The position numbers and the translations under genes are program-made. Below, in pieces: positions 1-64,000 of a stretch of 64,000 nt of DNA. Source of the DNA: Sipunculus nudus (taxonomy: Eukaryota > Annelida > Sipuncula > Golfingiida > Sipunculidae); contig CM049318.1 of the NCBI GenBank assembly GCA_026874595.1, forward strand, positions 34,307,956-34,371,955, written 5' to 3'. The stretch's first letter is position 1; every line of letters begins with the position of its first letter. The notes under the pieces were generated by a model. That model was not told where the DNA came from and did not search any database. It worked only from the letters and a program-made list of their open reading frames with translations.

Positions 1-260
1 AATAGAGTTATTAGTATAACATTAAACGAACTATCAGTTAAAATTTGTTACTGGTAGCGGGTAACAGGTGGCGCCACATGGCGCTGACAGGATTCCCGCA
101 CTCCTCACGAAACGGTCGCATTCCTATCCAGGAATTTCCTTGGACTCACTTCACCAACGGAGAACATATGCCCTGGACTTTTTGCAAAATTTTCAAAAAA
201 AAATATTTTAGTGGACATTTGGTGATATGCTATCTTATTACATTCTTGCAATATAGCCAA
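1..260 (+). repeat. R1 dispersed repeat, copy 0 (partial)
   Basis: This stretch matches the 3' half of the R1 repeat seen complete at 2830-4505. Shared blocks include the 'actggtagcgg' and 'aggtggcgccacatg' segment, a 'gagaacatatgcc' segment, 'gcaaaattttcaa', and the 'ttcttgcaatatagccaa' end. It is cut by the window edge, so its 5' part is not visible. It ends in a T-run where copy A has a (GT)n/poly-G tract. No coding capacity is seen. Confidence 0.75.
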
Positions 261-269
261 TTTTTTTTT

Positions 270-2530
270 TTTGGTGTATATGTTAAGTCGTGAAAAACGT
301 GAAAATCATCATAAAGCCAACTCCTAAAAGGATTCAAGGCTAACAAGGGTTGATGAGTTATTACTTTACCGATATTTTGGTTCCAGTTTTCGTGTATGGA
401 TTTTGTCAGGTTCCCCTGATGTCTAAACAATTTAATAATTTTTGTTTTCCTTTTTTATTCTGTTTTCCTTCCTTCTGTCATGATTGTGCTAGATTTCACA
501 TATGACTGGTTTTCAAAAGCTGACCTTTGAGCATAATAATAGGCTGAGGTGACAGAGTTGCACCTGATATTTACTTTTGACCTTGATCTGATATCCATGG
601 TCATACACTCAATGTAGCTGATTCCCAATTATCGCTCAGTTGGGAGCGTCAATAGGGATTCCAGTGATCGCTAAGACTGATTGCAAACAATTTCTTTTCT
701 TTATTTATGGACCATACTAAAATATTTTGGGGAGATATGCCTTTATATAACTAACATTACTCTGTTTTACTAGGCGTTTCTCTATATTTGCTTAATATTA
801 AAGAAATATATTTATTTTGGATATATTTTTGCCGAATGTAATGAAAAATCAATATATTCATGTAATGATATGCAATTATTATCAGGATTAAAGACAATAC
901 TTGAAAATTCCCATCAAATAAAAACATTATTTAAACATATTTTGGTTTTAAAAAATAATAGAATACCTTTATATAAAAAAAAACACTTCATAATAAAGAC
1001 GTAGTGAGGTGTGTTCAACAAATTTTCAGTGCTTACCCCTCAAATATGTGTTGATTTTATTTTAAATGGCTGAAAATATTTCTGTTAAAATCTTCGATTT
1101 AGACTAACCTTCATGTACATACCTCTCGAAAGTTGTGGTTGTGTTAGGCAAATGAAGATTTTGTTGAGCCCATTTCTTTTCTGACAGCATTTCCGAATTA
1201 ACACAAGTCCAAAAATCATCTGTGTGATGGACATCTTTTTCAGACTCATTTTGATGCAAATCTAAGGTCATACACTAATTATATCACTAAACTTTGGTAA
1301 TAACACATCAATACAAGTTAATATGATCATGTCAGTACATTTGGCACAACTTCAAACCGTTTTCAAGCCGAATTTATATAGTAGTTGAAGAATCATTGAA
1401 AAAAACTGAAACGGGGTATTTTATATATTTCATGCAAACTTCAGAGGGGGTGTACAGAGGGGATACGCTTGAAAAAAAATTTGGGGGAAAATATTTTCCA
1501 AGGTTTTATATGCTGGTGCATAAATTCAGGGGGTTAGTGTAACAAAAAAAAACAAACTTGTAAAATAATACCCACCTCTGTAGTTTTGCGTTAGGACAAA
1601 TCGGCACGACTTCGACAGGGAACGGTTTTCATTGGCCGAGTTCATCCGCTGGATGGGTGTGACTTGCATGACATAATTTCTGATAGATGGCGCTGCGATA
1701 GATTCTTTCCAAAACTATGGGAAATTCCTCAGAATTGATGGAAAAATATGGTGAAATATAACCATCAGGAACAAACGCTCCCGATATATCCTGCTTGCCA
1801 ACAATTTAGTGCTATCGTAATTTATAATTTAGATGACACACATGCATACCTTGCCAAATAGTTGTAGAGATACACTATATGGCTATACATCGAATCGTTT
1901 TATACCTCCTCCGCTGAAACTGCTGCTTTGTGTAGCAAGGTTTTTTACCACCCGGACAAGCGCAATGCAAAGAATTGTAATCGTACGAATGAGCGCTTGG
2001 TGTTGCATAGCCAAATATAAAAAATTTAAACCCACGACACCCAGCTCTAATTGGTCTGCTATACTTTGTTCTGTGCCAATCCTCGTGTTAAAAATCCCAT
2101 AGAATTTGCTATACGAAGCAGCGGTTAAAGTGTAGGGTGTGGAACGAACTAATTGTATATACCAGTTACGTAACGAGTGTATTTTAGATATTCCCTTTTA
2201 ATATACGGTACGTGTCTGAAAATTTCAACCGAAATCCATATAGAACATTGAAAGATATGGCTCGGACACACACACACACATTGACCACGGGGTCCGATTA
2301 TATGTAACTGACACCGGTTAACAAATGACGCCATATGTAGGTGGCGCTCTATCAGCTAGAGTTCAAAAATCATTTAAAATCGTAAACATTTCTTTTCAAA
2401 ATCTGTTAACGCTTAATTACCCCTAAAAATTGTCGTGACACGCATGCGTGTGCACATGCGATTTCTTAACGGTTTGATAAACATCGCTTTATAAATACTC
2501 CTCACAGTGTGACAGAGAAGCAAACAAGTA
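270..2530. other. AT-rich non-coding stretch, no gene recognised
   Basis: Only short chance open frames occur on either strand, and no splice-site/ORF combination stands out. Short A/T runs are common. The stretch at 2340-2350 reuses the 'aggtggcgc' motif found in R1, which hints at decayed repeat DNA. I see no recognisable gene, RNA or element. Confidence 0.5.
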
Positions 2531-2534
2531 CCTG

Positions 2535-2640
2535 CGGAGAGAGATTGGTGGCAATGGAGCGTGTATTGGCTGACCTTAGATAGGATAACGCTTTCTTAGA
2601 GACCACGCCCAAATCCGCAATCATAGTAGGATGTATAGGT
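2535..2640 (+). repeat. R5 dispersed repeat, copy 1
   Basis: A ~105-bp block that recurs at 41990-42105 and 55525-55640. Shared landmarks are 'tg(c/t)gga(g/a)agagt', 'ggtggc(c)a', 'aacgc', 'gaccacgc(c/t)ca' and 'catccgcaa'. The three copies are diverged and share no flanking sequence, so this looks like an old interspersed repeat, not a local duplication. Confidence 0.6.
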
Positions 2641-3437
2641 CCGCCTGGATGGCATAATATTTGCATTTACCTAGAAATAAAACACAATCGGTATTTTATA
2701 ATGATTATTTGTGGAAATGAGGTGTGTTTGTTTCGCCATATCAATTTATTATCATTGTACTTGGAGTAAAACCGGTAGGCATTGATTTTATGGTTGCATA
2801 GACCGCGCGTGTTTGTGTGTTTTCGAAAGTTCTGTAAAATATCATAAAATGAATGCGCGGGGCCAGACGTTTTTTACTACGAGTCTCGAATTGGCTATGT
2901 CTTTGGTCAGGCGTCTTTCCACTAATATCGGAACGAATATTCTTGTGAGACATGAAAACAGAAATGAAACTGTCGGTCTTTTTGTCATGGGATCTGATTG
3001 CTAAAAAATTAGCAGTCCGACACCTGTGTGTAATGTAAGACAAGGGAAAATAGGATTTATATTCGCATTGTGTTACATTTCCTTGGTGATATAAAAATCA
3101 ATTAAGGCTTCCATCGAATGCGCGGGAAAAATTCTCGCCCTTGATGATAATAAGGTAAAGATGCCCGCTTATCTACGTAACGCATAATAGCTCCGAAGTG
3201 GGCAATGACCGAGAAACGACATTTTAAACTTGTGGAAAATTGTAAGATAACAGAAACTGTAAACATCCAGGGGACATTGTTTCATTGTTAATATAAAATG
3301 TCAATTCACCAAAGAAAATTTAAATGTTTGACCCTCATTTTAATATGTAAAATTGATATAACAAGCTCTACCTGAAAAATGTTGTTTTTTCTGTTTCTTT
3401 CATTTGTTGGCCCTCCAGCGAAGGAGAATTTCAAAAT

Positions 3438-3447
3438 GTCTAGAGAG
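3438..3447 (+). other. Empty LINE target site in R1 copy A
   Basis: The sequence 'gtctagagag' lies 22 bp after the start of the 'ctccagcg' hairpin. It corresponds to the position where LINE copies 1 and 2 are inserted in the other R1 copies ('gtttagagat' and 'gtgtgagat'). No insertion or duplication is present here, so this is the unoccupied form of the site. Confidence 0.6.
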
Positions 3448-3928
3448 ACACAGCTCTTTGTTTACGAGATAACCAATCTGTAAGTCAAGAGTGTCACTAT
3501 ATGGTTTTAATGCCTTCTATAATTTAAAGGTTTTATAAAGAATTGCATAATTACATAAAGTTTGGTGTTTGTACCTGTTAATTACCAAAATATTATAATT
3601 TTAGTGAATTTATTAAATTTAACTTTTTTTCTATATATTGCACTTTTGTTTTGCCGATGAAAAAAATAACTGTTTAATAAACATTAATCAAACTACAATT
3701 AAATATTTGTAACTGGTAGCGGTAATAGGTGGCGCCACATGTTCACGGGCGCTGTCGAGAATCCCACTCCTCACGAAGCGTCGCATTTCATTCCTGACAT
3801 TTCATTCGACACACTGCTCCCGCAGAGAACATATGCCGTGGACCTCTGCAAAATTTTCAAGAATATTATTTTAGTGGATATCTGGTGATCTGCTATCCTA
3901 TAACGTTCTTGCGATGTAGCCAGTTCTG

Positions 3929-3933
3929 TTTGT

Positions 3934-3964
<31 letters not shown>

Positions 3965-3972
3965 GGGGGGGG
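3929..3972 (+). repeat. (GT)n followed by a 25-nt G run
   Basis: Simple sequence inside R1 copy A: about nine GT units followed by 25 consecutive Gs. The G run can form G-quadruplexes, and its exact length may be affected by sequencing or assembly. Confidence 0.9.
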
Positions 3973-4060
3973 CTTCTGATTTGCTTATATTTTCCTTTCA
4001 TGTCATACCGATGGCCCTTAATAATGTCGAACTTTTCATTATGGCCTTCAGATCTATCCA

Positions 4061-4061
4061 A

Positions 4062-4149
<88 letters not shown>
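4061..4149. repeat. Compound (CT)n(TA)n microsatellite
   Basis: A CT run passes directly into a TA run. The same CT-to-TA order is seen near 22680 and 37242. Open frames of repeated Ile-Tyr here are artefacts of the TA repeat. Confidence 0.9.
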
Positions 4150-4151
<2 letters not shown>

Positions 4152-4717
4152 GGGACCGGGGCACAGTGAATCAGGAATCTTTGAAAGAATCAGACAAAAC
4201 TGAGCATTACTGCTTCATATTATATAAATATATATATTTATAAATATATATATATATAAATTTTTAAATGAATACAGGATAATGAACATTTCATAGCATT
4301 AGGTTTATCATTATCTGCTCAACGATATAATTTCAACATAAACAGCACAGTACAGATTTAAAAACACACAACCATAACATAATACTACATAATTCCACAC
4401 ATTTAACCGTTCTTCATATATCTTTCCGTAACACACACACACGTATAATCAACAAAACAATTTGTTTTACTCTTTTCAAGAATGCAAATAATTAAATCAA
4501 AACATATTTTGGATGTTCCTGCGTTTTGAATCATGAAAATTATTCTTTAACAGTGACATTTTCATTTTACGGCGATATAATTGTTATTAAAAGACCTGAC
4601 TGTAGAAATTATGGTTTTTTTTTAAATAAACTATAATTTTTTTATTGCAAATTTGAATATACATACATTTTAACAGGTTTAGAAATATCAGCAGTTTTTC
4701 TGCTGTTCCATTGATAT

Positions 4718-4751
4718 TTATATATATATATAATGTATATATATATATATA

Positions 4752-4809
<58 letters not shown>
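4718..4809. repeat. (TA)n microsatellite
   Basis: Long TA repeat interrupted by two 'taatgtata' variants. The surrounding 4510-5020 is AT-rich with no gene seen. Confidence 0.9.
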
Positions 4810-4812
<3 letters not shown>

Positions 4813-5022
4813 CCTATGACTTTGATTAAGCGTCTTGTATATAACATTTACAGTTTTATTATTCCATTTGCTGAAGGATAACCTATTATGGTAAACGTAT
4901 TGACGTATTCTATACAACCTATTCGTATCGCTTTTGAAGATCCCATAAAGAGAGAAAGAATAGCTACGAGTCTACTCTAATATTATTTCAAAAGAACGTG
5001 CGCCGACAGAAAAAGCTGGTAT

Positions 5023-5400
5023 AGAAGGTCACGTGGACCTATTTGGAGATTGGTACAAATGTTTGGCCTGCTCGGGTTGGCTCTAGCCGTTATGCCAGGA
5101 CTCCTGGCACCGGAGGCCTTTAAAAACACCTATTGTTTGAATATAAGGTATGCTTAGCATAATCTGAAACAAAAAAAAATAATGGTATCAGTCAATTTTT
5201 TTAAAATCTGTGGCCAGTCTAAAGACATGTTATCCAAATGCTTGTTTGGGACTGCTAGGAGGGGTAATTTGGCTTCAGTGCATTCGGATCTGAATTGTGA
5301 GAAATTAAGAAACACAAGCCCTGATTTTCTTGGCCTTGTTTTACTGTAAAAACAACAAACTCTCAGGTAAAAAAATTAATAAATACGATGCGTTACCTCA
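5023..5400 (+). repeat. R2 dispersed repeat, copy 1
   Basis: Shares ordered blocks with 35810-36245 and 59325-59775: 'aaggtcacgtgg', 'tttggcctgctc', 'ttggctctag', 'ttagcataatc', 'tttgggactgct', 'ggaggggtaat', 'acacaagccctgatttt' and 'aacaacaaa(c/t)tctcaggta'. The copies are collinear and diverged. No open frame is conserved among them, so a non-autonomous interspersed element is likely. Confidence 0.75.
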
Positions 5401-5489
5401 AAGGTCAACAGAACATCAGTGAATATCAGTTTAAAATATTGCTTCATTAGTATTTACTAAATAAGTGCTGAAAATATCGTCCCCGAAAT

Positions 5490-6593
5490 TCCCCCCCACT
5501 GTAAAATATGCGCGGGGCACGACCGGTGTTTTACTATACGAGTCTCTAATTGGCTATGCATGTCTTTGGTCAGGCGTCTTTCCACCAATCGCGGAGCGTA
5601 TATTCTTGTGAGAAATCGATCATATACAGAAATGAAACTGTCGGTCTTTTGTCATGGGATCTGACTGCTAAAAAATTGCAGTCGGACACCTGTGTGTAAT
5701 GTAAAATAAGAAAAATTGGATTTTTATTCGCATTACGTTATATTTCCTTGCTGATATTAATATGAAGGCTTCCATATCGAATGCGCGGGAAATAATTCTC
5801 GCCCTTGATGAAAATAAGGTAAAGATACCTGTTAATCTGCGTAAAGCATAATAGCTCCACAGGTGAGTATAGACCGACGATCAACATTTAAAAAAATTGT
5901 GAGATAACTGCATGAACTGTAAAAATTCAGGGGACATGATGTTTCATTATTAAAAATAAAATGCCAAGTCACCAATTAATGAAAATTGCCTGGACGATCG
6001 AAAAACTAAACAACATGCACTCTGCAGAGAAACAGGAATAATGTACCTGATGCGTTTATGATATTTTTATTGAAATAAAATGTCAATTTTTTTGTTAAAT
6101 CATAATGTCAGTTAGATCTTAGGAAACTAATCAATGATTTAGCACTCGTAGAGCATTTAGAAAATCCACATATACAATTAAACATTTGAACCACATTTTG
6201 ACATAGAAATAAAAGCAAAAAAAAAAAAACCAACTAATAACCTGCCTTTTCACGGGAGGGGCTTGATAAAACATTGACGATTAATCTCTGTCGAAAAATT
6301 TATATTTTAAAAGATTGTGGATATCATGTTATATTAAATATATGTCTATATGCCACTTTACATTTGAGCGTTTAGAATATATATGATCTGACTGTAGTGC
6401 AGTCATGCAAAAATTACCTTCATGAGTCTGCCATGCTCACTATCAGGAGAGCCTGCTGGCCAAGACTTAACGTTTACGTCGGACGCTCTCATTTTCTGTC
6501 TTTCCTTCTTTACATAAGTACCGCTCATCCACAATATGGTTCTTTCGTTTGTTTGCCCTCCAGCGGTTGGAGAACTTCAAAAAGTTTAGAGAT
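5490..6593 (+). repeat. R1 copy B, left part, split by LINE copy 1
   Basis: Collinear with R1 copy A from 'gcgcgggg' through the 'ctccagcggttggag' hairpin and 'aaaaagtttagagat', where LINE copy 1 begins. The match resumes at 11702 on the far side of the LINE. Compared with copy A, small indels are present, including extra sequence at 6000-6380. Confidence 0.75.
6584..6593 (+). repeat. Target-site duplication of LINE copy 1, 3' side
   Basis: 'gtttagagat' lies directly before the 15-16-nt T run (the LINE poly-A read on the plus strand). The identical 10-mer follows the LINE 5' end at 11702-11711. Confidence 0.75.
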
Positions 6594-6609
6594 TTTTTTT
6601 TTTTTTTTA

Positions 6610-6801
6610 TATTGTTTATTAAAATCAGGATATATATATAAATACACAATTATAAAGTCTGTTAGCAATCCATATTAACCTTCATATACGAAATTCACAT
6701 GCAAGTATACAAACAAATGCTAAATTTAAACCACACCTTCAACAATATATCAACCAACATTCAACAGTAACTCCCCCCCCCCCCCGCCAATTAAAAAAAG
6801 G
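6610..6801 (-). other. LINE copy 1 3' UTR with G tract
   Basis: About 190 nt from the ORF2 stop to the poly-A tail. On the minus strand it holds a run of 13 Gs (plus 6773-6785) just after the stop; copy 2 has 15. A G-rich stretch in the 3' UTR also occurs in mammalian L1 elements. Whether it matters here is unknown. Confidence 0.7.
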
Positions 6802-9800
6802 TCAAATATTAACACAGAACTCATAATCATCATCTACTGAACACAGTGCATTCTTATAACACCACAAATCCACAAAAGCTCTTTTCTGTCCAAGTTCTAT
6901 AAATTTTAAGTGCTCTTCTTTTAACCTACTGGTGATTAACGTTTTAAACCAAATAACATTATTCACATCATTATTGTACAGTCTCATATTTCTACATTTC
7001 CACAGTATGTATTTACCCGAAACAAGAAGGAAATCTAAAAGCTTAATGCATACCTCTGAAAAATCTCCCTGTCTATGGTTAAATCCAAAACATATAGTAA
7101 ATAGATTTAAAGTAACAGTTTCCTCAGCAACTCTGTTAAATATGTAATTAATCTCTTTCCAAAATCTTAAAGCTACTGAACAGTCATAAAATATGTGCAA
7201 ATTTGTTTCTCGTCTTAAACATACATCACATAAATCATCCGATAATATTTTACATTTCTTTAAAAAATCCTTTGTTGGCAGAGCAAAATGTAACGACTTC
7301 CAGTTAATATCCAAGTGTAATCTGTCACTAAGTTTAAAATAACATCTGCTAAAGACATGTTTTGTTTCCAAATCGTTATTAAAAATGTTCCGCCATTTCA
7401 CCATACAAGCTGGAGAATTCTTCATGAGCAACATGCCATACAACAATTTAACAGAAAAATTTGAAATAGATATTTCATTTTTCCCCTGATTAATCACGAA
7501 ATCAGACGTATAATCTGAGTCCCTTCCGCACCTTAAAATATTAACCCAATCTGAATCAATACAATTTATTAATTCCTCGTACATCTTTTCGATTTTACCA
7601 TCCGGTTTAGTTTTATACCGTGCGGATACCTCATCGAACCTGTGGAAATATCCGATACGTCTATTCCAAATGTGTTTTATTTTACAACATCCATTTTCAA
7701 TAAATTCTTTAAGGAAGAACTTTTCACCAGAATCATTAATAATCTCATCATTCAGGAACAGTATTTGATCAAAAATTGCAGTTTTGTTCATAGGTTGGAT
7801 CTTATACGTAACTTTCAATTTATACCAAGCGTCCAACATTTCCCGATACACAACTGGTTGATCTCGACAATTCTTATAAGTAACATTATAGCTACATCTT
7901 AATATGTTTTTACCAAATGAGGTGCCTCTGTGCAAACCAATAAAATACTCCGCTAAAATGCGACATTTGTGATCCATGTTTAATACTTTGGATATCCATG
8001 TGATTCTCTGTGCAATAATCTTATTTTTAATGGACACCAGATTTTGTCCACCATTATTCCTAGGTAGCATGATGATATCTTTGGCCACCAGGTGTCTCTT
8101 ATAGCTCCAGAAAAAGTCAATAAGAAGCTTTTCTATCTTATCAGACACCCATGATGGCATATGAATAATATTAGAAAAGTACCATATTCCACTACTAGCA
8201 ATTGAATTAATAATAACCATCCTACCTGTAAAAGACAAATTCCGGTGAGACCACATAGCCAAAACATTTTGCAACTTCTTAATTTTAACCTCCCAATTTT
8301 CATTACACACATCAGTATTTCCAAAATAAAACCCTAATACTTTTACTTGATTAGATGTCCACTTAATATTACCTGGTGTTTCGTTCTTACCAACGTTACA
8401 ACCTAGCCACAAACCTTCTGTTTTTTCCTTATTGATCTTTGCCCCAGAAGCTCGCTGAAAAATATTTAAAAGAGTTAGACAAGCAGTTATCGATTCAGTA
8501 TCTGAAACAAAAATAGAAGTATCATCTGCATACTGTACGACTTTTAACTCTGTGTCGTCTGGTAACTTTATACCTTTAATATTATCATCACATCGAATGG
8601 CATTTGCCATTATCTCTGCAACTATAATATACAAAAGAGGACTTAAAGGACACCCTTGTCTAGTGCCTCTTGAAAGAGTGAAAAAGGACGACAGGAAACC
8701 ATTTATCTTAACACAGCTCTGCACATCTGTGTAACACAATTGTATCCAATTAATAAACCCTGGCCCAAATCCGAAGATTTTTAGACATTTAACCATAAAT
8801 CTCCAATCAATTCTATCGAAAGCTTTTTCCTGGTCTAAACATAACATAGCACCAGGTATTTGTTTAAAGTTGACATAATCTATCACATCTCTTATTAAGG
8901 AAACAGACTGCATTATGGAACGACCTTTAATAGAGCAAGTCTGGTCATTTGCAATTATTTCATGCAACACTTTTAACAACCGATTACTCAAACATTTAGT
9001 CAAGATCTTATAATCTACGTTAAGTAAAGAAATCGGACGCCAATTTTTTAACAGTTCACGATCACCTTTTTTAAATAACAATGATATTACACCCCGCCTC
9101 TGTGATGTAGAGAGATTTCCAATTTTATACGCCGTATTCACCACTTTAATGAAATAATTTCCTAAAATGTCCCAAAAATGTAAATAAAATTCCGCTGTCA
9201 ATCCATCAAGCCCTGGACTTTTTTCCTTTTTAAAACTCTTTAAGGCTACTGTGGCTTCCTGTAAAGAAATTTCACCTTCACATTGTTGCATGTTTTCAAT
9301 TGAAAGTTTCTTAGAGACCTTGGCCAACAGTAAATCTTGGGCCCTGGAGTCAGTTTGTTCCGCAGAATAAAGACATGAATAAAAAGATTTCCCCACTTCG
9401 AGCATGTCCTTTATGTCACAATGAACAATGCCCTTTTCATCCTTTAAAGTCTGCATGGTTCGGCGAGCACCTCTTTGTTTTTCGAGCCCAACAAAGAATT
9501 TTGTCAGGCGTTCACCTTGCTCCCTAAACTGGACTTTACACCTAATGGCCGTAGCATTTGTTTCTTTCTCATTGAAATCCCTCAGTTTCTGTTCTATTTT
9601 TAAAAGTTGTTCTAAATTAACACACAAACCTTGCTCGCGCTCTGAAAGCAAGGAATTGTATGCTCTTTCCAAGCGGAATTTTAACCTTCTTTTAGCCTTG
9701 ACCTTATCTTTACAATAGCTTCTGGTAAGCTCTTTGAGTTTTTGTTTCCCCAGATCCCACCAGAACAAAATATTATTGTACTTTTCCTTACTAGTTTGCC

Positions 9801-10647
9801 AACGCTTCCAAAAATCTGTCACTATTTCATTGTATAAAGGATCTTTTAAAACTGAACTATTGAAATGCCAGTAGCCTGGCCCCCGAGGTTTACAGTTAAA
9901 ATCGATGTTCGCTGTGACACATTCATGGTCAGATAAAATATTCCTTAAAATAGCACAATGTTTAATGAAAAGTACACGTCCAGTATAAATTCTGTCAATC
10001 CTAGTATGTACTTCATACCTTTTCCAGTGATGGCTAAAAGCTTTTGTTTCAGGGTTTAAAACTCTGAAAGAATCTGTTAGCATGTATTTCCGTTTAAGAT
10101 TATTAATTTCTTCTCTACCAACAAGACAACCTTTATGTGATATATTACCACCTTGTTTATCGAGATTGATATTTTCTATGCAATTAAAATCCCCCGCTAA
10201 TATTACCGGACACTTCACTGGATCTGTTGATAGAATAAAATTATTTAAGTTTGAGAGAAAGGTACGTCTGTCGCTTGAACCATTAGGACAGTATACATTA
10301 ATTAAATTACATTGAGTTTGACCAAAATCAAGAATAATACTCACAATGCGGCCTTCGGTGTCTGTTTTCTGCTCTAGGACTTGCCCGTCACAAGCGGTGG
10401 ATACCCATATTACAGTTCCACAGTGACGATTAGCACAACCACTGGAAAAAACATTACCTTGCCAGGACTTAAAGATTTGAGAACTCTCATAGGACGATAA
10501 AAAGGTTTCCTGTAAACAAAGAATATCAATTTTATGTTTCAAAACGTAGTTTCTTAATGACAGTTGTTTTTGTGTAACACAAAGTCCTCTGATGTTAAGA
10601 CTAGCTACAATGAAAGTTAATAAACAGTATATAAAAGGTAAATTCAT
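6802..10647 (-). CDS. LINE ORF2: endonuclease-reverse transcriptase (copy 1, intact)
   Basis: 1281 residues. An N-terminal AP-like endonuclease nicks target DNA and a reverse transcriptase copies the LINE RNA into the nick. Endonuclease landmarks are SLNIRG (N18), LQET (E47), Y119, AGDFN (D153, N155), RIDRIY (D218) and SDH (239-241). The RT spans roughly 475-760: SPGLDG, NWRPISLLN, the first catalytic Asp in CLDQEKAFD (D605), GTRQGCPLSPLL and YADD (706-709). A C-terminal Cys/His cluster (CDVC...H....C) fits the zf-RVT type found in LINEs. The start is 13 nt after the ORF1 stop, as expected for a bicistronic LINE. No frameshift or stop is present. An upstream out-of-frame ATG overlaps the linker, so re-initiation is plausible. 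Confidence 0.93.
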   Translation of the reverse strand: MNLPFIYCLLTFIVASLNIRGLCVTQKQLSLRNYVLKHKIDILCLQETFLSSYESSQIFKSWQGNVFSSGCANRHCGTVIWVSTACDGQVLEQKTDTEGRIVSIILDFGQTQCNLINVYCPNGSSDRRTFLSNLNNFILSTDPVKCPVILAGDFNCIENINLDKQGGNISHKGCLVGREEINNLKRKYMLTDSFRVLNPETKAFSHHWKRYEVHTRIDRIYTGRVLFIKHCAILRNILSDHECVTANIDFNCKPRGPGYWHFNSSVLKDPLYNEIVTDFWKRWQTSKEKYNNILFWWDLGKQKLKELTRSYCKDKVKAKRRLKFRLERAYNSLLSEREQGLCVNLEQLLKIEQKLRDFNEKETNATAIRCKVQFREQGERLTKFFVGLEKQRGARRTMQTLKDEKGIVHCDIKDMLEVGKSFYSCLYSAEQTDSRAQDLLLAKVSKKLSIENMQQCEGEISLQEATVALKSFKKEKSPGLDGLTAEFYLHFWDILGNYFIKVVNTAYKIGNLSTSQRRGVISLLFKKGDRELLKNWRPISLLNVDYKILTKCLSNRLLKVLHEIIANDQTCSIKGRSIMQSVSLIRDVIDYVNFKQIPGAMLCLDQEKAFDRIDWRFMVKCLKIFGFGPGFINWIQLCYTDVQSCVKINGFLSSFFTLSRGTRQGCPLSPLLYIIVAEIMANAIRCDDNIKGIKLPDDTELKVVQYADDTSIFVSDTESITACLTLLNIFQRASGAKINKEKTEGLWLGCNVGKNETPGNIKWTSNQVKVLGFYFGNTDVCNENWEVKIKKLQNVLAMWSHRNLSFTGRMVIINSIASSGIWYFSNIIHMPSWVSDKIEKLLIDFFWSYKRHLVAKDIIMLPRNNGGQNLVSIKNKIIAQRITWISKVLNMDHKCRILAEYFIGLHRGTSFGKNILRCSYNVTYKNCRDQPVVYREMLDAWYKLKVTYKIQPMNKTAIFDQILFLNDEIINDSGEKFFLKEFIENGCCKIKHIWNRRIGYFHRFDEVSARYKTKPDGKIEKMYEELINCIDSDWVNILRCGRDSDYTSDFVINQGKNEISISNFSVKLLYGMLLMKNSPACMVKWRNIFNNDLETKHVFSRCYFKLSDRLHLDINWKSLHFALPTKDFLKKCKILSDDLCDVCLRRETNLHIFYDCSVALRFWKEINYIFNRVAEETVTLNLFTICFGFNHRQGDFSEVCIKLLDFLLVSGKYILWKCRNMRLYNNDVNNVIWFKTLITSRLKEEHLKFIELGQKRAFVDLWCYKNALCSVDDDYEFCVNI

Positions 10648-10660
10648 GAAAGTTCATAAT

Positions 10661-11617
10661 TTAGGATAGAAAGTCCTGATCCTCAGAGGTCGGCTGGTCT
10701 GAGACTCTGGTAGAACTTGGGGTCTGAAGATCCGTGTTCCGGTCTCGGTCTTGTGGGTGTCGGCGAGGGTCTCCTGGTAGTTGGCTGGACGGCGATTCTG
10801 GTAATTTCCTCTTTCTACGTGAATTATGGGCGACATCTACGGGTGTATCAACAATCTGCAGGGGCGGGAAGGGATCGTCGTCGTCGAAGTCAGATAACGC
10901 AGCTGCTTGTCCTCTCGGGGGGCTTTCTGGCAGTTCAGGTTCTACATCTTTTACGGCCTCTGCGCTTTCAGTAGTCGGAAGGGTTACCATCAATCCAGGT
11001 TCGTCGGCTTTAGTTGGTCTTTCTCTTTCTCTATCGGGACAGTCTCTAGCCACATGGCCCTCCACTTTGCAGCGCCAGCATAGCCTGGTCTTCCCCTTGT
11101 AACGAATGTAAGCAACATGACGTTCATTACCCAGGAAGAATTCCATTCTATCGGGGACTTCTCTCTCAATAAACATCAAAATCTCTCTGTCCAAAGTCGG
11201 CAGCTCAGTCTCTGGCCAAAACTTGTGGCGGCACCCCTTCACGACTCTGCCGTATCTCTTCATTTCTGCCGTTATCAACTCGTGAGGGAAATTCAGCGGG
11301 AGACCCCGCAGTGACACCCATAACGGCTTACTCAGTTCAGCCGCCTGAGTGTCTAAAGTCCTCCCCAAACACTGCACACCATTGACTAATACTTCTTCAG
11401 CAAGTTCTGGAGTTCCAAAAATCAGCTGCATTGTGGTACCACTGATTGTATGAACAGCGCACAGCCCCGTCTTGTATTTCTTGACCAGTTCAATGACAGC
11501 TCTATTCAGCTCATCGGGTTGGAATTCGTGTCGGCAGACTAGTGATCGAGCAGCGTGGTGTAGACCGGTTTTACGCATCTGACGGGGAGGCCCATCCTCC
11601 CATGGGTTGGTGGTCAT
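10661..11617 (-). CDS. LINE ORF1: zinc-knuckle nucleic-acid-binding protein (copy 1, intact)
   Basis: 318 residues. It has an N-terminal region of mixed helix/strand character and a stretch around 98-130 that reads like an RRM-type fold (PLWVSLRGLP...RYGRVV). A single CCHC knuckle follows (C180, C183, H188, C193), then a basic/acidic, Ser/Pro-rich tail. Proteins of this layout coat LINE RNA in the retrotransposition particle. The ATG at 11617 is chosen because it is the first in-frame ATG in both copies and leaves an 84-nt 5' UTR. Confidence 0.88.
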   Translation of the reverse strand: MTTNPWEDGPPRQMRKTGLHHAARSLVCRHEFQPDELNRAVIELVKKYKTGLCAVHTISGTTMQLIFGTPELAEEVLVNGVQCLGRTLDTQAAELSKPLWVSLRGLPLNFPHELITAEMKRYGRVVKGCRHKFWPETELPTLDREILMFIEREVPDRMEFFLGNERHVAYIRYKGKTRLCWRCKVEGHVARDCPDRERERPTKADEPGLMVTLPTTESAEAVKDVEPELPESPPRGQAAALSDFDDDDPFPPLQIVDTPVDVAHNSRRKRKLPESPSSQLPGDPRRHPQDRDRNTDLQTPSSTRVSDQPTSEDQDFLS

Positions 11618-11701
11618 TCTGTTTGAGTTTAATCAATCAGTGTAGTTGAGTAGTGGGAAATCGATATGTATAAAAAAACATATAGCAATGACCCTTCGTC
11701 C

Positions 11702-11711
11702 GTTTAGAGAT
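11702..11711 (+). repeat. Target-site duplication of LINE copy 1, 5' side
   Basis: 'gtttagagat', identical to 6584-6593. The R1 sequence 'tcacaatctcaccg' follows directly, matching the flank of LINE copy 2. Confidence 0.75.
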
Positions 11712-12430
11712 TCACAATCTCACCGTTTCAGAGCAAACTTACGCATGTTTAAGAGTATGATAATATAATGCTTTTTATAATTTAAAGGTATTACTTAGAA
11801 TTACATAATTACTAAAAAAAATGGTGTATATACTTGTTAATATCAAACATATTTGTTAATCTAAATAATGTATAAAGATAAACTTTTTTATGTATAACAA
11901 TTTTGTCTTTGTTGAAGACAAAAGAATTATTTGTTCTTATTGAACGGACCGCTAGTAAATATTTGTTACTGGTTGTGGGTAATAGGTGGCGCTGCATGCA
12001 ATCCTCTGAGACATTCCAGCACTCTTCACGCAGAGATCGCTTTCCATTCCTGTCATTTCATTCGACACACTGCACCCACGGAGAACAAATGCCTTGGACC
12101 TCTGCTAAGATTTTCAAGAAAATTTACCATCTTTTATATATAGTGATTTGCTAAATTATAACATTCTTGCGATGCAGTAAACAATTTATCAAAACACTCT
12201 ACATGTATATATTGTAGATTGCCCTCACAAGAAATTCTGCCTAGGCTATTCTTTACGCATGTCAGACCGATACCAGTCTCGCAAAACAAATGTCTGAAAT
12301 AGTTTATACTAGCTTAACAACAAATCCCACTTAATAAGCTGATCTCAATACAACCCATTGAAAACGAAGTTAATTTGCCTTTATTTTCCTTCATGTCATA
12401 CTGATGGCCTGAATAGTGTCATATATAATT
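11702..12430 (+). repeat. R1 copy B, middle part
   Basis: Resumes the R1 match after the LINE: 'tttataatttaaaggta', 'ttactggttgtgggtaataggtggcg', 'catttcattcgacacactgc', 'ttgcgatgcag'. Extra DNA follows at ~12180-12360, and the 'tttattttccttcatgtcata' block appears at 12380-12410. Further insertions separate the tail, which lies at 13354-13383 and 17869-18030. Confidence 0.65.
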
Positions 12431-12609
12431 GATTAGGCCTATACCTGGAATACCATAATTATTAAATATATATTAAATATATATCAGTTTGCTAGGGGCT
12501 GTCCTTTTTATTAGTACTAATATTATTTATATTAATAAAAATATTATCATTAATATTTTTACTTATTAACAATAATATTCATATTATTATTCATATTATT
12601 ATTTTATTA

Positions 12610-12614
12610 TTATA

Positions 12615-12672
<58 letters not shown>
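12610..12672. repeat. (TTA)n microsatellite
   Basis: About twenty TTA/ATT units. The adjoining 12430-13350 is AT-rich with no gene or recognised element. Confidence 0.9.
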
Positions 12673-12673
<1 letters not shown>

Positions 12674-13353
12674 AAAAATAAGAAATTTCAGGAAACAAAA
12701 CAATGTAAAGAAGAGAATATTAAGTGCAAGGGGCATATTTGTTACAGATTATGAGTCTCAAATTAACTTAGGAATTAAGATGAGAAATAAATTCTGTCAT
12801 CAGGGGAAGTGTGACGTGACTCCGGCTGACGGAATGAATAAATTTGCTTATGCATCATGCATGTCACACGAAATGGAACTGCACTAGTGGTTGAAAATAT
12901 TGTAATGGTCTTTTGAGTATTAACGATAGGATAGCATGTTACAAATATGTAAAATGAAGCGTGGAAAACTTATTTTGAATATCTCTGATACCACTTGCAG
13001 GATTAGCCATGACTAGGCCTAAATGCGAGGATGTTGAACACCAGATTGGATAATTGTCAGCTGCAAATTTAAATGTTCTAGGGAAGGCCTCCTGGAGTTC
13101 AAATAACTATTTAATTGAAGGAATACTTCAATGGCATGTTTATGGTGCTTGTTATGCAAACTGACACAAAACAGTGAGAAAAATGAAGCGTAACTCCGAC
13201 TGGTATTGTAGTGTAGGCCTAATTAGCTTGCAGTGCACAGTGCCTGCCGCAGCCTTAGAGAGCACCAGGTGGTCAGTGACCTAGTTTCTGTGCCGTCACG
13301 TTCATGTTCTGATGTGTCTATATATGTGTGTGTGTGTTTGTGTGGGTGTGTAA

Positions 13354-13383
13354 TTTTAAATGAATACAGGACAATGAATAGAC
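13354..13383 (+). repeat. R1 copy B, fragment left of the 4.5-kb insertion
   Basis: 'aaatgaatacagga(c/t)aatgaa' matches copy A at 4266-4286. In copy A the sequence continues directly into the 'tctgctcaacgatat' block. Here that block is 4.5 kb away, at 17905. Confidence 0.6.
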
Positions 13384-13397
13384 ATGGGTGTATGCAA

Positions 13398-13443
13398 GGG
13401 GGGGGGGGGTCGTAAGGGTCGTACGACCCCCCCCCCCCCCCCC
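13398..13443. other. G-run/C-run perfect hairpin
   Basis: Eleven Gs followed by TCGTA, a short loop, TACGA and eighteen Cs. This can fold into a 16-bp perfect stem, and either arm alone can form a G-quadruplex or i-motif. It lies at the left end of the 4.5-kb insertion. Confidence 0.8.
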
Positions 13444-14439
13444 AACATTTTCAAAAGGTCCACATTTTTTCCAATGACATCTTTTTCAAGGGCCTTTTCA
13501 CAATGACATAAATGAAAAAGCATTGATCAGGTACCAGCAATGAGTCGGAAGACCTTGCATATTGCATGACGTAAATCTATCCCAAGTCCAGCAATTCTGA
13601 AACTGAGCCATCCGCTTGAGGCTGGTGGCACTCATTGTGAAAACAGGTGCAACAGCCCCCCCCCCCCCCTGAAATTGGTTCACCCAATTTCGTACATTGT
13701 CAGGGCGTGCCTAGACCTTTCGCATAATAAGCTCATCAAGTTGTATTTGTAAGCGCAGGCCCTAGTTAAAACTGTTACAATTAAGTACTAATATAGGATG
13801 ACCGTCTCCAGTAGCTATGTTGGACAAACAAAAGCCTCATTGGAAGTTGCTGCTCATGCATAGGTCATGTCGTGTACGTTTTTGCATGGGGCAAGACAGT
13901 CCTGATGGTTAGACATTATATACCGGTTCTGTGATTGGTTCAGGTAACGTTAGTGTGTTGTGTTGAACTTCGCCATGGTTTATCTAGCTTAAGTCACATT
14001 CAGAACGTCAATATATTATCTCCAGAAAACTGAATAAAATATATATCCTTTCTATACTTAAACATCACTGATTTTAAATGAATCTTAATAATTTGATCGA
14101 ATAGACCCATTACCAACAGGCGTAGATCCGGGAATCCCCCCCCCCCCCCCCCGGATCGGGACCTGTCAATGATTCTCACCCCTGAGGCAAAGTAGATCTA
14201 ACTCTATGCATAGGCAAGAACAAGGAGAAACTGAGGCTTTGCATTTTTAACAACAACATTGGACCTGTAACCTAGGTTAGCTTGCTTTTGCCTTCTTGAT
14301 AAAAAGTTTCAGCCACTTTTCATGCACAACTGTTGAACACAATACAAAACAGCATGAGAACATCTTTGGCAAACTAATGGTCACAAGTAGCTTACCTAGT
14401 TTTGGCGCCTGTGTACAGCCTGTATATATGTATTGATTG

Positions 14440-15237
14440 TGTTACGGAACCTAATAACAACAGATCATGTAGTCGTGACAAGCATAAGTTTTGTTACGGA
14501 GATAAATAAAAATCATATTCTGTAACACTAGGCAGCGTGAAATGTCATAGGGGAACGAATAAAGAAGTCAATGTTTTTTTTTTGTTAACAAATAATTATA
14601 ATTTATGCTTAAAACAATCCTCACATTAAAATGCAAAATCAATACAAATACACAGTAAAACAATAAAAATGTACAGTACCAGAGTGTCCGGATCCTATTG
14701 AAAACATATAATCAAGATGAACAGTTCACGTAAATCTTCTCAGAGAATAATAGTCCAATTCAATCCCGAAATCAATCTGTTCTAATCCAAAAGTGAAGTT
14801 CTGGTAATAGTCCCAAAGGCAAACTGAATAAAATCTGTTACAAAGTTCGAAGAATATCTATAAGTGCTGCAATTATCGGAAAGGTCCACAAACTGACTCA
14901 CACTCTTCCGTGTCCGCTGGAATATTTCTCTCTCCTTCTCTCTCGGCTCTAAACACAGCCCCTTATTTATAACTTTTTATCCGAAAGTACTAGAAATGGA
15001 AAATCCCTAAGAACAATACACACGTTACAGGAACAGACTTGAACCATCTAGAACAAAGAACGCTGTGTTTCTACACTTCAGACCCCACACGCGGGCCGGC
15101 CGGCTCGCGCGTCTCCCATTGCAACGGACTATGCTTGCCTAATAGACACATGCAACACTCCTGCGCACAATAAACCAGGGCCTGCCTTACACGAATCAGA
15201 ATGCAAACAGCGCACAATAAAAGAGACACATGTAACA
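14440..15237 (-). mobile_element. Solo LTR, copy 1
   Basis: A ~800-bp element with ends TGTTACGGAA...ATGTAACA, flanked on both sides by 'attg' (a likely 4-bp target duplication). It is related along its length to 20301-21131 and 51838-52564. On the minus strand TATAAATAAG (14962-14971) precedes a conserved 'cagcggacac' region, and a poly-A-signal-like 'cataaatt' lies before the 3' end, so the LTR points left. No retroviral-type internal coding region adjoins, so it is a solo LTR left by recombination. Confidence 0.7.
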
Positions 15238-15289
15238 ATTGAGAAAAACAGAATATCCAAAAACAAAATTTTAGACTTCTTCACACAAT

Positions 15290-15960
15290 CTCTGAGAGAG
15301 TAAGTTTTTTACCTGGTTTAACATTCTGCGACCTTTGGGACGAAAATATGATTTGAGCGCCCTGAATGTCATATGAGCTGAAACCGTATCTGTTAGGTTT
15401 AGAATCTCCAAACGCTACACAGGGAATTTCTAGGCAAATCTCCTTGGAAACATTAAATTGGGCCATGGTGATCTATATTCAGCGACCTTCAGGCCGAAGA
15501 CATGCATGATTTAGAACACCCAGACAGGGCACTGGTTGTATCCGTTGGGCTAAGAATCGTCTTATGTAATATTAACGGAGGTCCTGGGTAAATGTCCGTG
15601 GAAACATGAAATTAGCTATAGGGAAACGATCACCTATATTCTGTGAGATAGACAAAAGACATGATTTGAGCATTTTGGTACAAATGTTAGCAGTTGGACG
15701 TAGAAACTTCTGTTTTAATTAAGATCCAGGGGAGCCCTGTTAAATTTTCTAAGAATCCCTAATTAAGGTCACTGTTACCCATATTCTGTGAGCATATAGC
15801 ACCCTATAAGCTAGATGTGTGCAAATCGTAGCAATCTACATAGAACTTAGCATCTAGGGAGTTCTTGGTAAAATCTTCTTGTAAACCATAAATAAGGTCA
15901 CTGTATCATATTTTCTAAGGCCTATGGGCAAAACGCCTGATTCTGAGCACTCTGGAAGTC
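15290..15960. repeat. Degenerate ~150-bp tandem array (about 4.5 units)
   Basis: The motif 'tcc(t/g)tggaaacat(t/g)aaatt' occurs at 15441 and 15595. Weaker versions occur at ~15746 ('ttctaagaatccctaatta') and ~15880 ('cttgtaaaccataaata'). Each is followed by 'ctatattctgtgag', 'gacatgatttgagca' and 'tagaaactt' type blocks, giving a period near 150 bp. No shared reading frame is visible, so this is a minisatellite-like array. Confidence 0.65.
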
Positions 15961-17850
15961 ATTCAATCTTTAACAAATATATATCATAACATTAATATAA
16001 TAATAATTAATACATGCATCACCTATTTGTCAAATTCAGCTAAGCGTCATGGCCAATGGGCCAGTTGATTATTATTATTATTATTTGGATACAATATGTT
16101 TGGAAATGTGCATATACTTATAAGGAAAAATACAAAATTCGATTCAATTCAAGGTATGGTGCATGTAATCTACACAAAAGTATAGTCATTTTTCACTACC
16201 TTTAAGATTTCTTTTTAACAAATCAAAGCAAGAAAACAAATTAGAAACAAGCCTCATCTGCCACCATAAAAAATAGACACTGGAGCGGCGAATACGCTGA
16301 ACATCAGTTGATTTGTTGGCGCACTTTCTGTTCGAGGCATAGTCCACAGCCTAACCAGCTCAGGTACGAGCCCTAGCAAGTCTTTTCCCATGCCAATGTC
16401 ATATTCACTCGAGCGTGGTTATTGCAAGACATTGTATATTACTTATACGCAGTTATATACAAGCTGGTCATCGCTGATGTCGCGCCCGTTATGACATCGA
16501 CTTGGCATGGAGTAACATCAGCTTGGAAACATCGGTGCATATCGGGGTAACATCTGGATATTTTTTAATATTTTCAAAAATGTTAAGTGTCGGGGTCACT
16601 CCGGAACATATCGTTGTTTCATCGGCTTGGCATCGGGAATACATCAGAACAGCCTACTGGGACACATCGCGGTAAGCCAGTAAGCCAGGTGATGTGTAAG
16701 CCAGTCTTAAAGCGGGAAAGTCACTGTTAATATGAGCTGGTAGGTTAACAAAAACATCAGAACTAAAAGTACCCAGAAACACCACCCAAAGGCAACCGCT
16801 CAAGACAATATAAATGATAGAACAACCTGCAAACACTTAAACACAGAATAAATACATAAACTAAAAATATATCTTAACAAGCGCACTCGGACAAGCAATA
16901 TGGCCTAAATATAAATTCCATTTTTCTCTCTCTATATATATAAAATCCTCTAAAATCAGACTACCATCACACCAGTTAAGTTAGCACACTTGTTTAGTGA
17001 GCTGGACTTTTCATCAATCACTATTAATAGAGCTATTAATCTCCATTTTTAACTGAAACGTTTGACTTTATGATTTGGCTAATGATTTTTTTTTATCTGT
17101 TTAATGCTAAATTATCCTAAAATGAAATGTTAAAAAGATAATTCCCTTCCAAAGAATAACATGACAACACATTAGTAAGTCATCAACAAAAACTGCGGGT
17201 AGTTGGCAAACCGTTGTCTCTGGTAACGTATTTTACTAAAAGAAAATCAAGGTCCAATAAAATAATGCTGTGCATATACGATCGAAGTGATATGTAAGTT
17301 TAAACCCACGCGTATACTGATATTATATGTTTATAATGTTAATCTCTGAGCTACAAGCATCAAAATATGTTATTATTCATTAATCTTTCGCCTTTCGACT
17401 ACCTACGGGGGTGGCCGCATGGATAACATTTACATAAAATGCCAATTGGGCTACATGAAAAATTTTCACGAGAAAATAAGTAATATATAAGACATGTATC
17501 GATGTAATTAAGAGGGTTTCCAGCAGCTAACTCTGAAAAAAATTCCCTGAGTTTTCCCTGACTATTCTCTGACCTTCAGATGGTTTTCAGGTATAAATCA
17601 TCACAAATTTTTTTAATTTGGTTTCAAAACGTCATTTTACAGCCATTTTACAAAGCTTCAATGGAAAAATGTATGGAACTCCTGCATTCTTTATATTACT
17701 ATACTCATGAACAGAACAGGTCAATCATACCCACTTTCTGGTACTTCTCGCATTTCCATGTGAGCTCCACCTCCCCACTTTAGCCATAAGCCTATGCATG
17801 CCCTTGGGAAAAGGTCCAAAATATTATGATCACGACCCACCCAGAAAAAA
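15960..17850. other. Non-coding interior of the 4.5-kb insertion
   Basis: No gene recognised. At 16490-16640 the phrase 'catc(g/a)(g/a)cttgg' recurs several times, suggesting a decayed short tandem repeat. The sequence near 17520-17590 is pyrimidine-rich with 'ccctgag' repeats. Confidence 0.4.
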
Positions 17851-17868
17851 ATCCTGGATACACCCCTG

Positions 17869-18030
17869 ATAGATGAACGTTCCATAGCAGTTTATCAATA
17901 TCTGCTCAACGATATCCTAATTTCGACATAAACAGCACAGCACAGATTTAAAACACACAAACATAGTATAATACTACATATTTTCATTTCCCAGTAAAGT
18001 AATCTGAATGGTAAATAATTAAATCAACGC
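17869..18030 (+). repeat. R1 copy B, tail beyond the 4.5-kb insertion
   Basis: 'atctgctcaacgatat', 'ttcgacataaacagcacag', 'cagatttaaa', 'aatactacat' and 'taaataattaaatcaa' match R1 copy A at 4312-4500 in order. Confidence 0.65.
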
Positions 18031-19680
18031 AGTAAAAAATCTATCGCTTGCATTTACTTTGTCTGCCCCGGCTGACTCTTCAGCCTTCCTACTAAACTAT
18101 CTCTCATTGAATGACCTTCCAAACGTGGCATTAAATAAAACTCGGAAGTCGGAAGTCCGAAGCCGTTTTATTTTTTTTCTTAGTATAATTTTAAAAATAA
18201 CGAACAAATTGACAACGTTTTGTGTTAAAACGGATATTTCAAAGATATATATTAACATATATTAGCATATATGAAAATTAGAGCATAATTAATGCGTCGG
18301 AAGCCTTTCCGAAGTCATCGGAGAGTGACAGATGGTGATCAAAATGCATAAAACTCGGAAGTCAAACCAATAGAACCAACCAACAATTAATGACACAGAA
18401 CTTGAAGGGTCTTGCATCAACCCATATTTTAATAAAGAGTACTATTAATGTATTTGAATAAAATCATCATGTATATAACTTACACAATAATATATAAATT
18501 AATATTAAAATACAAAACATATGAATGTAAAATACTATAATAACAAATAACAAAACCAGTATAATACAAAACAGTTTTATTTTGGTATACTCTATTTTTT
18601 TCATTGAACAAATACATACATCATGCAAAATAAAATTACATAATAACAGGTTTATTCAAATGTATACACAATATGTTAAATAACATTATAAACGATATAA
18701 TTATATATTCATTCAACATGCAGCGATATAATTTGATATTTAATTATATTATATGATAAGATATCATATATTATAAAATTATAATATAAGAAATATTCCT
18801 AAAATATTATATAAGCCATTAAAAGTGATTAAATATCGAAGCAAGCATCGGAGGGTTATATGCATTCCATATATAGCACCCTAATTCATGGATAAAAAAT
18901 TAGTTTCATTAACACTGTATATAGTACACTAATGATAAAAAAAAAGATATTAATACAAAAACTTAATGGACTTTACTAATGGTTTTACCAGTCCTCCAAG
19001 GATGTGGCAGTTTGATACTTTGTTATCACAGTAATATATAAATTTATGTATTTCATAAAATATTTGAATAGTATAATGTAAAATTATTATATTAAAAATG
19101 AATGATGTTAAAGTTATACTTAATTTTTTTATATGATCTAATATTCTAATCCTTTTTTATATAAGGAAAAACGTTATTACACTAATTTGATAAAATTACG
19201 AAATTTTAAAGCTTTTATATTTTATTTCTACAACAACTTTCTATTTTTAAATATTACGTTTCATTATGATAAAGGCCTTTAATATTACATTTGAATGTAT
19301 ATTTCAACATTTTTTAGTTTTTTTTATAATATATATATATATCACTATGTTAGTAATATGCATTACGATTTTATTTAATGACATAAATATTACTTCAAAT
19401 TAAAATTTGTAATGATGCAAGATCTTTTCTGTGTCATTGTTGGTCAATTTCTTGATAAACACACAACCACAAATAGGGATTCGAGCGACTGTGTACCAAG
19501 CCGCTTATCGGACACCACTCGACCAAGCGCCAACCTACCATTACGTCATAACCTCTCTCTCGGGTCAGAGCGACCCGTATCTGGCTTGACACGCGTGATA
19601 AGCCACATGCAACCCCACATCCAAACCTATAATTACTAGTTTTTCATACCTCAAATAATCATTAAATCTTAACCACAAAG
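18030..19680. other. Very AT-rich stretch, no gene recognised
   Basis: From ~18400 to 19400 the sequence is almost entirely A/T with many ATATA and TTTTA strings and stops in all frames. At 19500-19620 a less AT-rich segment has 'gataagcc' and 'aagccgcttatc' reverse-related pieces. No gene or element could be named. Confidence 0.5.
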
Positions 19681-19685
19681 ACACG

Positions 19686-20094
19686 TTATACTTGGAAGGT
19701 ATCCCTGATATTCCAGGTCACACAACTCGGGATAACAACACGTTTACCCTAGCCTATAGGTAACCGTATTTCCAAACAACATTCCGCCTGTATGCTGTAT
19801 ATATGGGGTTTCTGTTGTTTGTCTCATTGGCATAAACAACATTGTCATTCCTGACATTAAGCGCCACCTCCAACACTCCTCTATGGAGCACGATTTCCGT
19901 CAACTTCTGTGCTGAGGTAACATATAAGCACGGCCCTGCTCTCCCTATGGAGCACAGGCGCTCCCTCGGGGCTGGCATTTGGCGACACTTGCCACAATGA
20001 CACCACTCAGGGGTGCCAAAGCCTGGTTCTGGACTCTGTGGGGGTGGAGGGGTACCAGCTGGTGGCATGGGTATTCCTGCCATTTCCATCAACT
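19686..20094 (-). pseudogene. P2X7 receptor C-terminal-domain (P2RX7_C) relic or partial exon
   Basis: The minus frame reads ...PEWCHCGKCRQMP, ERLCS, VTSAQKLTEIVLHRGVLEVAL and YRRNVVWKYGYL, then a stop. One base out of frame it continues as GKRVVIPSCVTWNIRDTF. The order WC.CG.C..M / LC / YR...W..G / RVVIPSCV.W.IR..F fits the zinc-binding cytoplasmic 'ballast' domain of P2X7, which also occurs alone in many invertebrate proteins. A good 3' splice site ('acatacag') lies directly upstream at 20095-20096, so this began as an exon. The frameshift/stop near 19754 suggests decay, although a sequencing error cannot be excluded. Upstream exons are not recognised; a solo LTR lies 200 bp upstream. Confidence 0.7.
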
Positions 20095-20300
20095 CTGTAT
20101 GTTTGATTGCAAATTAAGTGAACTCTTTCAGTTTGCCAGCATCCCAGTCAGAAAACACAGACTGAAAGATAATGAAAATAATGATAATAGTAAATTTTTA
20201 TGTCTACCAAATATGGATCAATTTGAATAATTTTGTCATTTTGTGATCCTGATTATTTCTCTTTGCCATTCTGAAAGTTGCCTAGAAAACCTTATCATGT

Positions 20301-21131
20301 TGTTACGGAACCTAATATAAAAAGATCACGTATGCGTGATGAACACAAATTTTGTATAATGGAGATAAAAACAATTCAGATTCTGTAACACTAGGCAGCG
20401 TGAAATGTCTAGGGGAATGAATAAAGAAGTCAGTGTTTTTTTGTTAACAAATAACTATAATTTATTCTTAAAACAACCCTTTGATTACAATACACTAAAT
20501 CAATATAATTACACAGTAAAACAGCGGTATAACAACAAGTCAATACAATCACAGAGAAAATAATGTATGTGCACAGTACCTGGATACCAACACCATCACT
20601 ACGATAAGTCCTTTAAATGTAAACTTTCGGAGAATGACGGTCCAGTGTAAAAGTCTTGCAACAACCCAGAAAATGTAAACTTAAGTCCAAATGCATAAAA
20701 TCCAGGAGAAAGTCTTTATAAAAAACGTTATAATTGCCGCATTCGTCGGATAAGGTCCTAGAATCTGACACACGCTTCTGCGTCCGCTGGAATCTTCTCT
20801 GCTCTCTGTCCTTCCGTTCTAAAACACAGTCCCTTTATATACCTTCACACCTCAAGCCGAGAATTTTCCATGCACTTCTCGAACAGTCTATACGATCTTG
20901 CACAATCACAGTAAACACGCGTTTCAGGAATTCTCTAGAAAAACAGCGCTGTGTGTATCTCCACACACCAGGCTCATCACATGACCTACGACCAGGCGTG
21001 AAAACCCAAGGCTTACATGACAACGAGAGTTCAACTAGTACGGATTAAACATAGAATGTAATACGCGGCCAGACACGAGCACCACAACAGGAGTTAGTCC
21101 GTGTCACATAATAAAAAGAGCACCTGTAACA
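20301..21131 (-). mobile_element. Solo LTR, copy 2
   Basis: An 831-bp member of the 14440-15237 family with ends TGTTACGGAA...CTGTAACA. The minus-strand TATA box (GGTATATAAAGG, 20832-20843) and minus-strand AATAAA (20461-20466) are in the right order for U3-R-U5. The flanking 4-mers 'atgt' and 'atat' agree only in part. No internal coding region adjoins. Confidence 0.7.
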
Positions 21132-21379
21132 ATATAACTATTTATATGTAAGTTCCGAAATACTGTACCTTATCAACAGCAGGACGTTCCAAGTCTCTCG
21201 TAGCGGTCTCACCAGAAAATGGCTCATATTCTGTTGACAAAAACGGGCTCCCATGTTCTGTTTTACAGCAGGCATGGAAACCTTAAACAAATATAAAATG
21301 TAAAAGCATACATTTTATATATGTCCAAAACATGTGAAGAAGATATCCCTATACACGGCACAAGTTTTTGTATTAGCTG

Positions 21380-21410
<31 letters not shown>

Positions 21411-21797
21411 TCACTTAAGGAGAACTATAACTGCCCACACCCTGATATTGTATATATCTATATTAATCTATATATCTGTATTTTATATATGTCAGTTTAT
21501 ATATATGTGTGTACATATATATTTATTTCAGTGTATATATATATATAAACACTGGACAGCCACATTCTGGTTAGTATTTATATATAATTGTTATGTAATA
21601 TCAGTCAGGGCATAATTCTTGTGTACCGGTAATCTTGTAGTTTCTTTCGTAATAAATTCTTGTGGCCACTAATTGACTTTTATCTGCCTTAGTTCATATT
21701 GTCTGTTGTATGCATGGAGGAGTATTTGTAAATTCAGCCAAGCTACCCCAACTAATTAATTACAAAAACCGCATCCCTGTAATACTGTTTATCAGAT

Positions 21798-21998
21798 TTA
21801 GGGGTGGGGCCCAAGTTTAGTTCCATTTGGTGGCAGCGGTGGGGGGCATTCGTGTAACACCATTTTGGCCACCCCGCAGTTGCAGGAATCCGTGCAGAAC
21901 TTCTCTTCAGATAGACATGGACAAGCCCCCCTCCGGTCGCCCCCTCCGACGACCGGACAGGTTACAGATGTTCCCTCAAGAACACGCACTTCTGTCAC
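21798..21998 (-). pseudogene. Possible fragment with CXC-type cysteine motif
   Basis: A 66-residue open frame contains CPCLSEEKFCTDSCNCG, i.e. C-x-C-x6-C-x3-C-x-C. This spacing resembles cysteine-rich zinc motifs at the ends of many invertebrate proteins of unknown function. There is no convincing start, and splice sites were not identified. It could equally be chance; the GC-richness relative to the surroundings is mild support. Confidence 0.25.
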
Positions 21999-22326
21999 TT
22001 GATCCTAGATTTTTTCTAGACATCTCTACGCGAGTGAAACTAAAATGGGAATCGGATGAATACTCCAGTTGAAGGTTTTGTATAGATATAGGATGCGTAG
22101 AACGCGTCATAGCTGCCCACTGATATCGCCAGTGCTGTAACTTCAGCTGCTGTCACAGGTGCTGGCCTGCTGAAGTCGTATTCTAAATAGAACCAACTCC
22201 CTCACTGGGTCACAGCGTCGGACGACGTTAACCCGCCCAGAAGACTAGACAATCACTTTAATTTTTCTGACACTAGGCTGACAATAGGCCTATAGGCTAT
22301 ATATAGCTTAACGTTTAGCATGCTGG

Positions 22327-22390
22327 AGTCAACCATATCGGCCGCGGGCTGGGCAGCGGGCCACCATTTCGGTCGCCGGGCTACCTCATT
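22327..22390 (+). repeat. GC-rich inverted repeat, left arm
   Basis: 'agtcaaccatatcggccgc' through 'ctacctcatt'. The reverse complement occurs at 23786-23849 with few changes. Together the arms bracket ~1.4 kb of AT-rich DNA and may be the ends of a non-autonomous element. Confidence 0.6.
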
Positions 22391-22678
22391 TCTACAAACA
22401 AGGTTTCATCATAATTAAAACTAGCTTGTTCAACCAGAAATATGATACACTTAATAAAATTATATATTTATTCAAAATATGATTAGTCGTATTTTTATAA
22501 GAAACATGCGTAAGTAAAAATCACTTGCATTGAATAATAAAGAACATTACTTTGTCCTGTAACTTCGTTCACAGATGTATATGAAAGGATAGCAAATCAG
22601 GTTTTAATTGTCGTGACGTATTTGAAACAATCGTCTAAAGTTTAATTAATAGGCACTACCAAAAAAATAATTGTTAAA

Positions 22679-22706
22679 CTCTCTCTCTCTCTCTATCTCT
22701 CTCTCT

Positions 22707-22756
<50 letters not shown>

Positions 22757-22775
22757 ACATATATACTTTTATACT

Positions 22776-22809
<34 letters not shown>
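22679..22809. repeat. Compound (CT)n(TA)n microsatellites
   Basis: CT run, then TA run to ~22753, then a second TA run at 22780-22807. The interval 22400-23780 otherwise shows no gene. Confidence 0.9.
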
Positions 22810-22812
<3 letters not shown>

Positions 22813-23785
22813 TAAATATGTGTCTGTGTTTGTGTATAATTGCTGTATTTCTAATAAACTGTGAACCGAACCGATGTATGAGTATATAAAAATATTTTAT
22901 ATATCATCTGATATATACGATTAATTAAGTTTGATCATGTTATAATTTTACACTTTTTACTTCAATCGTAATGTTTATATGGTATATATTGATCATAATA
23001 TATATCATGATTATATCGTATGTTAAAAACTACGTCATTCAGTACATTGTGCTATTTGTATTATCCATTTGAAATAAGTATAAAATCCATTTAAACTTCA
23101 CTTACTTGCTCGGCGATAATTGTTGCTGTGAATCAATGGTCAGTTGCAAGAGTACCCGCCTCGAAGTGCAGGTGTGATAAACCAAGAATCCTTGACCTAG
23201 TATACAAAGAGCTAACGCGCTGTGCCGTTTCCCTCTTCGTTCATTTTGTACTCGACTGTGATAGTTGGAAATACGTTTTGCATTTTCCAGGAGTATCCCA
23301 GTTTTTTTTAGAGTTTACTTTATAATTTGTTAGCAAGATGTTTATAGTTTTAATTTATAGTTTTAAGACAAAGTTGAATATATTTCGGGATCGAAAGTTT
23401 CGATTGTGACCTCTGTATAAATAGTTATGATTTATAGTTAGATTTCTTAATTGCAGTAATTTAGATTTCGTTTGAATTAAATGAACACATATGTAATTTC
23501 TATATTTATAATATATATAATAAAATATATTTAAAAAGATGTATAAAGTTTTTATTTGTTGATTTATTTCTGCTGTTTATTCCTGATGTTTGTTTTGTTT
23601 TGTTTGAAGGTGTTTGTGTAAATGTGTACTGAAATTTGAGATTGTGTTTGTGGAAATGTTTGTACTGAAATGTGTGCGCTTGAGTTCTTCCAATGATTAA
23701 ATTCACATTGAAGGTTTTATCAGTTAGGACTTAATATATAGCCGTGTATGTTGTAATTAGCTAGCCCAGAAAAACGGCGGCTAGT

Positions 23786-23975
23786 AATGAAGTAGCACAG
23801 CGGCCGAAATGGTGCCCCGCAGCCCAAGTCGCGGCCGATATGGTTGACTGACTAGAGCCAGGGCCCTGCAGTGGTTTCGTCGGGGTTGCGGCCGAAATGG
23901 TTGCCCGTTGTGCGCTGGCGGCCAATATAGTCGATTTGAGGCCGGCGGCCGATAACGTCGGCGGCAGAAATCGAC
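23786..23975 (-). repeat. GC-rich inverted repeat, right arm, and 'gcggccgaaatggt' cluster
   Basis: 23786-23849 is the inverted partner of 22327-22390. Beyond it, 'gcggcc(g/a)a(a/t)atggt' and 'cggcggc' motifs recur to 23975. The result is a CpG- and NotI-like-rich patch unlike the AT-rich surroundings. Confidence 0.6.
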
Positions 23976-24470
23976 CTATACCACTGACGCTTGTGGGGGA
24001 CCTATATTTGTTGCTTGGCCTATTTTCTTTTTGCACGGTTCGTTTGTTCAATAAGATTACCGACTTGTCGTTTTTGTGATGTAATATCCTGTATTTCTCC
24101 TTCATACCTAGGTTACATTGAGCCGAGGTACGTTACATCTCCGGATGTAATCCTTATTTTTTTCTCACTTGCTGGGCGGGCTAAATGAAGATGGCATTAT
24201 AACCTCGTTACTGGCTGCCGTGTGTGATTTGGAGGTTGGTAGGCTCTCATTTCAAATGAACGGCCAATCTTTCATTTTATAAATGTTCCTTTTTTCCTTT
24301 ACTGAGTAGAGTGTGCGATATTAGGCCTAAAATCTAAATTTGTTTTATAATCCAGTCGATCATACCACAATACATGTGATCATTTTTAAGCCTTATAGGC
24401 GAACATAACAAATATAGAACACCAAAACCATATATAAATTTTTAAGATTACAGTTTAAGTGAGGTTGCAT
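23976..24470. other. No gene recognised
   Basis: Mixed-composition DNA with only short open frames; nothing nameable on either strand. Confidence 0.4.
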
Positions 24471-24473
24471 CAA

Positions 24474-24483
24474 TATTTGTAAG
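24474..24483. repeat. Target-site duplication of the MITE, left
   Basis: 'tatttgtaag', repeated exactly at 24866-24875. Confidence 0.8.
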
Positions 24484-24865
24484 TAGTCTCTCCAACAGAC
24501 GCCAGGTGCCGCTACCGCTCTTGCACCAGTACGTCTGTTATTGGACGCCATTTTTCTTAGGAACGGAAGTGTTGTTTGGCATGCGCAAGGAATCCCCCTC
24601 CTATACCACCCTTGCAATAGACAAGCAAAAGTGGATTATTTTTGCCACACAACCAAACAATATTGTTTACTTGTCTATATTTGGGTCTGCTTGGTTTTTG
24701 CAAGGGCGACACCCATTCTTGTTTCACCTCCAGATGCTAGGGGGGTTTCCTTGCGCATGCCCAACGGCACTTCCGTTTTTCAAGATTCTTGAAAAAAATG
24801 GCGTCCAATAACAGACGTACTGGTGCAAGAGCGGTAGCGGCACCTGGCGTCTGTAGGAGAGACTA
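24484..24865. mobile_element. MITE with 72-bp near-perfect terminal inverted repeats
   Basis: A 382-bp element. The left arm TAGTCTCTCCAACAGACGCC... (24484-24555) pairs with the right arm over 72 bp with one mismatch. A weaker inverted match ('cggaagtg', 'ggcatgcgcaaggaa', 'ccccc') extends to ~24605. The exact 10-bp duplication 'tatttgtaag' flanks it. Long inverted ends and a 9-10-bp duplication fit Mutator-like non-autonomous elements; the superfamily is inference. No transposase is encoded. The high arm identity suggests a recent insertion or gene conversion between the arms. Confidence 0.85.
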
Positions 24866-24875
24866 TATTTGTAAG
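24866..24875. repeat. Target-site duplication of the MITE, right
   Basis: Exact copy of 24474-24483. Confidence 0.8.
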
Positions 24876-24879
24876 CAGT

Positions 24880-25290
24880 CATTGTGTTTCCTCGATACGA
24901 CGGTTCAGCGTGCAAAGCATATCGGTAAGGCCAAAAAAAAATAAGGTATGGTTCTCAGGCAATTTTTTTCAGAAATCGGTGCGGGCGGGCGGTATTTTAT
25001 TTTTGACCTCTTTTTGAACGCTCCGATAAAATGTCATATGATCAGTGAAAAATATGAAAATAACAATTTTTTTTTGCTAAACAGGCAAAGGCACTACATA
25101 AATTGTATTATTTATCTACTTGAAAGATAAAAATCAAAATAAAAATTTTTGATGCGGGGGTTAAAAATTGACGCGGGCGGTGCCTGAGAACCACACCTTT
25201 CATTTTTTTTTGGCCTAATGGTAACAATGTAGAGTACCGAAACATCGGTATATTGAAAAACCCTACAAAGTTCTCTATATACGAACCCCT
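24880..25290. other. No gene recognised; imperfect inverted repeat
   Basis: 'taaggtatggttctcaggcaa...ggtgcgggcggg' at 24940-24985 is the inverted relative of 'cgggcggtgcctgagaaccacacctttc' at 25174-25201. The two enclose ~190 bp, suggesting a second small inverted-repeat element directly beside the 382-bp MITE. Confidence 0.5.
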
Positions 25291-25294
25291 CTCC

Positions 25295-25360
25295 CACTTT
25301 CTGTTTTTCCCTTCACTTGTGAGCTCTCCAGCGCATGGAGAGCGCCAAAAAGTGTGAGAT
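25295..25360 (+). repeat. R1 copy C, left fragment at LINE copy 2
   Basis: 'ctttctgtttttccc', 'ctctccagcgcatggagag' and 'ccaaaaagtgtgagat' align with R1 copies A and B directly before the insertion point. The hairpin stem ctctcca/tggagag is perfect here. No R1 sequence is obvious further left, so the copy is truncated. Confidence 0.6.
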
Positions 25361-25570
25361 TTTTTTTTTTTTTTATATTGTTTATTAAAATCAGGATATA
25401 TATATAAATACACAATTATAAAGTCTGTTAGCAATCCATATTAACCTTCATATACGAAATTTCACATGCAAGTATACAAACAAATACTAAATTTAAACCA
25501 CACCTTCAACAATATATCAACCAACATTCAACAGTAACTCCCCCCCCCCCCCCCGCCAATTAAAAAAAGG

Positions 25571-28500
25571 TCAAATATTAACACAGAACTCATAATCATC
25601 ATCTACTGAACACAGTGCATTCTTATAACACCACAAATCCAGAAAAGCTCTTTTCTGTCCAAGTTCTATAAATTTTAAGTGCTCTTCTTTTAACCTACTG
25701 GTGATTAACGTTTTAAACCAAATAACATTATTCACATCATTATTGTACAGTCTCATATTTCTACATTTCCACAGTATGTATTTACCCGAAACAAGAAGGA
25801 AATCTAAAAGCTTAATGCATACCTCTGAAAAATCTCCCTGTCTATGGTTAAATCCAAAACATATAGTAAATAGATTTAAAGTAACAGTTTCCTCAGCAAC
25901 TCTGTTAAATATGTAATTAATCTCTTTCCAAAATCTTAAAGCTACTGAACAGTCATAAAATATGTGCAAATTTGTTTCTCGTCTTAAACATACATCACAT
26001 AAATCATCCGATAATATTTTACATTTCTTTAAAAAATCCTTTGTTGGCAGAGCAAAATGTAACGACTTCCAGTTAATATCCAAGTGTAATCTGTCACTAA
26101 GTTTAAAATAACATCTGCTAAAGACATGTTTTGTTTCCAAATCGTTATTAAAAATGTTCCGCCATTTCACCATACAAGCTGGAGAATTCTTCATGAGCAA
26201 CATGCCATACAACAATTTAACAGAAAAATTTGAAATAGATATTTCATTTTTCCCCTGATTAATCACGAAATCAGACGTATAATCTGAGTCCCTTCCGCAC
26301 CTTAAAATATTAACCCAATCTGAATCAATACAATTTATTAATTCCTCGTACATCTTTTCGATTTTACCATCCGGTTTAATTTTATACCGTGCGGATACCT
26401 CATCGAACCTGTGGAAATATCCGATACGTCTATTCCAAATGTGTTTTATTTTACAACATCCATTTTCAATAAATTCTTTAAGGAAGAACTTTTCACCAGA
26501 ATCATTAATAATCTCATCATTCAGGAACAGTATTTGATCAAAAATTGCAGTTTTGTTCATAGGTTGGATCTTATACGTAACTTTCAATTTATACCAAGCG
26601 TCCAACATTTCCCGATACACAACTGGTTGATCTCGACAATTCTTATAAGTAACATTATAGCTACATCTTAATATGTTTTTACCAAATGAGGTGCCTCTGT
26701 GCAAACCAATAAAATACTCCGCTAAAATGCGACATTTGTGATCCATGTTTAATACTTTGGATATCCATGTGATTCTCTGTGCAATAATCTTATTTTTAAT
26801 GGACACCAGATTTTGTCCACCATTATTCCTAGGTAGCATGATGATATCTTTGGCCACCAGGTGTCTCTTATAGCTCCAGAAAAAGTCAATAAGAAGCTTT
26901 TCTATCTTATCAGACACCCATGATGGCATATGAATAATATTAGAAAAGTACCATATTCCACTACTAGCAATTGAATTAATAATAACCATCCTACCTGTAA
27001 AAGACAAATTCCGGTGAGACCACATAGCCAAAACATTTTGCAACTTCTTAATTTTAACCTCCCAATTTTCATTACACACATCAGTATTTCCAAAATAAAA
27101 CCCTAATACTTTTACTTGATAAGATGTCCACTTAATATTACCTGGTGTTTCGTTCTTACCAACGTTACAACCTAGCCACAAACCTTCTGTTTTTTCCTTA
27201 TTGATCTTTGCCCCAGAAGCTCGCTGAAAAATATTTAAAAGAGTTAGACAAGCAGTTATCGATTCAGTATCTGAAACAAAAATAGAAGTATCATCTGCAT
27301 ACTGTACGACTTTTAACTCTGTGTCGTCTGGTAACTTTATACCTTTAATATTATCATCACATCGAATGGCATTTGCCATTATCTCTGCAACTATAATATA
27401 CAAAAGAGGACTTAAAGGACACCCTTGTCTAGTGCCTCTTGAAAGAGTGAAAAAGGACGACAGGAAACCATTTATCTTAACACAGCTCTGCACATCTGTG
27501 TAACACAATTGTATCCAATTAATAAACCCTGGCCCAAATCCGAAGATTTTTAGACATTTAACCATAAATCTCCAATCAATTCTATCGAAAGCTTTTTCCT
27601 GGTCTAAACATAACATAGCACCAGGTATTTGTTTAAAGTTGACATAATCTATCACATCTCTTATTAAGGAAACAGACTGCATTATGGAACGACCTTTAAT
27701 AGAGCAAGTCTGGTCATTTGCAATTATTTCATGCAACACTTTTAACAACCGATTACTCAAACATTTAGTCAAGATCTTATAATCTACGTTAAGTAAAGAA
27801 ATCGGACGCCAATTTTTTAACAGTTCACGATCACCTTTTTTAAATAACAATGATATTACACCCCGCCTCTGTGATGTAGAGAGATTTCCAATTTTATACG
27901 CCGTATTCACCACTTTAATGAAATAATTTCCTAAAATGTCCCAAAAATGTAAATAAAATTCCGCTGTCAATCCATCAAGCCCTGGACTTTTTTCCTTTTT
28001 AAAACTCTTTAAGGCTACTGTGGCTTCCTGTAAAGAAATTTCACCTTCACATTGTTGCATGTTTTCAATTGAAAGTTTCTTAGAGACCTTGGCCAACAGT
28101 AAATCTTGGGCCCTGGAGTCAGTTTGTTCCGCAGAATAAAGACATGAATAAAAAGATTTCCCCACTTCGAGCATGTCCTTTATGTCACAATGAACAATGC
28201 CCTTTTCATCCTTTAAAGTCTGCATGGTTCGGCGAGCACCTCTTTGTTTTTCGAGCCCAACAAAGAATTTTGTCAGGCGTTCACCTTGCTCCCTAAACTG
28301 GACTTTACACCTAATGGCCGTAGCATTTGTTTCTTTCTCATTGAAATCCCTCAGTTTCTGTTCTATTTTTAAAAGTTGTTCTAAATTGACACACAAACCT
28401 TGCTCGCGCTCTGAAAGCAAGGAATTGTATTCTCTTTCCAAGCGGAATTTTAACCTTCTTTTAGCCTTGACCTTATCTTTACAATAGCTTCTGGTAAGCT

Positions 28501-29416
28501 CTTTGAGTTTTTGTTTCCCCAGATCCCACCAGAACAAAATATTATTGTACTTTTCCTTACTAGTTTGCCAACGCTTCCAAAAATCTGTCACTATTTCATT
28601 GTATAAAGGATCTTTTAAAACTGAACTATTGAAATGCCCGTAGCCTGGCCCCCGAGGTTTACAGTTAAAATCGATGTTCGCTGTGACACATTCATGGGCA
28701 GACAAAATATTCCTTAAAATAGCACAATGTTTAATGAAAAGTACACGTCCAGTATAAATTCTGTCAATCCTAGTATGTACTTCATACCTTTTCCAGTGAT
28801 GGCTAAAAGCTTTTGTTTCAGGGTTTAAAACTCTGAAAGAATCTGTTAGCATGTATTTCCGTTTAAGATTATTAATTTCTTCTCTACCAACAAGACAACC
28901 TTTATGTGATATATTACCTCCTTGTTTATCGAGATTGATATTTTCTATGCAATTAAAATCCCCCGCTAATATTACCGGACACTTCACTGGATCTGTTGAT
29001 AGAATAAAATTATTTAAGTTTGAGAGAAAGGTACGTCTGTCGCTTGAACCATTAGGACAGTATACATTAATTAAATTACATTGAGTTTGACCAAAATCAA
29101 GAATAATACTCACAATGCGGCCTTCGGTGTCTGTTTTCTGCTCTAGGACTTGCCCGTCACAAGCGGTGGATACCCATATTACAGTTCCACAGTGACGATT
29201 AGCACAACCACTGGAAAAAACATTACCTTGCCAGGACTTAAAGATTTGAGAACTCTCATAGGACGATAAAAAGGTTTCCTGTAAACAAAGAATATCAATT
29301 TTATGTTTCAAAACGTAGTTTCTTAATGACAGTTGTTTTTGTGTAACACAAAGTCCTCTGATGTTAAGACTAGCTACAATGAAAGTTAATAAACAGTATA
29401 TAAAAGGTAAATTCAT
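25571..29416 (-). CDS. LINE ORF2 (copy 2), endonuclease catalytic Asp lost
   Basis: 1281 residues, open throughout, with an intact RT (D605, YADD 706-709). Differences from copy 1 include D240A in the SDH motif, W260G, A329E, and Asn-to-Tyr, Thr-to-Ile and Val-to-Leu changes further on. In AP-type endonucleases the Asp of S-D-H orients the catalytic His, so D240A should abolish nicking. The RT could still act at existing breaks. The start is by analogy to copy 1. Confidence 0.9.
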   Translation of the reverse strand: MNLPFIYCLLTFIVASLNIRGLCVTQKQLSLRNYVLKHKIDILCLQETFLSSYESSQIFKSWQGNVFSSGCANRHCGTVIWVSTACDGQVLEQKTDTEGRIVSIILDFGQTQCNLINVYCPNGSSDRRTFLSNLNNFILSTDPVKCPVILAGDFNCIENINLDKQGGNISHKGCLVGREEINNLKRKYMLTDSFRVLNPETKAFSHHWKRYEVHTRIDRIYTGRVLFIKHCAILRNILSAHECVTANIDFNCKPRGPGYGHFNSSVLKDPLYNEIVTDFWKRWQTSKEKYNNILFWWDLGKQKLKELTRSYCKDKVKAKRRLKFRLEREYNSLLSEREQGLCVNLEQLLKIEQKLRDFNEKETNATAIRCKVQFREQGERLTKFFVGLEKQRGARRTMQTLKDEKGIVHCDIKDMLEVGKSFYSCLYSAEQTDSRAQDLLLAKVSKKLSIENMQQCEGEISLQEATVALKSFKKEKSPGLDGLTAEFYLHFWDILGNYFIKVVNTAYKIGNLSTSQRRGVISLLFKKGDRELLKNWRPISLLNVDYKILTKCLSNRLLKVLHEIIANDQTCSIKGRSIMQSVSLIRDVIDYVNFKQIPGAMLCLDQEKAFDRIDWRFMVKCLKIFGFGPGFINWIQLCYTDVQSCVKINGFLSSFFTLSRGTRQGCPLSPLLYIIVAEIMANAIRCDDNIKGIKLPDDTELKVVQYADDTSIFVSDTESITACLTLLNIFQRASGAKINKEKTEGLWLGCNVGKNETPGNIKWTSYQVKVLGFYFGNTDVCNENWEVKIKKLQNVLAMWSHRNLSFTGRMVIINSIASSGIWYFSNIIHMPSWVSDKIEKLLIDFFWSYKRHLVAKDIIMLPRNNGGQNLVSIKNKIIAQRITWISKVLNMDHKCRILAEYFIGLHRGTSFGKNILRCSYNVTYKNCRDQPVVYREMLDAWYKLKVTYKIQPMNKTAIFDQILFLNDEIINDSGEKFFLKEFIENGCCKIKHIWNRRIGYFHRFDEVSARYKIKPDGKIEKMYEELINCIDSDWVNILRCGRDSDYTSDFVINQGKNEISISNFSVKLLYGMLLMKNSPACMVKWRNIFNNDLETKHVFSRCYFKLSDRLHLDINWKSLHFALPTKDFLKKCKILSDDLCDVCLRRETNLHIFYDCSVALRFWKEINYIFNRVAEETVTLNLFTICFGFNHRQGDFSEVCIKLLDFLLVSGKYILWKCRNMRLYNNDVNNVIWFKTLITSRLKEEHLKFIELGQKRAFLDLWCYKNALCSVDDDYEFCVNI

Positions 29417-29429
29417 GAAAGTTCATAAT

Positions 29430-30386
29430 TTAGGATAGAAAGTCCTGATCCTCAGAGGTCGGCTGGTCTGAGACTCTGGTAGAACTTGGGGTCTGAAGAT
29501 CCGTGTTCCGGTCTCGGTCTTGTGGGTGTCGGCGAGGGTCTCCTGGTAGTTGGCTGGACGGCGATTCTGGTAATTTCCTCTTTCTACGTGAATTATGGGC
29601 GACATCTACGGGTGTATCAACAATCTGCAGGGGCGGGAAGGGATCGTCGTCGTCGAAGTCAGATAACGCAGCTGCTTGTCCTCTCGGGGGGCTTTCTGGC
29701 AGTTCAGGTTCTACATCTTTTACGGCCTCTGTGCTTTCAGTAGTCGGAAGGGTTACCATCAATCCAGGTTCGTCGGCTTTAGTTGGTCTTTCTCTTTCTC
29801 TATCGGGACAGTCTCTAGCCACATGGCCCTCCACTTTTCAGCGCCAGCATAGCCTGGTCTTCCCCTTGTAACGAATGTAAGCAACATGACGTTCATTACC
29901 CAGGAAGAATTCCATTCTATCGGGGACTTCTCTCTCAATAAACATCAAAATCTCTCTGTCCAAAGTCGGCAGCTCGGTCTCTGGCCAAAACTTGTGGCGG
30001 CACCCCTTCACGACTCTGCCGTATCTCTTCATTTCTGCCGTTATCAACTCGTGAGGGAAATTCAGCGGGAGACCCCGCAGTGACACCCATAACGGCTTAC
30101 TCAGTTCAGCCGCCTGAGTGTCTAAAGTCCTCCCCAAACACTGCACACCATTGACTAATACTTCTTCAGCAAGTTCTGGAGTTCCAAAAATCAGCTGCAT
30201 TGTGGTACCACTGATTGTATGAACAGCGCACAGCCCCGTCTTGTATTTCTTGACCAGTTCAATGACAGCTCTATTCAGCTCATCGGGTTGGAATTCGTGT
30301 CGGCAGACTAGTGATCGAGCAGCGTGGTGTAGACCGGTTTTACGCATCTGACGGGGAGGCCCATCCTCCCATGGGTTGGTGGTCAT
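29430..30386 (-). pseudogene. LINE ORF1 (copy 2), broken in the zinc knuckle
   Basis: Same 318-codon frame as copy 1, but Cys183 (the second Cys of the CCHC knuckle) is replaced by TGA (plus 29835-29837). This leaves a 182-residue product lacking the knuckle and tail, and an open remainder of 134 codons (29430-29834). A Ser-Ala to Ser-Thr change lies in the tail. Readthrough or re-initiation could express the tail but not a complete knuckle. Confidence 0.9.
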
Positions 30387-30470
30387 TCTGTTGGAGTTCA
30401 ATCAATCAGTGTAGTTGAGTAGTGGGAAATCGATATGTTTAAAAAAACATATAGCAATGGCCCTTCGTCC

Positions 30471-30850
30471 TTCACATCTCACCGTTTTTGATGGATAAAC
30501 AGATACGTGAGAATGAGTCTCCCTATAATGCTTTCTATATTTTAAAGGTATTATTAAGGATTACATAATTACACAAAACTTAGTTTTTACACCTAATAAT
30601 TATAAATATTTTCATTTATTTAAGTGGGTGTAATAAATAATTATTTTTTATGTTTTACATTTTTGTTTTTGTTGAAGACAAAAGAAATAATTGCTTCTTT
30701 TTAAACGGATTGCTAGTAAATATTTGTTACCGGTAGCGGATAATAGGTGGCGCTACATGCAACGGGACGCTAACAGATCATATATCTTATGGGAGATTCC
30801 CATACTCATCACGCAGCCATCTCTATCCATTCCTGGCAATAGTGTTGTAT
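30471..30850 (+). repeat. R1 copy C, right part
   Basis: Directly follows the LINE 5' end: 'tcacatctcaccg', 'ctttctatattttaaaggta', 'gttgaagacaaaagaa', 'atttgttaccggtagcgg' and 'aataggtggcgctacatg' match copy B. The match fades after ~30840. Confidence 0.7.
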
Positions 30851-30859
30851 ATTTAGACA

Positions 30860-31285
30860 TCTCTGTAGGCCTGTACTTGTGGCCAGTCTCAGATATTACA
30901 TAAAATGGCTAAGGGTATAGAGCACCAGGAGTATTACCTGCATACCGGTATGTGATCTTCTAATAGTAAATGCATAGTTTGCATCTGGCTCTGTCGACAG
31001 CTGGATATAGCTTTAATATATAACTCACAAAGACTGAGGTGTGCTCATCATGGATGGGTCAAAGACCACTGGCTAGTTTAGATGAATGCATTGGCAAACC
31101 AGAGTGAGATAAAGAGCATGATGTTCATTTGAGACCATGACTTAGAGTTTACTCCCTCTGCAGTTCCATAGCCTTCCCCTTTTCAATTATTTAGCTGATC
31201 TTCACTGAACAGGATTAATATCTTTGACTAATACAAGGTGGGAACTGTGATGAGCAAATACTGTCCCCCATCTAGTGCAGCTGGT
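30860..31285. other. No gene recognised
   Basis: Mixed sequence between R1 copy C and the long inverted-repeat element; only short open frames. Confidence 0.4.
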
Positions 31286-31304
31286 GACCAGTAGTGTAAC
31301 ATAC

Positions 31305-31495
31305 TGGTCAATAAGGGTCTAAAACACTACTAGTCTGGTTGGCAGTGTTGTCTGGTTGGCACTACTGCCAACCAGACCACTTTATGTGATGTATAGCTTT
31401 TAGTATACTAGTCACCCTCTATGCATCAGTGCACAGCCAGCCACATTATACCATCTAATTAGATGAATAGCTATAAAAACAAATGGGGGCATGAT
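31305..31495 (+). repeat. Inverted repeat, left arm
   Basis: Pairs with 34525-34712. It contains an internal hairpin at ~31333-31378 and 'accagta...tactggt' at its outer edge. Confidence 0.8.
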
Positions 31496-32274
31496 AAATC
31501 TTTGTACCACTACCATATAGTATAATATAGTAGTGTTGTAATTAATCATATATAGCAAGATGTATCTTTTTCCATCTGAATACAGTGTTTATACCAATAA
31601 TCCAAAGTCGATAAAATTTACTATAATAAAATTGTATAAATGGTTACTTAATTAGTAAAATAATAGATATTTATGATGTAGAATAATAACTGTAATGATG
31701 GTGTATATTTTCCATAGCAAATTAACTTTACACACGTGTGTGGTTAATTCCAAGTGATCTTATTTGATCTTATGTTATTATTTTTTATGTAACAGTAACA
31801 ATTAGTAACCATTGGTGAGTTGGTTGTCAGAGTGGGAGTATGTTGTGACAGTACGTAGGCATACACCTACAAAACCAATAAATAGAATAACGATAACCAG
31901 CTTGACAAATATCTTATTATATTTTTTTTAAATAAATTTAGGAAATATCAAAATAAATCATGACTATAAATCTAATTTATGTAAAATCACAAATTAAGTG
32001 TCACATTTTTCATTTTATTTAATTACTGTTGTGTGGAAGATTAAATACATTTTAAATGGTGTTTTCCAATATATATATGCATATTACTGTTGCAATATAT
32101 AATATTAGTGTTGATAATAAGAATTTTGGAAACGGAATATCGAATATTTGTGATATATACAAATCGATAAATACTAAGTGTCCTGTGAGAGTAAACTTGG
32201 TAAAATGAACCAACCTAGAATCTAGGGGGGCTTATATAGGTGATTATAAGGTTGTTTTTTCTACATCAAAGGAT

Positions 32275-32440
32275 ATAATAATGAATGAATATCTTTAATG
32301 TACTGCAACCACAACCTTTCACGTACTGTCATAACACATTCCCACTCAGACAAGTCACCAAAGGTTAATTTGTCTTACATCACAAGAAACTCATTAAAGC
32401 TTCTGATGAGATCAAAGGGAATTAGCCTCACAGAGTGATC
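32275..32440 (+). repeat. Subterminal repeat, copy 1
   Basis: 'ctttaatgtactg', 'gtactgt', 'aaaggtta', 'cttacatcac', 'actcattaaag' and 'caaaggga' recur in the same order at 34155-34320. A reverse-complement relative lies at ~31770-31870. These are probably internal repeats of the element. Confidence 0.55.
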
Positions 32441-32639
32441 ATTCAGGTTTGATGGAATTTAAATGTCTACTTTTTATACCATCACTACAATTATTATTCT
32501 ACTTGATAAATTGTGGCAATATTAATAATATGGTAAATCACATCTTATTAGGTTACTGTTGGGAATATTTGTCACTGTTTAGATCTATTGTACAAAGTCT
32601 TATATCACACACTTTAAAAAAAAAATTGGCGGCCTCTTT

Positions 32640-33045
32640 CAATGTTTAAGACAGATTATGAAATAACTGCAAAACTCTTGTCAAATAGATTCAAAACAAT
32701 ATTATCTCGTATTGTTAATATGGACCAAACAGGATTCATTATAAAAACAGATACATCGGGGAAAATATTATGAAAATTACATATATATTTGCATATGTCA
32801 GAAAACATAAAATAAATAATTTCTTTATATCAATCGATTTTGAAAAAGCTTTTGATTTTTTCAGAACGATCCCAGATTCAGAATACTTTAAGTCTCTACA
32901 AATTTGGAGAATTTAAAAAAAGATGGCTTAATATTCTTCACACTTACATCAGCAATTGTGTCATGAATAGAAGTTGGCCTACTGAGTATTTCACAATTTC
33001 TCAAGGAATATTTATTCATTTTAGCATCTGAAATATTAGCTTGTA
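32640..33045 (+). pseudogene. Decayed reverse-transcriptase fragment (L1/Tx1-like LINE)
   Basis: Three frames give consecutive RT blocks: TDYEITAKLLSNRFKTILS, DQTGFI, then (shifted) NRYIGEN, ISIDFEKAFD with the first catalytic Asp, then (shifted) FKKRWLNILHTYIS and ISQG. This is the conserved core from motif 0 to motif 2b/3 of an L1-type RT, with at least two frameshifts and stops. The YxDD region is missing. It is too diverged to come from the 5.1-kb LINE family of this window. Confidence 0.75.
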
Positions 33046-33235
33046 ATTTCATATTATATATATTAACATAGATAAATCTGTAGTGATGCCAGTAGATGAA
33101 ATATTAAATGATAAAGAAAATTGTTTTTTTTTCAATTAAATTTTGTCAGATATGATGCTAACTGTACTAAAACGTGTAACATTCAACAAAGCTAACTGCA
33201 TGCTCAACACTTGATATGTTAGTTCTTCTACTTAA

Positions 33236-33236
33236 A

Positions 33237-33305
<69 letters not shown>
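33236..33305. repeat. (TA)n microsatellite
   Basis: Uninterrupted TA run. Flanking 33310-34150 is AT-rich with no gene. Confidence 0.9.
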
Positions 33306-33306
<1 letters not shown>

Positions 33307-34154
33307 TTCTAAATTGAAAAGACACACTAGCTTCAACACTTTGGCAGCTTTTAAGCTTAAACTAGGCAAATACATAATACTGAGAAATACATAGCTAAAC
33401 AAACTATACTAATGTTTCAGTGAATTATAATAAATGGAAAGCATTAAGCAAAGCAAGTTTTAGAATAGTTCATACACATTTCATATATTTTTTTTTTTTG
33501 TTTCCAGTTCGGTAAACTGTCCATTGAGCAGTGATTTGTATTTTATCATTTTTGTGATTTGTGTTTTATCATTTTTATGACCTTCTAGATAAAAAAATAA
33601 CAAAGATATATAAATTAAAAGTTTTGTACATGCATATGTTGGTTTATGTATGATGTCTTCATTTCTTGTTCTTCGTCATGTTTATGTAATAGTCTTTTGT
33701 ATATTGTCGGTTGTATGATTGTATCTGTTTTCTTTTTGTACTTATATCACTTACGTCTTATATCACTCTGGTGATTGGTGCACAAAATAAGTTACTGTTT
33801 ACTTCCTATGTATATATGCACCATATTGTTAATATGTTAAATAAAATGTTATCAAATTATTGCCATTAGTTGAATATAGTACCATCTGTTGGAACTATTG
33901 TACAAAGAATTATGTCACTCTTGTGAAGCTTTCTCCTTCATTAAATAGCAGATGCATTATATCAAAAAGCAATTAATCAAGTTCATGATTGCTGGAACTA
34001 TTTTTCATCTTTTGGAGAGAATAACTGATAATATCTGGATAATAGTAACTTACTGCATGATAGTGTGGTTTGTACTGATTATTGTACATATTGGATATTT
34101 AAAGTAGTTTTTATGATTTATATGAAATAATATTAATGGTTTATAATAAATATC

Positions 34155-34320
34155 ATGCTTTCTTTAATGTACTGTAACGGAAAGGTTTCATGTACTGTGA
34201 TCACTATCAGACAGTCTTCTCACAAAAGGTTACTGTTACATCAAAACTCATTAAAGGTTACTGTTATATCCTGACAAGTTCAAAGGTAATAACCACATGC
34301 AGTGGCACAAGGCTATCTTA
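34155..34320 (+). repeat. Subterminal repeat, copy 2
   Basis: Collinear with 32275-32440; 'ggttactgtta' with 'ctcattaaaggttactgtta' is duplicated within it. Confidence 0.55.
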
Positions 34321-34524
34321 CTAATAACAAATAACTTATAATATTTAAAAAAATTGCTTACTATAGCATGGTTTGGCTATACATATTGTGTATTTAATTT
34401 TTATAAGCAAAGGTTACAGTTATATAAAATAATAAACTTATTACAGGTTACTGTTATGTGGATACTGTTAATTGTCTAAGGAATAGACCCACCATCCCCA
34501 AGTAATTACTCAACTGCACATATA

Positions 34525-34712
34525 ATCAGATAATGGCCTATATGGTGGGTGTCTCAGTGTTAAGCTGTTTATACAGCTATTCATCTAATTAGATGGTATG
34601 GTGTGGCTGGCTGTGCACTGATGCATAGAGAGTGATTTTATACATCTCATATAGTGGTCTGGTTGGCAGTACACTGCCAACCAGACCAGTAGTGTTTTAG
34701 ACCCTATTGTAC
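34525..34712 (-). repeat. Inverted repeat, right arm
   Basis: Reverse-complement partner of 31305-31495, with hairpin 'ggtctggttggcagt/actgccaaccagacc' at 34656-34688. Confidence 0.8.
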
Positions 34713-34724
34713 TGGTCTAACGTA

Positions 34725-35805
34725 TATGTACTAGGCTTACATATACTTATTAGAAATTGATTGCTTTATGCTTGAGTTTTATTTCAAATTTCCGTATAGG
34801 GCAACATATGCAAGGAAAATATGTTTAAACTTAAATTATGTATATTATTTCAGCTAAACATCTGAATAGGTTGAATTTATAATTACTTTAAATATTTAAA
34901 GGAAACACAAATTAAGCTAGTGTTTGCTTAGTGTGTCTGACATTTACACTTACTGTGCAGTAAATAATTTTATTTTGTAAAGTGAAAATTCTTAAAAATA
35001 AAAATAAAAATGTTAATTCCCTGACACTCTGTTCTTACCAGCGAAAAATCTGGAAAAGTCATACCTTTAACAAACACGGTGAAGCTGCCTACTTACAAAA
35101 GATGGTCATTTATAATAAATAAATGAAAATAAATCATAATTTGTTTAGTCGGCTATCTTTTTGGTAGTCCTTTATGTTTATCTGCGGATTGAAGGCGGAC
35201 TGACTAATTTTTAGGAAGAAATGGATTTCCGGGAAGACCTAAAGTTTTCTTTGAATACATCCAATCTAGGTGCTCTTGCGTTTAATTAAAATCCATCATT
35301 TTAGGTCGGCGGACGCATTTTTTCCCTACTATATACAGTGAAACCAAAGTCTAAAATTCTATTTATTTATATATATCATTTGGAATATATTAATATTCTT
35401 CCCTGCATAGTGGGGGGGGGGGGGAGATGATTAAATTGACCATCCACCCCCTTGCCAAAAGGTGGGTGGGATATATACCCCCCCCCCCAAACGGCCATAT
35501 TGACGCCCCTGCCTACGTACGACACTGCTGTTTAGGATTTTTCGGCGTCTCATTCTGACCCACAATGCACAGCGGCTGCTATAGGCCTTTACACCAGCGG
35601 CGCAGCTATAAATATAGTGAAGAGTGTAATGTACGTAGTCCGTTCAGGTGATTAACATAAATAGGGACTTCACGGAATAAGTAATATTTTGCAAGCATGC
35701 GCATGCGTTTCCTTGAAATGATAAAAATTTTTATTTTTGAAGTATAGGCCTAAATATTGTCGACCGTCCAACTGTGCCAGAATGGGGTTAGTTTTGAGAA
35801 GAAAC
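34725..35805. other. No gene recognised; poly-G and poly-C runs
   Basis: Non-coding. A G run at ~35411-35424 and a C run at ~35480-35489, each beside 'ggtgggtggg' or 'accatcc' phrases, form an imperfect fold-back pair. Confidence 0.4.
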
Positions 35806-35809
35806 GATC

Positions 35810-36245
35810 TCTGGCAGAAGGTCACGTGGTCCTGAAAGAGAGTAGTGAATGGTTTGGCCTGCTCTGGTTTGCTCTAGAAATTATGGCAAGAGGCCTTAAA
35901 AGAAATCTATTGTTTGTGTTTTAGATATGTTTAGCATAATCTCACACAAAATTAATGGTATCAGTTAAATATTTTAATTCTGTGGCCAATCAAAGACATG
36001 GTGTCCAAATGGTTATTTGGGACTGCTTGGAGGGGTAATGTTTTGCTTCACTGCATTCGGACAAGAATGGTGAGTAAATGAAATACACAAGCCCTGATTT
36101 TCTGGGCCTTGTTTGACTGTAGAAACAACAAATTATCAGGTATAACAGATTTGATATCAGAATTTAACATGAAAATTATTTAAAAGAGGCCCAAACTTCA
36201 GGTTTTTTGTAGATGTTATATAGGAAAAATAAATACAACCACATG
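35810..36245 (+). repeat. R2 dispersed repeat, copy 2
   Basis: Longer than copy 1; 'agaaggtcacgtgg', 'tgtttagcataatct', 'tgggactgcttggagggg', 'acacaagccctgatttt', 'ttatttaaaagaggccca' and 'aaataaatacaacc' match copies 1 and/or 3. Confidence 0.75.
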
Positions 36246-36249
36246 TCCA

Positions 36250-37240
36250 AAACGGTGTCATCACCCAGGCCCTGCCATATTATTTTTGTTCCTGTGCACG
36301 AAATCGCCATACGCTCGAATTGTCACTCACGTCTTCATCTGTGTGTGCATGTGTCTCTTTGTGTGCCTGAGCAATAACTAATAACCGAGCGTCTGAATTA
36401 ATTTTGATGATATAGTGTTGAAGAATGCACCATGGACGAAAGAGGAAACATCATTATATTGGGACGAATAGTAAAATTAAAATACAGATCTGGTTCCGGA
36501 TTCAAGATTTGTCCCTTTTTGCATGCTGTTTTTCACGTTTTCCCTACTTTATCTTTGAATTTATATCTACCCGTCCCAAAATTAATCGTGCATCTCTTCC
36601 TCAATATCACATGTTTTCCTGTGTTTCTACTTCGGAATGCATATTCCCCTTTGTTATAATATTTGTGGTCAAAAACACTTGGCCAGAGTCATGACGACAC
36701 AAGCAAAAAAAAAAAAAAAAAATGACAAGAAAACCATACGGCTTGTTGTCAACAGAATGCAATTTAAACCGGATGTGACGAGGACCTGGCTCGCTAGTGC
36801 TGCCGCCTTGGTGGACAGAATGGAACTAAGAATCTTTGAGTTGCCCATTACATAAAAAATCAAGTGAGAAGTGTGTGAGAATGAAGAAAAAAAACTTTCA
36901 TCAGCTGTGGTGAGTAACAGACGTCATCACCATGGAAGATGATTGAAATGTAAGATCTATAACAGTGAGTGAACTGACCTCATAATAACTCCTGGCTGTG
37001 ACAAGGGGTACGTTCCAGCCTGGACACGACAGCTAGCTGTTGTTTGCCGGCGTAATGCATCCTGTGGCCTTTTGGGAATAGGTTGTGTGTGTATAAGGAC
37101 TGGACACGATATCAAAACGTGCCCCGAGAACATCGTCAAGGCAGGAAGGTATCTTCGGAAAGAGTTGGAGGCAATTCGATGTGTATCAGCTTACCCTTTA
37201 GTGGAATAACGGTTTTTTTATACCATTCCACATTCCACCA
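36250..37240. other. No gene recognised; A17 run at 36706-36722
   Basis: A 75-codon open frame (36432-36659, +) has no recognised domain. The A run downstream has no poly-A signal at the right distance, so a retrogene cannot be argued. Confidence 0.35.
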
Positions 37241-37241
37241 T

Positions 37242-37256
37242 TTCTCTCTCTCTCTT

Positions 37257-37335
<79 letters not shown>
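37242..37335. repeat. Compound (CT)n(TA)n microsatellite
   Basis: CT with TTTC variants, then TA. Same architecture as 4061 and 22679. Confidence 0.9.
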
Positions 37336-37339
<4 letters not shown>

Positions 37340-37911
37340 ATGAATGATCTTCGGGAATACAGTCTTTCCTCCGCGGTCACACAGCGCTCTAAATGCTTAG
37401 TAACAGAGCATGATATACTAGTATTAAGGTAATAGTATGTGATAGATCTGAGTCACTACCGCCAGTTTCGCCTCATCGGTTCATCAGGTGACTGTAATTC
37501 AACTACTGCGATATCGGTGTTTATCATTTCTTTCTTGGTGCCCTTGATTCATGGCAATATATATTTGTGTTTCAGTGTGTATGACGAAATACATGTCTAA
37601 AAGGCGCAGAAAAGCCCCCACCGTATCCCAATCCTGACAGTGGTGCTGCGTCCACTATATTTTCAAATCCTTGATACGCCACTGACAATAAAAAGGGAGA
37701 AAAAGAGAAAAAGCCATCTGCAATATAACTACTTTTGTGTTTGTGTAGCCACATATAGATACATATTTCTAAAGAGAGTTCATGTCACGCTACCCTGTTT
37801 CAAGCAAAATTGTGAAAGCGCCTTAAAGGTCATGTTGGACGATCCGGCAGAAAGAAGACGGAAAAACCCGTCCTGATAGCTCAAGATGATTGAAAATCAG
37901 CTAAGGTAAGT

Positions 37912-38228
37912 AAAAGCGAGCACACCCGGTACCTTCGTACAATCTAGAATTAACATAAACAGATGAGAATGCCTATATTCATCCATTGATCGCGTATATA
38001 TGTTCAACACGTTTCATACAAGGGAACGGCTGCATGCTGCCGGCATCAATAACTAGGTCAAGAAAACCGAAAGAGAGATGTATAATCTATGAGTCCCGTA
38101 CTCCAGACCGACGGATAGCAAAAGAAATACTGCGTGATGTATTGTTTTAGAAGAAAAGGTTTAATTCATGATTTACTCAAAGCTCTTGACTGACCTGTAA
38201 ACGTTGACTTATACCACTTCTAAATCAG
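37912..38228 (+). other. Possible intron in the 5' UTR of the GT7 gene
   Basis: A strong donor consensus (AAGGTAAGTAAA at ~37908-37919) lies 400 bp upstream of the GT7 start. 'cacttctaaatcag' (ends 38228) is an acceptable acceptor ~80 nt before the ATG. Splicing here would give a 5' UTR exon ending near 37910. No transcript evidence is available, so this is inference from splice-site quality only. Confidence 0.3.
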
Positions 38229-38307
38229 CTCTTGAACATTAAAGGTAGGATATCTTATTGTCAATATGTCGGATTTATAACTCATTTAGAGAATCAATTT
38301 TTGGACG

Positions 38308-39630
38308 ATGTCTTCATATTGGAAGTTGTGTCATTGTGGTCAGTTGACTCGGAAATCATTTTCTTTTCTTCTTGTGTTGTGTGTGATAATGACTCTCGTA
38401 TCATATCAAAACGTGGAAATCGGCAGAACTAAGCTTGGTGTGAGGAAAGGAATAATCGGATCACTGGGAGCTCAGGGTGAGGGGGGTAGCGTCCCAATGA
38501 AAGCCGAGAACGAACGAGGGTTAAAATCCTCGACGGTTAAAATTCTGAAGGGCAACCTCTTCATAAAACAGAACAAAACGGCCGCCGATGTTAGAAATCA
38601 AAATTCGCTTAGAGCTCTCCTGGCAAGGAAACAAAAAGAGCCTGTGTACGTGTTGAATTATAATTTTACCCCAGGAATTATCTGCCCTGAGGGGCCCCTT
38701 GCTGGAGGTCCGTTTGCTTATAATATGAGTAATGCAACAATGGGGGATGTTATCAGTAAATACCCCAACATGAGCGAGGGTGGACATTGGACACCGGAGC
38801 CATTGTGTCGTCCCCGCTATAACGTCGCTATTGTAGTTCCTTACAGAGACCGGCCGTCCCATTTGCCTATCTTCCTTAATAACCTACACAAGTTCCTACA
38901 ACTTCAATTCCTGGAGTACACAATATATGTTGTTGAACAGGCCCCGGGGGTTTTGTTCAACCGAGCTTTCCTTATGAACGCCGGGTACCTAGAGGCCAAA
39001 AAAATCCGGCGTTACGACTGTTATATATTCCATGACGTCGACATGATACCCATGGATACCCGAAACGTCTACAACTGCTCCGACAATCCACGCCACCTGG
39101 CGGTTGCTAGAGATAAAGCACGTTTCAGTATGCCTTACAAAGACTTTTTCGGCGGGGGAGTGGTTATGAAGCCGGAACACCTGGAAGCGATGAATGGATT
39201 TACAAACATTATGTTTGGATGGGGCGCTGAAGACGAAGAGGCTTACTTAAGAGTTATACATTCTAATTTAACAGTTGAGCGGTACCCGAAGCTGTACGGA
39301 CGGTACAGATCGATACTCCATCGCTACAAAGAGATCGGGAATCCCGTAAGCGGGAGAAGGTACGCAGATGTCTTGAAAGTTCACTCCGTTTATAAATCCG
39401 ATGGCATAAACTCCATCAAATACAAGCTCCTGTCGACTGACAAAGAGAAGTTGTTCACGAGATTTCTAGTAGATGTTACCGGACCAAAGACTCACAAAGA
39501 TATAAATAGATTCATTGATGAAAAGCTAATGGTGTTTAAAGGAGAGGAAATTGGGGAAAACATCACCAGAATGCAAACACCAATCAAGCAATACAATAAT
39601 ACTTCTGGTGAAGCAGCATTAATACCTTGA
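38308..39630 (+). CDS. Beta-1,4-galactosyltransferase-family (GT7) type II Golgi enzyme
   Basis: 440 residues, coding region without introns. A short cytoplasmic tail precedes a membrane anchor (17-33), a variable stem to ~115, then the GT7 domain: CRPRYNVAIVVPYRDR (167-182), LFNRA (216-220), FHDVDMIP (241-248, DVD binds metal/UDP), YNC..NPRHLAVA (255-267), FFGGG (280-284) and GWGAEDEE (304-311, acceptor/catalytic loop). H338 matches the metal-binding His (347 in bovine B4GALT1). Such enzymes move Gal or GalNAc from UDP-sugar to GlcNAc on glycans in the Golgi. Oddities: the residue that sets donor choice in bovine B4GALT1 (Tyr289) is Phe280; the Met344 counterpart is Ser; WGGEDDD reads WGAEDEE. 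The donor sugar therefore cannot be predicted. Stem and C-terminal N-glycosylation sequons are present. The start was chosen because it places the anchor 16 residues from the N-terminus. Confidence 0.92.
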   Translation: MSSYWKLCHCGQLTRKSFSFLLVLCVIMTLVSYQNVEIGRTKLGVRKGIIGSLGAQGEGGSVPMKAENERGLKSSTVKILKGNLFIKQNKTAADVRNQNSLRALLARKQKEPVYVLNYNFTPGIICPEGPLAGGPFAYNMSNATMGDVISKYPNMSEGGHWTPEPLCRPRYNVAIVVPYRDRPSHLPIFLNNLHKFLQLQFLEYTIYVVEQAPGVLFNRAFLMNAGYLEAKKIRRYDCYIFHDVDMIPMDTRNVYNCSDNPRHLAVARDKARFSMPYKDFFGGGVVMKPEHLEAMNGFTNIMFGWGAEDEEAYLRVIHSNLTVERYPKLYGRYRSILHRYKEIGNPVSGRRYADVLKVHSVYKSDGINSIKYKLLSTDKEKLFTRFLVDVTGPKTHKDINRFIDEKLMVFKGEEIGENITRMQTPIKQYNNTSGEAALIP

Positions 39631-39800
39631 GCAAATATTGATGTTTAAGTTTCATAAACAATTGTGAAAAGAATGTGCATCCTCTCGAGCCATTAGTTCA
39701 TTTTGGATGAATATAACAGTTTTCCAGCTTAACCGTCTCGTCACGTGGACATACAATCTTCTATTCACATGTTTTATTTGCTGTTATGACTCTGTGCGTG

Positions 39801-39806
39801 AATAAA
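39801..39806 (+). terminator. Poly-A signal AATAAA of the GT7 gene
   Basis: Canonical AATAAA 170 nt after the stop codon, followed by a GT-rich stretch ('cacgtgtctgttt'). Confidence 0.55.
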
Positions 39807-39933
39807 CACAATCCACGTGTCTGTTTACCATAAGAAGACTGTATGACCAGTTTTTTTTTATCTAGCACATGCTCGATATCTCCCAAACAAGAAGAAAATA
39901 TTACCATAATAGTGTAAGGAGAAAACACAAGAC

Positions 39934-40350
39934 CAGCTTCTGTAGCTCAGGGGTAGAGCACAAACTCAAAGCCGGGAGGTCGTTGGTTCAAATCTCAGCC
40001 GAGGACGGGTGAGATTTTCACGGTCGGCCCTAAACAAAGGATGAGCGCTTTGCAGGCATAATGGGAAGGCTGTGCCCCACAGCCTTGTGTCAATCACAAA
40101 TGAGTGCGTCTTTGGGAGCTCCCTCGAAGATATGACCCAGCAATGAGGATGATTACAAACCCAGGATCTGCAGGTGCGGTAGGCACCGAGCCAGGGTAAC
40201 AACAGGATATAAAATAAAAAATGACAGGAAGGGAGTGCTACCGCCTTGTCACTTAGTCCCTAACCAAAATGGAACTCTACAAATGTAAATACTAAGCTTA
40301 ATAATTGGAAAAGTCAGCATTTAAAAATGGAGGCGGTAACCTCCACCAAA
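39934..40350 (+). repeat. tRNA-derived SINE, copy A
   Basis: The head resembles a tRNA gene: box A-like TAGCTCAGGGGTAGAGC (39942-39958) and box B-like GGTTCAAATC (39985-39994). A non-tRNA body ('tttcacggtcggcc', 'gagcgctttgcagg', 'gtgcccca', 'gtgcgtctttggg') and a 3' end with 'ggaggcggtaacctcc' (40328-40343) follow. The same body and end occur in copy C at 58746-59085. The promoter boxes would be used by RNA polymerase III. Confidence 0.75.
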
Positions 40351-40599
40351 CAAATCTTTTAAAGAGGAGAAAACTCTATTTAAAGTGTCCATTTAATATG
40401 ACTGGTATGTGAATAGGTCCCTTTTAAGGTTCTCCAAACGACAACAATACAAGAACGCAGCTGCTTCAGTTGACATGTCACATGTTCAAAGTGTTAGAGG
40501 AGGGCCTGAGGAAGAATTTAGGCTGACTCTTAAAGCGCAGCAATACTTTTACTCGCACCACCTCGTTATTAGCAACGAGAACAACGAAACAGACTCTAA

Positions 40600-40804
40600 C
40601 GAAACAATAAAAAAAACTCGGAACCCTCGAAAGGTGCACTCAAGTGAGTGAAACACAGCCGTTGGGTACGGCCTTCCTATTGAACCTGCAGAGCGCTCAC
40701 TCTTGATGGGGCCGACCGTGAAAAATCTCGAATCGGCTGAGATTCGAACTCACGATCTCCCAGCCTTGAGTCCTGTTCTCTACCCCTGAGCCACAGAAGC
40801 ACAC
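40600..40804 (-). repeat. tRNA-derived SINE, copy B
   Basis: Minus orientation. The head 'cttctgtggctcaggggtag', box B 'gagttcgaatctc' (40739-40751 region) and body 'tttttcacggtcggcccc', 'gagcgctctgcagg', 'gtgcacctttcgag' match copy A. The end differs and runs into a T/A run, so it is truncated or a sub-family. Confidence 0.7.
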
Positions 40805-41039
40805 TTCACATACTTTACATACATATAAACTCAGATTATGTGTACAGTAAAGTTTAGATTAACTCATATCGAATCTTAGCATGACAGTGTCTGCCGAATA
40901 TTCCGTCCATCACATTGTTGCATCCGTCAGGAGTGTATACAGTTACTTCGTTCGTGTGTGTGTGTGAGTTTGTGTGTATGCAGTCATCCTCGTTCGTGTG
41001 TGTGTGTGTGTTTGTAATATTGTTCAAAACATACCTCAC

Positions 41040-41290
41040 GCAATCATGAACGAATTCTCATGAAATTTTCAGGCCATTTCAGAAATGGGCCTGTGAAGAA
41101 CCGATAAATATTGGCGTGGATCTGGTACATGATCCTGATTCAGGAACGGCACCAAGGAATATTCACAAATGTACTGTCACCTATGCACGCATGAACCCGG
41201 GAATATGAGCTAAATCAGTGAATGCAACACGGTTTTGAGAGCATCTCATAATAGGGACCCTCACATGGCGGAGGCTTGCATTCTTTAGAT
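41040..41290 (+). repeat. R4 dispersed repeat, copy 1
   Basis: 'cacgcaatcatgaacgaattctcatgaaattttcag', then 'gatcctgattcagga', 'cctatgcacgcatgaacccgggaatatg' and 'cggaggcttgcattctt'. Related copies lie at 43240-43560 (+), 56380-56600 (-) and 57835-57985 (-). Each is near a (GT)n tract. Confidence 0.7.
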
Positions 41291-41299
41291 TGCAGATTT

Positions 41300-41985
41300 C
41301 TGGTTATAATTATTTTTCTGTGGATTTCAGAAAGGGCTGCTAATGGTTTCCTTGTCTTATAATGGCATCATGTTACCCCAAGTGCAAAACGCCCCTCCTT
41401 ATCTACAAGTGGACCAACCCATTAACACCCCTATGATAAAGTATGCTGACCTATAGGTCTGACACCTCACTTGTCCACCAGCAGGCCTTGGGCCAGGATG
41501 GGTTACTGTCTAGCTATGACAAGTCTGCACCCTGTGGCATTTATTAATATTTAGTAACTGAGGGAGATAGCTCTCATAGTGTTAAGGACCAGTTATTATT
41601 AAAGTTTAGCTCAAGGATATGCAGTTTAGTATGTGCATATACTGTAATATGTTTCGGCTTGATGATATCATTTATCCTAGATACGGACAGATCTTTCGGG
41701 ATTTTTTTATGAACACTCATTTTCTGTGTTGTTCTACTCGACTTGGTGGAGATATCCTGCAACTCTAAGTCTATCAGTGACCACAATGACGTCAACATCA
41801 TTATAAGAATCCTCACATTTATTCTTCATTTATTTTTATAGGATATTTAGGAAAATATCGCCACATTCCAATCTCTTTCTCGTTCTTATTTTACATATTC
41901 CTTCTTTATATTTAGTGACATACCCTTTGATTCGACACGCGACTAGAGACATCCGGATTTTAGTATATACTCTGAGAACGGTCTA
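41300..41985. other. No gene recognised
   Basis: Only short open frames; no element named. Confidence 0.4.
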
Positions 41986-41989
41986 ACGT

Positions 41990-42105
41990 GGGGCGGTCTA
42001 ACGTGGGACTCTGTCTGTGGAAAGAGTCTAGTGGCCACCAAAAAAAGTATGTCCGAGTAGAAGCCGTAGGAACGCTCTGGAGATGACCCCACCCTCCAGT
42101 CACTT
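41990..42105 (+). repeat. R5 dispersed repeat, copy 2
   Basis: Preceded by a direct repeat of 'ggtctaacgtggg'. It carries 'tctgtggaaagagt', 'gtggccaccaaa', 'gtaggaacgctctgg', 'gatgacccca' and matches 55525-55640. Confidence 0.6.
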
Positions 42106-42237
42106 TAAGTCACTGGAGGAAACTATTGTATGAATTTATTTGTTCATTAATTTCCAAGGCCATTTCATGATAAATATTATAAATGTAAACATAAAAGTTA
42201 TTGAACGGACAAGTATTGACCTTCAGCATTTACTATC

Positions 42238-42243
<6 letters not shown>

Positions 42244-42300
<57 letters not shown>
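42244..42300. repeat. (CT)n microsatellite
   Basis: Uninterrupted run of about 28 CT units. Confidence 0.95.
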
Positions 42301-42303
<3 letters not shown>

Positions 42304-42557
42304 CTAAAACTATAAGTATAATTTTAGCAGAAAATTAGCAACATAACAAAGGTTATCATCGATATTTATATTTATTGATCAACATTTTGGGTCCTAATCA
42401 AAGTTTCTGTATATTAGGCCTAAGGTGTATCACGTGGTAACTACAAAGGTCATAATAGTGGTACCTTTTAATAATCAGTTCGTTCTAGCTTTCTAACAAA
42501 CTCACACTTTCTTTTCATTTAACTCGTAAGAAAATGTTCATCTGAAACTCCCCACTC

Positions 42558-42720
42558 CTAATCTCGTTTATGAATCTCGGTGAACGTACAACAGCAGTAG
42601 TTAGGACCGCACGTTCGATCAGCACAACTCGCATAGATCCCGACCTTCAGACCAACCTGTCGCAGTTTGTTCACCAGTGGACGGTTCTTGTAGACCCTGA
42701 TGGCCTCCACACAGCGGGCA
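42558..42720 (-). CDS. Small secreted cysteine-rich protein, terminal exon
   Basis: Begins after an excellent 3' splice site (CTTTCCTTGTTTCAG) and encodes 53 residues to a stop. Read through, they include ARCVEAIRVYKN, VNKLRQVGLKVGIYASC and ADRTCGPNYCCC. Six Cys fall here, ending in a CCC triplet. A minus-strand AATAAA lies at 42371-42376, ~185 nt past the stop. It is the last exon of the gene modelled from 47541 to here. Together with the upstream exons it predicts ~102 residues with eight Cys after the signal peptide (four possible disulfides). I do not recognise the family. Amino-acid composition and clean splice sites argue for a real exon. Confidence 0.6.
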
Positions 42721-43239
42721 CTGAAACAAGGAAAGTTTGGTAGCCATATATAGGCTTACATCTATTATATATACTACGCGAGACACCAGCTCTCATTGGT
42801 CTGATTCTTGGCCCTGTGCCAGAACCGGCATAATAAGATCAACAAAAGCGCATGTTCAAAATCTGGGCTTAACGCACAATGCGATGCCATGCTCTCAGTG
42901 GTCTAGTTACAATTCTTTGCTCTGTGCTCCCCCTGGTGGTCATGCCAAGAGAACCATGCCACACAAAGCAGTGATTACACGTAAGGATGCCTAAGACGGC
43001 TGTAGTGTACAACCGCTTCGTGAGGAGCGTATACCTATTACATATCGATACATATTCTCTCAGTGCCGGATTAAAAATTATGATATTTTTCCTTGGGTCC
43101 CGTACTTTTGAGGACCGCTGCACTTTTTTTTACAGTTCTTATTTTATTGTCTCAACAAGGAGGGTATATATGTTCATTCCTGTTCTAATGTGTGTGTGTT
43201 GTGTGTGTGTGTGTGGGGGGGGGTTGACACAACATAACA

Positions 43240-43560
43240 TAATGTTACAATATAAGGGAATGATATTTTCAGGACATTTCAGGAACGGGCCAGAGAGAAT
43301 TGATTAGATTTAGTGTGTATCAGCCACAGGATTCGTCTCCAGGAAGGACTTCCAGGAATATTCATAAATGTACATTCACTTATGCACGAACGTCCCTTGG
43401 AATATGGCCCGAATAGGTTAATGCAAAATGGGGGAGGGGGACTTCAGCATTAGCCTAACTGGGAGGATGGATCGCATAAGAGTACGCAAACATGTTTTGT
43501 GGAGCATACCACATTAAGGACCGCTAACATTGCGGAAGCCTGCATTCTTGAGAATTCATA
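43240..43560 (+). repeat. R4 dispersed repeat, copy 2
   Basis: 'atgatattttcaggacatttcagg', 'ggattcgtctccaggaa', 'acttatgcacgaacgtccc' and 'cggaagcctgcattctt' match copy 1 in order. It lies in the presumed last intron of the cysteine-rich gene, after a (GT)n/poly-G tract. Confidence 0.65.
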
Positions 43561-44355
43561 TTTCTAGTCCTTGAATAATGAACAACAATAACAACATTTA
43601 ACATTGAATAACAAATAATGATCACGTAGGCCTACACTTTCAAACACACAACAGCATTGGGAAAAATATGCAAATATCTCTTTTAACATGTTCTATCTCT
43701 TTTGGAATTTCCTCGTAACAAATGTTTCCCAAAGTAAAACATGACAATAATAAATACACAAATATCAATCACAGTAAGGGAACATTTTCTGTAATTTACT
43801 GCCCGTGTCACATAATGTGTTGATTTACCAATTCCTACAGTACTGGATACGTAACATTCCAGTTGACACCTGTTGAGCTGACATTTATAGAAATCGGAGA
43901 TTTTTAAAGGTACATAAGCAGTAACAATATTATGATTATTCTTTCACACTATCATTTCAGTTTTGCTTTTTATAAAGGTTTCATGCATAATGTCTTGTAT
44001 AATGCATCAGGTCTCTGTTCTATTATGTACATATTTTCACATCCTAGGTGCAAAATAATGCTGTGAACAGGGCAGTAATGTTTTCAGTGGTCAAATATTC
44101 AATACATATGGATGTACTGAACATTAATCAATTGGTATCTGTTAAATCGCACAGTTGTGTGTGGAGTGCAAAAATCATATTTGACTGCAGGGGCGGTCTA
44201 TGGACTCCACACTGCGCCTGTCACTAAAAAAGCAACTGAGGAGTCAGTCCACCTATATAGGCCAGTTTCCAATGTCATATTCATATCGCGTCCTTGGTTG
44301 TCTTGGTGACGAAGGTTTTGGTCCCTGCAGATGGTATCACAATTTGGTCCTGCAC

Positions 44356-44440
44356 CACATTCTCTGGATGGCCATGACCCAGGAGTTGAAACCGACACGT
44401 CCTCTACAGATGGCCTGAGCCATTAAATCGTCCTGGTTAT
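44356..44440 (-). CDS. Small secreted cysteine-rich protein, internal exon (3' end uncertain)
   Basis: Starts after a good acceptor (TGCTTTATTACAG). In the phase set by the signal-peptide exon it reads YNQDDLMAQAICRG and FNSWVMAIQRM, and stays open to a TGA at 44337-44339. A donor at 44355/44354 (ATGTG|GTGCAG) joins in the correct phase to the terminal exon and creates Cys-Ala-Arg-Cys at the junction. That donor is weak. Another frame downstream reads ECGAGPNCDTICRDQN, so an alternative donor (e.g. TATATAG|GTGGAC) or an extra exon is possible. Confidence 0.45.
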
Positions 44441-44514
44441 CTGTAATAAAGCAAGGTGCGGGGAGTGTAACAACAACAACAACACAAAAACATCGTAATA
44501 AAACAGCAGCAATA

Positions 44515-44516
44515 AA

Positions 44517-44570
<54 letters not shown>
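44515..44570. repeat. (ATA)n microsatellite
   Basis: About eighteen ATA units; lies in a presumed intron. Confidence 0.9.
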
Positions 44571-44725
44571 TATATATTATGAAACAGATATTTTAATATT
44601 AAATAATTATAATCCTAATTATATATATATATTTATACATAAATATTATTTATTTTTACATCTTTGTATTATTAATATTTATTATTACTAATATTATTAT
44701 TAAGAATATTATTAAGAATATTATA

Positions 44726-44726
<1 letters not shown>

Positions 44727-44784
<58 letters not shown>
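44727..44784. repeat. (ATT)n microsatellite
   Basis: About nineteen ATT units, the inverted relative of the ATA run 150 bp away. The two could pair into a long hairpin. Confidence 0.9.
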
Positions 44785-44999
44785 CTGTATTTCAGATGGT
44801 CTAATTTCCACATTGCCATCATCTGATAGGTTTGGGTCATTGAGCCAGTAGTCGGAGTTGATATTAAAAACAAGCCAGAAGAATATTACAAATATATACT
44901 ACGAGAAAAGTATAATATGATGTTTAAAGAAATTATGCATGTAATAAAAATAGCAGAGCAGTTGGCCCATGGGTAATGGCGCTCACCTGAATTTTAGAC

Positions 45000-46470
45000 T
45001 AGAAAGAGGTTGGTGTTGCACACAGAACAGATGGATCTGTCCTCAACAATTGTATGTGTAAAAACACCAACAAAATTACATCAAATAACGTAGTTATCAA
45101 TTTATACAACTCTCAACGATCATTAAGAATGGAAATTTCAGAGCAACACATAATCCCGTTGTTGAACAATTACACTTGTACATATGGTAGTTAGAGTTCT
45201 TTAAAATTAATAGGCACAGGTTATTAATTCAAAAAGCTGTTCCTGAAAAATCGGTCGTTTTGTACTCAAATGGAATCAAGACCTGTGTTAATATGGCTAT
45301 GATTTGTACCCTGTTAAACTCTCATTCTCAGAAATACAAAACAAAATGTATACAAATCAAGGAATTACAGGTGGCACCACCAGTTTCGCAAAGCTTTCTG
45401 AGTCTTGGTATTTAGATTTGTGCCCTGAGGAACCGAGGAACTGAGCCTGGTTTTTCTGGCCATAACTTGATAAAACCTAATTTCTGGGTTCTCTGTGATT
45501 TTCCTACGCTCTGAACACAGCGTGTGACCTCCCGGGATCTTCCAGTCACACGCTGTGAGAAACACAGCGTGGCCACCAGGGGCTTATCAGGAAACACCCA
45601 GCAAACCGAACGCCCCGTAACACAAAATCTGATTGGTTCAGCGTGTAAACAAAGAGGGCTGCGCCCAAACGGAGTTCCTTGTGCGGAACTGCAATGTAGG
45701 AAATTTGCAAACTGGGGATAACTGACCTCAGGCCACACCAGCAAGTTACTATAGAGATTGTCCTGAAAGGTCACGATTGCATTGTGTGTATTCTGACGTG
45801 GGGGGGGGGGGGGGTTGAAACAGTTTCGACCGCAGTGCAGTGACTGGTTAAATATAACGCAGGAGAGAATTCCACAGAGACAGCACCGCCTGGTGACCAA
45901 ACCTGACGGACGACCGCGGTTTCGTGCAGAGGTCACAGGGGAGCAGATAGATCAGCTTAGCTTAACCGGAGCGTATGAAATCCCCTCGACTTGGCCGGCT
46001 CTCAATCCGTTTCTAGGTTCAACGGTCACGATTTGTGCTATGTCAACAGACAACCGTACGGCATGAGAGACAGACAAACGGAAATACGAACGGATGGAAA
46101 AAGGTTGATCGCTATAGCTTAGCATGACTTAACGTCAGCTGAGATAATTATGTTATTAATGAATTAGCACGGTACATCTGTATCCATGTTCAATTTGCTC
46201 TCCGAATAAATGCTATCCTGAGAACGCAGTTGCAGGCAGCAAAATACCGTTTTACAAGTCAAGGGTTAGTTGCACATAGGTTACAGAACTTTTGTTCATA
46301 TAGAAAACTTGGGATCTCTGATAGAACCGGTTCTCTTTCCTTTATATGTCACTGCCTGTTGAATCTGGATGAACAGATTCATGTTGATGTACTTATGTTG
46401 TGCCCAAGGAATTTCACGTTTTGTACGTACGGGAAAGTACGAACGATCTGAAAACCACATCCCTAGGCCT
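45000..46470. other. Intronic/intergenic DNA with short inverted repeat and poly-G
   Basis: 45515-45528 (acacagcgtgtgac) is inverted at 45545-45557. A G run at ~45801-45814 interrupts what would otherwise be a long minus-strand open frame. 'ttctaggttcaacggtcacgatttgtg' (46011-46037) recurs in diverged form at ~48926-48953. No gene recognised. Confidence 0.4.
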
Positions 46471-46482
46471 GTTAATACTTAC

Positions 46483-46543
46483 ATGTCGGAGCCGGGGTTG
46501 CCAGCCCTATGCACACAAACGGTAAAGCAAGAGTGATCTTCAT
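46483..46543 (-). CDS. Small secreted cysteine-rich protein, signal-peptide exon
   Basis: The exon spans 46558-46483 between an acceptor (AATGTTTTGCAG) and a consensus donor (CAT|GTAAGT). The ATG at 46543 opens a 20-residue coding piece: MK, a hydrophobic core ITLALPFVCIGLA, then TPAPT. This is a typical secretory signal with a likely cleavage after the GLA. The phase (one extra base) fits the exon at 44440. A frame from exon 1 (ATG at 47540) would also join in frame and extend the N-terminus, but that ATG lies at the predicted transcription start. Confidence 0.55.
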
Positions 46544-47183
46544 TTCGGTGAATTTGCACTGCAAAACATTCCAAGCTGGACGGTTATAAAACACTATGTG
46601 AATAGACCCACTTCATGTACATTGTATTTCAAATACTTTTGCCATCACGGAGAAGCTTTCGTATTTATTAATTTGTAAAACAAAGCGCCACAATCACTTT
46701 TACTTGGTATTTTTAACCCTAGCCTTAGAGGAGCGGTAGACATGGTGATGTCCGTCCGTCCGTACGTCCTATTCATAATCAATTTCTATTGTCAGGATAT
46801 CTCAAAGTTTGACTTGAATCTACACCTAATTAAAATGGCAGGTTTATCTTATTGGTCTGCGCACCTGATTAGGGTTTGGTCATATTTGGCTGATTTTTTA
46901 TTATTTTTTAAATGATTTCTTATTCTAAACTATTACATTTCATATGTATAGTGCTATCCAAAAAAATCTGTTGTCACAACCACTTCTGATGCATTAAACA
47001 CAAAATTCATGTTTTCCGAAACGGCTCTCTACTGATTCCTTGTGCAGTTTATTTTGTCGTTAGGGAGATTGGGCCAACATAGGGGGAAAGAATCACCAAC
47101 ATCACACACATTTCAGATCCTTAAGAAACAATATATAAATAATTATATGAATCTATTTACTTTTCGAGTTGTTATTTACTATG

Positions 47184-47188
<5 letters not shown>

Positions 47189-47236
<48 letters not shown>
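47189..47236. repeat. (TA)n microsatellite
   Basis: TA run in the presumed first intron of the cysteine-rich gene. The surrounding 46560-47480 shows no other feature. Confidence 0.9.
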
Positions 47237-47486
47237 CCTGATAGCTGGACTCTAACCAACGACAAACTTGTATAACTTTCATATTCATAGAGTATATTCT
47301 GTAAATTTGAGGCCATCAAAGGGTGAAGGTACTAAAGTACATTGCACAAAAAAAAGAATAAATCAGATTAGATATTATTAATTAAAAACAGTATTTTCCA
47401 TTAACAATCTCTCAGTCAGTGCAAATAGCCATTATGTAATAACTATAGTATCGAAAATTAATTCAAAAGAGAGAACGTAGGCTTAC

Positions 47487-47541
47487 CTCACGCTGGTTTT
47501 GTGTGACGCTTGACGGTCTCAAGAGGACATCAAACTTCATG
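47487..47541 (-). other. Predicted first (mostly untranslated) exon of the cysteine-rich gene
   Basis: Starts ~30 nt after the TATA box and ends at a consensus donor (CGTGAG|GTAAGC, GT at 47486-47485). Confidence 0.45.
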
Positions 47542-47563
47542 GCGGACACCTCACATCACTGCC

Positions 47564-47571
47564 CTTATATA
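47564..47571 (-). promoter_or_regulatory. TATA box for the cysteine-rich gene
   Basis: CTCTATATAAGGGC on the minus strand, 30 nt upstream of the predicted start and ~80 nt upstream of the exon 1 donor. The spacing from TATA box to exon is typical of metazoan promoters. Confidence 0.5.
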
Positions 47572-47639
47572 GAGAGGACAACGTGTTACAACGTGGGTGG
47601 AGAGGGCGGAGCCAAACTTCATTGATAAAAACTTAAAGT

Positions 47640-48300
47640 AATATATTTTATTCAACGTATTGTAAATTATTGTGCCATGGAAATTTCCATGATATTGCAC
47701 TCCATGACATATGCACTTGTACATACGTACATATGCGATATAAATCTCTTTTTAACAGGGATCAGTTTGTGGGGAACATAAAAAGTCAGACTGATTTTGC
47801 TTCAATTCTTTTTATAATTTACTGGCAAGAAATGTGAAAATTGTATAGATTTTTTCTAACTTATTCAGAAGATGCACTTCTACTGAAGCAGAATATATTC
47901 TGTTTTAAAAACTGCTTAAAGTTAAGTTTCAGGTCTGCAAGTACCAGTCATCTATCTGCAGGAGGGGTGGGGGGGCTATCACCTACTTTCCTTTGTAATC
48001 TTATACAAGCGACCAATGGGTCATGACGCTCGGCTGGCTGACGTGTTATTTATGGCTGTGTTATCTCGTGCATTTATATAAATGTGTTTGGTGTTGGTTT
48101 GTCCTGAGGGCGCTGTGCATAAGCCTGAAATTTATGCAAAAGATGCCATGGAGACCAAATGACCAATGTAAGCTTAGACCTTGCAATGGGTAGGAGTCAC
48201 TTTGAGCATGGTGAAAATTATGTTCCCGGGATTTAGATCGTAGAATATATTTATCCAGGACATCCCTGGACATCACGCCAGGAGTTTCTAACTCCATAGC
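47640..48300. other. No gene recognised
   Basis: Non-coding, upstream of the predicted promoter. Only short open frames. Confidence 0.4.
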
Positions 48301-48309
48301 AACAGTTAC

Positions 48310-48790
48310 CATATTCATCCTATAGTGCATCCAAGTTTCAGAAGCTGAGAAACTGGAACTATGCTTTCATCAGATGGTCTAAAGACCATTATAAAGGTAA
48401 AATGATGTAAAACCGAAAATAAATACAATTGGTGCCACTAGTATTTAAGAACTCATAAACATATACTATGTTTCAGAACACTAGATGAAACCACAGTTGA
48501 GATTTTTTTACAACTGCTGTCACTTTATGGTCTCAAAAGTGGAGTGGTAATATGAATGCAAGAAACAGAAAAAAATGCAGGTGGCGCCACCAGTCTTCAG
48601 GAATCAAGGTTTCTGGACACTAGATGGAACCACAGCTGAGAAGCTGATTCGACTGCTGTTATTTGACCATCTCACAAGTAGAGAAAAATGCGTAGAAATT
48701 ATAAAAAAAAATACAGGTGACGCAACCGATGAAACTCTCCATGATCAATATGCAAAGCAAGAATCATAGCGAACCATGAATTAACTATTC
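48310..48790 (+). repeat. Imperfect ~140-bp tandem repeat (about 3 units)
   Basis: Unit landmarks are 'ggtg(g/c)c(g)ccac(c)ag' at ~48431, 48578 and 48715 (as ggtgacgcaaccgatg), followed by 'cactagatg(g/a)aaccacag(c/t)tgag' at ~48479 and 48617 and 'gactgctgt(t/c)a' shortly after. One unit contains the palindrome GGTGGCGCCACC. A 64-codon open frame in the last units is not preserved in the first. Confidence 0.55.
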
Positions 48791-48799
48791 AGATACTGG

Positions 48800-50500
48800 A
48801 GCTTTTGTATCAATTTCTTAATTATTCTGTGGTGCACAACCAAGCACAACACATAGAACATACGACCTAATTTAATTTTTCCAGAGATTGTTCAAGAGTC
48901 CCTCTTGATGTCAAGTTAGAAGTTTCTAGGATCGACGGTTACGATTTGTGTCCTTTAAACTGACGGCGGGACCCACGACGGACAAAGCGTGGTTTCTCAA
49001 TTGAACTATAATCAGCTGATCTAAAAATGGATATGCAAAGTAAGGTTATATTGATGTGACATATAGCAAGAACATGACTGCAGTTATGTTTCAGAACTGG
49101 ACCTTGGATTTTTCAAGCCGCTGTGGCGAAATTCAACCTTTAACACCGGACTTCAACAAAAACTCGTCCATGGCGATTAAGTCAGTTGTTTTCTCCTTTA
49201 TTTGAATTATCATGTAAGGTTAAACACTTGGACATGTCTTGAGAACACTTCCAAGGCGAATACACATATGGCACTTGCCCTGTGTTAACTTTGTCGAGTA
49301 CCATAGACCATCCTATTGGAAACATCGGGACTAAGCGGGAACCATTTGCTTGACAGAGACTGTCATAGAAAAGTGTTCAAGAGTTGCTTGCTTCCGTTAT
49401 AGACTTTAGCTATTTCTAAATCCTCCGTGACTTCATATCAGCTGTAAACCCGGCATGAGTGTCAACTGAGTCTCGAATAAGTGCAATTGCAAAACAGATA
49501 TGGCAGAGCTACAGTCTGCTCCACATTAGAGTACCCACTGACATTTGGTAATATTTTCATAAAAAAAGATGGCGGCATTACAGGGAGGATTGGGGTATAT
49601 ATTCCCCGTCTTTTCAGCAAGGGGGATGGTCAACGTAATCATCCACCTGATATTGAGAGGATCATATCTATATATCGGAAATGATATGTCAATAATTAAA
49701 ATAAAAGATTTTGGTTCCATTTCTGGGTTTACTATAAAAAATATTTTATATCTGAAAGGGTTTGGAATTAACATTAACCTTATTTTTAAAATCCTTAATT
49801 GGTATATATTTTAAATGTGTCGCACAGAAAATTTAAGGGGTATATATATGTGTGTGTGTATGAATGGATGTATGTATGTATGTATGTTTGATTATATTAG
49901 TGTGTGTTTAGTCCCAACTTTTATAAAAAAACTTGTCACAACCCCGCCCCCCCCCCCTGCAAATCATCCCGCCAATCCTTGAAGATAAATCGACGCCACG
50001 TTCATAAATGTCCGATAATTTCTAAAATGTAAGTTGCAATGAATGAATGGACATAGGACTAATTAACTAGAACTATACCATAACCATATACCTAGCAAAT
50101 GCAATAAAATCAGTATCTGAGAAAAAAGTCTGTTTTTATAACATCTCAAATCCACTGATAAAAGTCAAGGTCACTGGTACATGTTCAAAAATCTATTTAT
50201 TTAAAGCAGCCGGAGAGTTAATTATTGTCATAAATATTCTAACTAAAACTCTGGCGATACTATTCAGAGGAACCAGAAAATTATAAAATTAATAAATTTA
50301 TAAAAAAAATTTATACAAACATCAGTTTTTGTCAATTTTTTCTCACATTAGGGCTTTAGTGCCTCATCAACTATAGTGTCAGACTTTGTGATCATATTCA
50401 AGTTATCAAGTATTAGAAACTAAACGTCAAATTTCCATGGTCACCCGTTTTTTTAGAATGGATGAGAGTCAGTTGTATTTATAGTTCAGTGAAGAAAATT
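48800..50500. other. No gene recognised
   Basis: Contains an ATGT-type short repeat at 49850-49890 and a C run at ~49945-49957. The open frames of ~80 codons near 49526-49814 overlap on both strands and have no recognised motif. Confidence 0.4.
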
Positions 50501-50713
50501 CGATGAGGTCCTCGTATCGCTCAGCGGCTTTCGCGCCTCGTTTGTCGCGCAACGGCTGTCGCGCCTGGCGTGTGGAGCGCCACGTCTGGTGCAATAACTT
50601 ATACTCGTGGATTTATGTTTTTTTCTGGGGGTCAATTCCGAAGCTTATCATGCATATTCAATATAAATTTGGTATATCTTGTTACGAAGACATTTTGCTA
50701 AGGGGAAAACATT

Positions 50714-50775
50714 GGGCTGATCTGGGATTCGTACCCATGTCGGAGGTGCACTCCGGCGTACCAACCGCTTCGCTG
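50714..50775 (-). repeat. tRNA-like promoter fragment (possible SINE head)
   Basis: On the minus strand 'agcgaagcggttggtacgcc' resembles a tRNA D-arm/box A region and GGGTACGAATCCC a T-arm/box B. The spacing is right, but arms and acceptor stem do not pair well, so it is not a functional tRNA. Confidence 0.35.
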
Positions 50776-50817
50776 GAAAAGCAAGCTTTACTAGCGAGAC
50801 AGTACGGTCCGCTTTTA

Positions 50818-51800
50818 TAGAGTCCCGTTTTTCCCGTTATAACGGAAAAACGGACGGAAAAACGGAATTGGGGTTCGAAAACGGAATCAGTGTTCAAAAA
50901 CGGAATTATGTTAAATGCACGGAATACAGCGGAAAATCGGATTTGGAGCAGATATTAACTGCAAATAAAGAAATTCTCAACTAATATCTAGTTAATAATT
51001 TTTTTTCAAACTGCGCCAACCATCTTCAAAACAAGCAAGGTCTGCCAATTTCGGCTCACAACCTATACAGTAAGCACTAAGGTTTGATATTACGATTATT
51101 AACTAACATGCCTGAAACGCTGATACCGCCATTATGTGACATATAATGATGCGGTTTCGCCGTGCGTTGGTTATCAGCCGAACCAAATCAGAATTATTCC
51201 AGATTCACTTCTTTGGCCCATTAAACAAATGTTTTACAAAGGTTAAAAGACCAACGATATGAAATTTTTTGGGTGTAGGAGTTCCAGTCGTGGTCTCGCA
51301 TAACCATATTAAAGAAGCAAACAGGTCAAAATATTCTAGCGGGAATGCCCGATTTTACTGCATATCATAGCGTCTCTTAGGCGAAATAGCTTTGAATATA
51401 ATATTAACACACTTGTTTCAAATGATTGAAATGATCGACGGTAAAACGCAGACAGAACAGGTCCTTACTGATTTGTTTACAGATGAAGACCAACTGTTTT
51501 GCCGATTCAGTGAATGCACGCGCTGGATTACTAACGTGTGGGCCTGACGCAGGACCAAGTATAATTTTAAGCCTACATAAGTAACTATGGCATCAATGAT
51601 AGCAGTATTTAAAATAAAAACAGCTTATTGAACACATTATCCATTTAATCATCCTGATTTTACAAGATTTAACTCTTAAATGTATGTAGCAATTATATTA
51701 CATAAAATATAAAGATAAAACCGACAATTCGGGAATTTTGCTTTTATTAAACGGAAAATAAATATTGATAAAACGGAAAAAACGGGGCTATACTTTTATG
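50818..51800. mobile_element. Possible ~1-kb inverted-repeat element with CGGAAAAACGGA motifs
   Basis: The left end 'gagtcccgtttttcccgtta' and the reverse complement of the right end 'atagccccgttttttccgtt' are inverted relatives. Just inside the left end 'aacggaaaaacgga' type repeats occur about five times; inside the right end 'aacggaaaataa' and 'aaacggaaaaaacgg' mirror them. No coding capacity seen. Target duplication not resolved. Confidence 0.45.
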
Positions 51801-51837
51801 TCACCCCGAAACATTATTCCCTGGGGCCCCATTTTGT

Positions 51838-52564
51838 TGTTACGGAACCCAATAACAACAGATCACGTAATCGTGACGAACTAGATTTTGTTCCGGAGAT
51901 AAACAAGAATAAGATTCTGTAACACTGGGCAATGTGAAATGCCTAGGGGAATGTATAAAGAAGTCAGGGTTTTTTTTTGTTAAAAAATAATTATAATTTA
52001 TTCTTCGAACAATCCTAACATTACAATACACTAAATCAATACAAATACACAGTATAACAATAAAATGTACAGTACCAGAGTGTCCTAATCCTAGGCTTTT
52101 CTGGATACCACCACTGTCACAGTTCACATAAATAATCCGAGTAAATAATCCAAAAGCAAACTGGAGACAGTCCGTATTAAATCTGTATTAAGTCCGTTAA
52201 ATATCTGACATAACTGCAATTATCGGTAAGGTCCCAAACTGACGAGTAAGTAACACTCTTAGTGCTCACTGGTATATTCCTTTCTGCCGGCTCTAAACAT
52301 AGCTCCTAATTTATAGCTTCTGACCCGAAAATTCTAGAAATGGTAGAAATGGAAAATTCCCAAAGAACAATACATACGCATATGAACAGACCTGAAACAT
52401 CTAGAACAAAGAACGCTGTGTCTCTACGCTACAGACCCCACATTCGAGCCAGCGCCCAACAAGCGAGGTTCCCACAGCAAGGAACCATGCCTGCGCCACA
52501 CGAATCAGAATGTCAACAGACACATGTAACATTCCTGCGCAGAATAAAACAGATACCTGTATCA
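51838..52564 (-). mobile_element. Solo LTR, copy 3
   Basis: A 727-bp relative of 14440-15237, starting TGTTACGGAA and ending CTGTATCA (a mutated CTGTAACA). The minus-strand TATA-like CTATAAATTAG (52306-52316) and AATAAA (51997-52002) are conserved. No duplication is recognisable, so it is probably the oldest of the three. Confidence 0.65.
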
Positions 52565-52569
52565 ATCTT

Positions 52570-53445
52570 TAAAAAGAATTTAACGTTGTAAAGTCTAGCT
52601 CATTCACAAACCCTCTAAATCACTTCCGTATTTCTATACATGAGATTAATATTATCAAAAATGTTTTAATATTGAACAAAAAATTAAATCTGAAATCATA
52701 GGTGAAACAGATGTTAAAATGATAGAAATATCGCATCCATGAAACGATGCGATAAAATAGCGCTTAGCTTTTAAACACTATATAGAATATTCCATTTAGC
52801 AGCTCTACATGTCGTAACATAAGCTTAGGCATAAATACTGTAAACATGTTCAGATTATCTTGACATTAGGAGCTAAACTTTAACATGTATCGAATGTAGA
52901 TATATTTAGCTAAAATTTGAACACGTTCATCGATCTACATGGGTGATGACACATCAGTGTATATCATAATTAGGAAGGACATGCTAAGCACATAACCTAA
53001 ACATGTTTCAAAGTGTTGAGCATGTCAAGTGTGTAAAACATGTTTATCACTGCATACATAAATTCGTTAATGTAAACTTATATATAAGGCCTGCAAATTG
53101 CTAAGGGGTCATGAATCCAATTCGATTATCGATTATTGCTTTTCTATTCGATTCTTGATTCGATTAGTGCTAATAATCATGTATATCCTGCCAGCTTCCG
53201 AATACCAGCCGAATGCTAATTGCAATTAGTAGGCGATAAATGAATTAGATTAACAGAACTGTTCGCCTCTTATTAGGTGTCTCGGGCAGTTCCGGCATTC
53301 CTTTGACCATGCCCGCTTGCTCAAAATTCCTGATGCTCGAAGTTTATTTAAATAAGTTTTTTTTATGTTTTGGTGGTATCCTTCTTTATCTCAGGATATA
53401 ATGCCCGAATAAAATTTATCAGTCAGTCAGCGCTTCGAACGAGGG
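52570..53445. other. No gene recognised
   Basis: AT-rich. 52790-53050 repeats 'aacatgt' and 'catgt' phrases without a fixed period; 53115-53170 repeats 'cgatta'. Confidence 0.4.
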
Positions 53446-53450
53446 GTTCT

Positions 53451-53642
53451 CAGGGAGCGGATCCATGATTTTGGAAAGGAGAGGTCCAATCAACGAAGAC
53501 TAATAAAAAACCTTAAAAATGGTCCACTGGTCCAGAAAGGGAGCGGTCCAGGCAAAACAAAAATGGTTGTAAACCCTAAAAAAGGTTGTTGCGGCTCAAA
53601 AAGGGGGGGGGGGTCCGGACCCACCGTTTGGATCCGCCACTG
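53451..53642. mobile_element. Small hAT-like MITE
   Basis: 192 bp with ends CAGGGAGCGGATCCA and, inverted, CAGTGGCGGATCCA. The ends match the style of hAT inverted repeats (CAG start). Inside are repeated 'ggtcca' phrases and a G run. No 8-bp duplication is visible. Confidence 0.5.
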
Positions 53643-53649
53643 CTGCGCA

Positions 53650-54510
53650 GAATCACATCTTCAGAGTGCAACCCTGGTGGTGTTTGATGTGAATAAAGAT
53701 ATCCTTCCCACAATGCACTCGGGCTTCTAAAATGCACAAGTGGAGGATGTATAAATGTAGTGAAGAGGGTAATGAAGTCCGTAAATATAAATATGTTGGT
53801 TAAGAATTGTTTTTATAGGCAAATTTCGTGATTATGAATGGTTTGTGATAATACTTCACGGAAAACTAATATTTGTCAAACATGTATATGAGCAAAACAA
53901 AAAGTCTTTTCCTGAATTGTGACAAATTTGAATCATGACAAATTTTGAAGTTTTACAGTTGACAAGTAGTCCAGGCAATGGAACCAATCAGCACTTTTTG
54001 GCAACAGTAAAAATATCTTAAAGGGGCCCAATCACCTATGTGACCTTTATAAACTAAAGGTAATCCCTTGGAGCTTTTATAAGAATAGGTCAGAAAACGT
54101 GGATATCACCGCACACAGGCTGTTTGTTTTGTTTATATCAACGTGTCTATAATATTTGGGGGCCCGCGTAAATAATCAAAACAAATTTAACAAGATTATC
54201 TGGCGGAAGGTCAGATAACCTCAAGCTTTGAAAATGGCGTTTTGCAACAAGGGACCTTTCTACCTCCGCATATATGCAACCTACCACCTTAGGTTATCTT
54301 GTGTTTATCCTGTTTGTCAACAGCCACGTTTACAAACACGTTGTTCATAAACACGTTCATGCATCCTTTACGGAGGCGTTATAAATACTTTTCATAAACA
54401 GAATTACCGTTAGATCTTTAATATATACACAGAGGAAGCCATAAACAGCATCGATCAGTTCTTTTTCAAAGGGTAGATGAATGGGCAGCTTTAACATAGT
54501 TAGCCTAGGT
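53650..54510. other. No gene recognised
   Basis: Non-coding; 'aaaggggcccaatcac' at ~54018 is a phrase of the kind found in interspersed repeats. Confidence 0.4.
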
Positions 54511-54521
54511 CTGCATATTTA

Positions 54522-54935
54522 TTGTACATAGTCATATTTGACAACCTGTCAACATTATTGTATAATCATCGACAGTATAGAGAAAACACACAGAGATATG
54601 GAAACGATGGATACTTAGAAGTTCATAGAAGAATGGAATACATTAAATGGATAAAAGAATGGAGGAGAACCTCAAGACATTGCGTGCAAGACTATTTAAG
54701 AAGGGCCACTCTTCTCCTCTTAATGAACCTCTTCCAGTGGGATGGTCGTGACTTCTTTTCTCAGTTGTCCAACTTCAAAATCACAATTTGTTACATTTCA
54801 GGGAAAGATCTTCTGTTAACCTTTTACATGCGCATGTTTGGATGTTTGTATCCAAGATATTACTTAAGTCCTCACTATAAAAACATCCATATATATGTAA
54901 TTTTCCTTGAAAAAGTTCTTATCCAACAAATTTGA
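54522..54935 (+). CDS. Unrecognised 137-codon open frame
   Basis: The longest unassigned ATG-initiated frame in this AT-rich part. It is rich in Tyr, Arg, Leu and Ile, with a stretch RRMEYIKWIKEWRRTSR and a moderately hydrophobic C-terminal third. No domain, signal peptide or splice context is recognised, and codon use is not distinctive. It may be chance. Confidence 0.2.
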   Translation: MYIVIFDNLSTLLYNHRQYRENTQRYGNDGYLEVHRRMEYIKWIKEWRRTSRHCVQDYLRRATLLLLMNLFQWDGRDFFSQLSNFKITICYISGKDLLLTFYMRMFGCLYPRYYLSPHYKNIHIYVIFLEKVLIQQI

Positions 54936-54998
54936 ACGGACTACATTACCCTCTTCATCACATTGTTACCCGCGCGGCTGGTATATTTAGAACCCACT

Positions 54999-55191
54999 GT
55001 GGGCATTGTTATTATATGGCTTTGCATGTAAAAGGCGCCACCTGGAGGCGTATGACAACATATTGATTTTTACCGGATATCTACGGTAATGTAGGTTTGT
55101 TAGCACATGGTCCATTGAATAAAGGCAGTTAAGCGCCTGTCTTGAATCTGTGTCCCTGGACGTATGCCGCACTTCAGAGCATATTAAAACA
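54999..55191 (+). mobile_element. Short LTR (Steamer-like) of a degraded retrotransposon
   Basis: ~190 bp from TGTGGGCATT to TTAAAACA, with a poly-A signal (gaataaagg, ~55118) and a following GT/T-rich segment. It is directly followed by a tRNA-complementary primer site. The short length and Leu-type primer fit the Steamer-like Ty3/gypsy elements described in bivalves; this relation is inference. The 5' end could instead be at TGTTACCCGC (54964). Confidence 0.5.
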
Positions 55192-55215
55192 TGGTGTCAG
55201 AAGTGGGATTCGAAA
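55192..55215 (+). other. Primer-binding site complementary to tRNA-Leu 3' end
   Basis: TGGTGTCAGAAGTGGGATTC begins directly after the CA end of the LTR. Its complement reads GAATCCCACTTCTGACACCA, as at the 3' end of eukaryotic tRNA-Leu including the added CCA. The match continues into the T-arm. No gag/pol coding follows, so the internal region is lost. Confidence 0.6.
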
Positions 55216-55219
55216 CCCA

Positions 55220-55520
55220 CGCCCACATTCGTGGACTAGTAGCTATACGTAAAATCCCTACCAAACAGAGTTGTAGCTCGTATGTCCGATTCTGCGCTTT
55301 GAGAAGATGGAATTGTTCTTGAGGATGTACCAGTTGTACGAGCGATTCATTTGGGGCCCAGAAAAATTAGACCTGGTCTGTACTGCTAAATATAATCTGT
55401 TTCAAGATAAGGTAATTTAAGGGTGCTAGTCTGTATTCAGACTGGTATCCCGGATGAACGGTTTCGGATTTTTTGCACTGATGAGTACTGAAATATGAAA
55501 GTACTCCAAGGTGAGTCTTA
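55220..55520. other. No gene recognised
   Basis: Possible leader remnant of the LTR element, without coding capacity. Confidence 0.35.
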
Positions 55521-55524
55521 AGGT

Positions 55525-55640
55525 GGATATCTATCTGTGGAGAGAGTTTGGTGGCCATTAGACCTTTAGAAGCTGGAGGAACGCATTGGGATGACCACGC
55601 TCACATCCGCAAATTAGAGTAGGAATATCCTAACCCTCCA
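55525..55640 (+). repeat. R5 dispersed repeat, copy 3
   Basis: 'ctgtggagagagtttggtggcca', 'gaagctggaggaacgc', 'gatgaccacgctcacatccgcaa' match the copies at 2535 and 41990. Confidence 0.65.
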
Positions 55641-55649
55641 TATAATTAC

Positions 55650-56375
55650 ATTAAAATTTGTTCTGAAAATGTTGTGTGTAAAACTGCACAGAGTCAAACG
55701 AAATAACCAAGGGTGAAATTTAAATGCCTCTGGCCACCTGGCCGTGGTATATCAATCCATGCAGGGTCATGAGGTACCAAAAATACGATGCATGAGAACG
55801 AGGCCCTGTGAGCCTACACATTAGTACCCAAGGACCCATCTCCCACGCTAAAGATTATGAGAGGTCACATACTTAAACTAGGCAATTTTACACCAACAAG
55901 CAATATATATGACGAAGTGGCAACTGTCAGCCGGTTGAGTCTTTCAGGAGATATGACTGCATCCAAAGGTTGCCTATGAGAGTCTTGAAACACGCTGAAA
56001 TAGAACGCCAGACTTTCATAACATTAAATTTGAAACCGCTTGTCCAACGCCAACATAAATGGTTGTCACTTCGTTAATGCCAATACAACTGTCACAGGAT
56101 TCAATAGACACCCCCACCCCACCCCCAACGCGAGCCTACCCCTCATTGCACTTATCTCGGTCGAAACATATTAGTTTCTGAAAACATACTGTCTAGGCCT
56201 ATATATTGCTGTTGTGAATGTTAATGGCTATACGAAGTCAAATCGGATAAGGTGTGAACCCCATCCTAGGCTCTTAGACAAGTCAATAAGTTCGTAGCTA
56301 GCGTCTCCGCGTATAAGCAAATGGATGAAGTTAAGCACCGGCGAAGAGGATTAGTTCGCTATCCCTATCGTGGGA
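55650..56375. other. No gene recognised
   Basis: Mixed composition, short open frames only. Confidence 0.4.
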
Positions 56376-56379
56376 TGCT

Positions 56380-56600
56380 CCCAAAACCGTGTTTGCATTC
56401 ACTTATTCGACCCATATTCCCGGGTTCATTCGTGCATATATAAGTGAGTAGTACATCTGTGAGTGATCGTTGATGACGCTCCTGAATCCGGATCAAAATG
56501 TGATCGATTTTTCATTGGTCCATTCCCCTGAAAAATTTCATGAGATTCCATTCATGATTGCGTGTGCTATGTTGTGAACGCATGCACACGCATTCACATG
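56380..56600 (-). repeat. R4 dispersed repeat, copy 3
   Basis: Inverted relative of 41040-41290. On the minus strand it reads 'cacgcaatcatgaatgga', 'tctcatgaaatttttcag', 'gatccggattcagga', 'gcacgaatgaacccgggaatatg'. This is the best-preserved match to copy 1. Confidence 0.75.
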
Positions 56601-56609
56601 AACACATAC

Positions 56610-57530
56610 TCTCCTGCATGACGAAAGCATCTAGTCAGACGCGAACTAAACTCCCGAGGCAGCGGAAATCTTGCGCTTCTAACGAAGCTATTGATTTTCC
56701 CACTGCCTGCTTTGACCATTTATGATGCACTTAAACACCAGGTGGTGCACATGGGCCTGTCTGCTGAAAAAAAAACTGCTGATGTGACGAGCAGCCAACC
56801 AAATGCAAGTCGACAAACACTAAAAGGCATCTGGCTCCGCCTAGAAACCACACGTTGGGCAATTCTCTCTGAGCCTGTGGCCTGTTCAAACGGTCGCCGG
56901 GGCGATGAGCTGTAGCTGTCTCTCAAAACGAAATGGACAACATTGGCTTCGTGTATTCCTCGCTTGGCTGGTAAGCCGTTTTGTCTTCAGCACAGGGTCT
57001 CATCTGATTGGACCAAAATACAGTGCTCCCCTCTGGTGTAGAGATTCAGGATACAAGTTCATAACAAACAGCGCTTACGATATAGGTAGTTGGCCTATGG
57101 GTAAAGCGCTGTGTAAAGAGCGTAGAAGCGAACAAGGAGAACAGTTAACTTTTCAAAGCTTCTTAATTTAGAAAGACCTTTACAGAAGGACCGAATCAGG
57201 GGCTATTCGGTGCCTGCACAGTCGGGGGAGGGCGAATACATGTCGATTGATTGATAATCATTATTTCCTCTGAATAATACAGAGAACAAAATTAACATTA
57301 TGGTATTAAACATACAAAATACAGTACACATATATATCGTGTAGATTCGGTTGTAAAATAGCCGCAATTGAACCCAAAAGGAATATAAAAGATAAGGAGC
57401 TGTGTAAGAACAAATAAATTAGAAAATAAATAAAGAATAACATTCAAATGCATTCGAGAAAAAAATCGAGCCAAAAGGGCAAACATTTACTATCTTCTTT
57501 CAAAATATAAGATCGGGTACTCCAAGTCAT
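56610..57530. other. No gene recognised
   Basis: 56690-57170 is less AT-rich with overlapping open frames of 74 and 88 codons but no recognised motif. Nothing nameable beyond. Confidence 0.4.
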
Positions 57531-57537
57531 CAATTAC

Positions 57538-57580
57538 AGATTTAACAGAGCTAAAGTACAGATTTAACAGAGCTAAAGGA
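57538..57580. repeat. Exact ~21-bp tandem duplication
   Basis: 'acagatttaacagagctaaag' style unit occurs twice in direct succession, with one base difference at the junction. Confidence 0.8.
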
Positions 57581-57834
57581 CAACGCTGCATTGTACAAAA
57601 AATGAACTGATACATCATGCGTTTTTTTTTCAATACACTCTGTAGCTATATATATATGTAGATATATCCTTCCCAAGCATAAAAGTCAACAAATCCCATT
57701 CGTCTATCACACTGAGCTCCGTAAACACAGAGGTTGGGAGGTTATCATTTAAGAAATCCAATAGTATCTCCCGCTGACATGTAGCTTGTGAACAGATTGA
57801 AGAAATATGAAACACCAAATAAGTGTCGACAAAA

Positions 57835-57985
57835 ATGACAAAGAAACGACCCAAGAATTTCATGAGATTCCATTCATGGCTGCATAAATTATTTTGTGAA
57901 CAAATTCATAATCACATACACAAACACACAGACGAACTCAGGATGAACTCATACGGCATACCTTCCTGGCGGAGGCAATTATTTA
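57835..57985 (-). repeat. R4 dispersed repeat, copy 4 (partial)
   Basis: 'gaatttcatgagattccattcatggctgc' and 'ttgtgaacaaattcat' match copy 3 in the same orientation; only the end block of R4 is retained. Confidence 0.55.
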
Positions 57986-58061
57986 TAGACTGTTTAGAGA
58001 TACTGTCATGTGCCGAAGTATACCATGTGGCATATATACCCAACCCTAGTCAGATGTATAT

Positions 58062-58063
<2 letters not shown>

Positions 58064-58096
<33 letters not shown>
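58064..58096. repeat. (GT)n microsatellite
   Basis: About sixteen GT units. Confidence 0.95.
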
Positions 58097-58100
<4 letters not shown>

Positions 58101-58173
58101 CAATCAATGTCAAACTGATGCTCCGTACAATCTTGCATTGTCAAGATCAAATGAATTGAATTGAATAATATAA

Positions 58174-58262
58174 AGTATTGTATTGTATTGTACTGTATTG
58201 TATTGTATTGTATGGTATTGTATGGTATTGTAGTGTATCGTATCGTATCGTATCGTATTGTT
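58174..58262. repeat. (TATTG)n pentanucleotide array
   Basis: About seventeen 5-bp units, grading from TATTG through TATGG to TATCG, which shows the array evolving by local spread of variants. Confidence 0.9.
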
Positions 58263-58264
58263 TG

Positions 58265-58740
58265 TTAGGCCGGCCCAGAGACTGGGTCAAGCCAAACCGA
58301 AATTAGAATATAAACAACGCTGAAAAAGGACTGAGGTATGGGGTTAGAGGCAAAGGATAAACTTAACAGTTCAGAAAACTAAAATATTTTATTTTAACAT
58401 AGAGAAAAAGTTATTTAATAAATATTATATTATTTTAGGCAAAAGATATACTGAACAGTGTAGGAAAAGAAAAACAAAAGCTGAATATTGAAGCTTGTAT
58501 ACAGTTTATATGGGAATATGCAAGACGAGACTATTGTATGGCCAAAAATATAATAAAACTGAAAGGGATGAAACGGATGTTATTATGCGGGCTCCAAGGT
58601 TGAAATTCCCATTGGCCCACTCCCGATGTGTGCTTGGACCCACTAGTGGACCCGGAAATGACAAGAAGTGGGATTATTTAATTTATATAACAAAATGCAC
58701 GTTGATTTTTTTTTTTAATATTTGTTCGTTTTCTTTTTTA
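58265..58740. other. No gene recognised
   Basis: AT-rich; an 82-codon open frame at 58495-58743 has no recognised motif. Confidence 0.4.
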
Positions 58741-58745
58741 TGACC

Positions 58746-59085
58746 TTTGATGGAGGTTACCGCCTCTATTTTAATGCTGGCACGTCTAATTACTGTATGA
58801 ACATCTGCAGAATCCCATCCACATTCTACTTGGCAGGGACTTGCACTTGATAATCCAGGTGTCAACTAGGCTCGGTGTACCACTCCTGCTGGTCCTCGGT
58901 GTGGTCTTTACACTTAGGAACCCCGGAAAGGCGCACTCTTTGGTGAGAGAACCACGACTTTTGGGCACAGTTTCCCCATTTAGCTACAAAGCGCTCACCC
59001 TGTGTGGGGTCTACCGTGAAAACCGCTCCTTGGCTGGGATTCGAGCTCGATCTCCTAGCTGACTTAGAGTCTTAGACCATATATT
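58746..59085 (-). repeat. tRNA-derived SINE, copy C
   Basis: Minus orientation. The head has a box B relative ('cgagctcgaatccca'), with body 'ttttcacggtagacccc', 'gagcgctttgtag', 'gtgcgcctttcc' and the 3' end 'ggcggtaacctcc' shared with copy A. The box A region is degenerate. Confidence 0.7.
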
Positions 59086-59324
59086 TATTTCTGGTCGCTG
59101 AAAGCATACCTGGTGTGTTTATTTGAATACGATGAGTATAGACTGATCATAAAACCAATAACAGTAACTAAGAATGATCAAAACCTAGTTTTATACATAA
59201 ATTATGAATAAGATACATTATCTTTTAATAAAAAAAGTCTATTGCAAACTTGCTTTTTTAACTTAATTGACTTAATTAGTTTGCAACATCGCCAGATTAA
59301 CACAAATGCTTTGAAGTCATTTTA

Positions 59325-59775
59325 AGCAGCCGACTTTATACCAGATCACGTGGTCCCGTTTGTTTACATGACCTGAAGGAGAGCAGTGAATGGCCTGGCT
59401 TTCTCTGGTTGGCTCTAGTCATCATGTGATGGAGCATCAAAAACGCCCCATTGTTTGATTTTTAAGTATGTTAAGCATAATCCCCAATAAAATTCACAGT
59501 ATTGGTCATTTTTTTTTTAAATCTGTGACCAATCAAAGACATGTTGTCAAGATGCTTGTTTGGGACTGCTTGGAGGGGTATTTTTGGCTTCCCTGATTCG
59601 GGCCAGGATGGTAAAAAAAGGAGATACACAAGCCCCATTTTCTTGGTCTAGTTTGACTGAAGAAACAATAAATTCTCAGGTAAAAAAAGTTTAATATCAG
59701 AATTGATTTTTTAAATTATTTAAAAGAGGCCCATAGTTATATAAAATGTTATATCGGGAAATAAATACAGCTACC
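59325..59775 (+). repeat. R2 dispersed repeat, copy 3
   Basis: 'agatcacgtggtcc', 'gttggctctagtc', 'taagcataatc', 'tgggactgcttggagggg', 'acacaagcccc', 'ttatttaaaagaggccca' and 'aaataaatacagc' are collinear with copies 1 and 2. Confidence 0.75.
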
Positions 59776-59779
59776 TGTC

Positions 59780-60825
59780 ATACGGCTCCTACCAAACTAG
59801 GGCGAGAGCCACGAAAATTGGCTGCCAGCCAATCAACCAAGTTCTGTGTAGGCCAGCCACAGCTGGGTTTCTGACACGGTTTGTCTTGATAGAAATAACT
59901 TGTTTTATAACTGACCTCCAGATGGCAGTAATATCGCCGTTTAGGAATTGTCAGAACGCCGCACTTGTTCATGGGACCTGATTATAGTGGAAACTCTCAT
60001 TTAAATCTAATTTATTGAAACGCGGCAGAACTGTAGCACCAAGCCGTTAATAAAGAAGAGTATAAAAATTAAGGTTAACAATTCTACCGCAGTCTAGGAT
60101 AAGCTGAATTTGGTAATGTTCATATATCAAAAGTTATATGTCTGTGTGTAAATTTATGTATGCTCGCAGCCGTTCATCGTCAATTTTTTTTTTCTTTTTA
60201 AAATAAAACCCTTCTCGGCAAAATAGTGCAGTCAGCTCAAGGTTCCTAAATATCACTGCCACGCCCCTATCTCCCCACAGTATATCGATCGTGTTTGGGC
60301 GGAGCTGTTTATGCGTTGTCATCGTGCCGCGTGCGTGGCTACGAAATCCGCGCCGGGGCGTGACGAACCCCAACCAGCGACGTCACCGGGTCATGAGTCA
60401 TGACCCCGTCATCTTTCATTGCCTCAGAATGGATATCCATGCATAATTTTAGTACAAATAATATATATGAACAATTCTTAAGGTCGTAGTAACGTAAAAT
60501 ACTTCTGTCCATATTTGAAATCTATAGATATAAATTTTTGCCCGAATGAAGCATAAATTTCAGAATGTTGACCTGTTATATATAACAAACTCATAGTTTT
60601 TGATTTTAAGATTTAAAAATTGAAACAAAATGTTTCTTTTAGAAATAAAGCCTTTACCCTTTCCTTCTTTTCGATTCAAATTTTAAATGTTTAATGATTT
60701 AAAAAATGAAAGTTGAATTAAATGGCTAGTATTTAACTGAATATAAACTGCTAAATATAATTGTAGGTTGTGAGGTTATCACTGTGAAGGCGGGAGATAG
60801 AATGAAATATTATATGTTATGTACA
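59780..60825. other. No gene recognised
   Basis: A 79-codon minus frame (60134-60373) contains LWGDRGVAVIFRNLEL, faintly like the strand of LINE endonucleases before the catalytic core, but too little to call. The rest is AT-rich. Confidence 0.35.
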
Positions 60826-60872
60826 TACACTACGGTGGCTCGTATAGGGCATGTACAAAATTATTTTTTTTT

Positions 60873-61085
60873 CTCGTTCCCACGCGATAGTATCCCGTGG
60901 CCGCGCGATAATTATCTCGTTCCCACGCGATAGCATCTCGTTCCCACGCGATAATTATCTCGTTCCCACGAGATAGTATCTCCTTCCCACGCGATAATTA
61001 TCTCGTTCCCACGCGATAGTATCTCGTTCCCACGCGATAATTATCTCGTTCCCACGCGTTAGTATCGCGTGGCCACGCGTTAGTA
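60873..61085 (+). repeat. Left 21/22-bp array of the foldback element
   Basis: Ten units alternate between '...gatagtat' (21 bp) and '...gataattat' (22 bp) forms, giving a ~43-bp dimer period. Variants include 'gtggccgcgcgat' and the palindrome CGCGTGGCCACGCG near 61066-61079. Confidence 0.9.
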
Positions 61086-61737
61086 TGCCATGCTATAGCT
61101 TAAGCCCTCATTTGGACAAGAATGTCTGTGGTCTGTTTTATATGCAGCTTAAATTGTTTGTATGTATTTCGTTGTATGTGTGTTTGCGCCGAATGCTTTG
61201 AGGTAAATTTCAGCAGTTTTCATTGCGTTGGTTCACCATTTCGTTGCGTTGGTTCAACTAGCCCATTTTTATTTGTTCATGGATAGCTGTATTGAGGTTT
61301 TTTGGGGGGTAAGGGTGATATAAACCCTTGTGTACCAAACATGAATTAAACTGAAACACTTGTATGTATTTTACCTTCCCAGTAAATCTTATTTTTAGGA
61401 CTAGGGTTGGGGTTATTTAATTTCGGGTATACCGAACAGGGTAAACAACATGTCGGTTTGTGTTATGTCTCAAGGGAGAAGCTTACAACAAAAGGTCTCA
61501 GCCATGCCACTTCATTATGACTGGGGGAGGGGTTAAGGAGACGTTTCTACGAGAAATTTGCTCATTCTTCCCCTTCACATTTTTCTTTCTACAATAAAAC
61601 TTCAGTTATGTTTTCATAGGCGGCAAAACCGTTGGGGGGGGGGGGGGCGAACCCCCCATAATTTTTTACCCCCCCCCCAAAAAAAAAAATAATGATGGGT
61701 ATAAAACATCAACTTTATTATTATTGTGTATTTGGTA

Positions 61738-61824
61738 TAGTATCGCGTGGGAACGAGACAATTATCGCGTGGCCACGAGATACTAACGCGTGGGAACGAG
61801 ATACTAACGCGTGGGAACGAGATA
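61738..61824 (-). repeat. Right 21/22-bp array of the foldback element
   Basis: Four units in inverted orientation relative to the left array: 'gcgtgggaacgaga', with one 'gcgtggccacgaga' variant. Confidence 0.9.
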
Positions 61825-61861
61825 AAAATAATTTTGTGCATGTCCTATACGAGCAACCGTA

Positions 61862-62760
61862 CGTGTTGGGTTGTGAAGCATTGGAAATTAAGGCTGTGTT
61901 ATCCATATGACAAAATTAGCATGGCCAAAAGCCTTAACAGACAAAGCTTGATAAAAAAGGATAAAACCATGCAAAATGCATGAAGATATCTAAGCAGAAA
62001 TTATGGTAAATCTAAAACCAATGTGTTTTATATAAAGTGTTCTTAGGGGCTCCAAGTTATGCTTTACGAAACAAATACAATTTCTATTATACTGGATATA
62101 CATGACCGTTTACAACTCGCTACAGTAGGTAGGCCTATGACGCACCGCATATAGTTGAATAAATGTATGCATTAAGGGTATTTTTTCATCCCCTTGGTGC
62201 AAACCTTAATTTACAAGTTAAGGGACACCGTGCATTTGCTCATCAGTTGCCCAAAGTGTGCAAAATTTATTGTTTCTGTATCAGAATAACATATATATTC
62301 TTCCACGACTTTGATAAGTAGTTAGTGTGAAATCACAGGCAGGGCTCAATGGAGATTCCATCTGGAACATTCAGTCAAACAAGCACGACCGATGAATCGA
62401 GAATTCTTCCCAACATCACTTGATGGAGTTGACCCTAACTCGGAGTTGCCTTGAAACAATCAATCTCGTTATTTCCTCATGATTACAGACCCGGTTCATC
62501 AACAGACCAAGCTACAGGGCGAGACTGGCCCCTAATCATTTACACTTTTTATAACATATTTGTTTCTGTCTCATTATACGCCTGACAGAAATGAATCAGA
62601 TAAAATTACTGAGAAATTACGGCATGATTACAGGCAAGGTCCTGCTAGGAAAGTCAGCTGATTGCGTGGGATTGAATTCTTACTGGAGCGAAGACCAAGC
62701 TGTGAAATAAAATTAAATGGCAGCAATAACCTCAAAATGCTGACTACAAGACATATGCTA
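61862..62760. other. No gene recognised
   Basis: Mixed AT-rich DNA without a supported gene. Confidence 0.4.
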
Positions 62761-62765
62761 TATAT

Positions 62766-62874
62766 CAGTGGCAGCTCCTTCTTTTTCAGCTGCCGCGAAC
62801 TTTTAAAGGTTTTCTTATCAGTCTTACTAGATTGGGCCTTTCACTCATGTTCCAAAATCCTGGATCTGCCCCTG
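62766..62874. mobile_element. Very small hAT-like inverted-repeat element (tentative)
   Basis: Ends CAGTGGCAGCTCC and, inverted, CAGGGGCAGATCC, similar in style to 53451-53642. Flanking sequence is TA-rich on both sides, so a duplication cannot be judged. Confidence 0.35.
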
Positions 62875-62879
62875 TAGAT

Positions 62880-64000
62880 ATATATTGTGTAAGGATGGCA
62901 GTCTATGACAACATCTTCCATTAGCCTCTATCTGCAGAAGAGAACCGTTGCATACTTGTTTTGTCAAATATTTCTTTGCTATGTATTCCCTGTTATCTTG
63001 ACATTGTCGTGTTGGAGTGATATATGGTTATGGGGTTTGTCTAAGATTTTCATGATTTCTGGTGTTTGCGAAATTGAACAGACCTTTAAATATAAAGAAT
63101 ACAAAAGGAAAGACCCGTCAGAGTATCTCGGTAACATGCGAGGTCCTATATTACTACTGACAAGGATGTAACTGCAGCTATTTAGATGTAAACAGGAGTA
63201 TATACTGGCTGGCTTCCTTTGGCAGTGACATAGTCTATAACATCAACAGTTTTTTAGCTGTAAGTTTTTTTTTCTTCAAAGCTTAATTGTTTTCTTATAT
63301 GTTAGTTTTGCTTTCATGTCATGAATTTCCGTATAAGGCATGGTTTATATAAAGTAGACACAAAGAAAGGTTTAGTTAAATGTTTTAACATTTAGATAAA
63401 GAATTCCCAGAAAGAGTTTTTAAGTTATTTCTTCCTCCGAGTATACTTGGCAATATGCTATCTCTGAAGATTTACCCCGGACCAGAGGAATTATTATCAA
63501 CATCAGGGTGACATACTTAATGCAAACGCGGATCCGGGGGGGGGGGGGTGTATGGGTGGGTAGTGTGTAGGGGATGGCGATCGTCAACCCCTCCATGCTC
63601 TCGACTACTGACAACTAACTATTAACTTTTTGGATTTGATTGAAGCATGGTATTTTTTAAAATCCTCTATAGCTGTAACATTCATTTTGTAATTATTACT
63701 CCTATATACCGGTGACCATCGTTTTCCTTTTTATTTAATTTTTCCTAAAATAGTCATCATCATTAAAGCCCCGAAGTTTCACGCTTAGAAGCCACCAAAA
63801 GGCCCTCCACATATGAGTGTGCGCCCGCGTGTCTGTGTGTATGGGTACCTGTGTGAAATCCTAGGTCCGTCCCTTTTAGTCCGACGCCAGTCAGACCATG
63901 ACAGATCTTCAGGTCTCTCCTCACACGTATATATAGGCATGTAATCTGTAATTAAGTGATCCATCAATATCAGCTGATGTAATCTTATTAAAATGTCTCT
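62880..64000. other. No gene recognised; G12 run at ~63537-63548
   Basis: An 88-codon plus frame (62905-63171) has a hydrophobic middle but no recognised motif. A GGATCC followed by a G run and GGGTGGGT lies at 63530-63560. Nothing else nameable to the window end. Confidence 0.4.

Follow-up and report, generated by a model that had tools for sequence, protein, structure and literature searches.

What decides where a LINE lands, when two of its copies sit at the same nucleotide of a diverged repeat? The question is raised by a window of 64,000 nucleotides from Sipunculus nudus (GCA_026874595.1, contig CM049318.1, forward strand 34,307,956-34,371,955), by which we mean the whole stretch of DNA analysed. 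Its minus strand carries two LINE copies, W1 at ~6595-11701 and W2 at 25360-30470, both full length as judged from open reading frames and junctions. The first-pass annotation read them as independent insertions of a site-specific retrotransposon into one position of a repeat, R1.

Two LINE copies among predicted small-RNA genes

On the minus strand, W1 has an ORF1 of 318 aa with a CCHC knuckle (10661-11617) and an ORF2 of 1281 aa with an APE endonuclease and RT (6802-10647). ORF2 of W2 is also open (25571-29416, minus strand), and its ORF1 is not among the listed open frames of at least 250 aa, with an in-frame stop spotted by eye. Judged by these sequences, the family is an APE-type LINE with an L1-like ORF2. 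The 3′ ends of both copies, a T-run on the plus strand, begin 34-35 bp past the motif ctccagcg, whose hairpin corresponds, on the opposite strand, to a predicted 3′ stem-loop of an RNA. The target-site duplication of W1 is 11 bp long (AATCTCTAAAC in LINE sense; gtttagagatt at 6584..6594 and 11702..11712, from the junctions and the longest-duplication rule), and that of W2 is AA at most, or none. The annotation had given 10 bp to the first copy and none to the second.

Over ~5.1 kb, 17 substitutions separate W1 from W2, and the identity of their host flanks ranges from 66% (328 bp) to 79% (241 bp), in line with the description of near-identical bodies in diverged flanks. Pairwise differences among the 12 copies of full or almost full length are 5 to 28, and another copy, L028, is nearer to W1 (14) and to W2 (14) than W1 is to W2 (17). 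When the surroundings of W1 and W2 were aligned, no match was found to the right of both units, and to the left only two short repeats align (118 and 50 bp). One insertion spread among paralogues by segmental duplication or gene conversion would fit the location of W1/W2 and of L028/L031 in paralogous units, as well as the middle copy at C7a, which is a recombinant of its neighbours; nevertheless, the LINE differences, the unlike duplications, the diverged flanks and the non-aligning surroundings make it a poor and highly improbable explanation of W1/W2, and we rejected it for this pair. W1 and W2 occupy one position, to the nucleotide, in two diverged paralogous units, and their duplications differ; they represent two insertions and not one duplicated block, as had been proposed.

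R1 itself is, from its sequence, a local series of predicted small-RNA genes. A 401-bp R1 query matched only 3 places, all local, with a sensitivity so limited that W2 itself was missed, and R1 therefore gives no sign of being dispersed. The relative taken earlier as the empty form, unit A, is indeed uninterrupted by a LINE at 3392-3446; by sequence comparison this paralogue covers 3411..3736 on the minus strand, with an upstream box at 3726-3736 (1 mismatch), AACC at 3529-3532 and a predicted 3′ stem-loop at ~3411-3430, and ACGG was absent when looked for in 3411..3736. At the W1 target, all on the minus strand, the box AGCGCCACCTA, which is presumably CTCF-like, lies 281 bp upstream of the nick (11983..11993), a PSE-like TACC 78 bp upstream of it (11787..11790) and ACGG, the putative host RNA start, at 11723..11726; the predicted 3′ part of the split gene, an Sm-like ACTTTTTGA and a 3′ stem-loop, is left at 6554..6594. 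The minus-strand arrangement at W2 is similar, with the box 282 bp (30744..30754) and TACC 78 bp (30547..30550) upstream of a hand-placed nick, the putative start ACGG at 30482..30485, and a predicted 3′ part with an Sm-like ACTTTTTGG and a stem-loop at 25323..25361.

The folds behind the predicted stem-loops were run without a shuffle control. When base pairs were counted in the R1 3′ stem-loop, 96.8% of cells were paired versus 42-55% when slid, with 0 pairs changed on both sides, and shuffles equalled it in 375/500. Rfam at the gathering score returned 0 known RNA families in the window or in L028, L032, L034, L036 and L048, and a permissive search with the small-RNA gene on C11 gave two weak matches only, far under the cut-offs of their families.

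Targets outside R1 and a motif at a constant distance

The annotation would have counted its claim as supported if most copies abutted the R1 hairpin segment, and as refuted if most were in unrelated sequence. Taken literally, the second holds, as 12 of the 14 young insertion events lie outside R1, and the targets there match each other only through short or repeat-derived sequence. Specificity for R1, suggested by the two insertions that hit the same R1 nucleotide, accounts for only 2/14 young events; it is hardly credible and was rejected as stated. Four target families have two independent insertions, two of them as head-to-tail stacks with identical duplications. What stands of the site-specific claim is that the targets are not random: the LINE is target-specific in another sense, because its targets have a promoter-like element in common at a fixed distance.

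The motif [A/C/T]ACC was found at -79 to -76 from the nick in 10/10 distinct young targets, and was the first of 1280 patterns in an unbiased scan (p = 5e-15), with 0/2000 null sets, drawn from one 64-kb window, reaching the same result. Nicks in this final scan were placed by the longest-duplication rule, except for the hand-placed nick of W2; the rule first gave no duplication for L028 and L039, and the search range was widened for L028 and the junction shifted by 3 bases for L039. An earlier scan with hand-placed nicks found the motif in 9/10 targets, missing L039, where it was at -84, and in a plain 4-mer scan, with no degenerate letters allowed, it did not stand out (best count 5/10, AAAA). 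The count of 10 enters R1 once, as W2 with W1 left out, and is taken without L031 (of the L028 family), the repeat copies in C7a and C7b, the older L041 and L042 (given apart), L043 (3′ end lost), L044 (with its 5′ end outside the sequence analysed), the fragment L045/L025, and the distant relatives L046/L047 and L026/L027. Two older copies outside the scan have the motif at -79 and -74. Further motifs occur at L036 (-87/-95) and L035 (-88), and at L034 the TACC with ACGG 62 bp downstream sits at -90, only a second motif, AACC, being at -79. Between 30 and 110 bp ahead of their start, the U1 and U2 genes of this genome carry a single [A/C/T]ACC each, at -57 and -58. A proximal sequence element (PSE) is expected at this place, and we read the motif as PSE-like and infer that it is a working promoter element.

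Could the LINE endonuclease or another LINE protein read the DNA directly, through the PSE-like motif or local shape and without a host complex? The host partner is indeed our inference, and the nick comes after T (LINE sense) at every site except W1/W2, indicating some sequence preference. However, the sequences beside the nicks seem unrelated by eye apart from this T/A, the only strong common motif of the scan is 76-79 bp away, and reading a distant PSE requires a second DNA-binding part, all of which make direct reading unlikely.

Further upstream, the box AGCGYCAYCTA (≤2 mismatches) was found at -281 to -298 in 6/7 full-length target families, against a null of 5.3%; L030 and L036 have it on the opposite strand, with 2 mismatches, and a search for it at L038 and the 3 truncated copies found none. 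Box and TACC at the target spacing occur at 1060 places, versus 306 at a control spacing and 27 for the reversed pattern, and box, TACC and ACGG together at 49 versus 1. The 1060 places are divided 327/733 between the strands, and many are therefore probably in tandem arrays. PSE-like motif, start site, Sm site and 3′ stem-loop are seen together at W1/W2, C11 and L034, and more weakly at L038, and are taken here as putative gene signals. ACGG and the Sm-like site are both absent at L030, L032 and L036, which are 3 of the 7 full-length target families.

Where ACGG is visible, the nick is 13-28 bp past the putative start, within DNA that would be transcribed, and on strongly transcribed small-RNA genes integration might follow nascent RNA, R-loops or a paused polymerase around +20 instead of a complex on the PSE. 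When a constant distance to ACGG was tested, it proved looser (13-28) than that to the motif (76-79), although for L034 the outcome depends on the motif that is chosen as the PSE, and ACGG is missing in the three families above. We consider such guidance improbable, if somewhat less so than direct reading of the DNA.

Host leaders and a possible route of integration

The 5′ end of W1 carries a 34-nt leader (11670..11703, minus strand) that matches, base for base, the beginning of the array of host small-RNA genes on C11, and its first bases overlap the target-site duplication. Full-length dispersed copies carry this leader, whole or mostly. A second, foreign leader is present on L032, and none was found when sought on the other dispersed copies, except perhaps C7a_up; expression from their own site may therefore never have occurred for most of them. 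We dropped the idea that the 34 nt are a spliced leader, since by eye the agreement of LINE and host runs beyond any plausible splice donor.

Taken together, we think it probable that snRNA-type promoter complexes guide the LINE and that its transcription begins at the host start site, with partner, host RNAs and transcription all put forward from sequence. The LINE would integrate into snRNA-type genes when a promoter complex on the PSE, most likely SNAPc with its polymerase, recruits its machinery. The nick, made by its endonuclease in the strand opposite the LINE sense, would fall 76-79 bp from the PSE on the downstream side, in most cases following a T when read in LINE sense, and 13-28 bp into the presumed transcript wherever a start is visible; target-primed reverse transcription would leave the LINE in the same sense as the host promoter. 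The host promoter would then make the LINE RNA, which for this reason would begin with a host leader that travels with the LINE. The upstream duplication would re-create the spacing of promoter and nick, so that another LINE could stack at that very nucleotide and form head-to-tail arrays.

Relatives at the U2 array and comparison with known elements

Two ORFs, an ORF1 with a CCHC knuckle and an ORF2 with APE endonuclease and RT, are features of the Tx1 clade and Keno, and all are found in the window LINE. Among 36 scored matches, its closest relatives (58% aa identity over ORF2) map within or next to the U2 snRNA array. Keno elements would be expected there, and this indirectly supports placement in the Tx1 group; 23 such relatives are at C3:65.93-66.26 Mb, and 5 have listed U2 genes on both sides. 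The window LINE itself shows no U2 insertion, with 0/14 young events and 0 of at least 24 matches (a lower-bound list) in the U2 array on C3. One poly(A)-ended element of the array ends at U2 +22, 80 bp from the U2 motif (at most 82 if the A's are tail). The coding piece beside this junction, with an EN 35% identical over 146 aa, may not belong to the 58%-identical family.

Keno is a Tx1-clade, APE-type LINE specific for U2 snRNA (PMC4640811). The window LINE resembles it in APE endonuclease and RT, in insertion within putative snRNA-type genes and in its relatives at U2, and differs in hitting many unrelated genes. Utopia and NeSL, LINEs of U2 and spliced-leader genes, likewise target small nuclear or spliced-leader RNA genes, and Utopia-1_NVit has occasional tandem copies in U2, but their endonuclease is restriction-like, according to the same source (PMC4640811), whereas that of the window LINE is APE. 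TRE5-A of Dictyostelium inserts ~47 bp upstream of tRNA genes through contact of ORF1 with TFIIIB (PMC5391098, PMC5911963). It shares with the window LINE a small-RNA promoter at a fixed distance from integration with the flanking sequence immaterial, a constancy found in unrelated sequences at all 10 targets here if the PSE-like motif has the promoter role. In contrast to this Pol III/TFIIIB system acting upstream of the gene, the window LINE would use a PSE-type promoter, insert downstream of the presumed start and live in an animal host. In Ty1/Ty3, too, a promoter complex guides integration, but these are LTR elements with integrase at Pol III genes (PMC5911963). No animal LINE comparable to TRE5-A was found in the literature searched.

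If the proposed mechanism is true, the LINE would select its sites by a fixed distance downstream of an snRNA promoter element and not by a fixed DNA sequence, which would be new for animal LINEs and would place an animal case beside TRE5-A. Keno and Utopia have different endonucleases and one common U2 position (PMC4640811), and a PSE-measuring LINE offers a testable answer, the promoter complex rather than the RNA sequence. It is conceivable, at somewhat short of even confidence, that the Keno lineage, too, owes its specificity for U2 to a distance measured from the SNAPc/PSE complex, with a cut ~78-80 bp downstream, and that the window LINE follows this rule freed from U2. In that case the insertions would point to a hidden class of snRNA-type genes in Sipunculus nudus, perhaps numbering in the hundreds. 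The LINE would be a natural tag for such unannotated genes, whose promoters and leaders would serve its own expression.

Two insertions in R1 and their relatives in the genome

The window (CM049318.1, here C13:34307956-34371955, of the 1.43-Gb genome GCA_026874595.1) carries two LINE copies on the minus strand, W1 (approximately 6595-11701) and W2 (25360-30470), which occupy the identical nucleotide in paralogous units of R1. This repeat, so named in the first-pass annotation and read as a predicted small-RNA gene, has four local direct copies: the left edge of the window, the LINE-free unit A (3411-3736), and the units of W1 and W2. W1 encodes an ORF1 of 318 aa with a CCHC knuckle, and the ORF2 of each copy is 1281 aa long with an APE endonuclease and RT; comparison with solved structures placed W1 ORF2 closest to the LINE-1 ORF2 protein. 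W2 is probably inactive, because a stop was seen by eye within its ORF1 and its endonuclease reads SAH at the position of SDH in W1. A 440-aa ORF at 38308-39630 (plus strand), with both galactosyltransferase family-7 domains, likely encodes a host beta-1,4-galactosyltransferase.

A genome search with the LINE 3′ end gave at least 24 matches; long flanks were taken for 20 of them plus the two window copies, and two weak fragments on contig C3 were left out. The 15 young copies (96-100% over the main aligned stretch) comprise 12 of full or nearly full length and three truncated ones (L035, L039 and L040), and correspond to 10 distinct targets and 14 insertion events, since the middle copy of one triple, C7a, looks like a recombinant of both neighbours. 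When the 12 longer copies were aligned, W1 and W2 differed by 17 substitutions (range over pairs, 5-28), and L028 was nearer to each (14 substitutions) than they were to each other. Their host flanks are 66-79% identical, with no alignment to the right of the units and only two short repeats to the left, and the target duplication is 11 bp at W1 and AA or none at W2. The substitutions, the diverged flanks and the unlike duplications bear out the first-pass annotation in reading W1 and W2 as two events.

Double hits were found in four target families: R1, a tandem array on contig C11 (L028 and L031), and two places on contig C7 (C7a and C7b), where LINE copies are stacked head to tail with the identical duplication at every junction. 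Because the pairs differ at 17, 16, 17 and 24 positions, and the LINE start at the middle junction of C7b is 8 bp short, these are separate insertions, and given the genome size such repeated hits are not chance. The annotation had also taken the LINE to be site-specific for R1; this does not hold, as 12 of the 14 events lie outside R1 and the targets are unlike in sequence, flank comparison between unpaired targets giving short or repeat matches only; taken literally, this is the outcome that the annotation had named as refuting its reading. At L031, a 1465-bp direct repeat (98.5%) is present on both sides of the LINE, as expected in a tandem array. On contig C12, L046 and L047 are copies of a related LINE (76% at the 3′ end) with 60 kb between them, and may represent a further pair sharing a type of target.

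Sequence elements upstream of the insertion point

Hereafter, distances are counted from the insertion point (nick), and upstream in the LINE sense is negative. When the longest duplication was used to place nicks, [A/C/T]ACC stood at a fixed distance on the 5′ side, -79 to -76, in all 10 targets, including the three truncated copies. It was the top of 1280 four-letter patterns over 200 bp (p = 5e-15), a value reached by none of 2000 sets of T-matched window sites (best, 9e-9). When nicks were placed by hand the motif was found in 9 of 10, and a scan with plain 4-mers did not single it out. Two older copies outside the main scan have it at -79 and -74, and additional motifs occur in L034 (-90), L036 (-87 and -95) and L035 (-88). 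Farther upstream, a motif scan found AGRKGGCGC at approximately 260-330 bp at six loci. A search of the empty sites in the LINE sense found a box, AGCGYCAYCTA with up to two mismatches, at -281 to -298 in six of the seven full-length target families (null 5.3%), L038 being without it, and in none of the three truncated copies; at L030 and L036 it is on the opposite strand. The signal of [A/C/T]ACC near the nick is stronger than that of this distal box.

Throughout the genome, AGCGYCAYCTA-N190-210-TACC occurs at 1060 places (327 forward, 733 reverse), and from this strand imbalance part of them are probably one-strand arrays. The reversed pattern occurs at 27 places and a control spacing at 306, with 36 among the 100 listed control-spacing places at C3:65.94-66.30 Mb. 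The gap is 196 or 197 in 47 among the 100 listed places of the box and TACC, which could include a dispersed repeat. Addition of ACGG (at 48-62) left 49 places, against 1 when the pattern was reversed. Of the 49, 30 belong to the C11 array, five surround the L034 target on C7 (four loci), two are W1 and W2, and 12 are others. Judged from sequence, the box and TACC mark a genome-wide class of putative promoters. An extra box at 2348 (minus strand) of the window, accompanied by CACC at the customary distance, is perhaps another small-RNA gene.

Predicted host small-RNA genes and shared leaders

U1 and U2 genes were located in the genome, and one upstream region of each was examined. Within 30-110 bp upstream there is a single [A/C/T]ACC, at -57 in U1 and -58 in U2, followed in both by AT-rich DNA; in vertebrate snRNA genes the proximal sequence element (PSE) sits around this position. 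TACC is located 56-65 bp upstream of ACGG at R1 (W1 and W2), C11, L034 and L038, the one so paired at L034 being the motif at -90. L054 and L055 each carry part of the C11 RNA at a dispersed site, with homology starting (by eye) at ACGG, and are probably reverse-transcribed small-RNA pseudogenes. Taken together, this start of homology and the spacing point to ACGG as the likely transcript start. Farther downstream, a Sm-like site is present at W1/W2, C11 and L034, and in weaker form at L038, and a putative 3′ stem-loop can be folded. L030, L032 and L036 have the motif, yet neither ACGG nor a Sm-like site, and no Rfam family matched at gathering score in the window or five loci.

When the LINE 5′ end was used as query, the genome gave, apart from LINEs, 20 places that match its first 32-34 bp only. 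Of these, 15 belong to a tandem array located at C11:44.58-44.67 Mb (unit 2.98 kb where read); by pattern, the array (L048, C11:44.56-44.71 Mb) has 30 places. Its unit contains a predicted snRNA-like gene of approximately 113 nt, which has no Rfam family at gathering score. L031 is located inside the array and L028 borders it on the left, and the units that contain them are of this kind. The dispersed full-length LINEs start with all or most of the 34 nt from ACGG to the insertion point of the host unit, and therefore LINEs and host array have a common leader. L028 differs from other copies at only 8-16 positions, as a donor would. In L032, a further 36 nt sit between duplication and leader, and 27 of these are found twice on contig C15 with one mismatch (29259433 and 29277212). 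The two places, 17.8 kb apart and near a weak LINE ORF1-region match (C15:29299723), are, at a guess, small-RNA genes.

The U2 array and proposed placement by promoter distance

Among 36 scored matches from 11470 candidates, the closest ORF2 relatives, 23 copies without stops, map to C3:65.93-66.26 Mb and share 58% identity over approximately 6-1274; at least five of them lie between U2 genes (46 U2 genes listed, up to 65.99 Mb). C3:65.93-66.30 Mb is a U2 snRNA array of 847-bp units interrupted by LINEs, and one pattern match repeated 36 times there suggests more LINEs. The poly(A)/U2 junction, read in two loci, places a U2 element at U2 +22 (T/AAGATC). The U2 motif is 80 bp away, or up to 82 bp if the A's are tail; no duplication was readable. 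As the APE endonuclease piece nearby is only 35% identical over 146 aa, this element may belong to a different family from the 58% relatives. In L051 (2437-2760, U2 array), a poly(A) end and an APE-type coding start flank a U2 piece that spans +23 to +179, as if it were a long duplicated target piece. Keno and Utopia have common 3′ flanking U2 sequence, according to passages of PMC4640811.

We propose that the motif would act as a working PSE, that the promoter complex would recruit the LINE, and that the host promoter may make the LINE RNA. Stacking would follow from this model, because an upstream duplication preserves the motif-nick distance. Keno and Utopia are known as LINEs inside U2 genes (PMC4640811, in part), and TRE5-A is placed by its distance to tRNA genes, approximately 47 bp upstream (parts of PMC5391098 and PMC5911963), whereas the distance here is to putative PSE-type promoters. 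A literature search of titles and abstract openings found no LINE placed in this manner, and the words snRNA and SNAPc are absent from the main text of PMC5911963.
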